Shown here piece by piece: positions 1 through 64,000 of a DNA stretch of 64,000 nt. This DNA comes from Picocystis sp. L7. Lineage: Eukaryota > Chlorophyta > Picocystophyceae > Picocystales > Picocystaceae. A program made the position numbers and the translations under genes. The DNA is taken from contig QXJR01000030.1 in NCBI GenBank assembly GCA_020975725.1, forward strand, positions 372,001-436,000, given 5' to 3'. The notes beneath the pieces are model-generated. The model saw only the letters and a list, made by a program, of their open reading frames with translations, was not told where the DNA came from and did no database searches. The first letter of the stretch is position 1. Every line of letters starts with the position of its first letter.

Positions 1-213
1 ATTCATCGGGTCGGACCTTCCTTTCGAAAAGGAACGTGGCGTCCGTTCGAAAGGGACGACCGTCCCCTCGATCGGACGGTGGCTGGAAAAACCAGGAAGG
101 GTTCCCCCCTCCAAGGCACGTCCCTCGAGTGAAGTGAGGTGAATTCGAGCTCGTGCCATTGCGCGCACGTGGCGCACGTCTCTTGCTCCTGCGCCTCGTG
201 GACGGGCGACTGC
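1..213. promoter_or_regulatory. Upstream region of the LysM gene (window edge)
   Basis: This stretch is GC-rich. It contains two TTCGAA-centred pyrimidine/purine elements (CCTTTCGAAAAGG at about 21-33 and GTTCGAAAGGG at about 43-53) of the kind seen in most promoter regions of this window. No coding sequence is recognised. Confidence 0.4.
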
Positions 214-792
214 ATGGCGGACGTGCACGTGGTGGTGCCTGGAGAGACCCTCTTCGCCATCGCCAGGCGCCATGCGCACGAAGGGGTCACGGTGGCGTCC
301 TTGGTGCGCGTCAACCGCGACACCCTCCGCCATCCCGACCGACTGGCCGTAGGAACGCGCATTCGGCTGCGTGGCGACGTCGCCAGACCGCCTCTGCCGC
401 CGCGTGCGATCCGTGGGAAGGTGCCAGGTGGATGGATGGCGCTGGGATGCGCGGCGGTGGGCGCCAGCGCCCTTCTGCAGATGCAACGGACGCAATCCTC
501 GCTGGCCAGGAGAGAGAAGGACGAGCAGCTGCGCCTGGATCGCCAGAGGCAGAAGACGCACTGGATGCGTGCGCTCGTGGCCGAACCAGGCGTGGTGCGC
601 GAGTATCCGGACGAGGAGAAGTGGTCCACGGAAGAGGAAGACGGACCAGAACCCACCCCAGAGGAGAGGAGCGAAATGCAACGCAAGTATCGTACGTTCT
701 TGAAGCAAACCAAAGCAGACACGTCCCAAATGGCCCTGCCGGGTAAAGAAAACGAGTACGCGGACAGCGAAGAACGCAAGTACTTCACATGA
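214..792 (+). CDS. LysM-domain protein with one predicted membrane segment
   Basis: The 192-residue protein opens with a LysM motif at about residues 5-52 (HVVVPGETLFAIARRH ... LVRVNRDTL ... VGTRIRL). LysM folds bind GlcNAc-type glycans or act as a protein-interaction module. A hydrophobic stretch at about 69-88 (GGWMALGCAAVGASALLQM) may be a membrane anchor, and the rest is charged and probably disordered. The start at 214 is chosen because the ATG directly precedes the domain and has a GCATGGCGG context. The open frame extends upstream to an ATG at 139, but that adds only a cysteine/serine-rich stretch without a motif. The cellular role is unknown. The gene is tail-to-tail with the methyltransferase. 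Confidence 0.7.
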   Translation: MADVHVVVPGETLFAIARRHAHEGVTVASLVRVNRDTLRHPDRLAVGTRIRLRGDVARPPLPPRAIRGKVPGGWMALGCAAVGASALLQMQRTQSSLARREKDEQLRLDRQRQKTHWMRALVAEPGVVREYPDEEKWSTEEEDGPEPTPEERSEMQRKYRTFLKQTKADTSQMALPGKENEYADSEERKYFT

Positions 793-1169
793 TGGCACGT
801 ATGCACCGCCCTCGCATGTTGGATGGAGCAAAGGAGGGGCATACAACGGTGTGGAATGGAACCATGAGCCCGTCCGAGGCATGGCACCTGCCTTTGCATC
901 AACACCTTGGATCCCAAGAGAACCAGGGATGCAGTAGGTACGAAACTCTTGCACGCAGATGGCAGACGTTCACCGAAACGCACAGCAGGACGCCGCTGTA
1001 AGGATGGCTACCTTTGCCGAGAGAGGCGTAGCTGCCAGAAACATCCTCTTTCGACCGTACGTCATGGTGCCAGGGACGGGCAACGCAGTGGCAAGTGGCG
1101 TAGGATACGGCAGGGACGCGTGCATCGCCGGTGTCAAGTTGTTTGTGGTCTTGTAACACGTCCAAGCCA
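793..1169. other. Tail-to-tail intergenic spacer
   Basis: This 377-bp spacer lies between two converging stop codons. It should hold the two 3' UTRs. No RNA gene, repeat or conserved ORF is visible. Confidence 0.5.
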
Positions 1170-1868
1170 TCAGTAGCGCTTGTGATAGATATAGCAGTCG
1201 ACCGCAGCTGGCGTGTGCGTTTGTTGGAGCGGCACGCATTCCACGAACTCGAAGCTGGGCGAATCGAGGGACTTGGAGACGAGCAATACGCGCGCACCCG
1301 GCCGGAGCGCCTCCAATTGCCAGGTCATGGCGTTCAAGAGCCCCCTTCCGAAACACGTCGCGAAGCTGTACACCACGTCCACGCCGTCCAGCGGCTCGTG
1401 GAGCAGGTCCCCGTGCACGAACTCCACCTTGGGCGCGTGGAAGGGCCACGTTCCTTCGGATTCCATCCCGTCGCCTTCCTCGTTGGGTCCCTTTCGCAAG
1501 GCTTGGATCGTGCGTTCCGTCTCGGACTCGTAGGAGGCCAAGGACTGCATGGCGACCTCGTGCAGCGACTCGAGGCGTTCCACGCCTCGGCAGGCTTCGA
1601 ACGGATGCGTGAGGGCTGCTGCCAGGACCGCCTGTCCGGTTCCCGATCCGAGGTCGAGGAAGGTCTCCTTGGACGTCGGCTCCACGCGCGACAGTGCGTG
1701 TGCCATGGCCTCGAATCCGACCTCGCCGTAGAACCAGTCGTCGCTTTGCTTCGCCCATCCCGTCGCCACGGCTTCTCTTTCGGCCATGACCAACGCCTGA
1801 TCGCGATTGACGCGTCGAATCGAAGCGTAGGCGGCGCGCGATAGCGGCTTCGGCGTCGCCATCGCCAT
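1170..1868 (-). CDS. DOT1-like SAM-dependent methyltransferase
   Basis: The 232-residue protein has a seven-beta-strand methyltransferase core: motif I is LDLGSGTGQAVLAAA, followed by CRGVERLESLHEVA and then VEFVHGDLLHEPLDGVDVVY and SFATCFGRGLLNAM. The D-L-G-S-G-x-G-Q motif I and the following GVE motif resemble the DOT1 histone-H3K79 methyltransferase fold. Small stand-alone DOT1-like proteins of this size occur in algae, and their substrate is usually unknown. No chromatin-binding extension is present, so a histone substrate is not implied. The start is the ATG at 1868 (GCGATGGCGATGG context); an in-frame ATG at 1880 adds MCGA. The gene is head-to-head with CLP1, 226 bp between start codons. 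Confidence 0.72.
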   Translation of the reverse strand: MAMATPKPLSRAAYASIRRVNRDQALVMAEREAVATGWAKQSDDWFYGEVGFEAMAHALSRVEPTSKETFLDLGSGTGQAVLAAALTHPFEACRGVERLESLHEVAMQSLASYESETERTIQALRKGPNEEGDGMESEGTWPFHAPKVEFVHGDLLHEPLDGVDVVYSFATCFGRGLLNAMTWQLEALRPGARVLLVSKSLDSPSFEFVECVPLQQTHTPAAVDCYIYHKRY

Positions 1869-2094
1869 CGCGCCACACACCTCTCCCGATCCTCGCTTAA
1901 CTTAACCTCTTCCCTTTCGTAAACCTCCGGCTTCCCCTCCTTTCCCCCTGCTTGTTTTCCCTGAACCTCATCCGGGCGGTGCAGTTCACGACCGATGGCG
2001 TCCCTCCCGGCCACTGGCATCCACGAGTTTAGGTAGGTTAAGTCCGGGTTAAGTTGGACCGAGGTGGAGGGACACCGACGTCCATTTCGACGGG
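1869..2094. promoter_or_regulatory. Short bidirectional promoter (methyltransferase / CLP1)
   Basis: Only 226 bp separate the two divergent start codons. The interval carries GGTTAA-type boxes close to both starts (CTTAACTTAACC near 1896-1907 on the methyltransferase side, and AGGTTAAG plus GGGTTAAG near 2034-2053 on the CLP1 side). Confidence 0.45.
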
Positions 2095-3574
2095 ATGGCG
2101 ACAAGCGCACACGCCGAAGACGGCGACGAAACGACCGTCTGGACGCTCGGAAAGGTGCCTGGACGCGATCCGAGGGGAACGAGCGGGATCAGAAGGAAGG
2201 AAGAGAAGCTGACGAGGGAAGCGGATGCGTACAGGAATGCGAACTGCGGCTGGAAGCGTCGTGGGAGAGTCCGCTCCAAGTGACGGTAAGTCCTGGGCTG
2301 CAAGCGCAGACCATGGGAGAAGATAAAGGTGTTTCTGTACCTGGACGAAGCTGACTTGGATCCGCCGTTGCTTCTCCCGGAAACGCGAACAGCTGCAAGC
2401 CGGAAAGGCGGAAGTGTTTGGAACCGAAATCGCGGTGGGACAGGAATTTTCCTTCAAAGGCCAAAAAATTGCCATCTTCACATGGCACGGTGCCACCATC
2501 CGAGTGAAAGGAAAACCTGAAGTGGCGTACCAAGAAAGCGACACCCCAATGGCCACCTACCTGAATGCACACGGCATCCTGGAAGCCAGGAGGCAACGAG
2601 CAAAGGAAAGCACTGGCAAGGAACAGGAGCTCCAAGGGCCACGTGTGCTCCTTGCAGGACCCGTGGACGTGGGAAAGAGCTCCGTCTCCAAAATCTTGAT
2701 CAACTACGCCGTGAAGAAGGGATGGGCCCCCGTCATGATAGACCTAGACATTGGACAGGGAAGCCTAACAGTGCCAGGGACCATTTCTGCAGTCCCTGTG
2801 GAAGCACCCATTGACATCCTCCGCGGATACCCCCAAGAAATCCCCTTGGTGTACCAGTTCGGACACAGTTCCCCGTCCGAAAATGCGGAACACTACAAAT
2901 ACCTGGTGAAACGGATGGCAGAAGTCCTGGATGCCCGTTGCAAGGCAAGCGAACATGCGCGGTGCTCAGGGATGGTGATCAACACCATGGGATGGGTAGA
3001 GGGCCTAGGATATGCACTGCTGCTGGATGCGGCAAAGACCCTAAAGGTGGACGTGATCCTCGTCATTGGACAGGAAAGGCTCTATAGCGTTCTCAAGGGA
3101 GAGCAGTCTCTCAAGGGGATGGAAATCGTAAAGTTGCCCAAGTCAGGAGGAGTGGTTACGAGGGACAAGGATTATCGACAGAAGTCACGACAGATGAGGA
3201 TCAAGGAATACTTTTACGGCCACGACGAGGAGTATTCGCCGCACTCTCAGAACGTCCCAATCGAAGCATTGAAAGCATACCGCATCGCCAAGAAGCAATC
3301 CGCGTCCGACCATGCGTTGCCGGTTGGGCAGGTGGTGGAGCACAAAACACTGACTGTGACCCCCATGGATTCGACGAAAGACCTCATGCACACTATCCTG
3401 GCCGTGTCTCATGCGAGTACGATCGAAGAAATTGCGGCAGAAAACGTGGCTGGTTTTATATTCGTAGCAGACATTGATACGGCCAATAATAGGCTGACCT
3501 ATTTGGCGCCATGTCCAGGGCCACTGCCAGGAAAATATTTGCTGGGTGGTACCTTGAAGGCTTATTTTGAATAA
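2095..3574 (+). CDS. CLP1: Polynucleotide 5'-hydroxyl kinase CLP1 (mRNA 3'-end / tRNA processing)
   Basis: Three exons (2095-2154, 2235-2285, 2393-3574), all joined in phase 0, give a 430-residue protein. CLP1 is the RNA 5'-kinase subunit of cleavage factor II in pre-mRNA 3'-end formation and of the tRNA-splicing endonuclease complex. The N-terminal beta domain runs from WTLGK across exon 2 (ECELRLEASW) into AEVFGTEIAVGQEFSFKG and AIFTWHG. A Walker A loop GPVDVGKSS lies at about 126-134, followed by DLDIGQGSLTVPGTISAVPV and the C-terminal CLP1 domain. The length is normal for the family. Both introns (80 and 107 bp) contain GCTGAC before the acceptor (2208-2213, 2350-2355). Exon 1 was placed by joining the open frame to conserved family sequence. 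The gene converges on the MBD4-type gene with 24 bp between stop codons. Confidence 0.95.
2155..2234 (+). other. CLP1: CLP1 intron 1
   Basis: 80 bp, GTGCCT...TACAG, with GCTGAC at 2208-2213. The interval to the acceptor is purine-rich. Confidence 0.9.
2286..2392 (+). other. CLP1: CLP1 intron 2
   Basis: 107 bp, GTAAGT...AACAG, with GCTGAC at 2350-2355. It is the only intron here with the textbook donor GTAAGT. Confidence 0.9.
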
Positions 3575-3598
3575 GTGCTGTGTTCTTCTTTGCTTCTA

Positions 3599-4315
3599 CT
3601 ACTTGACCTCCCCTGCGTGCTTTGTGAGACTGGTTCCTTGGTGCTGGTTGGTCACTGATGCATGTGGGACAGGTTCTCGAGTAAACCCGCTCCCCAGCCC
3701 ATCCGTATCTTTTAAGAACTTGACATACAGCTTCAACTCTTTGTCTTCTGGTTCCACCTCTTTCCAAGCTTCGGGCACGCAGAAGATGGCATAAGCATCC
3801 GCTGCGTACGTTCCAATGCCGTGTAGTTCTTCTGGAGACGTCCAATCCTTCTCCAGGTACTCCTGAGAGAACCTCTTGATGGCTTTGCTTCGTTTCCGGA
3901 ACAGTCCGAGGGGTTGAATGATGGCTTCGATTTTCGTTTCGTCCGCCTCCACGGCGGCTTGGGCGTTCGGCACGAGTTCGAATAGTTTCCAGATGACGTT
4001 TCTGACTTGCTTGTTGCTCGTTTTGTTCAGGAGCATGCAAGCCACGAGCAATTTCCAAGGATCGTCGTAGAGCTGTTCTTCGAGCAGCCCGTACGACGAG
4101 GCCGGTGGGATCCACCTCGTATGGTCGTGCTCGTGCGTGTTCCTCCAACCAATTCTTGTACTTCTTTCCTTTCTCTTCATCGGCGTGGGCGGACCTTCCG
4201 TTTTGAAGTACTTGCTCGTTCGCCTGGACAACGCCACCTCCATCGACTTGCTCTTCTTCCGCCTCTTCTTCGCAATGCCGTCCTCGGTTTCGCTCTCTTC
4301 CTTCCCCATTCCCAA
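3599..4315 (-). CDS. MBD4: MBD4-type mismatch-specific DNA N-glycosylase (HhH-GPD)
   Basis: The protein has 238 residues. MBD4 removes T or U from G:T and G:U mismatches in base-excision repair. A basic N-terminal tail (KKRRKKSK) is followed by the glycosylase domain at about 80-215: LYDDPWKLLVACMLLNKTS, then IIQPLGLFRKRSKAI, then the helix-hairpin-helix ELHGIGTYAADAYAIFC with the expected catalytic Asp at about 173. There is no methyl-CpG-binding domain, as in plant MBD4-like proteins. The C-terminus continues about 25 residues past the conserved domain into low-complexity sequence and ends 24 bp from the CLP1 stop, so the 3' UTRs of the two genes almost certainly overlap. Confidence 0.9.
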   Translation of the reverse strand: MGMGKEESETEDGIAKKRRKKSKSMEVALSRRTSKYFKTEGPPTPMKRKERSTRIGWRNTHEHDHTRWIPPASSYGLLEEQLYDDPWKLLVACMLLNKTSNKQVRNVIWKLFELVPNAQAAVEADETKIEAIIQPLGLFRKRSKAIKRFSQEYLEKDWTSPEELHGIGTYAADAYAIFCVPEAWKEVEPEDKELKLYVKFLKDTDGLGSGFTREPVPHASVTNQHQGTSLTKHAGEVK

Positions 4316-5288
4316 CTCGGACGCGTGTACCGCCTTCCAACCGCCTTCTCAGGCGTCGGACCGCCACAAATCGCTCCGCGAAAGCGAAAGCGCGAAGCGG
4401 AGTGGCGCGAAATGACGTCGATGGCGCACGTCGACGTGTGCTTAACCCGTGAGTTAACCGAAAGCATTCGAGAGGCAAACCTGGGGAAAGTCCGAGTTCA
4501 CGAAAGGTAACCTCGCGGTCGAGGGTTGCTGGGAAACACACAGTTGTGAATTCGTTGTGAAGGAGGTGGCGTGGCCACTGGTCCGTACGTGGCGATTCGT
4601 GGGCGTTCGTGTTGGCCTTCGAAGCAGGAAGAAGGCATGCCGTGCGTTTCGGTTCGACGAGGACGGCTTGGCGTCGAGCGCACGTGCGGAGAACCTGGCG
4701 CGTCAGGTGGGACTTCGAGCTGGCACGCGAGTGGGCGTCGTTGGATCAGGAACCAGGGGGCCGACCTGCTTCCTCCGCTACCTTTCCTTTCCTACCACGC
4801 ATGCCTCGTAGATGCATCTTTGCTTCTCGGATCCGCCTTCGACACGTCCCTCTCGTCTCGTGGAAACCGATGGAAACGAAACCATCGCCAACCATAAGAA
4901 CGTACCGGTGTGCAACGCCCTATCGAACCCGACTTCCATCCCCTTTCGAACCCCGATGCCATCCCCTTTCGAACGGACCTCGAGGTTGTCTCTTTCCGTC
5001 CCCTTTCTCGTCCCGATCCACCTCCCTTTCGGAAAGGGAACGGTTTCGGGTTCGAACCCGACTTCCATCCCCTTTCGAACCCCGATGCCATCCCCTTTCG
5101 AACGGACCTCGAGGTTGTCTCTTTCCGTCCCCTTTCTCGTCCCGATCCACTTCCCTTTCGGAAAGGGAACGGTTTCGGGTTCGAACCCGACCGAGGGTCC
5201 GGTCAAGCCAAGGATAGGTTCACGTGCAGCAGGTCCTCCCAAACGACGGCGTTGGAACTCGCATCGCGACGTCCATCGCGCCATCGCC
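4316..5288. promoter_or_regulatory. Head-to-head intergenic region MBD4 / GET3
   Basis: This 973-bp divergent region contains a GTTAAC box at 4453-4458, many TTCGAA elements and a tandem 129-bp duplication (listed separately). A plus-strand open frame at 4557-4811 contains a short run (SSARAENLARQVGLRAGTRVGVVG) loosely like the start of an AMP-binding enzyme. Nothing supports a functional gene. Confidence 0.5.
4924..5181. repeat. Two tandem copies of a 129-bp promoter unit
   Basis: Bases 4924-5052 and 5053-5181 are almost identical, with CACCTCCC versus CACTTCCC the main internal difference I can see. Each unit holds several CCCTTTCGAA-type elements and ends in the 16-bp perfect palindrome TCGGGTTCGAACCCGA (5046-5061 and 5175-5190). 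The array ends about 110 bp upstream of the GET3 start codon. Near-identity implies a recent duplication or ongoing homogenisation. Confidence 0.9.
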
Positions 5289-6399
5289 ATGGACGAAGAG
5301 GCGCCCTCTCCGACGCTGCAGAACGTGCTGGACCAGACCTCCCTCAAGTGGATCTTCGTGGGCGGCAAGGTGCGCGAACGAGACCGCGAGGAGGCCGAAG
5401 TAACGAGGCGGCGGTAGCTGACGGTGTGGCGCGCAGGGAGGTGTCGGCAAGACCACCACGTCTTGCAGCTTGGCCGTGCAGCTTTCGGAGGTGCGGGAGA
5501 GCGTTTTGATCATCTCCACGGATCCGGCGCACAACCTGAGCGACGCGTTTCGCCAGAAGTTCTCCCGTCATCCCACCTTGGTGGACGGATTCGACAACTT
5601 GTACGCGATGGAAGTGGATCCAGAACCCGAAGACGCGCACTTGGCGAACGGAGAGGAAGACGATGGGTTCCTGGCAGATCTGACGTCGTCCATCCCTGGG
5701 ATCGACGAGGCGATGAGCTTCGCCGAGGTCATGAAACAAGTGCAGACCATGGATTACTCGGCCATCGTGTTCGACACCGCACCCACCGGACACACGCTGC
5801 GATTGCTCCAGTTTCCCACCGTGCTGGAAAAAGGACTCAACAAGATCCTCAGCCTCAAGTCCATGATGGGTGGCATGATGGCGCAGCTGGCCAAGATGAT
5901 GGGTGGACAAGAGGAAGGAGAAGACGAAATGATCACCAAAATGGCAGAACTCAAAACCGTGGTGGAAAAGGTCAACGTACAGTTCAAAGATCCAGAAATG
6001 ACCACCTTCGTATGCGTGTGCATCCCGGAGTTCCTTTCCCTCTACGAAACCGAAAGGTTGGTGCAAGAACTGGCCAAGTTCGAAATCGACACTCACAACA
6101 TCGTCATCAACCAAGTGCTCTTCCCAGAAAGAGCAGGAGGATCCAAGCTGCTGGGCTCCAGAATAAAGATGCAACAGAAGTACTTGGACCAATTCTACGA
6201 CCTCTACGAAGATTTTCACATCGTCAAGATGCCGCTCCTGGAAGAGGAAGTGAGGGGGGTGGACGCGCTGCGGGCATTCTCCAACAGCCTTGTCCAACCC
6301 TACACCCCGCCACCGGCACCGGAGACAGAAGACCAGATCTCCAACTTGCAGCAGAAGATCATTGAGCTGGAAGCAGAAGTCAGAGCACTCAAGGCATGA
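5289..6399 (+). CDS. GET3: GET3 ATPase, tail-anchored protein targeting factor (plant type)
   Basis: Two exons (5289-5369, 5437-6399) are joined in phase 0 and give 347 residues. GET3 is the cytosolic ATPase that carries tail-anchored proteins to the ER GET1/GET2 receptor. The intron interrupts the P-loop: exon 1 ends IFVGGK and exon 2 starts GGVGKTTTS. Switch and client-binding motifs follow ([47 protein letters not shown]). At the position of the fungal/animal zinc CxxC the protein reads [18 protein letters not shown], without cysteines, as in plant GET3a. A short coiled coil ends the protein. The intron is 67 bp, with GCTGAC at 5417-5422. The UBE2J product in this window is itself a tail-anchored protein and a plausible client. 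Confidence 0.95.
5370..5436 (+). other. GET3: GET3 intron
   Basis: 67 bp, GTGCGC...CGCAG, with GCTGAC at 5417-5422, 15 bases from branch A to the acceptor G. Confidence 0.93.
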
Positions 6400-9300
6400 G
6401 CACCCAGAGGGGTCTGCCAGGGGAGAGCACACCGAGACAAAGAATTGCCTCGGAAGCAGCGCAGACGAACTGGAATCTCCCAAATGATTGAAACTGACTG
6501 GGGAATAATCGGACACTTTGATAGATCAAGTGTTGTCTTGGTTCCAATGTATCCTACAGACAGAAGAAGGTATGCACAGCACATTTTCTTTTTTTCTAGC
6601 ATCTGTAAAGTGGCTATTCTCCTCTGCGTCAACTCATCCACGTGCACGTGTGGATCCACTGTCCCTGGAGGAAACCGCGCTGGCGTTTTTGTCCCTCAAA
6701 ATGCTCTGTGTTCGCCAAGACTCTTTACGTTTTAATCTCAAAAAACACTCTCATATGACTGAGGGATACTGGATCTAGGGTGTTACAACCTCTCTGGCTC
6801 GCTGTTTCGCGCAAGCTTGTCCGAGCAGCCACCCTAACAACAGGTGCAAGAGGAAAAAGAAATGTCTTTCCAGTTCCTCCAATCCACATGATGCCGTAGA
6901 AGTGTTCTTGCATTGCAACCTAGGCCTCGCAAGCCTAGCAAGGCCTTTTGTCTTCTTGGAGGAAACCTTGACTGGCAGGAATGGAACAAACGTAAGAATT
7001 TGCATCCCTAGTGAATTGAATTCCTCATACAAGGACATCAACCCAGCATGACTACACTATCCACCATGGTAGTCTGATCCTCTAACGCTATCATTCATCG
7101 CATTGAAATGAGGGTCTTCACAACACCAAGTTTTGTGTACTTTTCCACCAAAGTTGGGGAATGGAAAGGTGCACACTCGCATGGCTTCGTAACGCCAATT
7201 TCCGTCATTTGAAGGTTACGCAGTACACGAGGTTAGTGAAAGAGTGGGCATGGACGCCCACCCCTCTTAAATTTCCTTGGCCCCTTCCAGTGAAAGGAGT
7301 ATTCTCCATCGTGATGAGGCACTACGATGCTTGTAGGACATACAAGAGGCCTTGCATTCGTTGGAAAGAAGGAAGGCGATGACTTCCTTCCACCAAGTTC
7401 ACTTGTAGAGGGAGATGCCTTCTCCTATAATAGTGCCTAAAAGACGCTCAAAGGGGTTGAATGTATGAAGCCCACAGCAACCATTAACACGCTTACACCT
7501 AAGGGAACAGAATCAACAAGACCAAATCGGTTGAAATAGATCCAAGGTCGAAAGTCCCTAAAAAGACTGTTGAAAATTTTGTGGTGTGTACAAATTGTTA
7601 GGCAAAGGTCATTGATGCGATTACGAGATCAAAAATGTGATCTAAGACCACCCATGTGTATTGTCGAAATGTTCCATTATGTCGACATAGATATTTAATT
7701 TCCCGCTTTAAGAGACCTTCCATAGAATGACACGTGCGACTTGTGCCATGTGAAAAAGTAGAAATATGCAAGCGAAAGTTTATATGACAATTCATGCTAG
7801 GAACGAACGATGCTTACGGAGCATTCATGGTTGTCGTTCCATTTCGTGATAGACATCCCGGCCTTTGGAGCATGATTGGTGCATGCGATGAATGCATTAG
7901 ATACTAGACTATCTTTTCTTTTGATGCATTAAAGTTTTTGACAACTCGCAAGAATCACCACCACGCGGCCGGCGCATTGGATCAACGATGGGTGTACTTT
8001 TTTATTGTCAAAATGCAACCGCAATATGCAAATCTGAGATCCGAGTACAAGAAGGTGGCCAAGGTTTTACAACAGTGTCTATTTAGTTGGACCCTTCCCG
8101 GTGTAACTAGAGCCGCCCACGAGGCTCTCTCCCGTCTCATCTAGGACATTTAGATGGAGAGCCGAATCCTAGATGATGAGATGGAAAAGGAGAAGCATTG
8201 GTTTTACGATTGAATGGTCAAGTACCCAATTTCCATCTTGATCTAGGTGGCCCGACATTCTGATGAATAGGTGTTCACTCAAGTAGCGTTGAGTCACTTT
8301 CATAGCTAGCCCATGACCATCGTCACGCCCACCTTGTACGTTAGCTTGCAAGCATTGGAGTTGTCACCAAACGACCTTAAGCCCATTGCAAAGATAACTG
8401 AAGCAAATTGGTCTTCTATTGTTAACGTACTCAAAGTATGCGTGACAGTGATGTTGTTCAAAAGGACGCTAGAAATGAGCAAGATTTTCGGTGGTGTCCG
8501 CTTTTCGCCGCCCAAGAGAATGATCGCCTCCATGTCGCCTACCACTAAACTCGTTTAATTGGGACCAACCAACATAGACATCGGAATCCATTGGGGAAGA
8601 CCAAAGTCCATGCATTGGGTCGAGAACGCTAGGCACAATTACCAATCATTACTTCTTTGAAAGCAAAGCTACAATTCAAATGTGATCGTGCAGGCCGATT
8701 GAAGGACTGCATTGTGGCATGCTCGAGATGAAATCTAAGCTATCTTTTGAACTCTATCTTGTGCCTCTGGAGGAGGCGGAGACCTCACTTCGTTTCTCAA
8801 ACATGTGCAAGTGAACACGGCCACGTATAAGTGCATGTGATTCATATGCACGCAAAGAAAGTGGAATATGTAGACTCCGCGTCCATTTGGTAAAATGAAG
8901 CCAATGTTTGCAAACGTTTTCAATCACAAGCAATCGAAGGAGGGTAAGGGCAAAACGATGAAGGTATTGTAGGGTCTTGCGATGGTTGCCCCAGGCGACG
9001 AAAGGATGCTTATTATCTGGATTTGTCTTGCGTTCTAAGAGATTTGATGTCATTCAATCTAGCGAATCTTGGTTGAGTCTCAGACGAGCGTCGTGCGCCA
9101 CAAGATGATAATACATAAGGAAGGAACGGGGAGATGAATGAAGGAGACGATCCAAGTTTTGAGGTGATGCGATTTTACAAACAAAACGAAATGTTTATTT
9201 GTGCGTAGGAACCATAACGCCACAATCAACAAAATGAACTACATGCTATGAAATCGTCCATGACTCCCGTGGCGCTCCAATAACGAATTCGTGAGGGAGG

Positions 9301-9524
9301 GGATTAGGCTATGGACTTGTCATTGAAAGGAAGGGCGTGGATCCGGGATGGAAGCATGGAGGACTCTCCCGGGACATGGTCCGTGATAAAAGAACGTCGA
9401 GAGCCTATGTCAAAACGGCTTTCAGGGACGTACCATGTCGCCACTTCAATCCATACATCACCTGCCCTCAAGGGAAGTGCATGTTACCCCCTTGGCCAAA
9501 TGCATTAAATGCTCGTAACATACT
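6400..9524. other. AT-richer gene-free region between GET3 and DHX15
   Basis: About 3.1 kb lies between converging genes. Base composition is visibly more AT-rich than the flanks and only short open frames occur in all six frames. I recognise no gene, RNA, terminal repeat or transposon motif. Parts (for example 8169-8545 and 9311-9508) have moderate open stretches that may be eroded coding or mobile DNA, but no family can be named. Confidence 0.5.
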
Positions 9525-12007
<2,483 letters not shown>

Positions 12008-13042
12008 ATGGCGTCGGCGTTTCGACGTCGCGCCTGGAACGCATGGCGACGCTTCTCTACGTCTTCTCCTTACGCGCCATCGCCTTCTTCGACCGCAGAA
12101 GGAAAGGTGACGGTGCGTACGCTGGCCCAGATGCGCCAGAAGGGACAGAAGATCGCCTGTGTGACCGCCTACGACCATCCTTCGGCGGTGCATGGCGAAA
12201 TGGCCGGCGCGGATTTGCTGCTGGTGGGCGATTCCGCCGCCATGGTGGTCCATGGACACGAAACGACGCTGCCCATTACCTTGGAAGAGATGGTGTGGCA
12301 CTGCAAATCCGTGCGACGCGGTGCCAGGCGAGCCATGGTGGTGGGCGACCTGCCGTTCGGAAGCTATGAGGCATCCACCACACAAGCCGTGCGAAGCGCG
12401 GTGGAGCTGATGCAGAAAGGAGGAGCCGATGCAGTAAAATTGGAAGGAGGAGCACCGGATCGAGCGGAAGCGGCCAAGGCGGTGGTCAGGGCAGGATGTG
12501 CCACCATGGGACACGTCGGACTCACCCCACAAGCCGTGTCCACTGTGGGAGGATTCCGACCTGCAGCTCGAAATGCTAAAGCAGCAGAGAAGGCCATGGA
12601 CGAAGCATTGGCGCTTCAGGATGCTGGGTGCTTCTCACTGGTGTTGGAATGCGTACCTGCAGCAGTTGCCGCTGCCATCACCAGCGCACTCAGCATACCC
12701 ACCATTGGAATTGGTGCAGGAAAGTACGTGGATGGACAGGTGTTGGTGTACCATGACCTGGTGGGCATGCACTCCCATCCACACCACGCAAAAGTCGCCC
12801 CCAGGTTCTGCAAACAGTACGCCCAGGTGGGACCAACGGTGATTGAAGCAATTCGAAACTATTGCGATGAGGTGCGAGGGCAAGTCTTTCCAGACGAAAG
12901 GTATGCACCCTACCGGATTGGAGAGCAAGACCTAGAGCAGTTCGCAGAATCGCTAGCAAAGAGAGGCTTTCATGATGCTGCGGAGGCAGCAACGTCTGTA
13001 GCTGGAGCAACCAACGAAGAGCACTGGAAGCACGGGGGTTGA
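12008..13042 (+). CDS. panB: 3-methyl-2-oxobutanoate hydroxymethyltransferase (ketopantoate synthase)
   Basis: The protein has 344 residues. It transfers a hydroxymethyl group from 5,10-methylene-THF to alpha-ketoisovalerate, the first committed step to pantothenate and CoA. An arginine/serine-rich leader of about 30 residues (MASAFRRRAWNAWRRFSTSS) looks mitochondrial, matching the location of the plant enzymes. Core motifs are ITAYDHPSA-like VTAYDHPSAVHGE, LLVGDSAAMVVHGHETTLPI, VGDLPFGSYE, VKLEGG, MGHVGLTPQ, LECVPAAVA and PTIGIGAGKYVDGQVLVYHDLVGM. The SHMT gene near the right end makes the folate cofactor this enzyme uses. Confidence 0.95.
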   Translation: MASAFRRRAWNAWRRFSTSSPYAPSPSSTAEGKVTVRTLAQMRQKGQKIACVTAYDHPSAVHGEMAGADLLLVGDSAAMVVHGHETTLPITLEEMVWHCKSVRRGARRAMVVGDLPFGSYEASTTQAVRSAVELMQKGGADAVKLEGGAPDRAEAAKAVVRAGCATMGHVGLTPQAVSTVGGFRPAARNAKAAEKAMDEALALQDAGCFSLVLECVPAAVAAAITSALSIPTIGIGAGKYVDGQVLVYHDLVGMHSHPHHAKVAPRFCKQYAQVGPTVIEAIRNYCDEVRGQVFPDERYAPYRIGEQDLEQFAESLAKRGFHDAAEAATSVAGATNEEHWKHGG

Positions 13043-13422
13043 AGGATTCTCGTTCGGCCCTGAAGCGGATTGCCAACATCTTCAGGACCTTCTTGACCTG
13101 ATCTGCATCCTTACGAGTCGAACCATACGCCGTGTGTAGGTCGCCCATCGTGCATGTCAAGGAGGGACAACCTCTGCTTTGGGCCGCAAGGGCCTGGTGC
13201 GGGAAAGGGTCAAGCAAACTATAGGTGTTGACAATGATATGATGACCAACTGGTGTGAAGACCCAGGTACGCTTTGATCGACGTTTTTCGTTTCAAGGCT
13301 TTTCCTTTGCAGACAGACATGGAATGGTCCCAGCTAAATGCAAGGTGGAGGCCGGTACTCCACACAAGTTTATCGTGCAGCCCTTTTGAAAGGAGGTTTT
13401 TCTATGCAAAGCCCGCACCATG
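13043..13422. other. Tail-to-tail spacer KPHMT / UBE2J
   Basis: This 380-bp spacer lies between converging stops and should contain both 3' UTRs. I see nothing else in it. Confidence 0.5.
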
Positions 13423-14626
13423 CTAGAGTTGCATGGAGACTTCATGCACCGCTTTCATGAGCTTTTTGGCAATTATAGCAAGAAGAGCAGTCGCGACCGC
13501 TACTGTGATCATCCGGAGTGAACGGTCATCCAGTTCTCTCGCATGACTCAGCAGCAGGGACTCTGTCTGACGCACAGGAGCCGTTGGTGCATCTGGCAGT
13601 GGTTCGATTTCCTCTTGTTCGTTGGCATCTAACCAGGTAGTACATTGGTCCTCCTCGTCCTCTTTCTTTTCTGGGAGGAACGCTGTCGTGCCTGGCGGTG
13701 GTTCATCTTGACTTGACGTTGGTGCTGAAGCTGGCATTGCACCGTCTCCAGCGACATCACGCGCTTCCCTTACTTGGTGTTCTTGAGATTCATTGGTCTC
13801 GGCTTCCAGTTCCGGCTGGAGTTGGTCCACGTGTCTACTTGCCCCTACTTCATGAAGCAACTTCCCATCTTCCTCTTCTTCCCGAGAAGCCACTTCCACC
13901 TCTGTAGACGTCGTTTCCTCGTCTTCCTGGTGCCGTTGCTGTTCCAGTCCTTCTGAACCATCGGTGTCCAAGGCACGTCCACGTGCGTCTCCTTCCACGT
14001 TCAACATCAGTTCATGCACCCGTCGAGTGACCTCCTGTCGCTCTTCATTCCCGTAGCTTGGAAAATCAGAGCGCGATTGCTGCGCCAGCCTTTCTCTCTC
14101 TTCCTTTGTGTATTCCAGGCTTCCCAGCGCACCTTCAGGCGGTGTAGGGAGGAAGGCGATCAGGGCCACCAGCGCGGTGCGCACTCCCCAGGTAGGTTGC
14201 CAATGCTCTGGGTGGTGGTTGGAGATGGAGAGGCACACTTTTTTTTGGGTTTCAAATCTACCGTTGGGGGTGAGGAACATGAAGGAGGGTGGTTTGAAGG
14301 GATACTCTGGTGGTAGGAGGATCCTTCCATGGTACAATCCACCTTCAAACTCGGTGTCTGGCGGTCCACGTATGGCGAAGTGCCACTCGAACAGGTTGTC
14401 CTGCGTCTCGCGTTCGACGGAAAGGTCCCCATCCTCCGGGTGTCAGCTTCCACGTCCATTCCACACGCCTGGTCGTTCGTCGCTTCGTCCCGCGCACCTC
14501 GAGCGGTTCGGCCCAGAAATCCCTTCCTCCGTGTTCCTGCAGTTCCTTGACCTCCTTCAGGATGCGTTTCACGGCCGGGTTCTTCATGTTGTACGGCGAA
14601 CAAGACGAAGACATCGTCGCCATCAC
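13423..14626 (-). CDS. UBE2J: Tail-anchored ER ubiquitin-conjugating enzyme (UBE2J/Ubc6)
   Basis: Two exons (14626-14498, 14400-13423) are joined in phase 0 and give 368 residues. UBE2J/Ubc6 is the ER-anchored E2 of ER-associated degradation. Exon 1 carries the first helix (NPAVKRILKEVKELQEHG). Exon 2 gives DNLFEWHFAIRGPPDTEFEGG, YPFKPPSFMFLTPNGRFE and the active-site segment KKVCLSISNHHPEHWQPTW with Cys at about 99. This LxNH/xH-type active site is typical of Ubc6/UBE2J and unlike classical HPN E2s. A long acidic linker leads to a C-terminal hydrophobic anchor (MITVAVATALLAIIAKKL). The 97-bp intron has GCTGAC at 14442-14447 (complement). A copia LTR ends 52 bp upstream of the start codon, reading in the same direction. 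Confidence 0.93.
14401..14497 (-). other. UBE2J: UBE2J intron
   Basis: 97 bp, GTGCGC...CGCAG, with GCTGAC as the complement of 14442-14447. Confidence 0.9.
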
Positions 14627-14678
14627 CGACGGTGAGGATGCGCCAAACGCGATCCCAAACGCGTCGGATGGGAAACCC

Positions 14679-15128
14679 TGTTGTCCGAATAGTCTTTCTC
14701 AGTGGGTTTTGGGTGAGAGAGATCGATAATTATCACCAGTAATTCACTACCTAGTATTACAGTTCAACTCACGAGCGTGTGAGTCACAAACCAGGTTCCA
14801 AGTTTGACTGTACGTGTGTTCCAACGGTTCCAGTTGCCGTGCTCTTCAGGTCTTCTCGTAGGCTCACGAGTCCAACACAGCAGCAAGCGTCCACACTTCT
14901 CTCTACCCGTCCCTTCTGACACTCCACTGGGGTATATCAGGTGGGGGGCAGTGCTACAGTCCCATGCACTACAGGCTACCTACCACTGCAGTCTTCTGTG
15001 ACGGGGTGACCCAGTCCCTTCGATCCCTTCCGAGACTCGAAACCACCGGGGTGGGAGTATCTTCTCCGAACTGGGGTGACTCGAGTGAACCATCATGATT
15101 GTACCGAGATACAGCCAATTGACTAACA
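14679..15128 (-). repeat. 3' LTR of the copia element
   Basis: This 450-bp direct repeat matches 19235-19684. It lies immediately upstream of the UBE2J coding region, in the same transcriptional orientation. Confidence 0.97.
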
Positions 15129-15142
15129 CTCCCCCTCAATCA
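15129..15142 (-). other. Polypurine tract of the copia element
   Basis: The sequence next to the 3' LTR reads TGAGGGGGAG on the minus strand. This is the purine run expected as the plus-strand primer site in LTR elements. Confidence 0.75.
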
Positions 15143-15146
15143 TGAT

Positions 15147-18100
15147 TCACTCTTGTTTCTTCACAACATGAAGAGCATCTCTGATCTCTTCAAATCTTGA
15201 TGATGGCAATATCTTCGTGAGATAATCTGCCAACATGATGTCCGTGGGACAGTAGTGAAATTTCACTTCACCACGCACTGCACGTTCTCGTACAAAGTGA
15301 TGCTGGATGTCAATGTGCTTTGATCTGGAAACTGAATTCAGATCATTGATCATCCTCAAAGTAGCTTGGTTGTCATTCAGTATTGGGATGCCATCCCAAG
15401 TACCGTTCATCAAACTTCCCAAGAAGTTTCTGATCCACAGTGCTTCTTTCACGCAAGCACTCACAGCCATGTATTCTGCTTCTGCAGTGCTAGTGGCAAC
15501 AGTCTTCTGCAACTTGCTATACCATGCCACCAGGCTTCCATTCAGCAGGAACAAGAAACCAGTCCTGGACCTCCTTGTGTCCACATCTGTTCCAAAATCA
15601 GAATCACAGTATCCTGTCAACTCCAAACCCATTTCTGCATTTGCTGATACAGGTTCATGCTGACCAAGACACAGACCATGTGTTCTGGCTCCTTTCAAGT
15701 ACTTCAATACTCTTTTTGCTGCCTTCCAGTGTTCCTGAGCAGGCTTGCTCATGTATCTGGATAGCACCGCTGCTGCATGGGCAATATCAGGCCGTACCGT
15801 TGTTGACAAATAAAGCAATTGTCCAACCAACTGCTGGTACTGCACAACCAATTCCTCATCACTTTCTTCCTTTCCTTGTTTCATGCATTCAGAGAGTGGC
15901 ACTCTACTCTCCTTTGCATTGTCCATTCCAAACTTCTCCAGCATCTTGTCTATCTTTGCAGCTTCTGACAAGTGCATCATCCTGCTTTTTCTGTTCCTGG
16001 TCATGACCATACCACAGTACAAGTGAGCAGGCCCCAAGTGTCTTGCATCAAACTTACTACACAGTCCATCAATGACCTTCTGCAGTAATGCTTTGTCACT
16101 TGAAGCCAGCAGGATATCATCCACATACACACATATGTAGCACACTGAAGTATCTGACCTGCAGAGCAGCACAGATTCTTCAACACCGTTGCACGCACAG
16201 CCCAGCACCTCTTTCAGGGTAGTGGTCAGTAGCTTGTTCCACATCCTTGGTGCTTGCTTCAGGCCATACAAGCTTTTCTTAAGCTTCAACACCTTTCCTG
16301 GTACAGGTTGTACCCCTTCTGGAAACTTCATGTAGATGTCTTCCACAAGATCTGCATTCAGAAAAGCAGTCTTGATATCCAGTTGTTCAAGTTCCAGGTC
16401 TTGCACAGCTGCTACTGTCAAGAACATTCTGAGTGCTGTTTTACTCACAACAGGTGCATATATTTCAGCAAAATCAATGCCTTCCCTTTGCTGAAAACCT
16501 TTGATCACCAGCCTCGCCTTGTAGCGTTCAACGTTACCGGCGGCATCTTTCTTGATCTTGAAGACCCACTTGGTCTCCAGCGCTTTTCTTCCGGCAGGGA
16601 GATCCGCAACTTTCCATGTATCAGACTCATACAACGATCTGATTTCATCTTCGACAGCCATTTTCCAAAGATCAGCGTCAGATCTTTCCATAGCTTCTTC
16701 ATAACCAGAAAAATCTGCAGGGAGCTTTTCAGATTCCACGTCTGCCTTCAAACCAAGAGCAAGTTTCCTGTAGTCAACGCCTTGACGTTGCCTCAAATCA
16801 TATTTTCCTGTACTTTGAAGTTCTGTTGTTTCGCTTGACGTTTCATTTCGTTCATTCTGATCCGTTAAGTCGGTTTCCTCATCAAAACGACTTACTGCAC
16901 CAGAATCTGAAATAATTCCTGCATTTTTCACACTGTCATTTTCCAGGTCATGTGGTGCTGTTCCTTCCAGGTTTTCCTGTACTGTGGTATCAGCTATACC
17001 ATCACCAACAACACTTTCCACACTGGTTTGACCACCTGTGACCATCTGATCACTGCTTTTACCGCTCTCCAGGAGCTGAGGGGGATTTTCTGCTTTTTCG
17101 GAAACATCGCTCAACGGGCGATTTCCAGGTTCAACAAGCAGATCAGGTATAACCAATTCTTGTGTTCCAAATGAACCATGTAGCTTACCTGGCTCATTTT
17201 CGAAGAATTCTGCTGTCCTGGACAATACCAACTGTCCATTCACCAAAAATCTGTATGTGCTGCTGTTTTCATAACCAATGAAGACAGCTTCCTGGGCCCT
17301 TGGAGCCAACTTTCCTGACCTTTTCTCTTCAGGAACATGCACCAGGGCTTTGCAACCCCATACCTTCAACAGATTTAGGTCTATACTGCTGCCTGTCAGC
17401 AGTTCAGCAGGACTTTTATCACCAGTACCTTTTGCCGGTACCAGGTTCCTCACATAAGCAACAGTCCTGACTGCCTCACCCCACAATGAATGGGGCATGT
17501 TGCTTTGTATCAGCAGGGCTCTTGTGCCCTCCATAAGTGTTCTGTTCAACCGTTCTGCTTGTCCATTCTGCTGAGGTTCATATCCAGCAGTCTTCTCATG
17601 GATGATTCCACGGTCCTTCAGCCATTCCATCAGTTCCTTGTTCAGGAACTCACTGCCTCTATCTGTTCTGATGGCTTTTACAGAACAACCTCCACGTTGC
17701 TCAAACCAACTGATAGTCTCCTTCACAAATCCTGCTGCTGCATCTTTGCTTGGTGCCAGGTGCACTTTGCAGGCTTTGGTGGCAGCATCCACTGCAGTCA
17801 CAACATACCTGTGACCTCCCAGTGCTTCAGGTTCTACTGGTCCCATAAGATCAAATGAGATCCTATCCAGTGGCTTGTAAGTCTGCTTGATGGCTTGGTG
17901 TGGCTTCTGTGTCATCTTGGCCTGAGGACACACCACACATGGCTTGGGTAGCTGACTTGGCAGTCCCATGCTCTTCAACACAAACAAACTTGGATGACCA
18001 AGCCTGGCATGCCACAGTTCTGCATCTGTCAGCAATGCCATTGATCCATCTTTTAGAGACTGTGCCAGCAGCTCTACTTCACCTTTCTTGATGGTGCAGC

Positions 18101-19217
18101 CTGTGTCATCAAATGTGACACTGGCTCCTGCAGAAATTGCCTTGGGTACTGAAAACAGATTGTATTTCAGTCCAGGCACAAAGAGTACACCAGTAAGGAC
18201 AATGTTGTGTCCTCCTCTGGAGAGATACACATCTCCAGAACCTGCAATGGGAAGGTTCCCACCTGCAGTACTGATCTCTTTACCATTGACACTCTCCAGG
18301 GTGTCATCAAAGAATTTTCTGCATCCTGTCATGTGCTCGGTCGCACCGCTGTCCACGATCCAACTGGACAGCTGAACATCCTGTTCAATGGCTGATGCCA
18401 TGAAAGCAGTATGATTTGCTTTTTCATGTCCAGCATCAGTTCCTTTACTGATGTCCTCATTCTTCCTGGGGCAGTGGGGCTTGATGTGCCCAGCCTCTCC
18501 ACAATGCCAGCAAACTGCTGTCTTGTTGCCAGGCCCTTTCTTGGGCTTTCTGCTTTTGCCTTTCTTCATGAAGGTCTTCAATGCCTTAGGTTTGCTGTCT
18601 AAGGTCATTTCAAATGCCAGCAGCTGAGCTCTCAGATAGTCTATCGTCAGCGGGACTCCGGACGCCTGTATCGACAACTGGACAGGCCGATACTCGGACG
18701 GCAATCCTCTCTTCACCTTCCTGCACATGTCCTCCTCTGAAACCACTCTTCCAGTGTTCATCACCAGATTGGCAAGTGATTCTACCCTCTCCATGAACTT
18801 GCTGATCTTTTCACCAGCATGCATCGCAACTCCATCGTACACATCGAGGGCTGCCTGTGCACTTACTTCAGTATGGAGATCATACTTTCTGATCAATTTC
18901 TGCCATACATCTTTGGCTTCTTGCAGATTTCTGAGGGACAGCAAGTCCTCAGATCTCAAGGTCTGCATGATAGCGCCTCTTGCTACCAGGCTCCTCTTCA
19001 TGCCTGTTGGTCCGTCCTCCGTGGCATCGAGAGTATCTCGCAAGCCAGCGACAACCAACACATTCATCATCCTTTCCTTCCAACAAATCCAGTTGGAATG
19101 GTCCAACTCAGGTACCTTGGATAAATCTATCCTGTAGGACACCACTTGTGGTCCTGAGCTTGCGCTCATCGTCGGTGTGTCTTCAAACACCTCTGCTGCT
19201 CCTGCAGCTTCTGCCAT
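15147..19217 (-). CDS. Copia gag-pol polyprotein
   Basis: A single long frame of about 1356 residues begins just inside the 5' LTR. It carries, in order, a UBN2/gag-like region, a CCHC knuckle (CWHCGEAGHIKPHC, about residue 240), an aspartic protease (WIVDSGATEHM), a GAG-pre-integrase motif (LWHARLGHPS), an integrase core (ISFDLMGPVE, IRTDRGSEFLN), a reverse transcriptase (CVYVDDILLASS) and RNase H (GYCDSDFGTDVDTRRSRTG; STAEAEYMA). It looks whole. The start was placed at the first ATG after the LTR, because the longer frame extends into the LTR itself. Confidence 0.95.
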   Translation of the reverse strand: MAEAAGAAEVFEDTPTMSASSGPQVVSYRIDLSKVPELDHSNWICWKERMMNVLVVAGLRDTLDATEDGPTGMKRSLVARGAIMQTLRSEDLLSLRNLQEAKDVWQKLIRKYDLHTEVSAQAALDVYDGVAMHAGEKISKFMERVESLANLVMNTGRVVSEEDMCRKVKRGLPSEYRPVQLSIQASGVPLTIDYLRAQLLAFEMTLDSKPKALKTFMKKGKSRKPKKGPGNKTAVCWHCGEAGHIKPHCPRKNEDISKGTDAGHEKANHTAFMASAIEQDVQLSSWIVDSGATEHMTGCRKFFDDTLESVNGKEISTAGGNLPIAGSGDVYLSRGGHNIVLTGVLFVPGLKYNLFSVPKAISAGASVTFDDTGCTIKKGEVELLAQSLKDGSMALLTDAELWHARLGHPSLFVLKSMGLPSQLPKPCVVCPQAKMTQKPHQAIKQTYKPLDRISFDLMGPVEPEALGGHRYVVTAVDAATKACKVHLAPSKDAAAGFVKETISWFEQRGGCSVKAIRTDRGSEFLNKELMEWLKDRGIIHEKTAGYEPQQNGQAERLNRTLMEGTRALLIQSNMPHSLWGEAVRTVAYVRNLVPAKGTGDKSPAELLTGSSIDLNLLKVWGCKALVHVPEEKRSGKLAPRAQEAVFIGYENSSTYRFLVNGQLVLSRTAEFFENEPGKLHGSFGTQELVIPDLLVEPGNRPLSDVSEKAENPPQLLESGKSSDQMVTGGQTSVESVVGDGIADTTVQENLEGTAPHDLENDSVKNAGIISDSGAVSRFDEETDLTDQNERNETSSETTELQSTGKYDLRQRQGVDYRKLALGLKADVESEKLPADFSGYEEAMERSDADLWKMAVEDEIRSLYESDTWKVADLPAGRKALETKWVFKIKKDAAGNVERYKARLVIKGFQQREGIDFAEIYAPVVSKTALRMFLTVAAVQDLELEQLDIKTAFLNADLVEDIYMKFPEGVQPVPGKVLKLKKSLYGLKQAPRMWNKLLTTTLKEVLGCACNGVEESVLLCRSDTSVCYICVYVDDILLASSDKALLQKVIDGLCSKFDARHLGPAHLYCGMVMTRNRKSRMMHLSEAAKIDKMLEKFGMDNAKESRVPLSECMKQGKEESDEELVVQYQQLVGQLLYLSTTVRPDIAHAAAVLSRYMSKPAQEHWKAAKRVLKYLKGARTHGLCLGQHEPVSANAEMGLELTGYCDSDFGTDVDTRRSRTGFLFLLNGSLVAWYSKLQKTVATSTAEAEYMAVSACVKEALWIRNFLGSLMNGTWDGIPILNDNQATLRMINDLNSVSRSKHIDIQHHFVRERAVRGEVKFHYCPTDIMLADYLTKILPSSRFEEIRDALHVVKKQE

Positions 19218-19218
19218 T

Positions 19219-19234
19219 CTCAAGGCTCTTAACC
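19219..19234 (-). other. Probable primer-binding site of the copia element
   Basis: Directly inside the 5' LTR the minus strand reads GGTTAAGAGCCTTGAG, the position of a tRNA primer-binding site. The matching tRNA cannot be named without a search. Only about 17 bases separate the LTR from the first ATG, which is a very short leader. Confidence 0.4.
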
Positions 19235-19684
19235 TGTTGTCCGAATAGTCTTTCTCAGTGGGTTTTGGGTGAGAGAGATCGATAATTATCACCAGTAATT
19301 CACTACCTAGTATTACAGTTCAACTCACGAGCGTGTGAGTCACAAACCAGGTTCCAAGTTTGACTGTACGTGTGTTCCAACGGTTCCAGTTGCCGTGCTC
19401 TTCAGGTCTTCTCGTAGGCTCACGAGTCCAACACAGCAGCAAGCGTCCACACTTCTCTCTACCCGTCCCTTCTGACACTCCACTGGGGTATATCAGGTGG
19501 GGGGCAGTGCTACAGTCCCATGCACTACAGGCTACCTACCACTGCAGTCTTCTGTGACGGGGTGACCCAGTCCCTTCGATCCCTTCCGAGACTCGAAACC
19601 ACCGGGGTGGGAGTATCTTCTCCGAACTGGGGTGACTCGAGTGAACCATCATGATTGTACCGAGATACAGCCAATTGACTAACA
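19235..19684 (-). repeat. 5' LTR of the copia element
   Basis: This 450-bp direct repeat matches 14679-15128 and begins TGTTAGTCAATTGG on the minus strand. It should carry the promoter of the element. Confidence 0.97.
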
Positions 19685-19872
19685 AACCCAAAAGGGAAAC
19701 CCAAGAGGGAAAGGGAAACCCAAAAGGGAAAGGGAAACCCGAAAGGGAAACCCAAGAGGGAAAGGGAAACCCGAAAGGGAAAGGGAAACCCCAAAGGGAA
19801 AGGGAAACCCCAAAGGGAAACCCAAAAGGGAAACCCAACCCACCGAAGCGAACAAAAGGGAAAACAACGAAG
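19685..19872. repeat. GGGAAA / CCCAAA imperfect hexamer array
   Basis: About 190 bp consist of alternating AAAGGG, GGGAAACCC and CCCAAAAGGG blocks in irregular order. The left flank of the copia insertion ends in the same GGGAAACCC word (14671-14678), so the element inserted at the edge of this array. Confidence 0.85.
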
Positions 19873-20400
19873 GGAACCCCCGAGGGAGTTTCTTCTCCGG
19901 AGGGAGGAGACCCGAGAGGGGGGGGGAGGCAGGCGGATGGGTGTCCAGGTCCATCCAGGCGTGCCGGTTGGTTTGTGTAGTTGTGGGTTTGGGTGCTTGT
20001 CTGCGGGTGCACCGATGGGTTTGTGTGTGTTTGCACCGGTGTGCCCATGTGTTTGTGGGTCCATATGCTCTTGTGTGCTTGGGGATGTGTGTGTGCAACC
20101 ACGGGACCTCGTGCCGCGAAAGCGACCCCGCATGGAACGACACGAGAACGTCCTTGGACGGATGCCCAGCACTCGTCATGCACCTGCACCTGCGCCTGCA
20201 CGGATGAGAAAAGAAACACCATGCCACCGCGCACCTGCACCAGGCACCCCCACCGGGGAGAAGAAACTCCACCGTCCCGGCCTGGACCGACCCCTTCTTC
20301 CCTCTTCCCTGGCTTCGTCTCTCAAGGAAGGGGGGCTCGAGTTAACCTCGTGGATGTAAGCGAAAAGGGACTCCGACACGTCGCGAAGGTCGTTGCGGAC
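19873..20400. promoter_or_regulatory. Upstream region of the NSF-N/BTB/b5 gene with a GT-rich tract
   Basis: A strand-asymmetric GT-rich tract (about 19970-20100, TTTGTGTAGTTGTGGGTTTGGG and similar) is followed by GC-rich sequence and a GTTAAC box at 20341-20346, 54 bp before the chosen start codon. The open frame runs back through this tract, but its translation is low-complexity and not protein-like. Confidence 0.5.
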
Positions 20401-21798
20401 ATGGCCGTCGGCCGCGTCGCCATCGCGAACACAGGACGTTCCGCGGTCGAAGGAGGGGAAGGAACGCGGGAGAAGGACGTGAGAAAGACATGGGATTTCC
20501 GCGTGGTGGCCAAGGAAGGGATGGAGGCGTGCAGGAATGCCAGGAGGACGATGGCCGTCGTGGACGTGCACGACACTGGTGAAGATGCTGGGACCGAAAT
20601 ACAGCTCGTGCTGGACAAAGGAAGCGATGTCGTGGTCACCGCAGTGGTGGAGGAAGGATGGGTGAAGCCTGGATGCATCGCACTCGGCGAAGACCTGCGA
20701 CACAGCCTGCACCTGGTCAGCCACCTGAACAGTCGTTGGGTCAGGTACTCTCCCAAGCCTTCGGAACTTCCCTTGGAGCTACTGACGTTGGAAGTGGAAG
20801 CAAGGAAGATCAAAGCAAGTTTGAAAAGCATCCGAACAATCGACATAGACGCGATGAAACTTGCTGCGTCCGTCCGAGAAGAGTTGATGGGAATCATAGT
20901 GGCCATGGGACAGGTGATGCTCCTACCACACGAGGGAGAGATGCTAGCTGTTCAAGTGATGGGAACGAGCAACTTGTCTGAAGAAGAAAAGGAGAGGGCT
21001 CTTGTCTTTCACTGCTACCGCGGTAGGGTCACGACCGAAACCTGCATCTCGGTGTCCTTACCTGCCACTCTTGATGCAGGAATCAGGCTGCACAACTGCA
21101 CGAAAGCATCTACACCTGCACTCGTGAAAAGCGAGGTGGACATCTACACAAACGACGGGGAATGGTTCCCTGTAAAGAAGCAGATCCTTCGCCCCTGCAT
21201 TTCTCTAACAAAACACGTTAGAAACGCCCAACACGACAGGCCTGTGGTTCACATCGATGTGCCTTGTTTGATCTTTGACAAAGTTCTCATGTTCCTCGAG
21301 CTTCAAGCTCAGGGTAGGGAGAGCTGCTATGAAGTGGACATCAGCGCTTTAGAAGGTCTCCTTGCTGCTGCAGACGTGTTAGGTAACTGCGCCCTCCAGG
21401 ATTTGTGCTTGAAGCAATTGGGGGACTTCACATCGCGAATGCGTGTGTACCGTTGGGAGGAGGTGGTTCAAAGCAACCTGGAAGGTGGAATTTGGATCGT
21501 CATAGATGGCATGGTGTTAGACGTAAAACGCTGGCTACCAGAACATCCGGGTGGTCAACGTATTATTCCAGAGCAGGCAAAGAACGTCGATTCAACAATC
21601 TTCTTTGAAGTCTATCATGCTTCAAGGGAAAGCTTCATGTATCTGAAGCACTTTTATATTGGGGAAGTACTAGAGGATGACTTGTGCCTGATTCCCCGTT
21701 CCACCCTTCCAAGCGAAGATTTCCTAGTGCAGCTGCGAGAGTACACAGATTTTCGAATCAGCAACAGAGCAGACGTGGTAACCTTCAAAAGCTTTTGA
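20401..21798 (+). CDS. NSF N-domain / SKP1-BTB / cytochrome b5 fusion protein
   Basis: The 465-residue protein shows three recognisable parts. Residues about 35-235 resemble the N-terminal substrate/SNAP-binding domain of NSF (VVTAVVEEGWVKPGCIAL ... TLEVEARKIK ... MKLAASVREELMGIIVAMGQ ... MLAVQVMG). Residues about 245-345 match a SKP1/BTB fold (VDIYTNDGEWFPVKKQIL ... DISALEGLLAAADVLGNCAL). Residues about 350-425 are a cytochrome b5 heme domain (WIVIDGMVLDVKRWLPEHPGG, then FFEVYHASRESFMYLKHFYIG) with both heme-ligand histidines at about 382 and 406. No AAA ATPase module follows. The start at 20401 is chosen for its GACATGGCC context and because upstream translation is low-complexity. Function is unknown; a heme- or redox-linked adaptor for ubiquitin ligases or SNARE factors is a guess. 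Confidence 0.8.
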   Translation: MAVGRVAIANTGRSAVEGGEGTREKDVRKTWDFRVVAKEGMEACRNARRTMAVVDVHDTGEDAGTEIQLVLDKGSDVVVTAVVEEGWVKPGCIALGEDLRHSLHLVSHLNSRWVRYSPKPSELPLELLTLEVEARKIKASLKSIRTIDIDAMKLAASVREELMGIIVAMGQVMLLPHEGEMLAVQVMGTSNLSEEEKERALVFHCYRGRVTTETCISVSLPATLDAGIRLHNCTKASTPALVKSEVDIYTNDGEWFPVKKQILRPCISLTKHVRNAQHDRPVVHIDVPCLIFDKVLMFLELQAQGRESCYEVDISALEGLLAAADVLGNCALQDLCLKQLGDFTSRMRVYRWEEVVQSNLEGGIWIVIDGMVLDVKRWLPEHPGGQRIIPEQAKNVDSTIFFEVYHASRESFMYLKHFYIGEVLEDDLCLIPRSTLPSEDFLVQLREYTDFRISNRADVVTFKSF

Positions 21799-21930
21799 AG
21801 GTATTGGACGAGTTGTTCGTATTGTCCCTGTAAATACGCTTTTCGAACGTTTTGCCAGGGTTTCACTGCACATGGTGTCTTTTTCGAAGTTTCAGGATCT
21901 GGTTGCAGGTAAAACGTCATGGTGGTGATT

Positions 21931-22461
21931 TTATGATTCAGTTGTCCGGTTGCACTGGAAGTACAAGGCATGTGTAGTTTCTGCAAACGTCATCACCGGT
22001 AGGTCTACCCAGTCAATAGTCTTGGCCCAGAGAAGGGTATCGACCAAAGGAATCTCACACAGTCCGCTGGTGAGGTAACAAATTCCGGCAAACTCATCCA
22101 CTAAGGCCGGCAAATTCGCGCAGGCAATGGTTTTTTCTGCCCTTGCCCGCATGTAGTACTGGAGGCAGAAGGTGAAGTTATCCACGAATTGCTTCCCTTC
22201 TTCCGACACCAATGCTTTCAGATACTTTTGATGTTTCAAGGCATACTTCGAGGCGTATCGCTGGAAGTATCCGTCTTCGCCGCACTGCATCATGGACTCC
22301 GCACAGTCGTAGAAGGCCGTCGGTCGTTCGGCGATGTCTTCCAGCGGTGGCACTTGACACCGTTTCAAATCGTGAGCGTGTGCAAAATCTGTGCACTTTG
22401 TAACCATGTGCAACGCGGCACATGCAAACAACATCCATGGAACAAGTGCAAACGTCGCCAT
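21931..22461 (-). CDS. Stanniocalcin-like secreted cysteine-rich protein
   Basis: The 176-residue protein starts with a signal peptide (MATFALVPWMLFACAALHMV). The mature part follows the stanniocalcin cysteine framework: FYDCAESMMQCGEDGYFQ corresponds to the FACLENSTCDTDGMY segment of STC1, then GKQFVDNFTFCLQ, a further Cys after about 15 residues, and FAGICYLTSGLC at the place of the EECYSKLNVC end. Stanniocalcins are secreted glycoprotein regulators of calcium and phosphate in vertebrates, and homologues exist in some algae. One N-glycosylation sequon (NFT) lies in the GKQFV segment and another (NRT) near the C-terminus. The start is the ATG at 22461; longer in-frame starts add a non-signal-like extension. 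The gene converges on the NSF-N/BTB/b5 gene. Confidence 0.72.
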   Translation of the reverse strand: MATFALVPWMLFACAALHMVTKCTDFAHAHDLKRCQVPPLEDIAERPTAFYDCAESMMQCGEDGYFQRYASKYALKHQKYLKALVSEEGKQFVDNFTFCLQYYMRARAEKTIACANLPALVDEFAGICYLTSGLCEIPLVDTLLWAKTIDWVDLPVMTFAETTHALYFQCNRTTES

Positions 22462-24199
22462 CGCCGTCGCTCGACGTCGAAGTGGACGAAACGGCGATGA
22501 AGTTAATTTGTTCGAACATTTAAAGGGGACGAACGCGGGCGAAGAGGAGAAAAGTGATGGAAAACATGGTGTGTACACAACTTGTGGAAGCCAATCGGGT
22601 CCACACGTAGGAAAGAGGTTGCCTAGAGACGCAAGAGAGATCCACCATGCATGGGTTGGATGGAGTAAGCCGTCCCGCGATGCATTGCCCTAGAAGAACG
22701 CCATCTTGCAACTTTAAATTCTCGATGGAACCGCCAAGGACGCGAATCTGCTGTGCGTGTCACCATGCGCAATACGTGTGTCAATTCCTATCCAAAGTTC
22801 TCCCAACCGGTTACAACGACAAACGGCACTTTCATATTGATGGCTTGCAGAGGTGTAGATTCCTGTGTGTCCCATTCGCTTAAATTCCATGACTTTGGTC
22901 TTGGCCCTCGATCTAGTGCTTCTACGCGACAAACTCCGTCGTTTCAAGTGCTCATGACTTGTGCCATTCGTATTTCACAGCAAGATACCTCGGAAATCAC
23001 CTTTTTGTCGATGAAAAGTAAACCTAGACTTCCCTTGCATGTTGAAGTAGAAGGTCGACCCAATCATTACTTGACTCATCATGGCGTACCTCTCGGTGGC
23101 ACATTCCAATCAACTCCGACCTATTTTCCGCAACGGATTAGCATACCATGGAACGCCTCGATCTTTGCCTCATACGTAGCCCCGTGAGTTCTTTTCTTCA
23201 TCCTGGTAATTTGTGTGTTCGATCCATTGCTTGGGATACCTTTTTTCCCGAGCACCATGTCTAGGTGTTCCGCAAAGCTTTAAGAGAGCCCATTAAGCTT
23301 TGTCGAAATTCGACTCGTATGCGTCTCAACGCGCAAGTTCGATGGGTAACCATACATGCAGAGAAATCGAGACCCATCCTCATTCTTTTCAATCTTGGCA
23401 TCCGTTTCCTTTGTACATTTTGCTTGAAAGCGTATATGTTCACCCGTGTTTTGCCTTTGCAACCACGAGTGTTGAGTTTTCTGCACACCAGCGAGAGGAA
23501 CTAGCATTTGGTTTGGCACGAACGAAAGCTTTCCCATCCCTCGTGTTGGCGCATGCTTAGTCGTAAGAGGTGACGCGCGTTTGGACCCCGAAGTTGGTTT
23601 TCTCGAGCTTGATGGAAGCTGAGTTCTAGTTGTTCGTCTTCAACACGGCAAAGCAAGAAGAGGCTTCAAAAACGCGGTGAGATTGTCTTGCTTTCGTCGG
23701 CGTGGACCATCGTTGGGCATGTCCATGAGGAGGGATAGAAGGCGGATCCCTATGGTTGAAGTAGAACAGAGTCCGACGGCATCTAGAACGGGAAAGCTTG
23801 CATGGACCGCAGCTAGGTCGGTCTGTTTTCGTGGGCTAGGTACTGGCCATCTTTGACTATCTTACCATTTAACCGACGTCGTGCAACTACGGACGGATCC
23901 CGTGCCTTTCCCACGGCTTGCGTTTCCTTCCCGCATCGCAAGGTGGAGGAAGTATCGGTCTCTCTTGCTTGGTGGCTGCCACGCCTGTGTCCCCCCCCCC
24001 CCTCGGTTCCATGTTTGGATGCACGTCCACGAGTCAACCCTCCACCGCGAAGCCCGCCTCGGTTCGTTCGTTCGTGCGTTCGTTCGTTGGTTTGTGTTTT
24101 CCTTCTTGGTGAGGAAAGGGGGGACGTGTCGACGTCGTGTTTCGTTCCATTTCGGATCCGAAAGGCGTCGCATCGCGCTCGTCGGTTGGGCGCAGGAAG
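22462..24199. other. Head-to-head intergenic region, AT-rich core
   Basis: This 1.7-kb region lies between the stanniocalcin-like gene and RbfA. The flanks are GC-rich, and about 22600-23800 is AT-richer with only short open frames. Near RbfA there is a C13 homopolymer (about 23989-24001) and a GTTC microsatellite (about 24062-24090). The longest frame (22753-23187) shows no family motif. No gene is recognised. Confidence 0.5.
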
Positions 24200-24727
24200 A
24201 TGGCGGCACGCGTCCAGGCGTGGAAGGCGTGCAGGAAGGCTTCGGTGCGTTGCCAGGCCGTGCCTCGACGCGTGGAGCGCGTGTCGCGGCAGCTGGAGCG
24301 GGAAGTGGGCGACCTGCTGCGCAGCGACAAGGTGATGCGACGTGCGGTGTGTCCCAACGAAGCCGTGGGACAGGACCTGGCGCTGAGCGCCATGGCCAGC
24401 GTCACACAGGTGGAGCTGAGCCGCGACATGCAGGTGGCGAGGGTGTACGTGTCCCTCTTCAGCGACGACAAAGGGAAACAGACCGCCATGGAGAACCTCA
24501 GCAAGCTGCAAGGATACACCAGGAAGGAAATTGGCAGGAGGATGAGGCTCAGGATGGTGCCAGAAGTGCGGTTCGTGTTCGACGACACGTTCGAAAGGAG
24601 CAGCCGCGTCCTGGGACTGCTGGACCGCATCGAACAGGCACGAGAAGGCGGCGTGGCCTTGCCGCCGCCGCCGATCGCCGTCGCCGAGGACGACGAAGAT
24701 GGACAGGAAAACGGGAGACACACGTGA
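24200..24727 (+). CDS. RBFA: Ribosome-binding factor A (organellar)
   Basis: The protein has 175 residues. RbfA is a KH-fold factor that helps mature the 3' end of 16S-type rRNA and the small ribosomal subunit. An arginine-rich leader (MAARVQAWKACRKASVRCQ) suggests import into plastid or mitochondrion. The domain follows: RRVERVSRQLEREVGDLLRSDK, then VTQVELSRDMQVARVYVSLFSDD, then the KH core IGRRMRLRMVPEVRFVFDDTFERSSRVLGLLDRIE. An acidic, proline-rich tail ends the protein. The ATG at 24200 (AAGATGGCG) was chosen; the frame stays open upstream to 24137. It converges on the FAHD2-like gene. Confidence 0.9.
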   Translation: MAARVQAWKACRKASVRCQAVPRRVERVSRQLEREVGDLLRSDKVMRRAVCPNEAVGQDLALSAMASVTQVELSRDMQVARVYVSLFSDDKGKQTAMENLSKLQGYTRKEIGRRMRLRMVPEVRFVFDDTFERSSRVLGLLDRIEQAREGGVALPPPPIAVAEDDEDGQENGRHT

Positions 24728-25137
24728 TGGTCGCACGCGACACGAGCAATGAACGGGACGAGTGCACCGAAACGACGCAGTTGCCTCTACACAGGACGAA
24801 ATGAGGTGGACTGACCAAGGAGGAGGTGTGTACGGTGCTTTTCGCGGAGGACGGATGCCCAGAAGCAATACCTTTCATTGAACATGGACGGAAGGAAGCG
24901 GCACTTTTCCCTTCCTCAGAGCGCCTAGTGCTTTGGGAAACAACGGGCTGAACGGCTGCCAACCGCTTGGTACAAGAGTGGCGATACGTAACCTGTGTGG
25001 CGGTACCCCCATTGCCGGGGTGATGCAGGCAGAAACAGACTGATGCGTACGCTGCTGTCTGTCTGCACACATCCAAGATGGCCTCATACGCAATCTGTTT
25101 GTATAATTTTCTCTCCTCTGAATTCCTTCACCATAGA
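24728..25137. other. Tail-to-tail spacer RbfA / FAHD2-like
   Basis: This 410-bp spacer lies between converging stops, presumably 3' UTRs. No other feature is visible. Confidence 0.45.
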
Positions 25138-26022
25138 TTACACCACCTGGTTCCGTATCGTGCCTATCCCTCCAATGGTGACCTCCACCACATCCCCAGG
25201 CTTGAGGAAACAGGGCGGTTTCATACCAGCACCTACCCCGGCGGGCGTACCAGTAAGGACCACGTCTCCCGGCTGCAAAGTGAATCCTTTTGAAACCGTA
25301 GCCAAAATTTCTGGCACTGCAAATATCATTTCCTTAGCGTTCCCTTTCTGGCGCACGTCTCCATTGACCTTGGTTACTATCTCCAAATCCAGTACGCCAT
25401 GGTCACCCATGACGTATTCTTTCGGCACTACGATGGGTCCCATGGGACAGAAGCCATCCATCGACTTTCCCACGTGCCACTGCTGGTGCCTTCGCTGCGC
25501 ATCTCTTGCAGTCACGTCGTTGGCGATCGAGAAACCAAACACGTGCTCCCATGCTTGTTCTGGTGGGATGTCTTTTCCTGGTTTCCCAACCACCACCACC
25601 AGCTCGCCTTCGTAGTCCAGCTGCTCCGTGGCCCCGTGTGGATACGGAATGACGTCTTCCGGACCAATCACACTCCTGGTGGACTTGGTGAAGATGATGG
25701 GATCCTCTGGAGCCTCTCCTTTCGTGATACCTTTCAAATTTTGTGCACTGTCCACCTCTCCCACGTGGCTCTTGTAGTTCTTTCCAACGCAGAAGACCAC
25801 GCTTGCACCTTCCTCGAGTGGCGAGAGGTGTCGCAAACGTTCTTCCTCGGACCACTGCAAGGCTTCCCATGCGTCGGAAGTGCGCAGGAGCTGCACTGCA
25901 TCCCGCAAGCGCACGCACGTAGGTGGAAGGAAGGCCGCTTGGTCACCTCTCCACACGCGAAAGTGCGCTGCACCGTTCCATTCGACGCGGCCGAGCCGCC
26001 ACTGCGCCATCTCCAAGCTCAT
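25138..26022 (-). CDS. Fumarylacetoacetate hydrolase family protein (FAHD2-like)
   Basis: A single exon encodes 294 residues. The FAH fold hydrolyses or decarboxylates beta-keto acids at a divalent metal site. Motifs are FCVGKNYKSHVGE, PIIFTKSTRSVIGPED, the metal-binding EGELVVVVGK, FGFSIANDVTARDAQ, GKSMDGFCPMGP, MIFAVPEILATVSKGFTL and PGDVVLTGTPAGVG. The GKSxDGFCPxGP segment resembles FAHD2 and bacterial 2-hydroxyhepta-2,4-diene-1,7-dioate isomerase relatives more than FAHD1 acylpyruvase. The substrate cannot be decided from sequence. No clear targeting leader is present. The upstream side opens into a 3-kb gene-free stretch. Confidence 0.88.
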   Translation of the reverse strand: MSLEMAQWRLGRVEWNGAAHFRVWRGDQAAFLPPTCVRLRDAVQLLRTSDAWEALQWSEEERLRHLSPLEEGASVVFCVGKNYKSHVGEVDSAQNLKGITKGEAPEDPIIFTKSTRSVIGPEDVIPYPHGATEQLDYEGELVVVVGKPGKDIPPEQAWEHVFGFSIANDVTARDAQRRHQQWHVGKSMDGFCPMGPIVVPKEYVMGDHGVLDLEIVTKVNGDVRQKGNAKEMIFAVPEILATVSKGFTLQPGDVVLTGTPAGVGAGMKPPCFLKPGDVVEVTIGGIGTIRNQVV

Positions 26023-29019
26023 TCGAATGTCACCACAAACTCTCGTCCAACAACATCACGGTGGACACACCTTGTACAATGCAGGTCGATCCCACACGTT
26101 TCAACTCCAAATTACAAGGGACAGGAGTGAGACTGAGCCTAAAACACGTCTCCTGCACCAAAGGTAGGAACACAAACTGGGAGTGATGGCTGGGATGGAT
26201 CGCTGCGCTTGTGCTTCCTCCACCGAGAGTGTAATCGTCCCTGAAAGAAGGGCAACAGCGTTGTCGAGTTGGATGCACATCGAAAGGGGCTTCAATTCGT
26301 CGGAACCTCGACACCGCCTCCACATCCTGCTTTTGCACGACCACGATCACATATCGCAAGGAACGTCCTAAAGCACACTCCAAGTTGCCAACTTGAGAAA
26401 CACGCACTGGGTTTCAAGTTGGCTATTCCTTTTCCCGAACTTGTTGCTGCTATAATCGTCCTTTTCTCTATGGGCCTAACGAGATCCGAATGAAATCAGG
26501 CTATCGTCCTTTGTTTTGACAAGCACACATACACCCTTGCTACACAACACGGTGTTCGTGGGTACAAGCTCGTGTATGTCCACTCGTGTGAAGTTCATCC
26601 TAGTTGTATTCGGACACCCCCCGTCCGCGTTCCCCGGTGGTCTAGAATCATCAAAGGTTTTGGCATGATATACGATCGGGAGAGGGCGCCTACAACTAGT
26701 AAATAACGGAGGGGTGTTCACTCATCAGTCGGAACTACCCCATGGTGAAAAGCATCGGAACACGGGCGAAAGCTTTATTGCCGACCCTGTCACGTCTCGT
26801 CTCCACCACCTAGGATCTCCTTCGACTTACCTCCTTCACTCCAAAGACGATGAAAGGGGGAGAACACGATGCTTTTAAACACTCTCGGAAGAAAGATGTG
26901 GGCGATAATCAACCACGTTTAGTAGGAAGGTAGAAGTTTGGGCATAAGCTACTACAGAGTCTGCTTGTGGCATGAAATCGTTCCCCTCTACGCGATTGCA
27001 TAAAACGAGATTGCTTCTCATGTGGACAATGAGTCTGCATTAAGGAAATGGAACCGAATCTCGTAAGGGATGACCAATGATCTGTCCGCCTTGATGGGAT
27101 GAAGCTTGGAATTGACCTACTTATATACGAGGTTGTATCTATGCACCTTGCAAACGCATTGAAGCATCCAAGGGGTCGTAAACTGCCCACGACTAGGCTT
27201 TGAACTTATCCACATGAGCCAAGGTGTTAGTAAATGACAAACCGAAAAGCCCCTCATGTAGAGCCAAGCATTCTTTGGTAGCCTAGCGTCCTCGATTCCA
27301 AATTCCCAAGCGCTTGTCCTTTCCATCTTCACCACATATTGGATGATCCCATGCCAACTACAAACGAAAAGTAGGTTTCCGCATCACGAGCAAATCCTAT
27401 GATCCTTCCCACCTCACCTACACGAAGATTGCATGAGTAATCCACTTGAAGCAACTCACCAATCGAGTTTTCGGGTCTTAATAGCACCAAGGAAAGCCTT
27501 TCCGGAAGAACTCTTAACCGTGTCCTCCTCGGTCGTTGAACGTTGCCTCTAGCTACCAAAATTTCGATTGAAGGGTATCCTATCCTCGTAACGGATCCCT
27601 TGCTAGACATAGTCTTAGGCAGGTACACCATTTCATGAATTTAAAGGATAAAGAGGAAGCCTTGGACTAGCCGTCCCCGTGTAAAGGACCATGCCCGTTG
27701 ATCGTGGCGATTCAAAGCTTGCAAGAATGCTATGAGATTAGTTGTCCATTCACAAGGCCGATGCAGACCGTCCATTAGGAGGGGCCGCCTTCTCATGGCT
27801 TGATAATACTCCCGTAGGGCCCGAGTGTCCCTACCTAGACAAAGAGGACCCCAAACGGCCACATTAGGCCATTTTGGAAGGTTGCTTTATGTAGTATTGA
27901 CCTATTTGGAAAGTGTAGGATACCTTTACTACCATCATATGAACGGTACTTGTATTGGAAAGATACCTCATAACCATCCACCAGGCAAGAAGCTGAAAAC
28001 TCGATTGTGGGAATCATCCTATCCGAATGCACCCCCACGTGGCCTTTTCTATCGCAAGATACACGCCATGAGTAAACTAGAGACAGAACGAAGAGGGTTG
28101 ATAAGCCTAGCATGCGTTGAAAGCGAAACCGGAAATTGAGTAGACGTGGTAGGCTACGCAAGAGAGTCGGAGAGTGGTTGATCGATAAAGATCGAGCAAG
28201 GTTTTGTGCGGACAATTCGAGCTTGAAGCTTCTACCTACCCTTTAAGTCGCAATGTTTTTTTTCCTTTCCCAAGAAGTGTGTGTTAGAACGGGGACCTTG
28301 ATCTGTAAATGCCCCAGTGCCACACCCTCAATGAGCGTGGTGTCGTGGGGATCCTAGTTCTCCGTTTAGATGGCAACCTAACGACCACCTCACGTCTGTT
28401 GCGTTCTCGATCGCGACATTAGTGAGCGAGGATACATTGCTCAAACTTGTTGCGTAGAATGAGCCGATCATTCACGTTCGTACCTTTCGATTTTTGTGAC
28501 CGTTTTCGTCAAACTTGTTCCTGCAAGCGCGAGGAATGGTTGCCTTGGCAACGTTGTGCATGTGGATTTGTCTTGTATGCCATTGCGCATCGGCATCGCA
28601 CTTTATTCCCACGAACCTCTCGTTTTTTTCACAGTTGAAATCCTCACACTCAACAGCAGAGTCTCGTATTTGGCTATTGCAGGCTCCTCTCAAGCTTGTA
28701 GCTAAAGGTGCTGCTTGGAGGGCTCCTGCACTCCGAAGTTTCTCAGCACTTGGTTGCATGCAAGTCAATCCGTGTGCCTAGCACACCTTCCCATGTATTG
28801 TGTGCGACGCTTGTCACCCATCATTCAAAGTGCATTGGGAGTCGTGCCGGCCACTTTGACACCTCTTCTTCGAGGAACTACGTTTCAATCATGCCCAAGC
28901 CTCGTGTTGGGTGTCCGTTCCAGCACAAACTCCCTTCGTCTTGCTTCCATTCCTTGTCCTTCCTAGGCACCCCCACCTGTAGTGGTTCCTGGTCACTCTT
29001 CCGTTTCTCTTCGTCGGAC
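26023..29019. other. AT-rich gene-free region between FAHD2-like gene and PRKRIP1
   Basis: About 3 kb lies between divergent genes. Most of it is AT-richer than its surroundings, with stops in all frames. Minus-strand stretches at 27329-27631 and 27835-28215 stay open for 100-126 codons but give no recognisable family. No terminal repeats, RNA genes or tandem arrays were found by eye. It is probably decayed intergenic DNA. Confidence 0.5.
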
Positions 29020-29406
29020 ATGGCCACGTCCGCGAAGGATGGGAACGTGGACGAGTTCGAAGCGAAGCTTCGTTTCATCCAGGAAAACGTGCCCGATCGC
29101 ACGCGCATGGTGGCTGGTAGCACGGCAGGAGCCGGGAGCGGCGACTTTCACAGCTATCGACAAGCGCGAAGGAAGGAACAAGTCCGACTGGAGGACCTGG
29201 AGAAGGATTGGGAGGCGAAGAAGAAGCATGAGGCTTTCCTAGCCGAACGGGAAGCTCGGGAAGAGGAAGAGAGGAGGAAAAGGGAGAAGCGCAAGGCACA
29301 AAGAGAGAAGAAGAAGGCGAAGAAGAGGAAGCGAACCAAAGGTGGTGAAGAGCCGGAGGAGAAGACCGAAGAAGAACATGCCAACAACCGGGATGAATCA
29401 GCCTGA
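29020..29406 (+). CDS. PRKRIP1: PRKRIP1 homologue (spliceosome C-complex component)
   Basis: The protein has 128 residues. PRKRIP1 is a small helical protein that bridges U2 and the catalytic core in late spliceosomes. The signature is clear near the N-terminus: RTRMVAGSTAGAGSGDFHSYRQARRKEQVRL, corresponding to the metazoan [25 protein letters not shown] segment. A long lysine/arginine/glutamate helix follows (residues about 60-110) with a basic RNA-binding tail. The ATG at 29020 has a GACATGGCC context. Its stop lies only 8 bp from the stop of the converging GT8 gene, so transcripts must overlap at their 3' ends. Confidence 0.88.
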   Translation: MATSAKDGNVDEFEAKLRFIQENVPDRTRMVAGSTAGAGSGDFHSYRQARRKEQVRLEDLEKDWEAKKKHEAFLAEREAREEEERRKREKRKAQREKKKAKKRKRTKGGEEPEEKTEEEHANNRDESA

Positions 29407-29414
29407 AATTCGGA

Positions 29415-31097
29415 CTACAGCATGTGGTGGGCGGGGGGCGGATTGTGGACGTCCATCTCGCCATTCTCCACGAATGCGGCCTTGTACCCATGCGTGAACC
29501 ATAGCTCAGCCACGTACCAAAAAGAATACGAAAGTGCCGAGGAGGCCACACATAGCACAATCCCTAGAAAAACAAGACGCAATACCAAATTTGGGACAAG
29601 GACAGGAACCCAAGGCCCTAACACAGTGGATGCAGCACAAAGCATGAGCACAAGCGCGCTTTCCCTCAACAACATGTTTTTGCTTCGTACGCTACCCAAT
29701 TCATCCGGATTATTCTTCTCCAATTTCCTATCTTTGCCCTTCAGAAACGACAATTCGGCACCTTTCCCAAGAGTTCTACCCCAACTCATACAAGCTTGAA
29801 CAAAACCATAAAAGAACACCCCAAAAAAATAGAACCCCCACCAGTACACAAGTATCCACCCTTCCAGAGGGCTTGCTTGTGTGGGAATCATGTACAAGGC
29901 CGGCACTGCGAACGCAAAGATCAAGCTAGCAAAGCCAAACAAGATAGCAAGCGGACCGATATGTTTGTAGCAAAACACCAACACGCCCACTGGTATGTAC
30001 ATTGGCAGACTCCTCCCGATGTTGCAGCTTCTGCCTGGCATTAACTTTGAAACAAAGAGGTAGACACCATGAATGATGAAGGGGCCAAAGAAGAGTAAGA
30101 ACTTCTTCAAACCAGAGTTGCCTGGTCCAGCTGCATGGGAGAGGTGGCTTCTGAAGTACTGCCACTGCGCACCTGGCTTCAGCAACCAAGAAGACCACCA
30201 GTTCCAGGGTTTGATGGGTCCCAGGGTGAAGTGAACAACTCTCAATTTGGACTCAGGAATCGACCAACGCTCCGAGTTGAACAGATACAGGCCCACATCT
30301 GCATTGTACTCGGCCGGTAGCCGCAGCATCTCCACACCATAAGGACCTTGAAGCCCTTTTCCTACACGTTCCTTCACTGCGTTTGCCTCGGGATCGTCAA
30401 CGACAAGGTGTGGCCGGAACACTGGAGCGCTGGCAAAGTCCGAGAAAAAATTGTCTACGAAACCTTGATCCCCACCGGTGTAGGATGGCGTGGTGGCAAT
30501 CTTGTCCATCATTGCCTCAAACAGTTGTGGCGATGGAGATACTACCATAACACCCGTGTTTACGTGTTCGGAATGCTTCAAGTTGACGCAGAAGCCCGTC
30601 CTCCCTCCGCACTGGAACGCATCTTCGATGCTCTTGACCACAATCGTGTCTGCATCGAGGTAGAGAACCTTTTTGTAAGGCATCTTGAAGATGGACAGTT
30701 TCGTGTAGACACCCCAGAACCGCTTGGGAAACTTGTGTCCTGGTCCAGTGGAAGGGTTCTGGATGGTTTCTGCCACCACAACTTTCCACCCGTCTTCTTC
30801 CAAGGTGCGGATGCTTTCCTCCGAGGCATCGCTTGCGATGCAGACCAAGTCTTTCCGGGTTCCCGTTTCCCGTATCGACTGTCCCAGCACTCGTACGCCG
30901 AGCAAGAACGCATCGCCATAGAGCAGCGTGGTGTAGGCTTCGTCTGTGCTCGGTTGGAGGCTGTCCCAGGTATCGCCCACCTTTTCCCTTCCTTCGCGTC
31001 CCGTTCCCGCTTCGAACGAGGCCACCAGCCACCCCATGCCCAGCCAGGCCGCCATGGCCATCATCAGCACCCGCCACGTGCACCTCAAACACGCCAT
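29415..31097 (-). CDS. IPUT1: GT8 glycosyltransferase with multi-span C-terminus (IPUT1/PGSIP6-like)
   Basis: The protein has 560 residues. IPUT1 (PGSIP6) of plants is the Golgi inositol-phosphorylceramide glucuronosyltransferase that makes the first sugar of GIPC sphingolipids. An N-terminal signal anchor (residues 8-28) precedes the GT8 domain: AYTTLLYGDAFLLGVRVLG, VYTKLSIFKMPYKKVLYLDAD with the metal-binding DxD at 148-150, NTGVMVVSPS, GDQGFVDNFF, VHFTLGPIKPWNWW. At least five hydrophobic segments follow from about residue 330, which is the architecture that separates IPUT1 from glycogenin. Substrate assignment rests on this architecture. Confidence 0.85.
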   Translation of the reverse strand: MACLRCTWRVLMMAMAAWLGMGWLVASFEAGTGREGREKVGDTWDSLQPSTDEAYTTLLYGDAFLLGVRVLGQSIRETGTRKDLVCIASDASEESIRTLEEDGWKVVVAETIQNPSTGPGHKFPKRFWGVYTKLSIFKMPYKKVLYLDADTIVVKSIEDAFQCGGRTGFCVNLKHSEHVNTGVMVVSPSPQLFEAMMDKIATTPSYTGGDQGFVDNFFSDFASAPVFRPHLVVDDPEANAVKERVGKGLQGPYGVEMLRLPAEYNADVGLYLFNSERWSIPESKLRVVHFTLGPIKPWNWWSSWLLKPGAQWQYFRSHLSHAAGPGNSGLKKFLLFFGPFIIHGVYLFVSKLMPGRSCNIGRSLPMYIPVGVLVFCYKHIGPLAILFGFASLIFAFAVPALYMIPTQASPLEGWILVYWWGFYFFGVFFYGFVQACMSWGRTLGKGAELSFLKGKDRKLEKNNPDELGSVRSKNMLLRESALVLMLCAASTVLGPWVPVLVPNLVLRLVFLGIVLCVASSALSYSFWYVAELWFTHGYKAAFVENGEMDVHNPPPAHHML

Positions 31098-31559
31098 CGT
31101 CGATGCAGACGTGCGCAGAAGCGCTCGCCTCGGAAGGCGCTCAATCCGAATCGAACCACCAACGTCGGTTTTTCCCCTCCTCGGTCCGGTCCAGGGGAGC
31201 CCCCCTGGGGTTCGAGGTTAACTCCACCGTAAACAAACGCACCCCGCGTCCTCCACGGGGACCGTCCGGTCCCCCGACCGCGAAGGGGTGCTGCTCGGAC
31301 GGAGGGGGGAGGGGGGGACGCGGTGCGAAGAGGAAAGGGTCGGGGGGGGGAGGGATCCGATCGTGTGGACGTGAACGGCCCGATCCCCCCCCTTCCCTCG
31401 AAAAGACCGCAGTTCCCGACGGTCCCTATGAGAAACTCCTTACGAAGTACACCCCCTCCTTGAATTAACCGTCCGTGAACTTCCCGTTTCACGGGGGAAA
31501 CAGAGGTGTTAACATGGGCTTAACCGCCGAGGGGGTGGGACGACGTGTCGTGGCCGACG
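31098..31559. promoter_or_regulatory. Bidirectional promoter GT8 / PDS-like
   Basis: This 462-bp GC-rich divergent spacer has a G-run-rich centre (31300-31350) and GTTAAC boxes on both sides (31217-31222 and 31508-31513, the latter 47 bp before the PDS-like start codon). Confidence 0.5.
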
Positions 31560-33434
31560 ATGGACGCACATGTTCCCGTGCTGCGCTCGTGCTTTGCTCG
31601 CCAGCTCGCGACGATGCGCTGCAAAGGACGAGAACCGCGTCCGTGGAGGTGCACCAAGACGCATGGAAGGCGGAACACGCGCGTTTGGGCCCAGCAGGCG
31701 TCCGCGCAGGACCGAAACGAGACCAGCGCGCGGCCGAGAGCCGTCGTGATCGGCGCAGGTTGGGCTGGATTCGGCGCAGCGCGCGCTCTGGCACGTGCGG
31801 GTGCACAGGTGGATCTTCTCGACGCTGGATCGGCTCCTGGAGGTGTCAGTGCAGGATGGAGGACCAAGGAAGGAAGGCCGGTCGAAGCCGGCATGAAAGG
31901 ATTCTGGACGCAGTATCCGAACATCGACGCACTGGCGAAGGAAATTGGATCCTTCGACAAGCTCACGGAGTGCACGAGATCCACGTTCTATGCGTACGTG
32001 ATCGAATGGAACGAAAGCAGACGAAAGGGGAAAGCCACAGCGAAGCCTTCGCCGCGAAGGCCCGACCGTACGAACCGGAGTACGGAACTGCGAACCGCAC
32101 CGTGCTGACCTGTCTTCGCCCGAAACCGCTCCCGACGAACGAACGCCTGCCACGTGGCACATGTGGTGCACGTGGGCAGTCCTGGAAGGGTGGTGGTCGA
32201 TGCTCCCATCCTCGGCGAGCTCAAGCCTAGGCTTCCCACACCCATCGGACAGCTTCTCCAGACATCCCCCAGGTTCAGGTCCTTGCCGTGGACGGATCAA
32301 TTGTCGATGGCACCGCTGATGTTGGCTGCCATCGATGTAGGTGCGGAAAGAGAAAGATACGACAATATGTCCGCCGAGGAGCTCTTCCGCATCTGCGGAG
32401 TCACCCGAAGGCTGCGTGACGAGTTTCTGAAGCCATTGCTGTTGGTGGGTCTTTTTGCACCCCCGGAAGAAATATCCGCGGCGGCAATGCTCGAGACCTT
32501 TTACTTTTATGCACTGGCTCACCAAAACGACTTCGATGTACGGTGGTGCAGGAGCACAGTGGCAGATGCTTTTTTTGCACCCATGGTACAAGATATTGAG
32601 GCAGAAGGTGGAAACGTGCTGGCTCGAAAGTTTGTGCGGGATGTAAAGGTCGAAGGCAATCAAGTCAAGGCCGTCTTGGCCCAGGATGAGGAAGGGAATC
32701 AAGTGGAGTACCATGCTGATGCAGTGGTGTTTGCTGTGGGAATAAGCGGAATGAAAAAGATCTTGCAGGCATCTCGAACGCTAGGGAGCAGGAGCGAGTT
32801 TAGCAATGTGATGAATCTCAAGTCCATCGATTGTGTCGCCACGAGGCTATGGTTTGATCGCCTTGTCCCGACAAAGACCCCGTCCAACGTGATATCCGGA
32901 TTTTATGATGACATTGGAGGCACGTTTTTCCATCTAAACGACATACAGGACGAGTTCAAAGATGCAGATGGCAGCGTAATAGCTGCAGACTTTTATCATG
33001 CAAATGCCCTTCTACCCATGTCTGACGAACAAATCGTTGCTGAGGTGAAATCAAATCTTGCAGCTTGTATCCCAGGATACGCTGACGCCGAAGTGATAGA
33101 TTCCGCTGTGCTGCGATTTCCTCAAGCTGTGACCCATTTCAGCCCTGGTAGCGAGAGGCACCGGATGAAACAGACCACTAGCTTTGACAATGTTTTTGTG
33201 GCAGGGGACTGGGTAAAGGAGCTTGACCACGGATCCAATGGTCTCTCACAGGAACGGGCTTATGTGACAGGGCTCTCGGCAGCTAACTTGGCCATGAGCA
33301 AGTTGGGCCTTTCTGAAAAGGCAGAGATCCTTCCAGTGGAACCTGACGAAGCGCACATTGCAGCTGCAAAACAATTGAACCGCAGCATTCATGACGCTCT
33401 GGATGCCACGGGGATCCCCCAGCTGTTTTTGTAA
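31560..33434 (+). CDS. FAD-dependent amine oxidase / phytoene desaturase-like protein, plastid-type leader
   Basis: Two exons (31560-31993, 32180-33434) give 562 residues. The Rossmann FAD motif VVIGAGWAGFGAARAL lies at about 62-77, after a leader rich in Arg, Ser and Cys (likely plastid). The intron splits an Ala codon and joins RSTFYA to PGRVVVDAPILGELK, restoring the family pattern. The C-terminal FAD motif DNVFVAGDWVKELDHGSNGLSQERAYVTGLSAAN is intact. This group is related to phytoene and zeta-carotene desaturases but includes uncharacterised plastid members, so the substrate is open. The intron is 186 bp, starts GTACGT and has GCTGAC at 32104-32109. The gene converges on the AIL-like gene. 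Confidence 0.87.
31994..32179 (+). other. PDS-like gene intron
   Basis: 186 bp, GTACGT...GGCAG, with GCTGAC at 32104-32109, about 70 bases before the acceptor. Confidence 0.85.
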
Positions 33435-33675
33435 GAATGGCGGCCAAGCGTTGGCTTTGAAACATGCCGAGTTCGCTAGTCTTAAAAGTAGTGCTGATAT
33501 TCTCATCGAAGGATTGAAAGGCAGCAAGTTTTGATTGATTACTATTGACGGAAAGCTAGAACAGAAATGGAACAACGCAGGCATGCCGAGTATGTGCTGC
33601 TGCATGGCAGCTGCTTATGTACAGAGATCACGCAGGGGGTCCTTGTCCTTGGGCAAGACGGATCGGACATCCCAC

Positions 33676-34591
33676 TCAGTGTGCCGCGACATTGGGCTGG
33701 CTGGGAACACGCGAGAGCCCTGTCAAGTCTGCGCCGCTGCCGATGCGGCATATCCTGTCCTCCTCCACGAGATCCTCACAGGCCTCTGCTTGCTTGGGCA
33801 CCCACTGAATATTTCCAAGGGATCCATTGGTCTGTCCAACATCTGAAACAAAGAAGGTTCCTGCTGGAAACTGATCGGCATCCGCACAGTCATTTTCGAT
33901 GAGTTGGCGCTCTGATGCAAACAGCAGTCCTTCCCCAAACATGTGAGTGCCCCAGTAAAGAGGTTCTTTGCCAAACAAATCCCTGGCCGCGATTATCCTC
34001 CCTGCTTGTCTATCAAAGAGCACAAAGACAAAGCTCCCCGCCAATTGTCCCAGGCTCTTGGCAACTTCCGAGTTTTCTGCTGGCCAGCTGTCATTCTCGA
34101 GCTCTGGTGTAAGGCGCTTGTAGTACTGTAAGACCGTGTGGGCATCGTCCTCTCCATCTTGCTTACCGAGCAGTTCACCTCTGAAGACGACACTCACTGG
34201 ACCTTCAGCGGCCATGTTGATTTTTGGGCTTTCAACATACCTGGGCGGCAGGAGCATGCCAAAAGCGTCAGCATCAAGCATCCATGCAGGAGAGGGGAAA
34301 AGGTCGTCATGCGAGAAGGTTGCATGGCAGCTCTCGTGCACGTCACAGGAGTTTCGAAACGTACGCGATTCCATTTGCTCCTCCTCCCAGGAGTTGCTCT
34401 TGCACGTATGCTCGATGTCGCATGGGCAAGCTTTCTCTCAGGGGGGACAGCTGGGTGTAGACATAGTCTTCTTCTTCGGGGGTGATGACCACGTGGTCTT
34501 CAACGTCTTTTGGATCCCCATTTGCCAGGCGTCGACGCTTCCTGCTCGTCTTCTTGGTCTCGAACCTCTGTTTCCCAAACACGGCAATCAT
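33676..34591 (-). CDS. AIL/TSJT1-like protein with class II glutamine amidotransferase fold
   Basis: Two exons (34591-34365, 34240-33676) give 263 residues. The protein starts MIAVFGKQ, and exon 2 continues VSVVFRGEL, VLQYYKRLTPEL, KSLGQLAGSFVFVLFDRQAGRIIAARDLFGKEPLYWG and GLLFASERQLI. This is the DUF3700 family of plant aluminium-induced/stem-specific (TSJT1) proteins, related to the glutaminase half of asparagine synthetase. The catalytic Cys2 of true amidotransferases is absent after Met1 (Ile here), so glutaminase activity is doubtful. The intron (124 bp) begins GTACGT and has GCTGAC at 34267-34272 (complement). Function in algae is unknown; plant relatives respond to stress, sugar and auxin. 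Confidence 0.82.
34241..34364 (-). other. AIL-like gene intron
   Basis: 124 bp, GTACGT...CCCAG, with GCTGAC as the complement of 34267-34272. Confidence 0.85.
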
Positions 34592-35952
34592 TTTTTAGGC
34601 TTCCTAGCGAACGCAAGCAGCTTTTACTTCTCTTTCATTCGTGACGGTTGATCTTCGTCAGCTTTCGACACGCTCCACTCGCCTGCCCACCACGGACCTT
34701 CCCGATTTTCCCCGTTTTTTTTTCCACCACGGCTTCGGTTCGAGCTCTTGCTCCTTCTTCTCTCGCTTTCGCGCCCTTTTTTCGCCATTCGAGGCCCTTC
34801 TTGACGCGCACGTTCGCCGCACGCGCACCTTGGACGGTGTCACGTGGCCTGGAGGGACCATGCTGACCTGGCCTCCCTTCGATCCCCCCCCTTTCGTTCC
34901 CGGGTTCGAAGCCAGGTTGAACCCGGGACGGTTCGGGGGGACAAAGGGAGACCTCCGGGTTGAGTTGGAAACTTGGTGGTTGGGTCCAGGCACGACGTTC
35001 CTATCCGAAGAGAAGAAAGAAGGGAAGGGGAGGAACGAAATTCGAGGACAAAGGAGATGAACGTGCACGTACCTGCCGCGCATGTGGAGGAATGGGTTCG
35101 TCGGAACGTTCAACCGCGCATTCGCGATTGGGGGTTCGGATGTGCACACGGACCGAGGCGGTGGGAGGGAAGGGAACCTCTTGGTGTGGATGTTGGAGCC
35201 AAAGAGGCCGCCCGAGAATGCGGGGTTTCGATCGTGTCTCCGAGCAATTCCACCGTGCGAGGGTCCCGTCCACGACGACGCGGTCCGTGCCAAGTTTTCG
35301 AGGGGATCGACGACCCACGGCATCGCTCTCGTTGTTCCATTCCGTCGGCATGCGCATGGGGACGGCATATGGATGTTGGACGCCTCCCCGATCCTGGATA
35401 GGATCCGCTTCCATGTCCCACGTCTCCTCCCGGTCTCCTCCGACCCACATGTCTATCCAAAGGCGATCTCGCGCGCCATGGCATCCCACCACACGTGGTG
35501 TGACCATGGACCTCGTCCATCCCTCCGAGACCGCCTTGGGTTTCGGAGACGAGCCAGAGAGGGGGGTTCTTTTCCCCTTCTTCATCGAGGTCATGGAGGT
35601 CCCCTTTTTGTTCCTGGCAAACTCCCCTTCGGAGACCCCGACTCGACTCCACTCGATCCGTTCGGGGGGAAAGGAGGATCCCAGGTCCAAGACCCCCACC
35701 CCACCCCATCCATCGATACCTACCCACCTCCCATCGATATCTCGTCCGAGATCGCGATACCTTTCCCCGAGAACCCGATCCGCTCCCTCCCCCGGGTCCC
35801 CGAACCCGCGTCTCATATCCCTCGCCTCGCCTTCCCTTCGATCAGGTCCAAGGGGTGGATTTCAGACGCGCGAAAGGGGGGTGCTGGACTCGTCCTCCGA
35901 AAGGGAGAAGCATTCGCGTCCGATCGACGATGGACGTGCGCACAAACGGCGC
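34592..35952. promoter_or_regulatory. Head-to-head intergenic region AIL-like / AGPase
   Basis: This 1.36-kb GC-rich divergent region has a perfect inverted repeat (TCCCGGGTTC at 34898-34907 and GAACCCGGGA at 34919-34928, 11-bp loop) and a CACACGTGGTGTG palindrome near 35492-35504. No gene is recognised although long random open frames exist because of the high GC. Confidence 0.5.
34898..34928. repeat. Perfect 10-bp inverted repeat, possible hairpin or operator
   Basis: TCCCGGGTTC and its exact complement GAACCCGGGA are separated by 11 bases (CGAAGCCAGGTT region). It is a GC-rich stem in the upstream region of the divergent AIL-like/AGPase pair. Confidence 0.8.
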
Positions 35953-37950
35953 CATGGCGACGTCCGCGAGGCGTGCGAACGCGCGTGCGACGGTGCAGAC
36001 GCGTGGAAGGACACGTGGTGCGTGCCTGGGAAGGCGTCGGGGACGAAAACGGCGGCGGAACCGAACGAGATCCGCCGTCGAACGAGGAAGAAACGTGCCC
36101 ACACGCAGCTCGTCGTGCTTTGCCGCATGGCGTCGAACGCGGCGCGATGCACGGAAGGAAGACGATGGGAAGAGAATCAGCGTGCACGGTTCGGTGGGAA
36201 ACGGGACGAATCCGAGGCGAAAAGGACACGTGGCTGACGAGAACGGCCCGGAACAGGACTCGGAGCCGTGAAGCAAGTGGCCGAACGAAGAGCAATCGCG
36301 CGCGACGCACACGCCAGGGGAAGGAACGATAGAAAGGTGCGGAGAACGCGAACACCGTGCGAAACGAGCGAAGACCAGGCAAAAGGCTGACCGAGTGAAC
36401 CGTCCAATGGCCTTGGAAACGCAGGCTGCACACGTCGTGGCGGCAGCTGTGACTACGAAGATCTCCCAGAAAGAGCAAGGATCCTTCGACGGGGACGAGT
36501 TCTCGGACAAGGATACCGCATCGGTGCGTTGACCGAAGCATACGTAGCAACGATGAGCTCATACGATCGATCGATGCCCGTCCCAACGAAGGACGCTTCG
36601 ACCAGGCATGGAATGCTGACTCGGCGTTCGTGGCTGTGTGCTCCGCAGACCGTGCTGGGCATCATCCTGGGCGGGGGCGCCGGATCACGCCTTTATCCAC
36701 TGACCAAGCGTCGAGCCAAGCCTGCCGTTCCCCTCGGCGCCAATTACAGGCTGATTGACATCCCGGTGAGCAACTGCATCAACAGTAACATCAACAAAAT
36801 CTACTGCTTGACGCAATTCAACTCTGCCTCTCTGAACAGGCACCTGTCGCAGGCCTACAACTCCAACATAGGTTCCTACAACAAGAGGGGATTCGTTGAG
36901 GTCTTGGCAGCCCAGCAGAGCCCTACGAACCCGGACTGGTTCCAGGGAACCGCCGATGCGGTCAGGCAATACCTCTGGCTTTTCGAAGAATCGGTGAAGG
37001 ATGGCGTAGAAGAGTACATCATCCTCTCTGGAGACCATCTGTACCGGATGGACTATGAAGCGTTCATCAGAAAGCATCGAGAATCCGGTGCAGACGTCAC
37101 GGTGTCTGCTGTGCCCATGGATGAGAGGCGCGCAGAGGCGTTCGGGCTGATGAAAATCGATGGGTCTGGGAAAATCACGGACTTTGCAGAGAAACCATCA
37201 GGGGATGCTTTGAAGGCAATGGCCGTGGATACAACCATTCTTGGCCTGGACGCGCAGCGGGCCAAGGAAATGCCCTATATTGCCTCGATGGGAATCTACG
37301 TTTTCAAGGCGCAGGCCATGTTGGACTTGCTCACGCAGCACTTCCCTCGTGCCAACGATTTTGGCAGCGAGATCATTCCAGGAGCAAAAGACTTTGGCAT
37401 GCATGTACAAGCCTATTTGTTTGACGGGTATTGGGAGGACATTGGTACGATCGAGGCCTTTTTCAATGCCAACCTGAGTTTGACCGAACAGCCCAACCCG
37501 AAGTTCAGCTTTTATGACCGTGATGCACCGATTTACACCATGTCTAGGTTTCTTCCTCCTTCCAAGCTGCTGGATTGCATGGTCGAGGATTCGATCATCG
37601 GGGATGGCTGCTTGATCAAGCAGTCCACTATTCGCCATTCGGTGATTGGTCTCCGTTCCTTGATCAACGAGGGTGCGTTTCTGGAAAATTGTTTGCTCAT
37701 GGGTGCGGACTACTATGAGCAACCGAACGAGTGTGAGCTTCTCCCGGGCTGTCTTCCCATGGGTATTGGCCACAACTCCATCATCAAGAACTGCATTGTA
37801 GACAAGAATGCACGCATTGGTCCTAACGTTCAAATCGTCAACAAGGATGGTGTTGTCGAGGCCAATAACGAGGACAAAGGGTACATCATCAAGGATGGCA
37901 TCACGGTGATCTGCAGGGATTCGGTCATTCCCGAGGGAACTGTCATTTAA
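35953..37950 (+). CDS. APS1: ADP-glucose pyrophosphorylase, small (catalytic) subunit, plastid
   Basis: At least three exons: a leader exon from 35953 ([14 protein letters not shown]), exon 2 at 36425-36523 ([19 protein letters not shown] ... DTAS) and exon 3 at 36649-37950. Starch synthesis depends on this enzyme, which makes ADP-glucose from ATP and glucose-1-phosphate in the plastid. Exon 3 shows [84 protein letters not shown] and the left-handed beta-helix C-terminus. The closest type is the plant small subunit. Intron 2 is 125 bp. The end of exon 1 is uncertain: a GTGCGT donor at about 36017 fits an alternative acceptor at GCGGCAG/CT. UDP-glucose-using red algae lack this enzyme. Confidence 0.9.
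36524..36648 (+). other. APS1: AGPase intron 2
   Basis: 125 bp, GTGCGT...CGCAG, with GCTGAC at 36615-36620. It joins leader/linker DTAS to [12 protein letters not shown]. Confidence 0.88.
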
Positions 37951-38393
37951 GCTTCGTTCCCCTGAGTGCCCATGTTTCGCTGGGTACCATAAGCCAAGGG
38001 GGATAGCAACAAGAAACAGCCGTGTTTGCTTTAACATCTTGCTCTTTTCTTGTAATGCAATGGCCTCACTTTTGTGGGGCATGTATTGCTTTTCATTCGT
38101 TCCGTTCTTCGCCCCTCTACATCGTCCAACCCGGTCAGAGACGAGTACATCGACCAAGCACATCCCATGCCAAGAAGCGTGATCGGAGAAGGTCCGATGG
38201 AAGAATCCGGGAGTGGATTCGATCATACACATTTTTACAAGATTTCCACTGGTGTTTGAAGTTGCTTCTGGCGTATTTCAAATATGAAGAGCTCTAAGAT
38301 ACACGCAAATACCGCAGAATGATTGGCTTGAAAGGCCAGCTTGCTGCAATCGCCACTGCGGACAATATTAGCCACAGGAACTGTGGCTGAAAG
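37951..38393. other. Tail-to-tail spacer AGPase / lipase
   Basis: This 443-bp spacer lies between converging stops. A TGTAA word (near 38051), the usual green-algal poly(A) signal, sits about 100 bases after the AGPase stop. Nothing else is visible. Confidence 0.45.
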
Positions 38394-40289
38394 CTAGGGC
38401 GAGTAGTTCTCGCCCCCTAACGGAAACATGGCTCTGGGTATTGGCTGAAACTGCGAAAGACGTCCCTTCAGCGATGTTTTAGACAGAGCCGCCAGCACAG
38501 ATTCCAGAGGTTTGTCCAATGCTTCCCAGTCAGGCCACGGCATCTGGGATGAAGCTGCTTGTTGTGCAACTCTTTCAAGGAACATCGCAAAAGTCATCTT
38601 TCTGGACTTCACCACATGTCCGATGGCCCTGGTGTAATGGTCCGGGTTGTGATGCAAAGAGATGGACCCTTCCGGGCCATACGCGCCTGCATCTGCTAGG
38701 GTCTGAAGAGGATGGGGGTTATTCAACAAGGCAAAATGAGCCTCTTCAGCATCCAATGGCATCCCGTACCAACGTCCATCTTTGCTGCGCTGTAGACCTG
38801 GCGTTCCTATCCCTGCGGCCATCCAAGATTGGGTGGTGGCTGGCTTGAGTCCATAAAGACCAGGGCCGGAGGGTAAGAGAGGGTGGTCCGACCAGCGTCG
38901 CCCTTCCATGGGCTGCAGCACAACAGTTTCCCCAATCGGCTTGTAAAGCACTTGCTTCTCTGCACGTAGGCAGCTATGCTCCCGAAAAGTCTGATTAACG
39001 TTCTGTAGAAGTGGTGCAACCAACGCATAGTCGCACGAAAATGCCCGGGGCACTACGTCCCTGTGCATCATGACGTTCTGTACATCACTCTTGTCGAAAC
39101 CGAACCGTTCAAGCAGTGAAACGCCCTCAAACTCCATGGAGCAGCTAAGGCCTCCGTCCTCTTTCGATATGCCACAGTTGCAAAGTCCGTCGCAAAAAAT
39201 TGCAGCGGATCCAAACGTGACCACTGGCAAGAAGCGATCTGGAGATATATCCCCCCTGTAAACCATCATGAGCATGAGGAGCATTGCAATGCTTCCACCC
39301 AGACTGTGCCCTGTCAACTGGATCTTGCGCCTGCTGTTTCCTTGCAGAAAGTTTTTTGCAATGGGCATGACCCTGCTGTAAAGCGCCAACGCAGCCTCGT
39401 AGGTACCTCGATGCACCCTGATGCCCAGTTCTTCGTTCTCGAATGGGACTGGATCAAAGCTCAGATTCGACCTCCAGGATGCCACACTATCTGAACCTTG
39501 TATTACCAGGTATCTCACTTTCTCATCCTCAGAGTCGCAGACGAACCACTCCACTGGACACGGCGGGAGCATGTTCTTTTCTTTCTCCTTTTTTTCCTTT
39601 TTCCCTTCTCGAGAAAAGTAGGACTGGCTCACGGCACCCATGACGGTTGCGATAGTCGCTGCTGCTGCACTTCCCCCGGCGATGGCTGCAGAGGCCAGTG
39701 GTGCTGCGAGGTTCATCCACGAGCTTGATCCACCTGTGCTGAGCGTCTGTTTCTTGGCTCCCCTCGTGCCGTTCTTCTTCTGAGTTTCGTCAACACCGTT
39801 GGACGCGGTGGTGGATTCTCCGTCGATCCCTGCGGCCTCTTTCTCCAGCCGTAGGATGGTCTGTTTGTCGTGATCAGCGACGGGTCCATCCATCACTCGT
39901 GGATATTCACATGCAAGGGAGGACGTGACCAGATCCAGCTTGTGTCTCTTCCAGAGGGAAGCCGGTGTGAGCGTCCTCAAGAAGTAGGTCCTGGCACACA
40001 GGGAGGAGAGCACTCGCAATCGCTTGGCTTCTTCGGTCGAGATGGGTGCTAGGAAGGCATCGATGGAGAGTGGCAGTTCCTGCTTGTCTTCGACGATCGC
40101 TTCGATCGCTTCCAACTCGGCCGTGCCACGTTCCTCTTCCGTCCTCGTGCTCGTGCTCGCCACCACGTCCAAGCTCCGTTCCACCCTCGTCCGGTTCGAG
40201 GTCCTCCTGTCCATCCTGCGTGTCCTGCGGTTCCACCAGGTGGATTTCGGTCCGCTCGCAGCCCGCCATGTCGTGCTCGGATGCGCCAT
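38394..40289 (-). CDS. Class 3 lipase, plastid PLIP-like
   Basis: The protein has 631 residues. It is a PLASTID LIPASE-type acylhydrolase with the GHSLGG nucleophile elbow (Ser about 329) in IQLTGHSLGGSIAMLL, a long N-terminal region (SSLCARTYFLRTLTPASLWKRH), an Ala/Gly-rich helix-like stretch at about 192-222 and a lysine-rich loop before LPPCPVEWFVCDSEDEKVRYLVIQGSDS. Downstream are PVVTFGSAA and MMHRDVVPRAF (catalytic Asp/His region HNPDHYTRAI). Plant PLIP1 hydrolyses plastid phosphatidylglycerol to feed seed oil, so a plastid-lipid role is likely by family. The ATG at 40289 (ATCATGGCGC) is preferred; the frame stays open upstream without an ATG. Confidence 0.85.
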   Translation of the reverse strand: MAHPSTTWRAASGPKSTWWNRRTRRMDRRTSNRTRVERSLDVVASTSTRTEEERGTAELEAIEAIVEDKQELPLSIDAFLAPISTEEAKRLRVLSSLCARTYFLRTLTPASLWKRHKLDLVTSSLACEYPRVMDGPVADHDKQTILRLEKEAAGIDGESTTASNGVDETQKKNGTRGAKKQTLSTGGSSSWMNLAAPLASAAIAGGSAAAATIATVMGAVSQSYFSREGKKEKKEKEKNMLPPCPVEWFVCDSEDEKVRYLVIQGSDSVASWRSNLSFDPVPFENEELGIRVHRGTYEAALALYSRVMPIAKNFLQGNSRRKIQLTGHSLGGSIAMLLMLMMVYRGDISPDRFLPVVTFGSAAIFCDGLCNCGISKEDGGLSCSMEFEGVSLLERFGFDKSDVQNVMMHRDVVPRAFSCDYALVAPLLQNVNQTFREHSCLRAEKQVLYKPIGETVVLQPMEGRRWSDHPLLPSGPGLYGLKPATTQSWMAAGIGTPGLQRSKDGRWYGMPLDAEEAHFALLNNPHPLQTLADAGAYGPEGSISLHHNPDHYTRAIGHVVKSRKMTFAMFLERVAQQAASSQMPWPDWEALDKPLESVLAALSKTSLKGRLSQFQPIPRAMFPLGGENYSP

Positions 40290-42049
40290 GATTGCGGCGC
40301 ACGTCCAATCGCGATCGCGATGCAATGTCCCTCGATGGGATTAAAACGAACGAATTAAGTCGGAGCTGGAAGGTCCGGCGAAGCCACGTCGGATCGGACC
40401 TCCTCGGGGAGGGGAAGGAACGGATCCGGAAGGAGGGGACGGGGACGGGTCGAGAGGGGGACGGAGGAACGGATGCCGACGAGGAGCGAAAGGATGGGGG
40501 GGGTCGGGTTCGAAAGGGGCAAGGGTTCGGGTTCGAAAGGGTGGGTCGAAAGGGAGGCTTGATCGAGACCATGGGGATGGGTGCCAACCGACGATTCAAG
40601 ACCCGTCGGAGAACCCGCACCCGTGGGTCCATCGTTTCTCGATCCAAACGGGTTCCCGATCGAGGAAAGGAGCCCTTCGATGAGTCGGGGTGACGTCAGC
40701 CCTTCCTGACCGTTCGAAACCGAGGGATGGGTGGGACCGTACCACGTGTCCGAGCTGGCAGGAAGCCGGGGCGAAGGTGCCCCCTCCGGAACCACGTGAC
40801 GCTTCGAACCGGGCTACAGACCCCCTCCCCCCGGGACACCTCGACCGTCCGTTGGTGCCAGGTCAGCAACCCGGGGCCGAGCCGGGACAGGGCGAGACGG
40901 GTCGGAGATGGCGGGAGAGCCATCCGCGAGACCCCCTCCGGGACCACGTGGGACGAGGCCCCGTGTCCCACGTGCGGATCCCCCCACACACACAACGGTC
41001 CCCACGTGCATCAAATCCGTCACGGGATGCTGAGGTGGCATCCGCGGGCGCGCGTCGGTCGCAAAAGGACGCGGACGTGGCGCCGAATCCACAACACGAG
41101 CCTCCTTCGCATCCGATTGGAGGGAACGAAGGTGGACGGCGTGGACCTCGAATGGTTTTCTCACGATACAAGCCGTGCCGTCGCCATTTGCCAAAGGCGT
41201 CGCGTACACGTGTGACCGGCAGGCGAGAATCTCGGCTCCTGTCGGTCGCTTGATGGGCACCAAAACGGCTCCATTGAACGGTATAGGTGAGTTTGTCGTC
41301 CATGTCTCGAACCACAAGAATATGCCCAAGCATATACAAACGCATCTTGCATGTCGTCCCTGCAACCGCCGACGATGATGGGCGGATGGATGGAAGGAAG
41401 GGAAGGATCCGTGCCATCCGATTCCACCTTCGTGTCACGATCGATGGTTTGTGTGGTTCGCTCGTTCGGGTGGTGCGGAGACGTCTCCGCGTGGGATTGC
41501 TGTTGACGAACGTTTGGCTCCATGATGGCTCGATCCCCCCAACCTCTGCGCTCGGTGCATTGTGTTGTGGGAGGGAAGCACGGATTCGTTCCTTGAAAAC
41601 CTGCTTCGATGGAACGCGAAGCGATGGGAGCGATGCGTCGACCCTCGAACTGGCACGAACCGGCACTTGTTCTCGGATGCATCCAAAAGCGTGCAACGTG
41701 CGCGTGCTCGATTCGTCGATGCGAAGCGTCTTCCTCGCATGCCTTGTCCTCGACGCTTGGGACCACGCATCCACCGTTGCATCCGATCCCACCTCTCTCT
41801 TGACCTTTGCATCGTCTCCCATCCACGTCATGGAGGCTTCCCGTGGTCGCGACATCCACGTCCACCTTCCCAACCGCCTCGGTGTGGTCCCCAAGCCATG
41901 GACCAGTGCACCTCCCTCCCTTTCGAATCCATCGCTTGAAAGGGGAGAAGGACGTCCCTTCGGACTAAGGTTCCCGATCGATTCGGAGGGAGAAGGGAGG
42001 CGAAAGGGGTGGCCTCGAAGGCAGAGGCGGTGGACGTGGCGAAGGCGGC
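40290..42049. promoter_or_regulatory. Head-to-head intergenic region lipase / TFIIH p44
   Basis: This 1.76-kb GC-rich region has four GTTCGAA/CTTCGAA elements between 40500 and 40815 and five CACGTG boxes within 266 bp (40743, 40793, 40945, 40969, 41003). The part at about 41180-41900 is less GC-rich. Open frames on both strands look random. Confidence 0.55.
40743..41008. promoter_or_regulatory. Cluster of five CACGTG (G-box/E-box) elements
   Basis: CACGTG occurs at 40743-40748, 40793-40798, 40945-40950, 40969-40974 and 41003-41008. CACGTG is the core site of bZIP and bHLH factors in plants and algae. By chance one site is expected every 4 kb or so. Confidence 0.7.
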
Positions 42050-43258
42050 ATGGCGACGGCGCTTGCGCCATGGATGGAAGGAGAAGGCGACGAAGAGGAG
42101 GACGAGGTGCCTGCCGAAGAGGCCAGGATGGAGCTGGAGGCGTACGAGCGGCGATACGCCGACGAACGGTCCTGGGAACGCGTGGACGTGGCCGTGCAGG
42201 AGCACGTCCTCGAGCAACAGCGCAGGCGCAGGCAAGGCAGAAGAGCGCCTTCTGGGATCCGAAGAGGACTGATCCGACACCTCGTGCTCGTGCTGGATTG
42301 CTCGGACGCAAGCCTGCAAGGTGACGTGTGCTTCCGACCCACGCGGCTGTCCGTCCTCGTCGCCTCCGCCGAGCAGTTCGTGCGCGAGTTCTTCGACCTG
42401 AACCCGCTCAGCAGCATGGCGGTGGTGTGCATGCGGAATGGCGTCGCAGAAGCCGCCACGGAGATGACCAGCAGCCCAGAATCCCACGTGGAAGCCTTGC
42501 GAACCGCGGCCAAGCGAACCGGTGGAAGTGCGTCGGTGCAGAACGGGCTGATGGTGGCCCAACGTGCACTGTCCGGCGCTCCACCGTATGCCAAGAGGGA
42601 AGCCGTGCTGCTGCTGGCCGCCATCACCAGCTGCGATCCAGGAGACATCAAATCTACCATTGGAGACACCAAGAAGGAACGCATCGCCTGTTCTGTGGTG
42701 GGAGCGGCCGCGGAAGTGTACCTGTTCAAGATGCTGGCCAAAGACACCGGTGGGACCTATTTTGTGGCCAAAGACGAAACGCATTTCCAGCAACTCGTCA
42801 TGGCACACGCCACACCGCCACCCGCTGCGCCCGACGAAGTGGCGTGCCTGGTACGCATGGCCTTCCCACGCAGGAACGCCGCAGATTCATTGGGCCTGTT
42901 TGGAAGAGATGCCACGCAGCGCAGGACCGGACTCAAGCGGGGAGGATACACCTGTCCGCAATGCAAAGCGAGGGTGAAGGAACTGCCCGCAAAGTGCTCC
43001 GTTTGCGAAATGACCCTCATCTCAGCACCCGATCTTGCAAGGTCGTACCACCACCTGTTTCCGGTACCAACCTTTGAAGAAATCCAGGGAGAACCCATGG
43101 CCGAGCGTTGTTTTGGATGCACCAGGGAATTGCGTGGACAGAAGGACGGGGGCCTCGCTCTGTGGTGCAACGGATGCAAGAACTGCTTCTGCTTCGAATG
43201 CGATGTGCAAATACACGAATTCATGTTTGTGTGTCCGGGATGCGAACAGGGAGAGTGA
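42050..43258 (+). CDS. GTF2H2: TFIIH subunit p44/SSL1
   Basis: A single exon encodes 402 residues. p44 anchors and activates the XPD helicase in TFIIH for transcription initiation and nucleotide-excision repair. The VWA domain starts at about 75 (RGLIRHLVLVLDCSDAS) and contains NPLSSMAVVCMRNGVAE, GSASVQNGLMVAQ and EAVLLLAAITSCDPGDI. A C4 zinc ribbon follows (YTCPQCKARVKELPAKCSVC) and then a RING-like C-terminal domain (CFGCTREL ... WCNGCKNCFCFECDVQIHE ... CPGC). All family parts are present and the length is normal. The start ATG at 42050 has a GGCATGGCG context. Confidence 0.95.
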   Translation: MATALAPWMEGEGDEEEDEVPAEEARMELEAYERRYADERSWERVDVAVQEHVLEQQRRRRQGRRAPSGIRRGLIRHLVLVLDCSDASLQGDVCFRPTRLSVLVASAEQFVREFFDLNPLSSMAVVCMRNGVAEAATEMTSSPESHVEALRTAAKRTGGSASVQNGLMVAQRALSGAPPYAKREAVLLLAAITSCDPGDIKSTIGDTKKERIACSVVGAAAEVYLFKMLAKDTGGTYFVAKDETHFQQLVMAHATPPPAAPDEVACLVRMAFPRRNAADSLGLFGRDATQRRTGLKRGGYTCPQCKARVKELPAKCSVCEMTLISAPDLARSYHHLFPVPTFEEIQGEPMAERCFGCTRELRGQKDGGLALWCNGCKNCFCFECDVQIHEFMFVCPGCEQGE

Positions 43259-43469
43259 ATCGGGCACGGATGCAAAGACAAGAAGAGTTCTGCAGGTAGC
43301 TCCAGAGACAACCGGGGTCGTTCGCAGGGCAACCGTACTGTGGATCCAACTGGATGGACACCACTCATCGGGATGGAATTCGTACGCAGCGGATTGCATC
43401 AGATACAAAGGGAACTGATAGTTACATGCACACCTTTAACGTCACACGCGAACTGGAGGGGTGATGGGC

Positions 43470-44486
43470 TCACCAAATGGACTTCAACACATCCTTCCAC
43501 GTCGATGGCGACATGATGGACGCTGCTGGAGAGGGGGGAGTGGGTGGCTTGCATACGTAAGCACACTTCTTGTTGACGATCTTCCACACTGGAATCTTCA
43601 GGTGGCACCAAGCAGCAACCACTGCTTCTGCAGGATGGTCTTTGGCAAACTCACAGAAATCATGGAACTTGGGCTCGTCCTCGTGCTTGAAGCAGAATTT
43701 ACCAATCTTTGCGTATGTGACATTGTACATGTGCTCCAAGCCATGTTTCAGGCACCTTGTACACTTTGGGGTGGGAGGGGCAGGGCAGCCCGCGTCCTCC
43801 AAGGCAGGCTTGTTTTTCTTGACGCATCCCTCGAAGCAGCTCAGGGGGGATGTGGGATCCCCACTGCAGTAACCGCAGAGTTCCTTCACCTTCTCGGCGC
43901 AGGAGGGAGGCAGGAACGGGCCTTTCTTCATGAGATTGGCCGGGTGCTCCTGCTGCCCCTGGACGAGTAGCTCTGACTGCAGGGGGGTGGGAAATCCGCT
44001 GGCACAGACATCCAGTCCAAAGGGGCCTTCGGGGGCAAAGAGCCCCGGTTCCATCGTCTCTTCTTTGTGCATGTACGGGCAGTGCTTTCCTTCCTGCAAG
44101 AGCCCACCAGAAAGATCGGACATGGACGCCATGCATCCTGCTTCCACGAACTCTGGCTTGTGGTCCACCATGCACATCTTGTAGCACTTGAAGTCCGGGA
44201 GAGTCTCGCCAGGGTGTGCACACTCGGAACACACCTTTTCCACCAAAGCAAGGCACTTTTTGAAATCGAATGGTTTCTCTCCTTTCTTCTCCACTTGGTT
44301 CGGGATCACGTCCAAGAGCTGGTCTTCGTTCAGGTCCAGTTCCGGCACTTCGAAGAAGGTCCCGCGTCCAGCGGTTCCCACGGCCGTGCTCTGCACCCGA
44401 ACACCATCTTCAGGTGCAAACCTCACCCCGGAAGCGGACGCGAAGAGGCACAGTGCGGCGGCGAAGGACGCGATCTTGGCGGCCAT
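43470..44486 (-). CDS. Secreted cysteine-rich protein with a duplicated six-cysteine module
   Basis: The 338-residue protein has a clear signal peptide (MAAKIASFAAALCLFASASG). I do not recognise the family. Two modules share the spacing C-x7-C-x2-C-x(9 or 11)-C-x3-C-x12-C: C78, C86, C89, C101, C105, C118 and C196, C204, C207, C217, C221, C234, each ending in (E/D)AGC. A third cysteine cluster (C242 to C312) is spaced differently. A proline-rich tail follows. One N-glycosylation sequon (NVT) is present. Such duplicated disulfide modules suggest an extracellular, vacuolar or ER-lumen protein. It is head-to-head with the alpha/beta hydrolase across a CACGTG-rich promoter. Confidence 0.75.
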   Translation of the reverse strand: MAAKIASFAAALCLFASASGVRFAPEDGVRVQSTAVGTAGRGTFFEVPELDLNEDQLLDVIPNQVEKKGEKPFDFKKCLALVEKVCSECAHPGETLPDFKCYKMCMVDHKPEFVEAGCMASMSDLSGGLLQEGKHCPYMHKEETMEPGLFAPEGPFGLDVCASGFPTPLQSELLVQGQQEHPANLMKKGPFLPPSCAEKVKELCGYCSGDPTSPLSCFEGCVKKNKPALEDAGCPAPPTPKCTRCLKHGLEHMYNVTYAKIGKFCFKHEDEPKFHDFCEFAKDHPAEAVVAAWCHLKIPVWKIVNKKCAYVCKPPTPPSPAASIMSPSTWKDVLKSIW

Positions 44487-45689
44487 CGCGGTGTCGGCTT
44501 CGTCACGTCACGGTTTGACCGCGTTTCGAACCCGGATCCGTCCCTTTCGTCCCGTCCGATCGAACCGGAAGGACGTCCCGATCGAACCCGAGCGATCCCC
44601 GGTTGGGACCGGGTTCGATCCCAGCCCGGTTGGGGAGGGGGACTTCACCACGAGATTCGTGAGGCGAGGAGAGGGGGGATGGGATGGTGTTTACAAGCGG
44701 GTTAAGCGATGGGGGGGACGGTCTTGCGGCCCACCGTCCGATCACGTGACGCCCACCGGGGCGAGCCTCGGTGGACCGTCGGATCTCGTCGGTCGTGCCA
44801 CGTGGCAAGGATCCATGGGGAGCGATCACGTGACGGATGGATCTTCCAGGTCCTGCGAAGACGACTGCATCCGCGCTGGACGGTGCGCGACCATCGCTCC
44901 GAAGACGGAACGGTGCCTGTGGATCGATCTCGCTCGTCCTGGGCCACCTCGGATCCGCCGCAAACCCTTGCGATATATGCAAAGAGAGCGCACGTCGTCC
45001 ATGATGGAATCCACACGTCCGTCGATCCTCGAGGAGGCACGTGGGAAGGCAATCCCGGGACCTCCACAGGTGCACAGGCACAAGCCTCGGAACACCATCC
45101 GCGGCTTCGCCTGGGTTCCTCGTGTCCGACCTCGTTTCGGCGCCTTGGACGAGGGCAGGTTTGCCTTCGTATGGCGTGGTGGTTCGACGGGATTGGACGA
45201 GCTGGTCGACGTGCTTCGATCGCGGTTCGATGGTGACGGGATCCACGCGCGTCGGATCGGTTCCGGTTCGTTCCTGGATCGTTGGCCACGACTCTGGCCC
45301 CTGGATTCCCTTTCGTGCACGCATCGGATCCGTTCGATGCTTCGCACGATCGACGCGCGAAGCGCTCGCAGAGACCGAGGAGACGTCCGTGGAGGAGTCC
45401 GTCCAGGTCCATCCCCCTCGGAGAAGAAACTCCCAGGTGGGACGGATCCCTCCCTCGAGTCCTCCCCCCTCGTCTCCACAGCGACGTGGCCCCTGCTTCG
45501 GATCCGTCCGAGGCCGACTTCCCAGAACCGCGAAAGCGCCCCTCGGATTGGTGGGAGGGAGATCACGTGGGTGCCAGCTCGGATCGCCCCGTCCCCGCGG
45601 CCGAAGGGAAGGGGGGACGGATCCGAGACGCCCCGCATCCGTCCGTACACAACCGCGTGCGATCCGAGGTGGGAGGAATCCACGTGAGC
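44487..45689. promoter_or_regulatory. Head-to-head promoter with six CACGTG boxes
   Basis: This 1.2-kb GC-rich divergent region has CACGTG at 44743, 44799, 44827, 45038, 45566 and 45681 (two in the longer palindrome TCACGTGA; the last only 3 bp before the hydrolase ATG). TTCGAA/ATCGAACC elements and GGTTAA lie near 44525-44705 on the other side. Confidence 0.6.
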
Positions 45690-47234
45690 ATGGCGTCCGA
45701 GCTGGCCACCCGTGCCGTGTTCGGTGCGATGTCCGCACTGGGCAGGCTCGTGCGCAAGAACAAGCCGGTGATGGTGCTGGAACCGAACCGAGATGGACGA
45801 GACAGGAAGCAAGCGCTCTTCGTGATGATGCCTGGTGCCTTCAAAGATCCAAGCCTCTATCGACCGCTGGCCGAAGCAGTGCAGAAAGAATGTGAAGAAA
45901 GAAACGTGGCACTGTACGTGACCCTGTCTGCACTCCCCTTCGGTCTGGGAACGGAAGGTGACGCCCAATCCGAATATCAGGCCGCCGTGGAACATGTCAA
46001 AACCCTGGGATTCGATCCAGAAGAGAACCAGCTGGGAATCTCCGACAAAGTGTACGTGGGCGGACACAGCTGGGGTGGAGCCATCAGCAGGAAAGTGGGA
46101 TTCGATCGTGCGCAGGGCGTCGTGCTCATGGGAGCTTCCTGCAAGGCAATGTCCAATCCGATGGGAGATACCGTGCCGCAAGGCATCGCCGAATGGCACA
46201 AGCCGATGCTCGTGGTGGCGGCCGAGCTCGATGGACAAGCGAGGCTGCCCTATGCAGCGCTTGACTGGCAGGAAGCCCGGGAAGCCAGTGCTTCCGCTGA
46301 CGAACCAGATGTGCTCAGCGCCCCTTACAAGTGCGTGGCGGTGGTCGAGGACATGAACCATTCGCAGTTCTGCGACGGAATGCCCAACATACCGCGTGGC
46401 GACATCGGAGTGGCGGTGCAGCAAACGGAGACCGTGCAACGCACGGTGGCCCGCATCATTGCCGACTTTATCGCCGCAGACCAGCTGAAAGATCCCGCCT
46501 GCATCCAGCGCATGGCGGAGTACAACTCTCACACGGGGGCACTGGTCGAGACATATCTGAACGCGTTCAAAGAAGCGGTGAACAAGGAAACTGCAGTTGC
46601 CGTGCAGGTTCATATTGCACAAGAAGGGATCAGTAAGGAGCAGATCTCCGCTTACCTACACAAGGACCAGGCTGCCTTTGTGTTTTCCAAGCCAGAATTG
46701 CTGCAAGCCGAAGCGGGCACTCACTGCCGAGTCCAATACTTCGTAGAGCCAGATTCCACGCATAGAGGTGGAAGGAGAAACAGCCGCAATCGGTGTTCTC
46801 CTACCTTGTGGGTGAAGAGCAAAAGCGCAGAGGCCATTGCCGCAGCAGGAGGAAGCGAAGCAAAAAAGCTACCTCACGGCCAGCGTGCCGCAGAATTCAA
46901 CCAAGCCACCTACGCGCGAGCATTGGGGATGGTCTCTCCAAAGGCACGGGAACGCTTTGAGAAGTACGGTCGGCCGCTCCGATTCGTTCCTGACTACATG
47001 GCAACCTCGGGTCAGGACTGGGTGAAGACGCCGGTAAGATACCAAGTAAACGAGGATGGAACGTTGGACGTTTGCTGCCCTTACCTTCACACGGAGCTGG
47101 GAATGATCAAACGATACGCTGGAATGCACTACGTCAAAGTCTTGAGTGTATCCCTGTTGATCGAGTACATACTGGTCGATGCTTTTTGTGCGGCAGAAGG
47201 CTTGGGATATGTCACCAAAACGTCCGAATCGTAG
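45690..47234 (+). CDS. Alpha/beta hydrolase with an unknown C-terminal half
   Basis: The protein has 514 residues. The first half is an alpha/beta hydrolase: FVMMPGAFKDPSLYRPLAEAV, the nucleophile elbow VGGHSWGGAISRK with Ser about 127, VVAAELDG (Asp about 181) and VVEDMNHSQFCDG (His about 224), giving a plausible catalytic triad. Residues about 255-514 match nothing I recognise. The substrate is unknown; a dienelactone-hydrolase/PHB-depolymerase-like esterase is possible. Residues 358-372 (HRGGRRNSRNRCSPT) are oddly basic, while the next reading frame over the same bases gives a protein-like IEVEGETAAIGVLLP, suggesting two compensating shifts. The start follows a CACGTG box directly. Confidence 0.78.
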   Translation: MASELATRAVFGAMSALGRLVRKNKPVMVLEPNRDGRDRKQALFVMMPGAFKDPSLYRPLAEAVQKECEERNVALYVTLSALPFGLGTEGDAQSEYQAAVEHVKTLGFDPEENQLGISDKVYVGGHSWGGAISRKVGFDRAQGVVLMGASCKAMSNPMGDTVPQGIAEWHKPMLVVAAELDGQARLPYAALDWQEAREASASADEPDVLSAPYKCVAVVEDMNHSQFCDGMPNIPRGDIGVAVQQTETVQRTVARIIADFIAADQLKDPACIQRMAEYNSHTGALVETYLNAFKEAVNKETAVAVQVHIAQEGISKEQISAYLHKDQAAFVFSKPELLQAEAGTHCRVQYFVEPDSTHRGGRRNSRNRCSPTLWVKSKSAEAIAAAGGSEAKKLPHGQRAAEFNQATYARALGMVSPKARERFEKYGRPLRFVPDYMATSGQDWVKTPVRYQVNEDGTLDVCCPYLHTELGMIKRYAGMHYVKVLSVSLLIEYILVDAFCAAEGLGYVTKTSES

Positions 47235-47317
47235 GTGGTATCCATGCTCGCTAGGTCCTGGACTTCTGGGACGTCCTCCGCCGGGAGGAATCGGGTCAGC
47301 AGCCCTGAGAACGACCC

Positions 47318-48274
47318 TCACTTTGGAGGGTCCTCGGCGTGCTCCCTTCTCCGCTTGCTACTGGCGACGCTTGCATCGCTTCTGAGAGGTTTCATCGCCG
47401 AATGGACGTCCTCTTGAAAGGACCAGGCGATTCCCCAGCGATGCGTCCTTCCCTGTACGAATTCTGTAGTCCGTAGGCCGGGCACGTTCAACGCATGCAG
47501 GAGCTTGCGTACGGATTTGAGGGTCTTTTTCTTCCCGACCATGGTCGTGAACCAATGGACCCTCGTTTTGAAATCCAAGCTCTCCATCACCATGGTTTTG
47601 ACGAACTCCTCCTCCCCCCCAGGACAGACCATTTCCTGCATGGTTCCTCCGAAATCTGTCCTTGGATTCAATCCCGCCTCGTCACCTGTGGCAAAGAACG
47701 GCGGGTTGCACATCGTAAAGGCTACTTTTTCTCCAGGGAGCAGTGCTGATCGGAGGATGGATTCCCCTTCCACGTAGTGGACGGACTCGCGTGCATCTCT
47801 CACTTGGATGAGGGGCTGCAGTTGCGGGTTTCGCTCCACGAGGTCTCGGGCCGCTTTCAATGCACCTTCGTGCACGTCCACGGCCACAAAGGACCATGCA
47901 TGGATGCTTGCACCCAGCAGTGCATAGACACAGTTGGCACCACATCCCACATCGATTCCTTGCACTGATGGTCCAGTTTGTCCCCTTTCCCAGAGTCCCG
48001 CCAGTTGCAGCAAATCTTCGATCCAATGCACGTAATTGGTCCGATTGGGCAGGCTGGGACACAGGTATCCGGAGGGAAGGTTCCATTCGACGCCGAAATC
48101 TTCCAGGAGGAGCGCCTTTGCAAGTGCGACGGATGCCTCGTAGCTGTTCCATGCGAACTTCCTTCGCTCGGATCCAGGTCGGACGGGCTTCCAGTGCGGT
48201 TTCAGCGCGGGATGTCGTGCCACCAATCCTTCCCAATCCAACGGTTTGTCGCGGTACACGTTCCTGGGATGCAT
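47318..48274 (-). CDS. METTL16: METTL16-type RNA N6-adenosine methyltransferase
   Basis: The protein has 318 residues. METTL16 methylates A43 of U6 snRNA, and in animals the MAT2A mRNA. The N-terminus MHPRNVYRDKPLDWEGLVARHP matches the conserved METTL16 opening (MHxRNRYKDKPPDF). The core shows NRTNYVHWIEDLL, GIDVGCGANCVYALLGA, VAVDVHEGALKAA and the catalytic NPPF at 190-193 (TMCNPPFFAT). The FVKTMVMES and VHWFTTMVGKKKTLKSVRKLL segments follow. The vertebrate C-terminal VCR domains are absent, as in plant FIO1. The start at 48274 is fixed by homology. It is tail-to-tail with the hydrolase (83 bp). The product U6 m6A lies opposite the 5' splice site in spliceosomes. Confidence 0.93.
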   Translation of the reverse strand: MHPRNVYRDKPLDWEGLVARHPALKPHWKPVRPGSERRKFAWNSYEASVALAKALLLEDFGVEWNLPSGYLCPSLPNRTNYVHWIEDLLQLAGLWERGQTGPSVQGIDVGCGANCVYALLGASIHAWSFVAVDVHEGALKAARDLVERNPQLQPLIQVRDARESVHYVEGESILRSALLPGEKVAFTMCNPPFFATGDEAGLNPRTDFGGTMQEMVCPGGEEEFVKTMVMESLDFKTRVHWFTTMVGKKKTLKSVRKLLHALNVPGLRTTEFVQGRTHRWGIAWSFQEDVHSAMKPLRSDASVASSKRRREHAEDPPK

Positions 48275-48660
48275 GCTGCGATGGCGACGTGTCCATGCGC
48301 GTTTGGCGACGCGTCCAAGGATCCACGCCCGTTTCGAAATCGATTTTCTCGATCGAAACGCATTCCTGTTCGGGAACTCGAATCCCTTTCGGATCGGAGT
48401 CGCTTCCCCCATTTGATCGGAAAGCCTCTTCGTGTATCGTTTCCCCTTTTAATTTTCTCTTCCGGACAAGAAAATCCGTTCCCTTTGGTGACCGTTTCCG
48501 GTGGTCCCTTTCGGACCCGAAGGCCTCCGGTTCCGTGTTTCCCTTCCGAAATCCTCGATCGTACCGGAAAACCGATCCCTTTCGAATCCTCCTTTCCAAG
48601 GCAATGCAGTCGCCTTCTCCAAAGGGAAACGTCTCCCTTTCGTTTCCCAATCGTGTCGGC
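48275..48660. promoter_or_regulatory. Bidirectional promoter METTL16 / small two-TM gene
   Basis: This 386-bp divergent spacer is crowded with CCCTTTCG/TTTCGAA-type words (for example CCCTTTCGGATCGG near 48385, CCTTTCGAATCC near 48580), the same pyrimidine-TTCGAA-purine family seen elsewhere. Confidence 0.5.
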
Positions 48661-49074
48661 ATGGCCGTGGAAAGCGCGTCCATCGCGCCGCGCGCGAAGC
48701 GTCCCGCCTCTTTCGTGCTCGTGCTGGCCTTCCTGGTCTCCGTTCCCGTGCTCAAACGCGTGCACGAAACCACCAGGAAGCGATGGTGGCGCTCGGAGGG
48801 CGTGCCACGTCCGTCCCAGCCGACGAAGCGCACCGCGAAGGTCGACGAAATGGACGTGTCGAAGCACGAAGAAGAGAAGATAGAAGCGCGTTGTGAATAC
48901 GTCAAAGGAAGGTCGAGATCCTGGACGTGCTCGTCTGCATCGTCCAAGGCGAGGACGCAACTGCTTCACCTGGGACACGCCGCCTTGGCGCTCTTGGCCA
49001 CCTTCCTCACCGCCGTCTTCGTCTTCTGCTCGCTCGCGCAGCTGTCCACGCACCACGTGATCGTCACTCATTGA
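48661..49074 (+). CDS. Small protein with two predicted membrane segments
   Basis: The 137-residue product starts at an ATG with GGCATGGCC context. Two hydrophobic segments are visible: residues about 17-33 (SFVLVLAFLVSVPVL) and 104-125 (ALALLATFLTAVFVFCSLAQL), separated by a basic then acidic loop. The two-helix layout recalls small V-ATPase assembly factors such as VMA21, but no diagnostic motif is seen, so the function is left open. No GCTGAC-type intron is present. It obeys the strand alternation of the region and lies head-to-head with METTL16. Confidence 0.5.
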   Translation: MAVESASIAPRAKRPASFVLVLAFLVSVPVLKRVHETTRKRWWRSEGVPRPSQPTKRTAKVDEMDVSKHEEEKIEARCEYVKGRSRSWTCSSASSKARTQLLHLGHAALALLATFLTAVFVFCSLAQLSTHHVIVTH

Positions 49075-49201
49075 AATGCGAAGCGAAGGTCGGAAAAGAA
49101 ACAACGCGGCACGTGGAGAACGTTCGCGGTGGCCGACGGACAGCCTCCAAGAGAACAGGAGGTGAACGCGGACGGGAAGGTGCAAGCAAGTTTGGCTCCC
49201 A

Positions 49202-49582
49202 TCAGATCTTGTAGGATGCATGGACTTCTTCGATCGAGACGTTCAACTCATCAATGCTCTGGTGCATCATCCAAGGCATGTTACCCGAACGGTGCAGACG
49301 GGAAAACATGAACGCTACAGAACTTGCGTAGAGCGGATGTTCGGGACTCGAGGCGTACCTTGCATCTACAGCAGGACGAGTGCGGTCGGCCATGGACAGG
49401 AGCAGGGCCCCCGTTAGAGAGTATGGGAATTCCATATGTTTGCAGATGGAGGCAAAGCACGCGTACCACCATCCAATCGTAAGAAAGCCAGGAGAACCCA
49501 TTGGCATATACGTTGCGTCGTTGTGTCCCTCCTTGTTGAACAAATGTGCATTTGGACGATGTTCCTCAACACAGCGCCACAT
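49202..49582 (-). CDS. Candidate small membrane protein, family not recognised
   Basis: The 126-residue open frame has gene-like codon use and two hydrophobic stretches (PGFLTIGWWYACFASIC and YSLTGALLLSMA). The segment DATYMPMGSPGFLTIGWWYA is loosely like the start of single-span mitochondrial subunits of the COX7a type (x-x-Y-[LM]-x-x-G before the helix). It fits the strand alternation and the tail-to-tail spacing of the region (127 bp from the preceding stop). Similar-length random frames do occur in the AT-rich stretches, so this remains a candidate. A further 5' exon beyond 49582 cannot be excluded. Confidence 0.4.
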   Translation of the reverse strand: MWRCVEEHRPNAHLFNKEGHNDATYMPMGSPGFLTIGWWYACFASICKHMEFPYSLTGALLLSMADRTRPAVDARYASSPEHPLYASSVAFMFSRLHRSGNMPWMMHQSIDELNVSIEEVHASYKI

Positions 49583-52267
49583 TGTTCCTAATAAATATGG
49601 GAAGCAAGGACAATCAAATGTCTGCAGGTGTTTCTCGACTGATGGCAGCGCTTTACCTCTCGCTCGTGAGATGGAAGCCGGACACAGTGCCCTCGCCCTT
49701 GGGCCGGAACAACCTACAGTGAGAAAGATCGCGTGGATTTTGCATGGAGCATGAAGTCACCTCCTGTCCATCAGGTCGGCCAGGGATTGGTAGAATGGTT
49801 GAAGGTGGGCCCAATTTTGGAATGCACGGGCAACTGTGCCTTGTAAGCACTCCGTGGATGGTGTGTACGCGAACAGGATGTTTTTGTTTGGAGGCAGCAT
49901 GGGTGTCAGGGACACTCACATCAGGAAGGGACTTGAAAAAGATGTTTGACAATGAACGGTTGCTGTCAGGTTGCCATGAGACTGACAACCAGGCAGAAAC
50001 ACCTGTGTTGAAATTGTAAGGTTTACTTGGTTTCTTTCCATGGACTGCTACAAGCAGGGTTTCCTATGTTTGGGTCGAGTTGCGTCGTACAGCCGTTGAC
50101 GAGGAACGGAAGTGTGAGATGGACTTGATGTGCGTGATCATTCAGCGCCCAAAAATAATCAGCCACTCGTGTGCCAGGACGATGGCCTTTTGCATGTCCC
50201 ATTGCAAGGTTTCTCTTAGGCTGACACCACTTGCCTTTTTGTGGACATAGTTTGGTACTAGTAAGTTGGGCGGCTTATTGCTCGCAGAATGCCAACAGTC
50301 AACAGTGTTCGTTCTTTGCTCGAGACTTCCTGAAGGTGCCCCCAAACGAATCTGCACTGTGTCTCTGATGTTGAAGGATATGTTTCAAGGAAACTGGTGT
50401 ATTTGCTGGCAAACTTTGCAAATTTGTTTTTGGAGCTTTCATGAAAGCTGGGGTACGATAGTGAAGAAACAGGCCTTTGGACGTGCCTGCTAAACCTATG
50501 TTCTACTGCAGTTTCAACTGAGGACTTCAGAACACTCTCTTCTCGGGTACCAGAATAAGCAAGGTGACCCTGAATTCTTTTGTGGCTTCTTTGTGATCCT
50601 CCGTCATCTCCTTGCATGCACGGCAGCGTTCCCTCTCCCACTTTCAGCCATCCCCTCTGTCCGAAACCGCTCTCCATCAAGATCCTCTCCATTCCTTCTC
50701 CGAAGCTGAACTTCCCTTTCAGTTCTTCCCTTCTGAATCTCCTTGTCCGGATTCGTTCCGGGGTCCTTAATCGATTGAAAATAATCGGTCTATCCATGAC
50801 CCCATGATTCTGGTGTCGAAATCTCTTCGAAAGACACAAAGAAGACGAACAACACATGCGGGTGTGCTCTAGGACCAATCCTCACTTGGATAGGGATCGA
50901 GTTGTAGGGTGGTTCTTTGATGTGAAAGCAAAAGGGGAATAGAACCCGAACACCGTTAGGAGGGAAACAACAACAAGTCAAGCCATTCGGTGGTTGTTTG
51001 GACATAAAGATGCGGGCAACAGTACAAGAGTGGAAAGAGAAAATTATACCAAGTGGAGCGGAGATGCGTGCGCAACTATACATGGTGGAGTACTTCAATG
51101 AGTTTGGCGTTGCTGTTTCTCAAGGCGTATTCGCACGTAAAAAATTCTATGCTTAAAGCGCACAAACCAGTGTCGGAGAGAGTGCCTCGCCTCCTCCGCA
51201 AAATCTTGAAGGTTCGAATCATGAATTTCAAGCGACCTAGAACGTGGCTTCGCACGAGCAACATCTTGAATAAATCTCCAAAGCCGGACGAAGTCGTCGT
51301 GGTAAGGTACGACGCAAGCACCCTTGGAGAAAAGACGAGGCTTCCTAGAAAGGTGAAGGAATGGCCGAGCCTGTGGAGATGGTGGCTTCCAAGGATGGCG
51401 ATGCGCCTGTCTCTTGAAGATGGGAAGGCAAGTGCACCATTCATGCCGTCTTCACCCCCGACAACGATGCTTTCATCCACATGTACGCCATCAAGACAGC
51501 CTTTTCGAAATGGAGGCATCCCTTCAATCGTCTCATCGGCTTGCATACGAACACGTTTTTTTACAATGCCACATCCGCACGTTTTCAACATGCATCCGAC
51601 CCGAGAGTGATGCAAGGGAGGGGCAGAAATATAGGGTGCTCGTTGGGCAGTCTGGATCTATTGGCTTGGACATCGCGCTTGCTGCTACGGATGGTTTTCA
51701 TTCCTTGCTGTATCCAGTCGAGCATTCTTGGCACGACTTTGTTCAAGAGAGGACGGGATGGGACGGCATTGCATGGAACACGTACCGCATCCACAAGAGG
51801 CTGGAATAGCCCTTGGCTACGTCCAACGTTCTTGATTATGGCGTGGGAATGCACATGTCCACGGGGCACATGGCGAGCAGCGATTCGGAGTAGGAGTCGT
51901 GGGTGTTGCGCCACACGAGATTTTTCGTTCTTGCATGGGGTCCCTCGTTGACCCCTCCGTGCCGTTCACTTGCCCACCGTTGTCTTTCCGCCGCCATCAC
52001 ATCGCCATTCATGGTGGGCGCCTTCCACACCCTAAACCCTGCACGGTCCCGTTTCGTTCGCGTCCCCGAGCTTCCCTTTCGAGGGTCCCCTTTCAAACCC
52101 TCTTCCATCGAGGAACGACCCCCCGGATCTCCCGATGGATTGGCTTTCTCGTTTCCATCTCTTCGGTTCGATTCGTCTTCGCCGATCCAATCCAAGGCGC
52201 GCACCTTCGGATCGTCTCGTTGTTCGCTGCGTTTGGGAACGTTTGGGAAGCAAAGGGCGCAAGAACG
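49583..52267. other. Largely gene-free AT-richer region upstream of RPN7
   Basis: About 2.7 kb. The part 49583-51900 is AT-richer with short frames only; frames at 51053-51610 (+) and 51076-51615 (-) overlap each other and show no motif. The last about 350 bp before RPN7 are GC-rich with CCCTTTC elements and should be its promoter. Confidence 0.45.
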
Positions 52268-53587
52268 ATGGACGTGGTGGAAGAGAAGCAAGAGGACATG
52301 CTGGTGCTGGCGCAGAAGGTGCGCGGAAGAGACGGCGGAGACGAAAACGATGGGAAAAGAAACCAACGTGGCTGACGGACGTGTGTGTGTGGACGCATCG
52401 GCACGAATGGATACAGCGATTCGAACTGCGAAGCGGGAAGCGAGACGTGCAGGAAGAACTCCTGAAAGAGATACGGGACAAACGTACGTGCACGATGGAA
52501 GCGTGATCGGAAAGGAAGGGACGGAACGCGCTGACCAGGGTGCGAAACCGACGGTGCAGGCATGGTCAAGGTGTACGTGAGCGTGTGCGAAGAGTTCGGA
52601 TGGAAGGTGGATCCGAAGACGCTGGAAGAGATGGAACGGAAGAACCAAGAAGAGCTGGAAGGATTGGAAGCCAAAGTCAAGGATGCCGAAGAATCGCTCG
52701 GTGAGAGCGACGTCCGGGAAGGCCTGCTGGCCATCGCCAGGTTCCACAAGCGCGTCGGTGATCGTGAAAGGGCGAAACAAGCGTATGAAAAGACGGCGGA
52801 AAAGACCGTCGCCACCGGACAGAAGATGGATCTGGCCTTCGAAGAGCTGCAGCTGGCCCTCTTCGCCGAAGACTGGAAGGAAGTGCAGGAAGAACTCCAC
52901 AGAGCCAAGGTTCTCTTCGAACAGGGCGGCGATTGGGAGAGGAAGAACAGGCTCAAGGTGTACGAGGCACTCTACCTCATGGCGACCCGAGATTTCGACG
53001 GCGCCGCCAAGCTCTTCCTGGATTCCATCGCCACCTTCACCTGCACGGAGCTCTTCACCTACCGTACCTTCGTGTTCTATACTACCATCGTGTCCGCCGT
53101 GGCTCTGGAAAGGCCGCGGCTGAAGAAAGAAGTCATCGACTCGCCGGAGGTGCTCTCGGTCATTGGAGACATCCCCCACCTGTCCGATTTCGTGAACTCC
53201 CTACACGACTGCAGGTACGACAAGTTCATGGAAGCGTTCATACCCGTGGCGGATATGGTCCGTACCGATCGGTATTTGAACCCCCACCTACGCTACTTTA
53301 TGAGGGAAGTGAGGCTGGTGGCCTACACGCAGTTCCTCTCCTCCTACAAGAGCGTCACCTTGGCCTCCATGGCATCTCATTTTGGCGTGAGTGCGGAATT
53401 TTTGGACCGGGAGGTTTCCGACTTCGTGGCCACTGGGCGCTTGAATTGCAAGATCGACAAGGTGGCAGGCGTGATCGAGACGAATCGTCCGGATGCAAAG
53501 AACGGGATGTATCGCGACGTGATCAAGCAGGGAGACCATCTCTTGAACCAAATTCAGAAGCTTTCGAGAATCAGTGACATTGAATAA
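52268..53587 (+). CDS. RPN7: 26S proteasome regulatory subunit RPN7 (PSMD6)
   Basis: Three exons (52268-52318, 52417-52483, 52560-53587) give 381 residues. RPN7 is a PCI-domain subunit of the 19S lid. Splicing yields DMLVLAQK-RFELRSGKRDVQEELLKEIRDK-RMVKVYVSVCEEFGW, matching the family N-terminus (LAQLRFLL ... [23 protein letters not shown]). Exon 3 shows LGESDVREGLLAIARF, GDWERKNRLKVYEALYLMATRDFDGAAKLFLDS and the PCI domain ending INCKIDKV-like LNCKIDKVAGVIETNRPD. Introns are 98 and 76 bp, with GCTGAC at 52371-52376 and 52530-52535. The stop codon overlaps an AATAAA-like word (TGAATAAAGC). Confidence 0.95.
52319..52416 (+). other. RPN7: RPN7 intron 1
   Basis: 98 bp, GTGCGC...TACAG, with GCTGAC at 52371-52376 followed by a GT repeat. 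Confidence 0.9.
52484..52559 (+). other. RPN7: RPN7 intron 2
   Basis: 76 bp, GTACGT...TGCAG, with GCTGAC at 52530-52535. It splits a codon after its first base. Confidence 0.9.
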
Positions 53588-54395
53588 AGCAGGTTTGATT
53601 CACCCCAGTGGTTTCTTCTCCTTGTTGCTGCAGTGCCTCCATGTCTGGATGTCCCTGTATTCCATGCCTGTATTTCACGATGATCACCGTTTGGTTCACT
53701 TGCGCCAGCTGTTTCATCTTTTTACGAAAAGATGTGGTCGTTTTGGCGACCAGGGCATTTTGCACCCAAGTTAAAGAGACGCTCCGATGTATGAATCACG
53801 GATTCTGTTGCGTGCATCTTCCACCATCCCATGCTGGACCGGTTGCCTCAACGAACCCAGGTTTCGTGTCCAGCCATCTCCGGCATGTTGAATGCCCCGT
53901 TTCCCTCGTGGCGGCCCGCCACCATTGGTTGTGGAGCCGTCCCTGCCGTTTCGCGTGTGTCCCGATGCATCATCCCTCCCTCCATGTGTTGAAAGTCTCT
54001 TCTTTCCTCCTCCCCTTGGTTTCCAGTCCCGTGGATCCACAAGTATGGGCTGCAGTTGTGATCCCAACCAGACATGTGGGGGGATTCCTTGCACAGAGTG
54101 TCGGTTAACATCGTGGCAAAAGAACTTGCAGATCCGATCTCCCAAGGGATAAGGGGGGGGAGACGGGGACTCCGAAACGTGCGATGTTAACCCTCGGTGA
54201 ACCTCCACAGTCCACCTGAGGCAGGAGGGGGTTAACCTCGTGTTTCGACCTGGGGTGGGAGATCCGAACGGGATCGCTCGGGTCGGGGGTCCCCTTTCGA
54301 AAGGGAAGACACCACCCTTTCGAACCCGAAGGAGTTCCCCTATGGATAAGAGATCCCGTGGGGATGAGCTGGGAATCCGCCAGTTCGGCATCGCC
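53588..54395. other. Spacer between tandem genes RPN7 and FNR-like
   Basis: This 808-bp spacer has GTTAAC boxes at 54104, 54186 and 54231 and the perfect palindrome CCCTTTCGAAAGGG at 54292-54305 near the downstream gene. A minus-strand frame at 53848-54111 (87 codons) would restore the strand alternation but has no recognisable motif and is not called as a gene. Confidence 0.45.
54292..54305. promoter_or_regulatory. Perfect 14-bp palindrome CCCTTTCGAAAGGG
   Basis: It lies about 90 bp upstream of the FNR-like start codon and is followed by a second CCCTTTCGAACCCGAAGG element at about 54315-54332. It belongs to the TTCGAA-centred promoter family of this window. Confidence 0.6.
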
Positions 54396-55400
54396 ATGGC
54401 GATGCGCGCGACACCAACGCGCGTTTCTCTCGCCACGAGAGGCCAGAAGCGATGGCGTTGCGGGTCCGAATCTTCCTCGCAAGATGCTGGACGTGCCGTG
54501 TACACGCAGGAGGAGCTGGACGTACGTTCGGCGTGGTACGAGCCCAACGTGGCCGCCAACGACCAACCGGCTTGGCGGAAAGCGGAGTGGAAGCAAGCAG
54601 ACAGGATGCACGCCAAAGCCAAGGACCTCGTGCTCATGGTGGAGACCAGCAGAGAGCTGGTGGCCCGAGAAAACGCGTACACGGCCGTGGGACAGAAAGC
54701 GAGGGTCAAAGTGGCGGGTGGAGAGGTGCTGCTGGTCCCCGTGGCCACTGCACCCTTTCCATTGGACAGGCAACGAGCAGCCCTGTTCAAGCTCAAAGGG
54801 GACATGTTTGCAGGAGAGATCAAGGAAGCCAAGGAAGAAATCAACGTTGTGGAAGAACTGCATCTGCTCGTGCTGGAAGAAGAACATCCAGATCTGTTCC
54901 GTGCAGAGGGCGACGAAACCATCGAGGTCGGACCCTTCCATGGCAATGGAATCGACCTCAGGAACAGTTTGATGCACTCCGTGTACCGCTTCAAGAAGGT
55001 TCTCCTCTTTGCTGAGGGAAGCGGCATCGCCACGGCAAAGGCCTTCATAGAGGCTCCTGGTGACCAGGCGCTCACCATCCCCATGAGGGAAGAAGTCAAG
55101 CTCTACTACAAAGTACCCAACCAGGAAAGCGTGTGCTACAAGCATCTCTTCGAGGAGTGGGAATCCAAACATGGCGTCAAGACTGTCTTGACCACCAGCA
55201 GCTTTCAAGATGCCTTTGACGACGACGACGAGCTCGAGTACGATCCGGAGACCACTGGGATCATCGTTCTCGGGGACGAGGACACATGTGCGGAGGTCTA
55301 CGAACTGATGGAGGACGCAGAGATCCCAAAAACGGCCGCAGTATCGAGCATGCAGGAGGCCTTAAAACTGCAGTATCTCAAAGCGACAAAGATGTTTTAG
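54396..55400 (+). CDS. Ferredoxin-NADP-reductase-fold oxidoreductase, plastid-type leader
   Basis: The protein has 334 residues. The leader MAMRATPTRVSLATRGQKRW looks like an organelle transit peptide. A beta-barrel FAD-binding part (ARVKVAGGEVLLVPVATAPFPL ... LFKLKGDMFAGEIKEAKEEI) is followed by the nucleotide-binding part KVLLFAEGSGIATAKAFIEAP, VKLYYKVPNQESVCYKHLFEEWESKHGVKTVLTTSSFQDAF and a final GIIVLGDEDTCAEVYELMED. The order and the G-x-G-I-A motif match the pKIWI502/At1g15140 group of plant FAD/NAD(P)-binding oxidoreductases. The partner is unknown. An acidic DDDDELEYD loop is unusual. An upstream in-frame ATG (54342) gives a poorer leader. Confidence 0.75.
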   Translation: MAMRATPTRVSLATRGQKRWRCGSESSSQDAGRAVYTQEELDVRSAWYEPNVAANDQPAWRKAEWKQADRMHAKAKDLVLMVETSRELVARENAYTAVGQKARVKVAGGEVLLVPVATAPFPLDRQRAALFKLKGDMFAGEIKEAKEEINVVEELHLLVLEEEHPDLFRAEGDETIEVGPFHGNGIDLRNSLMHSVYRFKKVLLFAEGSGIATAKAFIEAPGDQALTIPMREEVKLYYKVPNQESVCYKHLFEEWESKHGVKTVLTTSSFQDAFDDDDELEYDPETTGIIVLGDEDTCAEVYELMEDAEIPKTAAVSSMQEALKLQYLKATKMF

Positions 55401-55668
55401 GAGAACACAGTGTCCCGAGGCACCGAATAAAGACAAACCTGGCCATCCTCGGCGAACCTATAGCTTGGCATCTTAAGTGAAGTCAACTTGTAAACAAATG
55501 CATTACTGTACTGCAAAACGGATCTTGGGTCGTTGTTGCATGCATATTCATGCCACGACAAAATGCTCATCCCTGCTTACCTTTCCAGGTAAAGGACGAT
55601 ATGCCCAATCAGTCTGAAAGGTTTGCCGCGGGGTTGAGCTCATCCTTACCATTCTGACCCTCGACGTT
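55401..55668. other. Tail-to-tail spacer FNR-like / CTL
   Basis: This short converging spacer has an AATAAA word at 55426-55431, just after the FNR-like stop, and otherwise appears to be 3' UTR sequence. Confidence 0.4.
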
Positions 55669-57939
55669 TCAGGCGCTTGCGGAGAAACCCTGGTCTTGTG
55701 AACCAACTTTGCCTTCACGCTCTGCGGCGTCCTTCTCAGCTTCCTCTAAAGAGTCCAGGAGAAGCTTGGGAGCGCAGCTTGCAGTCCCACCATTCTCTTC
55801 ACAGTCCATGCAGTAGCTCAGCATGATAGTATCGATAGCCATTTCCACTACCGCCATAAAAATGCTGGCAATGGCGAATGCACCCAACAGGACTGCAATG
55901 ACGGGGAGAAGGGGGCTGGAGACCTGATTGCTGCCTTGTGTGTACGAACTATTTTGCAGCATGAGAAACGCAACAAAACCAGAGAAAGCTGTAATGGCCA
56001 CTTTGCCAATCAAGAGGAACGTGTCGCCGATGATGTTGACCGCAGCTACCCTGAGAACATTGCCAACAATTATCCTCAAAGCTCGGAACGCAGCTCTGAT
56101 GTAACTTACACCATCCACTGCCACAACAATGTACGCGTTTCTGTTGGTAAACTCGACAAACTTCTGAACCAACCAAAGGCAACAATCCACGCAGCAAATC
56201 AACCATCTAGAAGCTGGGTTGGAGGTCTTCCATGCCTTCATTCTCCGTTCCATATACCTAAGTAGCATGCGGACGAATACAACCAATGCAACTATCAAAG
56301 ATCCAAGCGCCAAACTACCGGCATGATAGGTCAGGGATCTCTTAAAGGACAATCGAATGGGACCTTTCGGTTGATTCGACCGATCCCCTCCGGCCCAGTA
56401 GAACATGGCTACCGTGCTGGCAATGACGAACAGAGAAACTGCAATGATGAACTGGGACGTCCAGAGGAAGCCAAAGAAGTAGTAGATAATGAGATACACA
56501 AGTCCTTTGTCAAAGACATACGTGTATCCACATTGACATTGCTCGTCTGGATTGCAATTGGGATTGCTGGCAAACTCTGGTATGATCACACAGCTTCCTC
56601 CGTCTTCTGGCAATTTTTCCTGCTCCACATCCCCTGAGCTGACCAGGTAGATCCCAAAGGCAAGCCAAAATGCAGCTAGCACTATGAACATGAAAAACGG
56701 AACCAAAGGCCAGCTTAGCAACAGGGGGTGCTGGTTGAGGGATTGGGTTGCAACCTTGATCACGTTCACTGCAATTCTCACGCGCCTGATCATCAGCAAA
56801 GTCAGAATCAGGAAGAGCACAGTGACGACAGCAGCAACAATGCCAAAACCAAGCAAGACGCTCTCGTTTGTTCCAGTGGCAGTGAGGTCACCAGGCAGCT
56901 CGCCTGTACTGGATCCCGAGTAAACAGGGCTGCTTCCAATGTAACCGGCTTTCACAAAAAAGAAGAGTGTGATGCCAATGTTGAAGGCATTCACACCTAT
57001 GAGGATCACCCAGGCAAATATTCCGATGCTATACCTCATAATGATGATCCACAGGATGGACAAGATCAGAGGTATCACCACTCCTGCCACTAGGAGGACT
57101 GCCCATGCAGTCCATATATCTGCCAAGTACCTTGTGAACATTACGAATCCATTCGTGATCCCATCGTAGATCAGCTTTGATACAGAGTTCGCAAGCGATT
57201 CACAGTCTGGGCCAGGAGTGCAAAATTCTTCCTGGCCCAATGCAGTTGCATTTTCGTTGAAGCGCAGGACAAGCTCTTCGTTCGGGTCTCCAAATGGTTG
57301 GCAGCTGTAGAACTGGTCTGTGGTCTTGAAGAACAGTGGGTAACATGGACCTCTTAGGGCGAATGATGAATTTATCTGTTCATCGTCCAGCAGATCAAAA
57401 TAATCGTAGTTCCTGTCTGCCCAGTCTTGGAGTGTCAAGTTTGAGAATTCAAACCCGGTGCTGTTTACTCCACCATATTGGTCAGGGTAATTACAGATCC
57501 ATTGTTGTTCATCGGATGCAGTTGCACTCATATTCACAGAGGGACAGTCTTGCAGGCAGATACTTTTTCCATCTCCAAGGACATCAAGAAGGCTTGCGGT
57601 TCCCCTTTCTGCTTGGATGGCCTGAAGCTGTTTTGGGTTCATCCAGTACCTGTACTTGAAACTGGAGAGGTCCAGACCATTGTTTGTACCGCAGAAGTTG
57701 CCCCGATAATCCAGACCGTACAGCAGGGCTCTTGGTTCGCCTCTAGTGGCACCAACGATGCCAATGGCCACCATACCACACCAGACGGCAATGAAGAGAA
57801 TCAACCAGAAGATGTCGCGGTACTTGCGTTCCTCCATCACCCGGTTTTTCTTCGAGGAGTCGGGTGTTTCGGAGCCTTCCGGCTCCTGCATGGCGGCATC
57901 TCCATCCTTGGCATGGCTCGGATCTTCCACGTCTGCCAT
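55669..57939 (-). CDS. Choline transporter-like protein (CTL/SLC44 family)
   Basis: A single exon encodes 756 residues. CTL proteins are multi-span plasma- or organelle-membrane choline/ethanolamine transporters. A hydrophilic N-terminus leads to TM1 (IFWLILFIAVWCGMVAIGIVGATRG) and the family signature LLYGLDYRGNFCGTNN. A large cysteine-rich extracellular loop follows (CLQDCPSVNMS, CYPLFFKTTDQFYSCQPFG), then about ten further TM segments, the PIRLSFKRSLTYHAGSLALGSLIVALV stretch and NRNAYIVVAVDGVSYIRAAFRAL, both diagnostic of SLC44. Length and topology are normal. It reads in the same direction as the next gene SHMT, one of two breaks in the strand alternation. Confidence 0.92.
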   Translation of the reverse strand: MADVEDPSHAKDGDAAMQEPEGSETPDSSKKNRVMEERKYRDIFWLILFIAVWCGMVAIGIVGATRGEPRALLYGLDYRGNFCGTNNGLDLSSFKYRYWMNPKQLQAIQAERGTASLLDVLGDGKSICLQDCPSVNMSATASDEQQWICNYPDQYGGVNSTGFEFSNLTLQDWADRNYDYFDLLDDEQINSSFALRGPCYPLFFKTTDQFYSCQPFGDPNEELVLRFNENATALGQEEFCTPGPDCESLANSVSKLIYDGITNGFVMFTRYLADIWTAWAVLLVAGVVIPLILSILWIIIMRYSIGIFAWVILIGVNAFNIGITLFFFVKAGYIGSSPVYSGSSTGELPGDLTATGTNESVLLGFGIVAAVVTVLFLILTLLMIRRVRIAVNVIKVATQSLNQHPLLLSWPLVPFFMFIVLAAFWLAFGIYLVSSGDVEQEKLPEDGGSCVIIPEFASNPNCNPDEQCQCGYTYVFDKGLVYLIIYYFFGFLWTSQFIIAVSLFVIASTVAMFYWAGGDRSNQPKGPIRLSFKRSLTYHAGSLALGSLIVALVVFVRMLLRYMERRMKAWKTSNPASRWLICCVDCCLWLVQKFVEFTNRNAYIVVAVDGVSYIRAAFRALRIIVGNVLRVAAVNIIGDTFLLIGKVAITAFSGFVAFLMLQNSSYTQGSNQVSSPLLPVIAVLLGAFAIASIFMAVVEMAIDTIMLSYCMDCEENGGTASCAPKLLLDSLEEAEKDAAEREGKVGSQDQGFSASA

Positions 57940-60033
57940 ACCGTCTGGTGCACGTGTTACGTTGCCCCGTCACGTGGGACTCTTTCCCACGAGTTGACCC
58001 TGTTCTATGTGGAGGATCCCTTCGTTCGCCTGGCTTGTTTCCAGTGTCCTCGTGCGTTGGATGCACGGGTTCCCTTTCCTACCGTTTGCAAGTGTGACCC
58101 TGCTCTACCAGCACTTGCAACGGGTGTGCTACGGTTTGGCGACCAACACCACCAGGTGACCCTGGAAGATGAACAACCTGGAAAATGCACGGTGTTGGGG
58201 CGAAACTGCCAGGAATGCGTAGGAACCGCGCCCCAACCCCGATCGAAAAGAAAGCGACCCCTTCTGGGACCTCCAATCGATCCACTCAAAACCCGGGTGT
58301 CGTGGTTCAGTCCGTCGGGATCGCCGATTGGCTCCGGTACGTGTTCTACCCGATCCAAACAGAGATACGGTGGTTGCCGAAGTAGTTTCGTGTCCACGAG
58401 ACGCTCCGAAAGGATGTTAACCGGAACGAAACCTGCTCGTTCATTCAAGTTTCAAGCCAACAGCGACGCAACACTCTTGTTGCGGACGCTACTCAGGTGG
58501 CTTTCCTTGACGCATTGAGACGCAGACAACCCCATCGCCGCTTTCCATGGGAGGACGTGAAGCTGTCTTTGGCAAACGCGGCACATTCATTTTGCTCGAA
58601 ACGCGCACCTTGGACCCCGTTGACCGGTAAAGGAGCCTCCGTCATGGAGAAGGGATCCCCTCCCTATTTTTGCTTTCGCCGGAATCGAACCCAGCTTCGA
58701 GCTGAGTATACACCCATTCAACTTCCATCTCACTATCTTTGTCTAGGGACCGGTAGTGCCACCTCCTTTCGTTTCCGTTCCCTGGTCAACATGTCAAGAG
58801 TTGCTCTGAACCATAGGCAAACAAGGGAGTTGGTAGTAGGAACCGAATTCAACCACGGCCATGTTCTCTTTAGGTGTTTTGCTCATGCACTTGAAGGATA
58901 TACTTTACATGGGCCGCAACACGAAATGAGAGTTTGATCAACAATCCTTATGACAAGGAAAGTCCGCTTTTGCAAGGACGCTTAAGATGGTTGGCTTGCA
59001 AAATGGCCTACGAACACCTCAATTGAATTCTGAAAGTTTGCATCCCGCTTGCGAGGCGAACGTGCCATGTTGGATCGAGCATGCAAAATGGGTGAGGTGG
59101 TACGATGGGGAAGAATGCACTTGATACACTAAGGAGAATGAAGCGGCTTGAAATACCGAGTGTCTAAACCGTGAGTGTCCTCAATCGGACGTGCAAGCCA
59201 ACGCACCGAGGATCTACCCCTCCTCGGATTTTGAGTATAGTTTTGCTTGAGCCAAGTGGCACAGTCCGTACTGGTGATGCCAAATGGTCTGTGCAATGAC
59301 AAGATACCTTTCTCACCTTCCATGGAACGGGAAGGTTTCAAGCCCGGTAAAACTCTAAACCTACCCAACACAAACATCGAATGTGGCCCAAGTTTTCATT
59401 TCAGCAACATATTGGTTGCTTTGATGAAGATAATGATCTAGTTTGACTTAACTCGGTATACTCCCCCATCTCACACACATGACATTTATTACACGGCATC
59501 TATAACATTCTCTCTAATGCCAAAGACGTGCCGTTTTTCGGTACCCGCTATTGCAGTGCTCCAAACGACAGCTACGTAGTCCATTCAAGGTGCATGCTTG
59601 TGCACCAAGAACTTTCAGTCTCATTGACCCTCTCCTCCGGAGCATCCTATTCTAGCTCGCAAACTTTCTCTTCATAAGTCAACTTGGATAAGGATCTTGA
59701 TTCGTTTTGAAGGCCTGTCTTGCAATCTTTAGCAGCCCGGGCCAATTCAAACATACGCGGGGAGTGAGATGAGATCGCTTTCTTCCAATCTTAGTTTCCA
59801 ATTGTGCATTGGTACAAACTTTCGCGCGGCACTGCGAACCAAGACGGGGACGACAAGGCGTACCACTCTCTGACTGAAAAGCCTCACACGAAGAAAAGGT
59901 ACAAAAGGACAAACGGTTGCAGAAAAACAAAAAATTCCAAGGCATACATTAAATCCGTACATCAGTACAAAGGTCCACTAGATAACCATTCAGCGATTCA
60001 AACCTTGGAGAGAAAAAACTCACTCACAAGCCC
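57940..60033. other. Spacer between CTL and SHMT, AT-rich in its right half
   Basis: About 2.1 kb. The left 450 bp are GC-rich with CACGTG sites (near 57952 and 57971) and a GTTAAC box (58416-58421), fitting the CTL promoter. From about 58700 the sequence is AT-richer with short frames only. A tRNA T-arm-like word on the minus strand near 58680-58700 could not be extended to a tRNA. Confidence 0.5.
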
Positions 60034-61592
60034 TCACAGGTCGGACGTGTCAAACCCTGGCATCCTGTAGGAAGATGCAAAGGCCTCCACTTCTGCACGG
60101 AGCTCGGCAATGGCGCTGGAGTTCTCCAACCCTTTGTTGAAGTCCTTGAGCAGTTTGCCGTGTTCCTTCTGAATGTCCAGGCAGACCTTGGCTGCCTTGT
60201 CCAAGAAATCGGCAATCTTTGCAAAGTCTTGTTCCTTGAGGCCACGAGATGTCATGGCGGGTGCACCGATCCGCACTCCTCCAGGGGAAAGGGCACTTGA
60301 ATCCCCAAAGACGGCGTTCTTGTTCAAGGTGATGTGGCAGAGATCGCACACTTTCTCCATCTTGTTGCCAGTGATGCCAAGGGGGCGCAGATCCCACAGG
60401 ACCAGGTGGTTGTCAGTTCCACCAGTCACAATGGTGTATCCCCTCTTGGCAAGGGTGTCTGCGACTGCCCTCGCATTGGCCTTCACTTGCTTGGCATAAG
60501 ACTTGAATTGGGGCGAGGCTACCTGCTTGAAAGCGACTGCAAGGGCACCAATCTGATGGTTGTGAGGACCTCCTTGCAAAGCAGGGAACACGGCCATATC
60601 GATGCGTTCTTCGTAGTCATAGACCTGGCCCTCTGGCTCGCCCCTCTTGGATGGGCGAGGTCCCCTGCGGTAGAAGATCATTCCAGCACGCGGACCGCGC
60701 AAGGACTTGTGGGTGGTGGAGGTGACAATGTCGCAGTATTCGAAGGGCTGGTCAGCCTCTTCTGCTGCCACCAGTCCGCTGATGTGCGCCATGTCGCACA
60801 TGAGCAGAGCTCCACATTTGTCGGCGATTTCCTTGAAGCGGGCGTAGTTCCATTCCCTGGGATAGGCGCTGCCACCGCAGATGATCATTTTGGGGCGGAA
60901 CTCCAGCGCCTTTTCTTCCAGCTTTTCAAAGTCGATCAGACCGGTCTCCGAGTGCACCTTGTAGGGCAAGGATTCAAAGTAGATGGAGGTCGCGGATATC
61001 TTCTTTCCTCCCGCGGTGTAGTATCCGTGGGTGAGATGTCCGCCGGACGGCAGGTCCAGTCCCATGATACGATCGTGCGGCTGCAGGAGCGCCGTGTAGA
61101 CTGCAAAATTGGCCGGGCTTCCGGAATAGGGTTGCACGTTGACACCCCACTTTTCCGGATCCAGTCGATAGGCTTGGAGGGCTCTCTGCCTGCACAGGTT
61201 TTCCACTTGATCGATCACTTCGTTTCCACCGTAGTATCTTTTTCCTGGCATCCCTTCGGAGTACTTGTTGGTGAGGCACGATCCCAACGCTTCCATGACG
61301 GGCGCGGAGGTGAAGTTTTCCGACGCGATGAGTTCGATTCCCTTCCTGCACGCGTTTTTTTTTTCGTTTCTTCACGGTCAGCCTCGCCCGTTTTCTCGCG
61401 CGGATCGGTTCGGGATCGCGGCCGTTGCGTGTCCTTGTGCGTGGGAGAGGGTTCGGGTTTCGTTCGTCTTGGTTCGCACCATTGTCTTTCTTTTTCCTTT
61501 CGGATGAGTTGGTACATTTCCGGATCCGCATCTTGGAGGGATTTCAACGCGTCTGGGAAGACGTCGTCCATGGGATCCATCACTTGTCCCAT
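60034..61592 (-). CDS. SHM: Serine hydroxymethyltransferase
   Basis: Two exons (61592-61480, 61345-60034) give 474 residues. SHMT is the PLP enzyme that interconverts serine and glycine with THF and 5,10-methylene-THF. The intron splits a Trp codon, giving [32 protein letters not shown]. Motifs are [57 protein letters not shown], the PLP lysine in [16 protein letters not shown] (Lys about 251), [16 protein letters not shown] and [15 protein letters not shown]. The short N-terminus argues for a cytosolic form, though a longer leader upstream cannot be excluded. The 134-bp intron has GCTGAC at 61377-61382 (complement), an A10 run and no pyrimidine tract. Confidence 0.95.
61346..61479 (-). other. 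SHM: SHMT intron
   Basis: 134 bp, GTGCGA...TGCAG, with GCTGAC as the complement of 61377-61382. The branch-to-acceptor interval contains ten consecutive A. Confidence 0.93.
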
Positions 61593-62892
61593 GTTCTTCT
61601 CGTCTTTTTCCGGTCTGGTGTTCGGTGCTTCGAACCCTTTCACGGCGTTCGTTTCCGTGTTCCTGTTCCTTTTCCGTTCGTCTTTCTTTCCTTCCGTCCG
61701 TCTGCACGCGACGGTTCCCTTGCTGCGCTTCGGATCGGTTCCTTCGCGCTTCGGTGTTGGTGTTCTTCGCGACGTCCACCCGCCACGTGGTCCGATCACC
61801 TGCATCGACACGTCCAGCACCCCCGTGGACGTCGAAGGAAGGCATGGAGGAAAGATCCTCCCCTTTCTCCACGGGAAGGGTCCCACGGTTCCCCTGGGTT
61901 GTGAAGTTCACCACCGAGGGGGGGGGGATGGGAGAGAGGGGGACACGTCGATGCGGTCGCCCTCCTTCCCCCCTCCGTTTCCGTCAAGGAGGGTTCGATC
62001 CCCTTTCCATCGAACCAGGGAGAAAGGGGGAGATTCCCCTTTTCTCCATCCATCGGGGGGGGCGAAAAGGGAAGGGCCATCCCCCCATCCCCTTCGATGG
62101 ATCGGGAAGGGACGAGACCCGGATGGCGGCGGATCCCCTCCTCCCCTGAGAAACCCCCCTCGGGCGTACCCCGTCCGGACGTACGGGGTACGACCGCCCC
62201 CCGAGGACCGGGGGGGGGAAAGAGACCTGGGATCCCCCCCTCTGCCCCGGTTTCGGATGGGAAGGATCGGGTTCGAACCCGAAACGATTCCGGGGGGAGA
62301 AGGGGGGGACGAACCCGGAGGGAATGGACGAACGTGTGTGTGTGTCCCTGGATCGATCCCCACACGTCCAGTCGTTTCCCACGTGGACGTCCTCGCATGC
62401 CGAAAGAGGCGGAAACGAACCGCTTGCGAGGTCGAACGTCGCGCGAGAAGCGAAATCAGGGAAGCACGAGGGACAGTCGAGACGCAGGAGGAAGGGATCC
62501 GAACGAGACGAACGCGAAGGAACGCGTCGTTCAACCGTCACGTCGGTGCACCGAAGGAAGGACACGCACGCCACCCACGAGCACGACGGCGCTTTCGGCG
62601 CTCCGAACCCCGCCACGAAACCAAGACGTGCGGATACGGAACGATCCGAGCGGCGAGTCCTGCGTGGACACCATCCAGGTCCGAATCCGCCAACGCACGT
62701 GGCCGTGGAGCGTGAACAACCGAGCACGGGTGTCGTAGCCGTCCTCCGCAAGAAGAACAAGAAGGAGAAGCAGGAAGAAGAGAGGAACGCGTGGGACAGC
62801 ACCGTCCATCGCTTCGTTTTTCTCCTTCGTTCCTCTTCGAGTTCGGTCGAACACCTTCGTCCGCACCGTTTCTCACCCACCTCGCCGCCGCC
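61593..62892. promoter_or_regulatory. Head-to-head promoter region SHMT / eIF5
   Basis: This 1.3-kb region is very GC-rich at 61900-62330, with long G and C runs and the 16-bp palindrome TCGGGTTCGAACCCGA at 62267-62282, the same palindrome that ends each 129-bp unit upstream of GET3. No gene is recognised. Confidence 0.55.
62267..62282. promoter_or_regulatory. Perfect 16-bp palindrome TCGGGTTCGAACCCGA
   Basis: This is the third exact copy in the window (others 5046-5061 and 5175-5190), all in promoter regions of divergent pairs. Confidence 0.65.
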
Positions 62893-64000
62893 ATGGCGCT
62901 GTTGAACATCGGCGAGGCCAACCAAGGGGATGCGTTCTATCGATACAAGATGCCGCAGCTCCAGGCCAAGATCGAAGGGAGAGGGAACGGGATCAAGACC
63001 AACGTCGTGAACATGGTGGACATCGCCAAAGCGCTGTCCAGGAGCCCGGCCTACACCACCAAGTACTTCGGCTGCGAGCTGGGCGCACAATCCAAGTTCG
63101 ACGACAAGACCGGCACTTCCATCGTCAACGGTGCTCACGACGCGAGCACCCTCTCCCAGCTGCTGGACGGATTCATCAAGCGATTCGTGTGCTGCTACGC
63201 CTGCGGGAATCCGGAGACGGAGATCAAGGTGAGCAGGAAGCGAGAGGAGATCACCCTGGTGTGCAAAGCGTGCGGGAACGTGTCGCGCGTGGACATGCGA
63301 CACAAGCTCGCCACCTTCATCCTCAAGAACCCGCCCAACGACGCCAAGAGCGGATCGGACAAGAAGCTCAGGCGCGCCGAGAAGGAACGGATGAAGACCG
63401 GCGAGCTCCTGGACGAGGAGGAGAAGTCCAGGAAGCGGGAGGCGAGGAAGAAGGCCAAGGAAGAAGCCAAGGCGATCGAGAAGGAAGAGAGGAGGAAACG
63501 CAAGGAAGAGAAGAGGAAGCTGAGGGAAGCCGCCTCCGCCTCGGATCCGACGAACGGAGAGAACGGCGGACGCGCGCGAAGCGATCGCGACCACGCTTCC
63601 AACGAGGACGACGAGGAAGAAGAGGAGGAAGGAGACCCGGAGGAAGGGAGCACCGAAGAGGAAGGTGGCGAAGGGACCGGCGTGGAATGGTTCACCGACA
63701 CCTCGGCGGCCGCCGCGGCCAGGAGGGCGCAAGAGCAGCTCTCGGCGGAGACCGCCAAGCTCGTGGTGGTGGAAGACGTCCCTCCCGCGAACGACGTCCA
63801 CGCGGATCCCATCGACGGGTGGGTCCGTGCGATGCGAAGCGCGTGCTCCGAACCCTTCGACGAGCGCGCGTGGGAGCGCTGGGATCCGATCCTGGAAGGA
63901 CAGCCGTTGGAGGTGCAGTACGCGTCCGTCCTGTCTTGCTTGTGGGATCCCAAGGACAAGCTCAAGGACCAGGCCACGGCGCACAAGGACGTCCTGCTGC
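62893..64000 (+). CDS. EIF5: Translation initiation factor eIF5 (5' part, runs off the window)
   Basis: At least 369 residues are visible. eIF5 is the GTPase-activating protein for eIF2 in the 43S complex. The N-terminal GAP domain opens [36 protein letters not shown], with the catalytic-finger Arg region and [14 protein letters not shown]4 zinc ribbon ([12 protein letters not shown] ... LVCKACGNV) follows, then a long Lys/Arg/Glu helix and acidic linker. The C-terminal W2/HEAT domain has begun (SVLSCLWDP) when the window ends. The start has a perfect GCCGCCATGG context. No intron is seen in this part. Confidence 0.95.

Follow-up and report, generated by a model that had tools for sequence, protein, structure and literature searches.

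Eukaryotic genes are, for the most part, oriented close to randomly. The question raised by the window (the whole 64,000-nucleotide stretch of a green-alga genome analysed here, C28:372001-436000) is why its genes follow one another on alternating strands over so long a series.

The alternating run and its extent

A self-trained 3-periodic HMM (trained on C28:272001-503190) gave a strictly alternating run of 25 consecutive host genes, from -3621 to 53587 in window coordinates. Twenty-two of these lie between the LysM gene (214-792, +) and the METTL16-like methyltransferase gene (47318-48412, -); ADH (-) and HORMA (+) genes prolong the run 3.6 kb leftward of the window, and RPN7 (+) prolongs it on the right side. 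A sequence-only reading of this DNA had listed 23 to 24 alternating genes. The run itself is real in our independent call, whereas the proposed 24th gene, the ORF at 49202-49582 (-), lacks a coding signal (score -4.9; three accepted small genes score 46-52) and the 23rd is marginal; neither this ORF nor that at 48661-49074 is established, and the 25-gene alternation is independent of both. The breaks of the pattern given in the same reading, at RPN7/FNR-like and CTL/SHMT, were both confirmed. The genes of the window are as follows.

214-792, +, LysM protein gene, the first of the previously described chain (Pfam LysM 1.6e-09; HMM score 52)
1170-1868, -, DOT1-like methyltransferase gene (Pfam DOT1 6.1e-13)
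2095-3574, +, CLP1 polyadenylation factor gene, 2 exons (Pfam CLP1_P 1e-67; HMM model)
3599-4309, -, HhH-GPD base-excision repair gene (Pfam HhH-GPD 1.6e-08; HMM; 24-bp convergent gap to CLP1)
5289-6399, +, ArsA/GET3-like ATPase gene, 2 exons (Pfam ArsA_ATPase 8e-94)
9525-11663, -, DEAH-box helicase gene (Pfam OB_NTP_bind, HA2, Helicase_C; HMM start 11465, ORF start 11663)
12008-13042, +, ketopantoate hydroxymethyltransferase gene (Pfam Pantoate_transf 5.6e-103)
13423-14442, -, ubiquitin-conjugating enzyme (E2) gene, stop-to-stop ORF (Pfam UQ_con 8.3e-17)
15147-19319, -, Copia-type retroelement ORF, non-host (Pfam RVT_2, rve, gag; CpG o/e 0.31)
20401-21798, +, cytochrome b5-domain protein gene (Pfam Cyt-b5 1.1e-13; ORF may begin upstream, at 19981)
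21931-22407, -, gene without Pfam match, 158 aa (HMM score 46)
24200-24727, +, RbfA-like gene (Pfam RBFA 4e-25)
25138-26022, -, FAA hydrolase gene (Pfam FAA_hydrolase 6.5e-75)
28702-29406, +, DUF1168 gene, stop-to-stop ORF (Pfam DUF1168 3.9e-23; HMM start 29020; 8-bp convergent gap)
29415-31064, -, GT8 glycosyltransferase gene (Pfam Glyco_transf_8 2.3e-07)
32307-33434, +, flavin amine oxidase-like gene (Pfam Amino_oxidase 4.9e-18)
33676-34591, -, GATase/aluminium-induced-protein-like gene with a 61-bp gap inside (Pfam DUF3700, GATase_7)
36613-37950, +, ADP-glucose pyrophosphorylase-like gene (Pfam NTP_transferase 1.3e-63, LbH_GLGC 1.6e-50)
38394-40214, -, class 3 lipase gene (Pfam Lipase_3 6.3e-19)
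42074-43258, +, TFIIH Ssl1 gene (Pfam Ssl1 1.1e-55)
43470-44486, -, gene without Pfam match (HMM score 53)
45690-47234, +, alpha/beta-hydrolase-like gene (Pfam Abhydrolase_6 3e-05, just under the curated cut-off; HMM score 121)
47318-48412, -, METTL16-type RNA methyltransferase gene (Pfam Methyltransf_10 8.6e-73; homologues; HMM start 48274)
48661-49074, +, possible two-TM ORF, marginal, taken as the 23rd gene of the earlier chain (coding score +4.2, no HMM call)
52562-53587, +, RPN7 proteasome gene, last of the 25-gene run (Pfam RPN7 8e-59)
54342-55400, +, gene previously read as FNR-like, same-strand break after RPN7 (HMM score 90; no Pfam match at E<=0.01)
55669-57939, -, choline-transporter-like (CTL) gene (Pfam Choline_transpo 5.3e-93)
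60034-61296, -, SHMT gene, second same-strand break (Pfam SHMT 3.1e-182)

The best named relative of the METTL16-like protein is the JGI model Astpho2 (48%), presumably from Asterochloris, followed by plants and other green algae; a 99% match bears the source label lgn. Porphyridium was considered as the source and set aside, since no phycobilisome linker was matched in the genome.

Of the 82 adjacent host pairs on C28 and a second contig, C1, 65 alternate and 17 are tandem (same-strand), where random orientation would give about 50%. Beyond the 25-gene run the alternating pairs are 41/58 (0.71, p=0.002). None of 20000 strand shuffles matched the alternation value of C28, the longest shuffled run being 21; this comparison of orientation with shuffled orders, suggested by the sequence-only reading, covers about 1.4% of the 20.5-Mb genome, mostly on C28 and otherwise on C1. 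Orientation is non-random, as that reading held, and is consistent with selection on orientation, and the bias reaches beyond the region. Its chance estimate of 1 in 2^22 was the wrong yardstick, because the run was chosen for its length and the flanking sequence is itself biased; furthermore, at the observed alternation rate a genome with an assumed 7000 genes should contain a run of about 24, so that the argument fails. We tentatively regard the run as part of a broader orientation bias of the genome.

Gap lengths and composition

Convergent gaps have a median of 205 bp (28/34 below 600 bp), divergent gaps of 995 bp (17/33 below 1 kb) and tandem gaps of 1291 bp (n=16), the last not significantly different from the divergent. 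At 300 bp or less, there are 23 convergent, three divergent and two tandem gaps. The ratio 2D/(2D+T), for divergent (D) and tandem (T) gaps, is 66/82 (0.80), against a random expectation of 0.5. Tandem pairs account for 10/66 at gaps up to 2 kb and for 7/16 above it (Fisher p=0.018), a distance effect confounded by long tandem gaps with TEs or missed genes in them. Additive spacing, in which without any sharing divergent gaps would exceed tandem gaps by as much as tandem gaps exceed convergent ones, fitted the first small set only, and it is not claimed because the estimate is -1382 (interval -3115 to 197; 16 tandem gaps).

The possibility of missed same-strand genes in the gaps had been raised in the sequence-only reading. 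Missed genes were found at one site outside the window, and these lie on the opposite strand: the plus-plus gap at w -10357 to -6587 contains two snoRNAs on the minus strand, and this long tandem gap with its hidden genes counts toward local avoidance of tandem arrangement. In a further long plus-plus gap, by contrast, there is only a same-strand tRNA. Rfam gave no match anywhere in the window at the gathering threshold, nor, within 1-38400 and 48275-60033, any at E<=0.5.

The gap classes also differ in composition. A candidate promoter element, CCCTTTCG/GGGTTCGA, has a density of 1.74/kb (C28) and 1.82/kb (C1) in divergent gaps (GC 0.58, CpG o/e 1.11) and of 0.11/kb in convergent gaps (GC 0.51, CpG o/e 0.92), although the two regions that yielded these densities are also those it was chosen from. 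In tandem gaps it occurs at 1.50/kb on the 500-bp promoter side and at 0.17/kb in the remainder. An independent genome count gave 181 copies of CCCTTTCGAACCC and one of the reversed control. One divergent gap (4310-5288) holds 13 overlapping occurrences. The element may function in promoters. Two dense sites in the window are listed here.

4923-5191, no strand, candidate promoter element array (CCCTTTCG/TCGAACCC) in a divergent gap, inside a 129-bp tandem duplication
40506-40554, no strand, candidate promoter element cluster in the divergent gap between the lipase and Ssl1 genes

UGUAA is a polyadenylation signal in core chlorophytes; it was rejected as such a signal here, where it shows no sense-strand peak past stop codons.

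Proposed selection against close tandem neighbours

The bias, its distance dependence, the gap composition and the promoter-side element are observed here. As the cause of the alternation we tentatively favour selection against close tandem neighbours, with transcriptional interference as the putative selective agent. Transcription of an upstream gene would run into a promoter lying just past its terminator, and same-strand neighbours within about 2 kb would be selected against. Convergent arrangements, in which two terminators would meet typically within 100-400 bp, and divergent arrangements, with the two promoters adjoining each other in a CpG-rich island of about 1 kb, would be kept. Because close tandem neighbours would disturb each other, genes would persist mainly tail to tail and head to head. 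A symmetric two-gene unit would look the same after inversion; thus, a chain of such units would alternate strictly with no need for a mechanism that spans the chain. The scarcity of tandem pairs is limited to gaps up to 2 kb, as expected of local coupling. In Arabidopsis, close tandem genes are documented to interfere with one another (PMC6761125). Loss of a BORDER-type protein was considered as a cause and rejected: the genome has one SPOC+TFIIS_M protein, with the two domains that BORDER proteins combine, so the lack of this safeguard is not the reason for the bias. The absence of RNAi, which might permit convergent pairs, was unsupported as well, as the genome has one Piwi match.

A more far-reaching and rather doubtful form of this explanation is a genome-wide chain of two-gene units that would nearly forbid transcription of close neighbours in tandem, and in which promoters would lie in CpG-rich islands with the orientation-free CCCTTTCG(AACCC) element and terminators in AT-rich valleys of about 200 bp, and which snoRNA genes could obey too. 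If true, gene order would be limited by strand and not by function, more strongly than the available Ectocarpus figure (PMC7784034) indicates.

Other explanations

Most genes could be locked in head-to-head pairs, each with one bidirectional promoter or nucleosome-free region, and chaining of the pairs would give the alternation. The CpG-rich divergent gaps and the lack of a preferred orientation of CCCTTTCG relative to the nearest start codon (21 sense, 21 antisense) are consistent with this, and Ectocarpus divergent pairs less than about 600 bp apart share a nucleosome-depleted region (PMC7784034). However, the divergent median resembles the tandem one, whereas in Ectocarpus the two are 409 and 2293 bp (PMC7784034). 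One shared zone is indistinguishable from two in divergent gaps below 1.4 kb, including the 17 of 33 below 1 kb. In the 11 gaps of at least 1.4 kb, one of which adjoins a Copia fragment, the element has 1.64/kb at the ends and 0.36/kb mid-gap, and CpG o/e is 1.21 and 1.01, respectively, which points to two promoter zones, although CACGTG shows no mid-gap drop (1.18/kb against 1.27/kb at the ends). The element at both ends of large gaps argues against the obligatory shared promoters of the sequence-only reading, as do the long divergent gaps, and we regard the explanation as unlikely. The other mechanism proposed there, shared termination zones, fits the mostly short convergent gaps better.

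A second possibility is torsional coupling on the kilobase scale: divergent promoters would aid each other's opening by negative supercoiling, and positive supercoils would cancel at convergent ends. The decay over about 2 kb here is near the range of about 1 kb in a published model in which divergent pairs gain expression in eukaryotes (PMC4154641). However, in its available part this model predicts a lower effect and no strong penalty for tandem genes, yet tandem pairs are missing here. The sequence offers no feature that would distinguish torsion from interference; we consider coupling of this kind rather improbable as the cause.

It is similarly improbable that C28 alternates by chance in a genome that is near random overall. 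The sample, mostly from one contig, would allow this, and 51/61 pairs alternate on C28 against 14/21 on C1 (Fisher p=0.12), where the bias alone is not significant (p=0.19). Among the 63 genes of C28, a 25-gene run has a probability of 0.002, 0.039 and 0.13 at junction rates of 0.70, 0.80 and 0.85; since such a run is still rare, C28 may carry a locally stronger bias. However, the bias of C28 remains outside the run (27/37, p=0.008). Furthermore, seven helicase paralogue loci were looked at, and a convergent 3' neighbour was found in four of the five readable ones (two on C1, one each on C12 and C26, 74-145 bp off); the paralogue on C7 has a tandem neighbour, and two loci on C5 overlap each other, without a readable neighbour.

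Comparison with known systems

A related orientation bias is already known from the brown alga Ectocarpus, where 61.7% of the genes flanking TSS-adjacent intergenic regions are in divergent pairs (PMC7784034); opposite strands are the commoner arrangement of neighbours there and in the stretches analysed here, and the like measure here is 0.80. The gap anatomy is the opposite: Ectocarpus has short divergent gaps and long tandem gaps, whereas in this alga divergent gaps measure about 1 kb, the tight gaps are convergent and no such contrast is seen. The bidirectional-promoter pairs of animals, plants and fungi likewise consist of divergent genes whose shared gap is CpG-rich and carries orientation-free elements, but about half of the divergent gaps here are longer than 1 kb, and in the large ones the element is found chiefly at the two ends. 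As in old regions of the S. cerevisiae genome (mean gaps: convergent 205, unidirectional 412, divergent 489; PMC3128071), convergent gaps are the shortest; the orientation null of that paper is 25/25/50%, whereas only 17/82 pairs are tandem here. In Arabidopsis, close tandem genes need protection by BORDER proteins, whose domain pair occurs here too, but 50% of all genes lie on the upstream neighbour's strand, with no such bias (PMC6761125). No paper on strand alternation in green algae was noticed in the open literature searched, including term searches within green-alga genome papers.

A lineage in which close tandem genes are strongly avoided would serve as a natural experiment on the extent to which transcriptional interference determines gene order, and the bias lets the interference, shared-promoter and torsion models be tested apart. 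The candidate element and the CpG-rich islands offer a practical handle for promoter mapping in an unstudied alga.

Gene calling and robustness

It is very improbable that same-strand genes merged or missed in gene calling produced the pattern: although the HMM can merge tandem neighbours (it joined E2 with Copia and a PHM7-type gene with a MatE gene), ORFs scoring below 12 were left out and several default models rest on assumed introns of more than 400 bp, 23/26 window genes match a Pfam family at E<=0.001 (one under its curated cut-off), the window gaps hold no unexplained coding-like stretch scoring above 15, and 66/94 pairs (0.70, p=1e-4) still alternate with introns forbidden. The last value is a lower bound, since that setting splits real multi-exon genes; with costly introns, 67/90 pairs alternate. 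The GATase gene was joined by hand from two HMM pieces across its 61-bp gap. The Copia element at 15147-19319, which shares its strand with the neighbouring E2 gene, was left out of the host-gene counts, and a Copia fragment at w -88517 was dropped from the 82 pairs and kept in the gap-length and gap-composition sets. Also left out were 11 C28 gene models in a retroelement-rich arm right of window +78 kb; seven were scanned whole or in part, and six of these have retroelement domains. With all models of this arm put back, 57/74 C28 pairs alternate.

Orientation of neighbouring genes

The sequence-only reading had described strict strand alternation over 23-24 consecutive genes (214..49582). 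We called genes independently of its list with a codon-phase HMM, for which the window plus 167 kb of flanking sequence served as training set; the calls were then curated by taking out a Copia element, joining one split gene and splitting one merged model. Among the resulting 26 host genes in the window, 23 of 25 junctions alternate, and the run reaches two genes left of the window, comprising 25 genes in total, RPN7 included. The alternation is real, and the breaks had been placed correctly at RPN7/FNR-like and CTL/SHMT; however, the proposed 24th gene (49202-49582, minus strand) is without support as coding and the 23rd, a two-TM ORF (48661-49074, plus strand), has marginal coding support. 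The order METTL16 (-) then RPN7 (+) keeps the alternation without either.

When strands were shuffled on the window's contig (C28), the longest run never exceeded 21 in 20000 shuffles. The run was picked for its length, and the bias was also counted outside it. In the approximately 290 kb read, window included, the pairs alternating outside the run were 27/37 on C28 and 14/21 on a second contig, C1, together 41/58 (p=0.002), the excess on C1 alone not being significant. Eleven gene models lying beyond window +78 kb on the right were excluded from the counts; with this retroelement-rich arm (stretches L020-L025, from window +78.9 kb as far as the end of C28) included, 57/74 C28 pairs alternate. 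Seven of the 11 were scanned for domains, and six had Gypsy or Copia domains. The contig end is a satellite with CCGGGAATTCCGG units. Making introns costly in the gene finder gave 67/90 alternating pairs, and forbidding them, a setting that splits true genes, gave 66/94.

Among an assumed 7000 genes, the longest run expected is about 24 genes at a junction probability of 0.7 and about 35 at 0.8; given the 41/58 outside the run, a run of such length is expected somewhere in the genome. The principal result is the orientation bias rather than the single long run. If the count is restricted to the 63 genes on C28, the run stays unlikely, with a probability of 0.002 at a junction rate of 0.7 and 0.039 at 0.8, so that the bias may be locally stronger there. 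Seven helicase-paralogue loci on other contigs gave five readable 3' neighbours; four of these are convergent, at distances of 74-145 bp, and locus L002 has tandem neighbours on either side.

Tandem pairs are scarce only at close spacing: they make up 7/53 pairs at gaps of <=1 kb, 10/66 at <=2 kb and 7/16 beyond 2 kb. Median gaps, computed before removal of one Copia fragment, were 205 bp (convergent, n=34), 995 bp (divergent, n=33) and 1291 bp (tandem, n=16).

Anatomy of the gaps

Divergent gaps have a GC content of 0.58 and a CpG o/e of 1.11, convergent gaps 0.51 and 0.92, and genes 0.55 and 0.88. The candidate promoter element, CCCTTTCG/GGGTTCGA, is enriched in divergent gaps (42 observed vs 2.5 expected and 32 vs 3.6, respectively), usually no more than about 700 bp from the nearest start codon and in both orientations; its density is 1.5 per kb in the promoter-side part of tandem gaps and 0.11 per kb in convergent gaps. 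In the 11 divergent gaps of at least 1.4 kb, element density is 1.64 per kb at the ends and 0.36 per kb in the middle, and CpG o/e drops from 1.21 at the ends to 1.01 in the middle, whereas CACGTG stays near 1.2 in both. On the whole, large divergent gaps appear to be two promoters back to back, and the largest may hide undetected genes. A 129-bp tandem duplication (window 4923-5191) directly upstream of the ArsA-like gene carries repeats of the element.

The genome contains 181 copies of CCCTTTCGAACCC and one of its reversed control. Among the 100 of these 181 matches listed, ordered by contig, none is on C3 and four are on C4; both contigs have many short methylase-domain matches and are possibly outlier, repeat-rich chromosomes.

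Features lying within gaps were as follows.

Window 15147-19319, minus strand: Copia-type retroelement ORF, CpG o/e 0.31
L018:271-361 and L018:1435-1572 (C28, ~10 kb left of the window), minus strand: two snoRNAs (snoZ103, snoR2/U65)

The snoRNAs lie inside a 3.8-kb plus-plus gap between a D-lactate-dehydrogenase-like gene, judged to be such from its translation, and the L13 ribosomal protein gene, and thus restore a + - + order there. Another tandem gap, of 2.4 kb, holds a tRNA on its neighbours' own strand, and alternation is not restored. One tRNA match (L011:6066-6261, +) spans 196 bp and hence has a long insert. In the 3.1-kb convergent gap at window 6400-9524 neither coding signal nor an Rfam match was found, and window 6500-9500 has a single other match in the genome, on C1 (177 query bases, 71%).

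The low CpG of the window Copia is compatible with CpG methylation; another Copia has 0.46 and a Gypsy-like element 0.82. DNA-methylase matches are present in the genome. The cytosine-methylase domain PF00145 has 121, many of them short stretches within open frames 1000-1800 aa long, and one such match sits in a Gypsy-like RNaseH/integrase frame of C28 (L022:6617-8260); these are possibly retroelements with a methylase-like domain. On C1, an open frame with a cytosine-methylase match overlaps a tandem gap of 2.7 kb. We infer that promoter islands are unmethylated within a partly CpG-methylated genome.

Possible mechanism and precedent

A chain of symmetric two-gene units would alternate by itself, so that a local rule would suffice. 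The confinement of the tandem deficit to close pairs points to interaction between adjacent transcription units. The likeliest of the explanations considered, though tentative, is selection against close tandem neighbours, whose selective agent we infer; transcriptional interference between close tandem genes is known in Arabidopsis (PMC6761125). Torsional help between divergent pairs is an alternative with a published model (PMC4154641). Obligatory bidirectional promoters shared by divergent pairs, one of the mechanisms suggested in the sequence-only reading, are disfavoured, since divergent gaps are long and mostly two-ended.

The brown alga Ectocarpus (PMC7784034) is alike at the level of gene order, with neighbours on opposite strands, but differs in gap anatomy. 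A like measure, 2D/(2D+T) from divergent (D) and tandem (T) pairs, is 0.80 here vs 0.617 in Ectocarpus, the bias being apparently stronger here.

Character of the genome

The assembly is eukaryotic, 20.5 Mb in 30 contigs, with the window at C28:372001-436000, and judged by gene content and homologues the genome is green-algal in character. A search of the genome for a phycobilisome linker gave no match. ARC6-like, ADP-glucose pyrophosphorylase-like and aluminium-induced-protein-like genes are present as green-algal traits, and the best named relatives of the METTL16-like protein are from green algae and land plants. The top PDB chain matches of the SHMT gene are presumably plant enzymes. One protein (L032, C12:488300-490400) combines TFIIS_M and SPOC, two domains that are paired in plant BORDER proteins.
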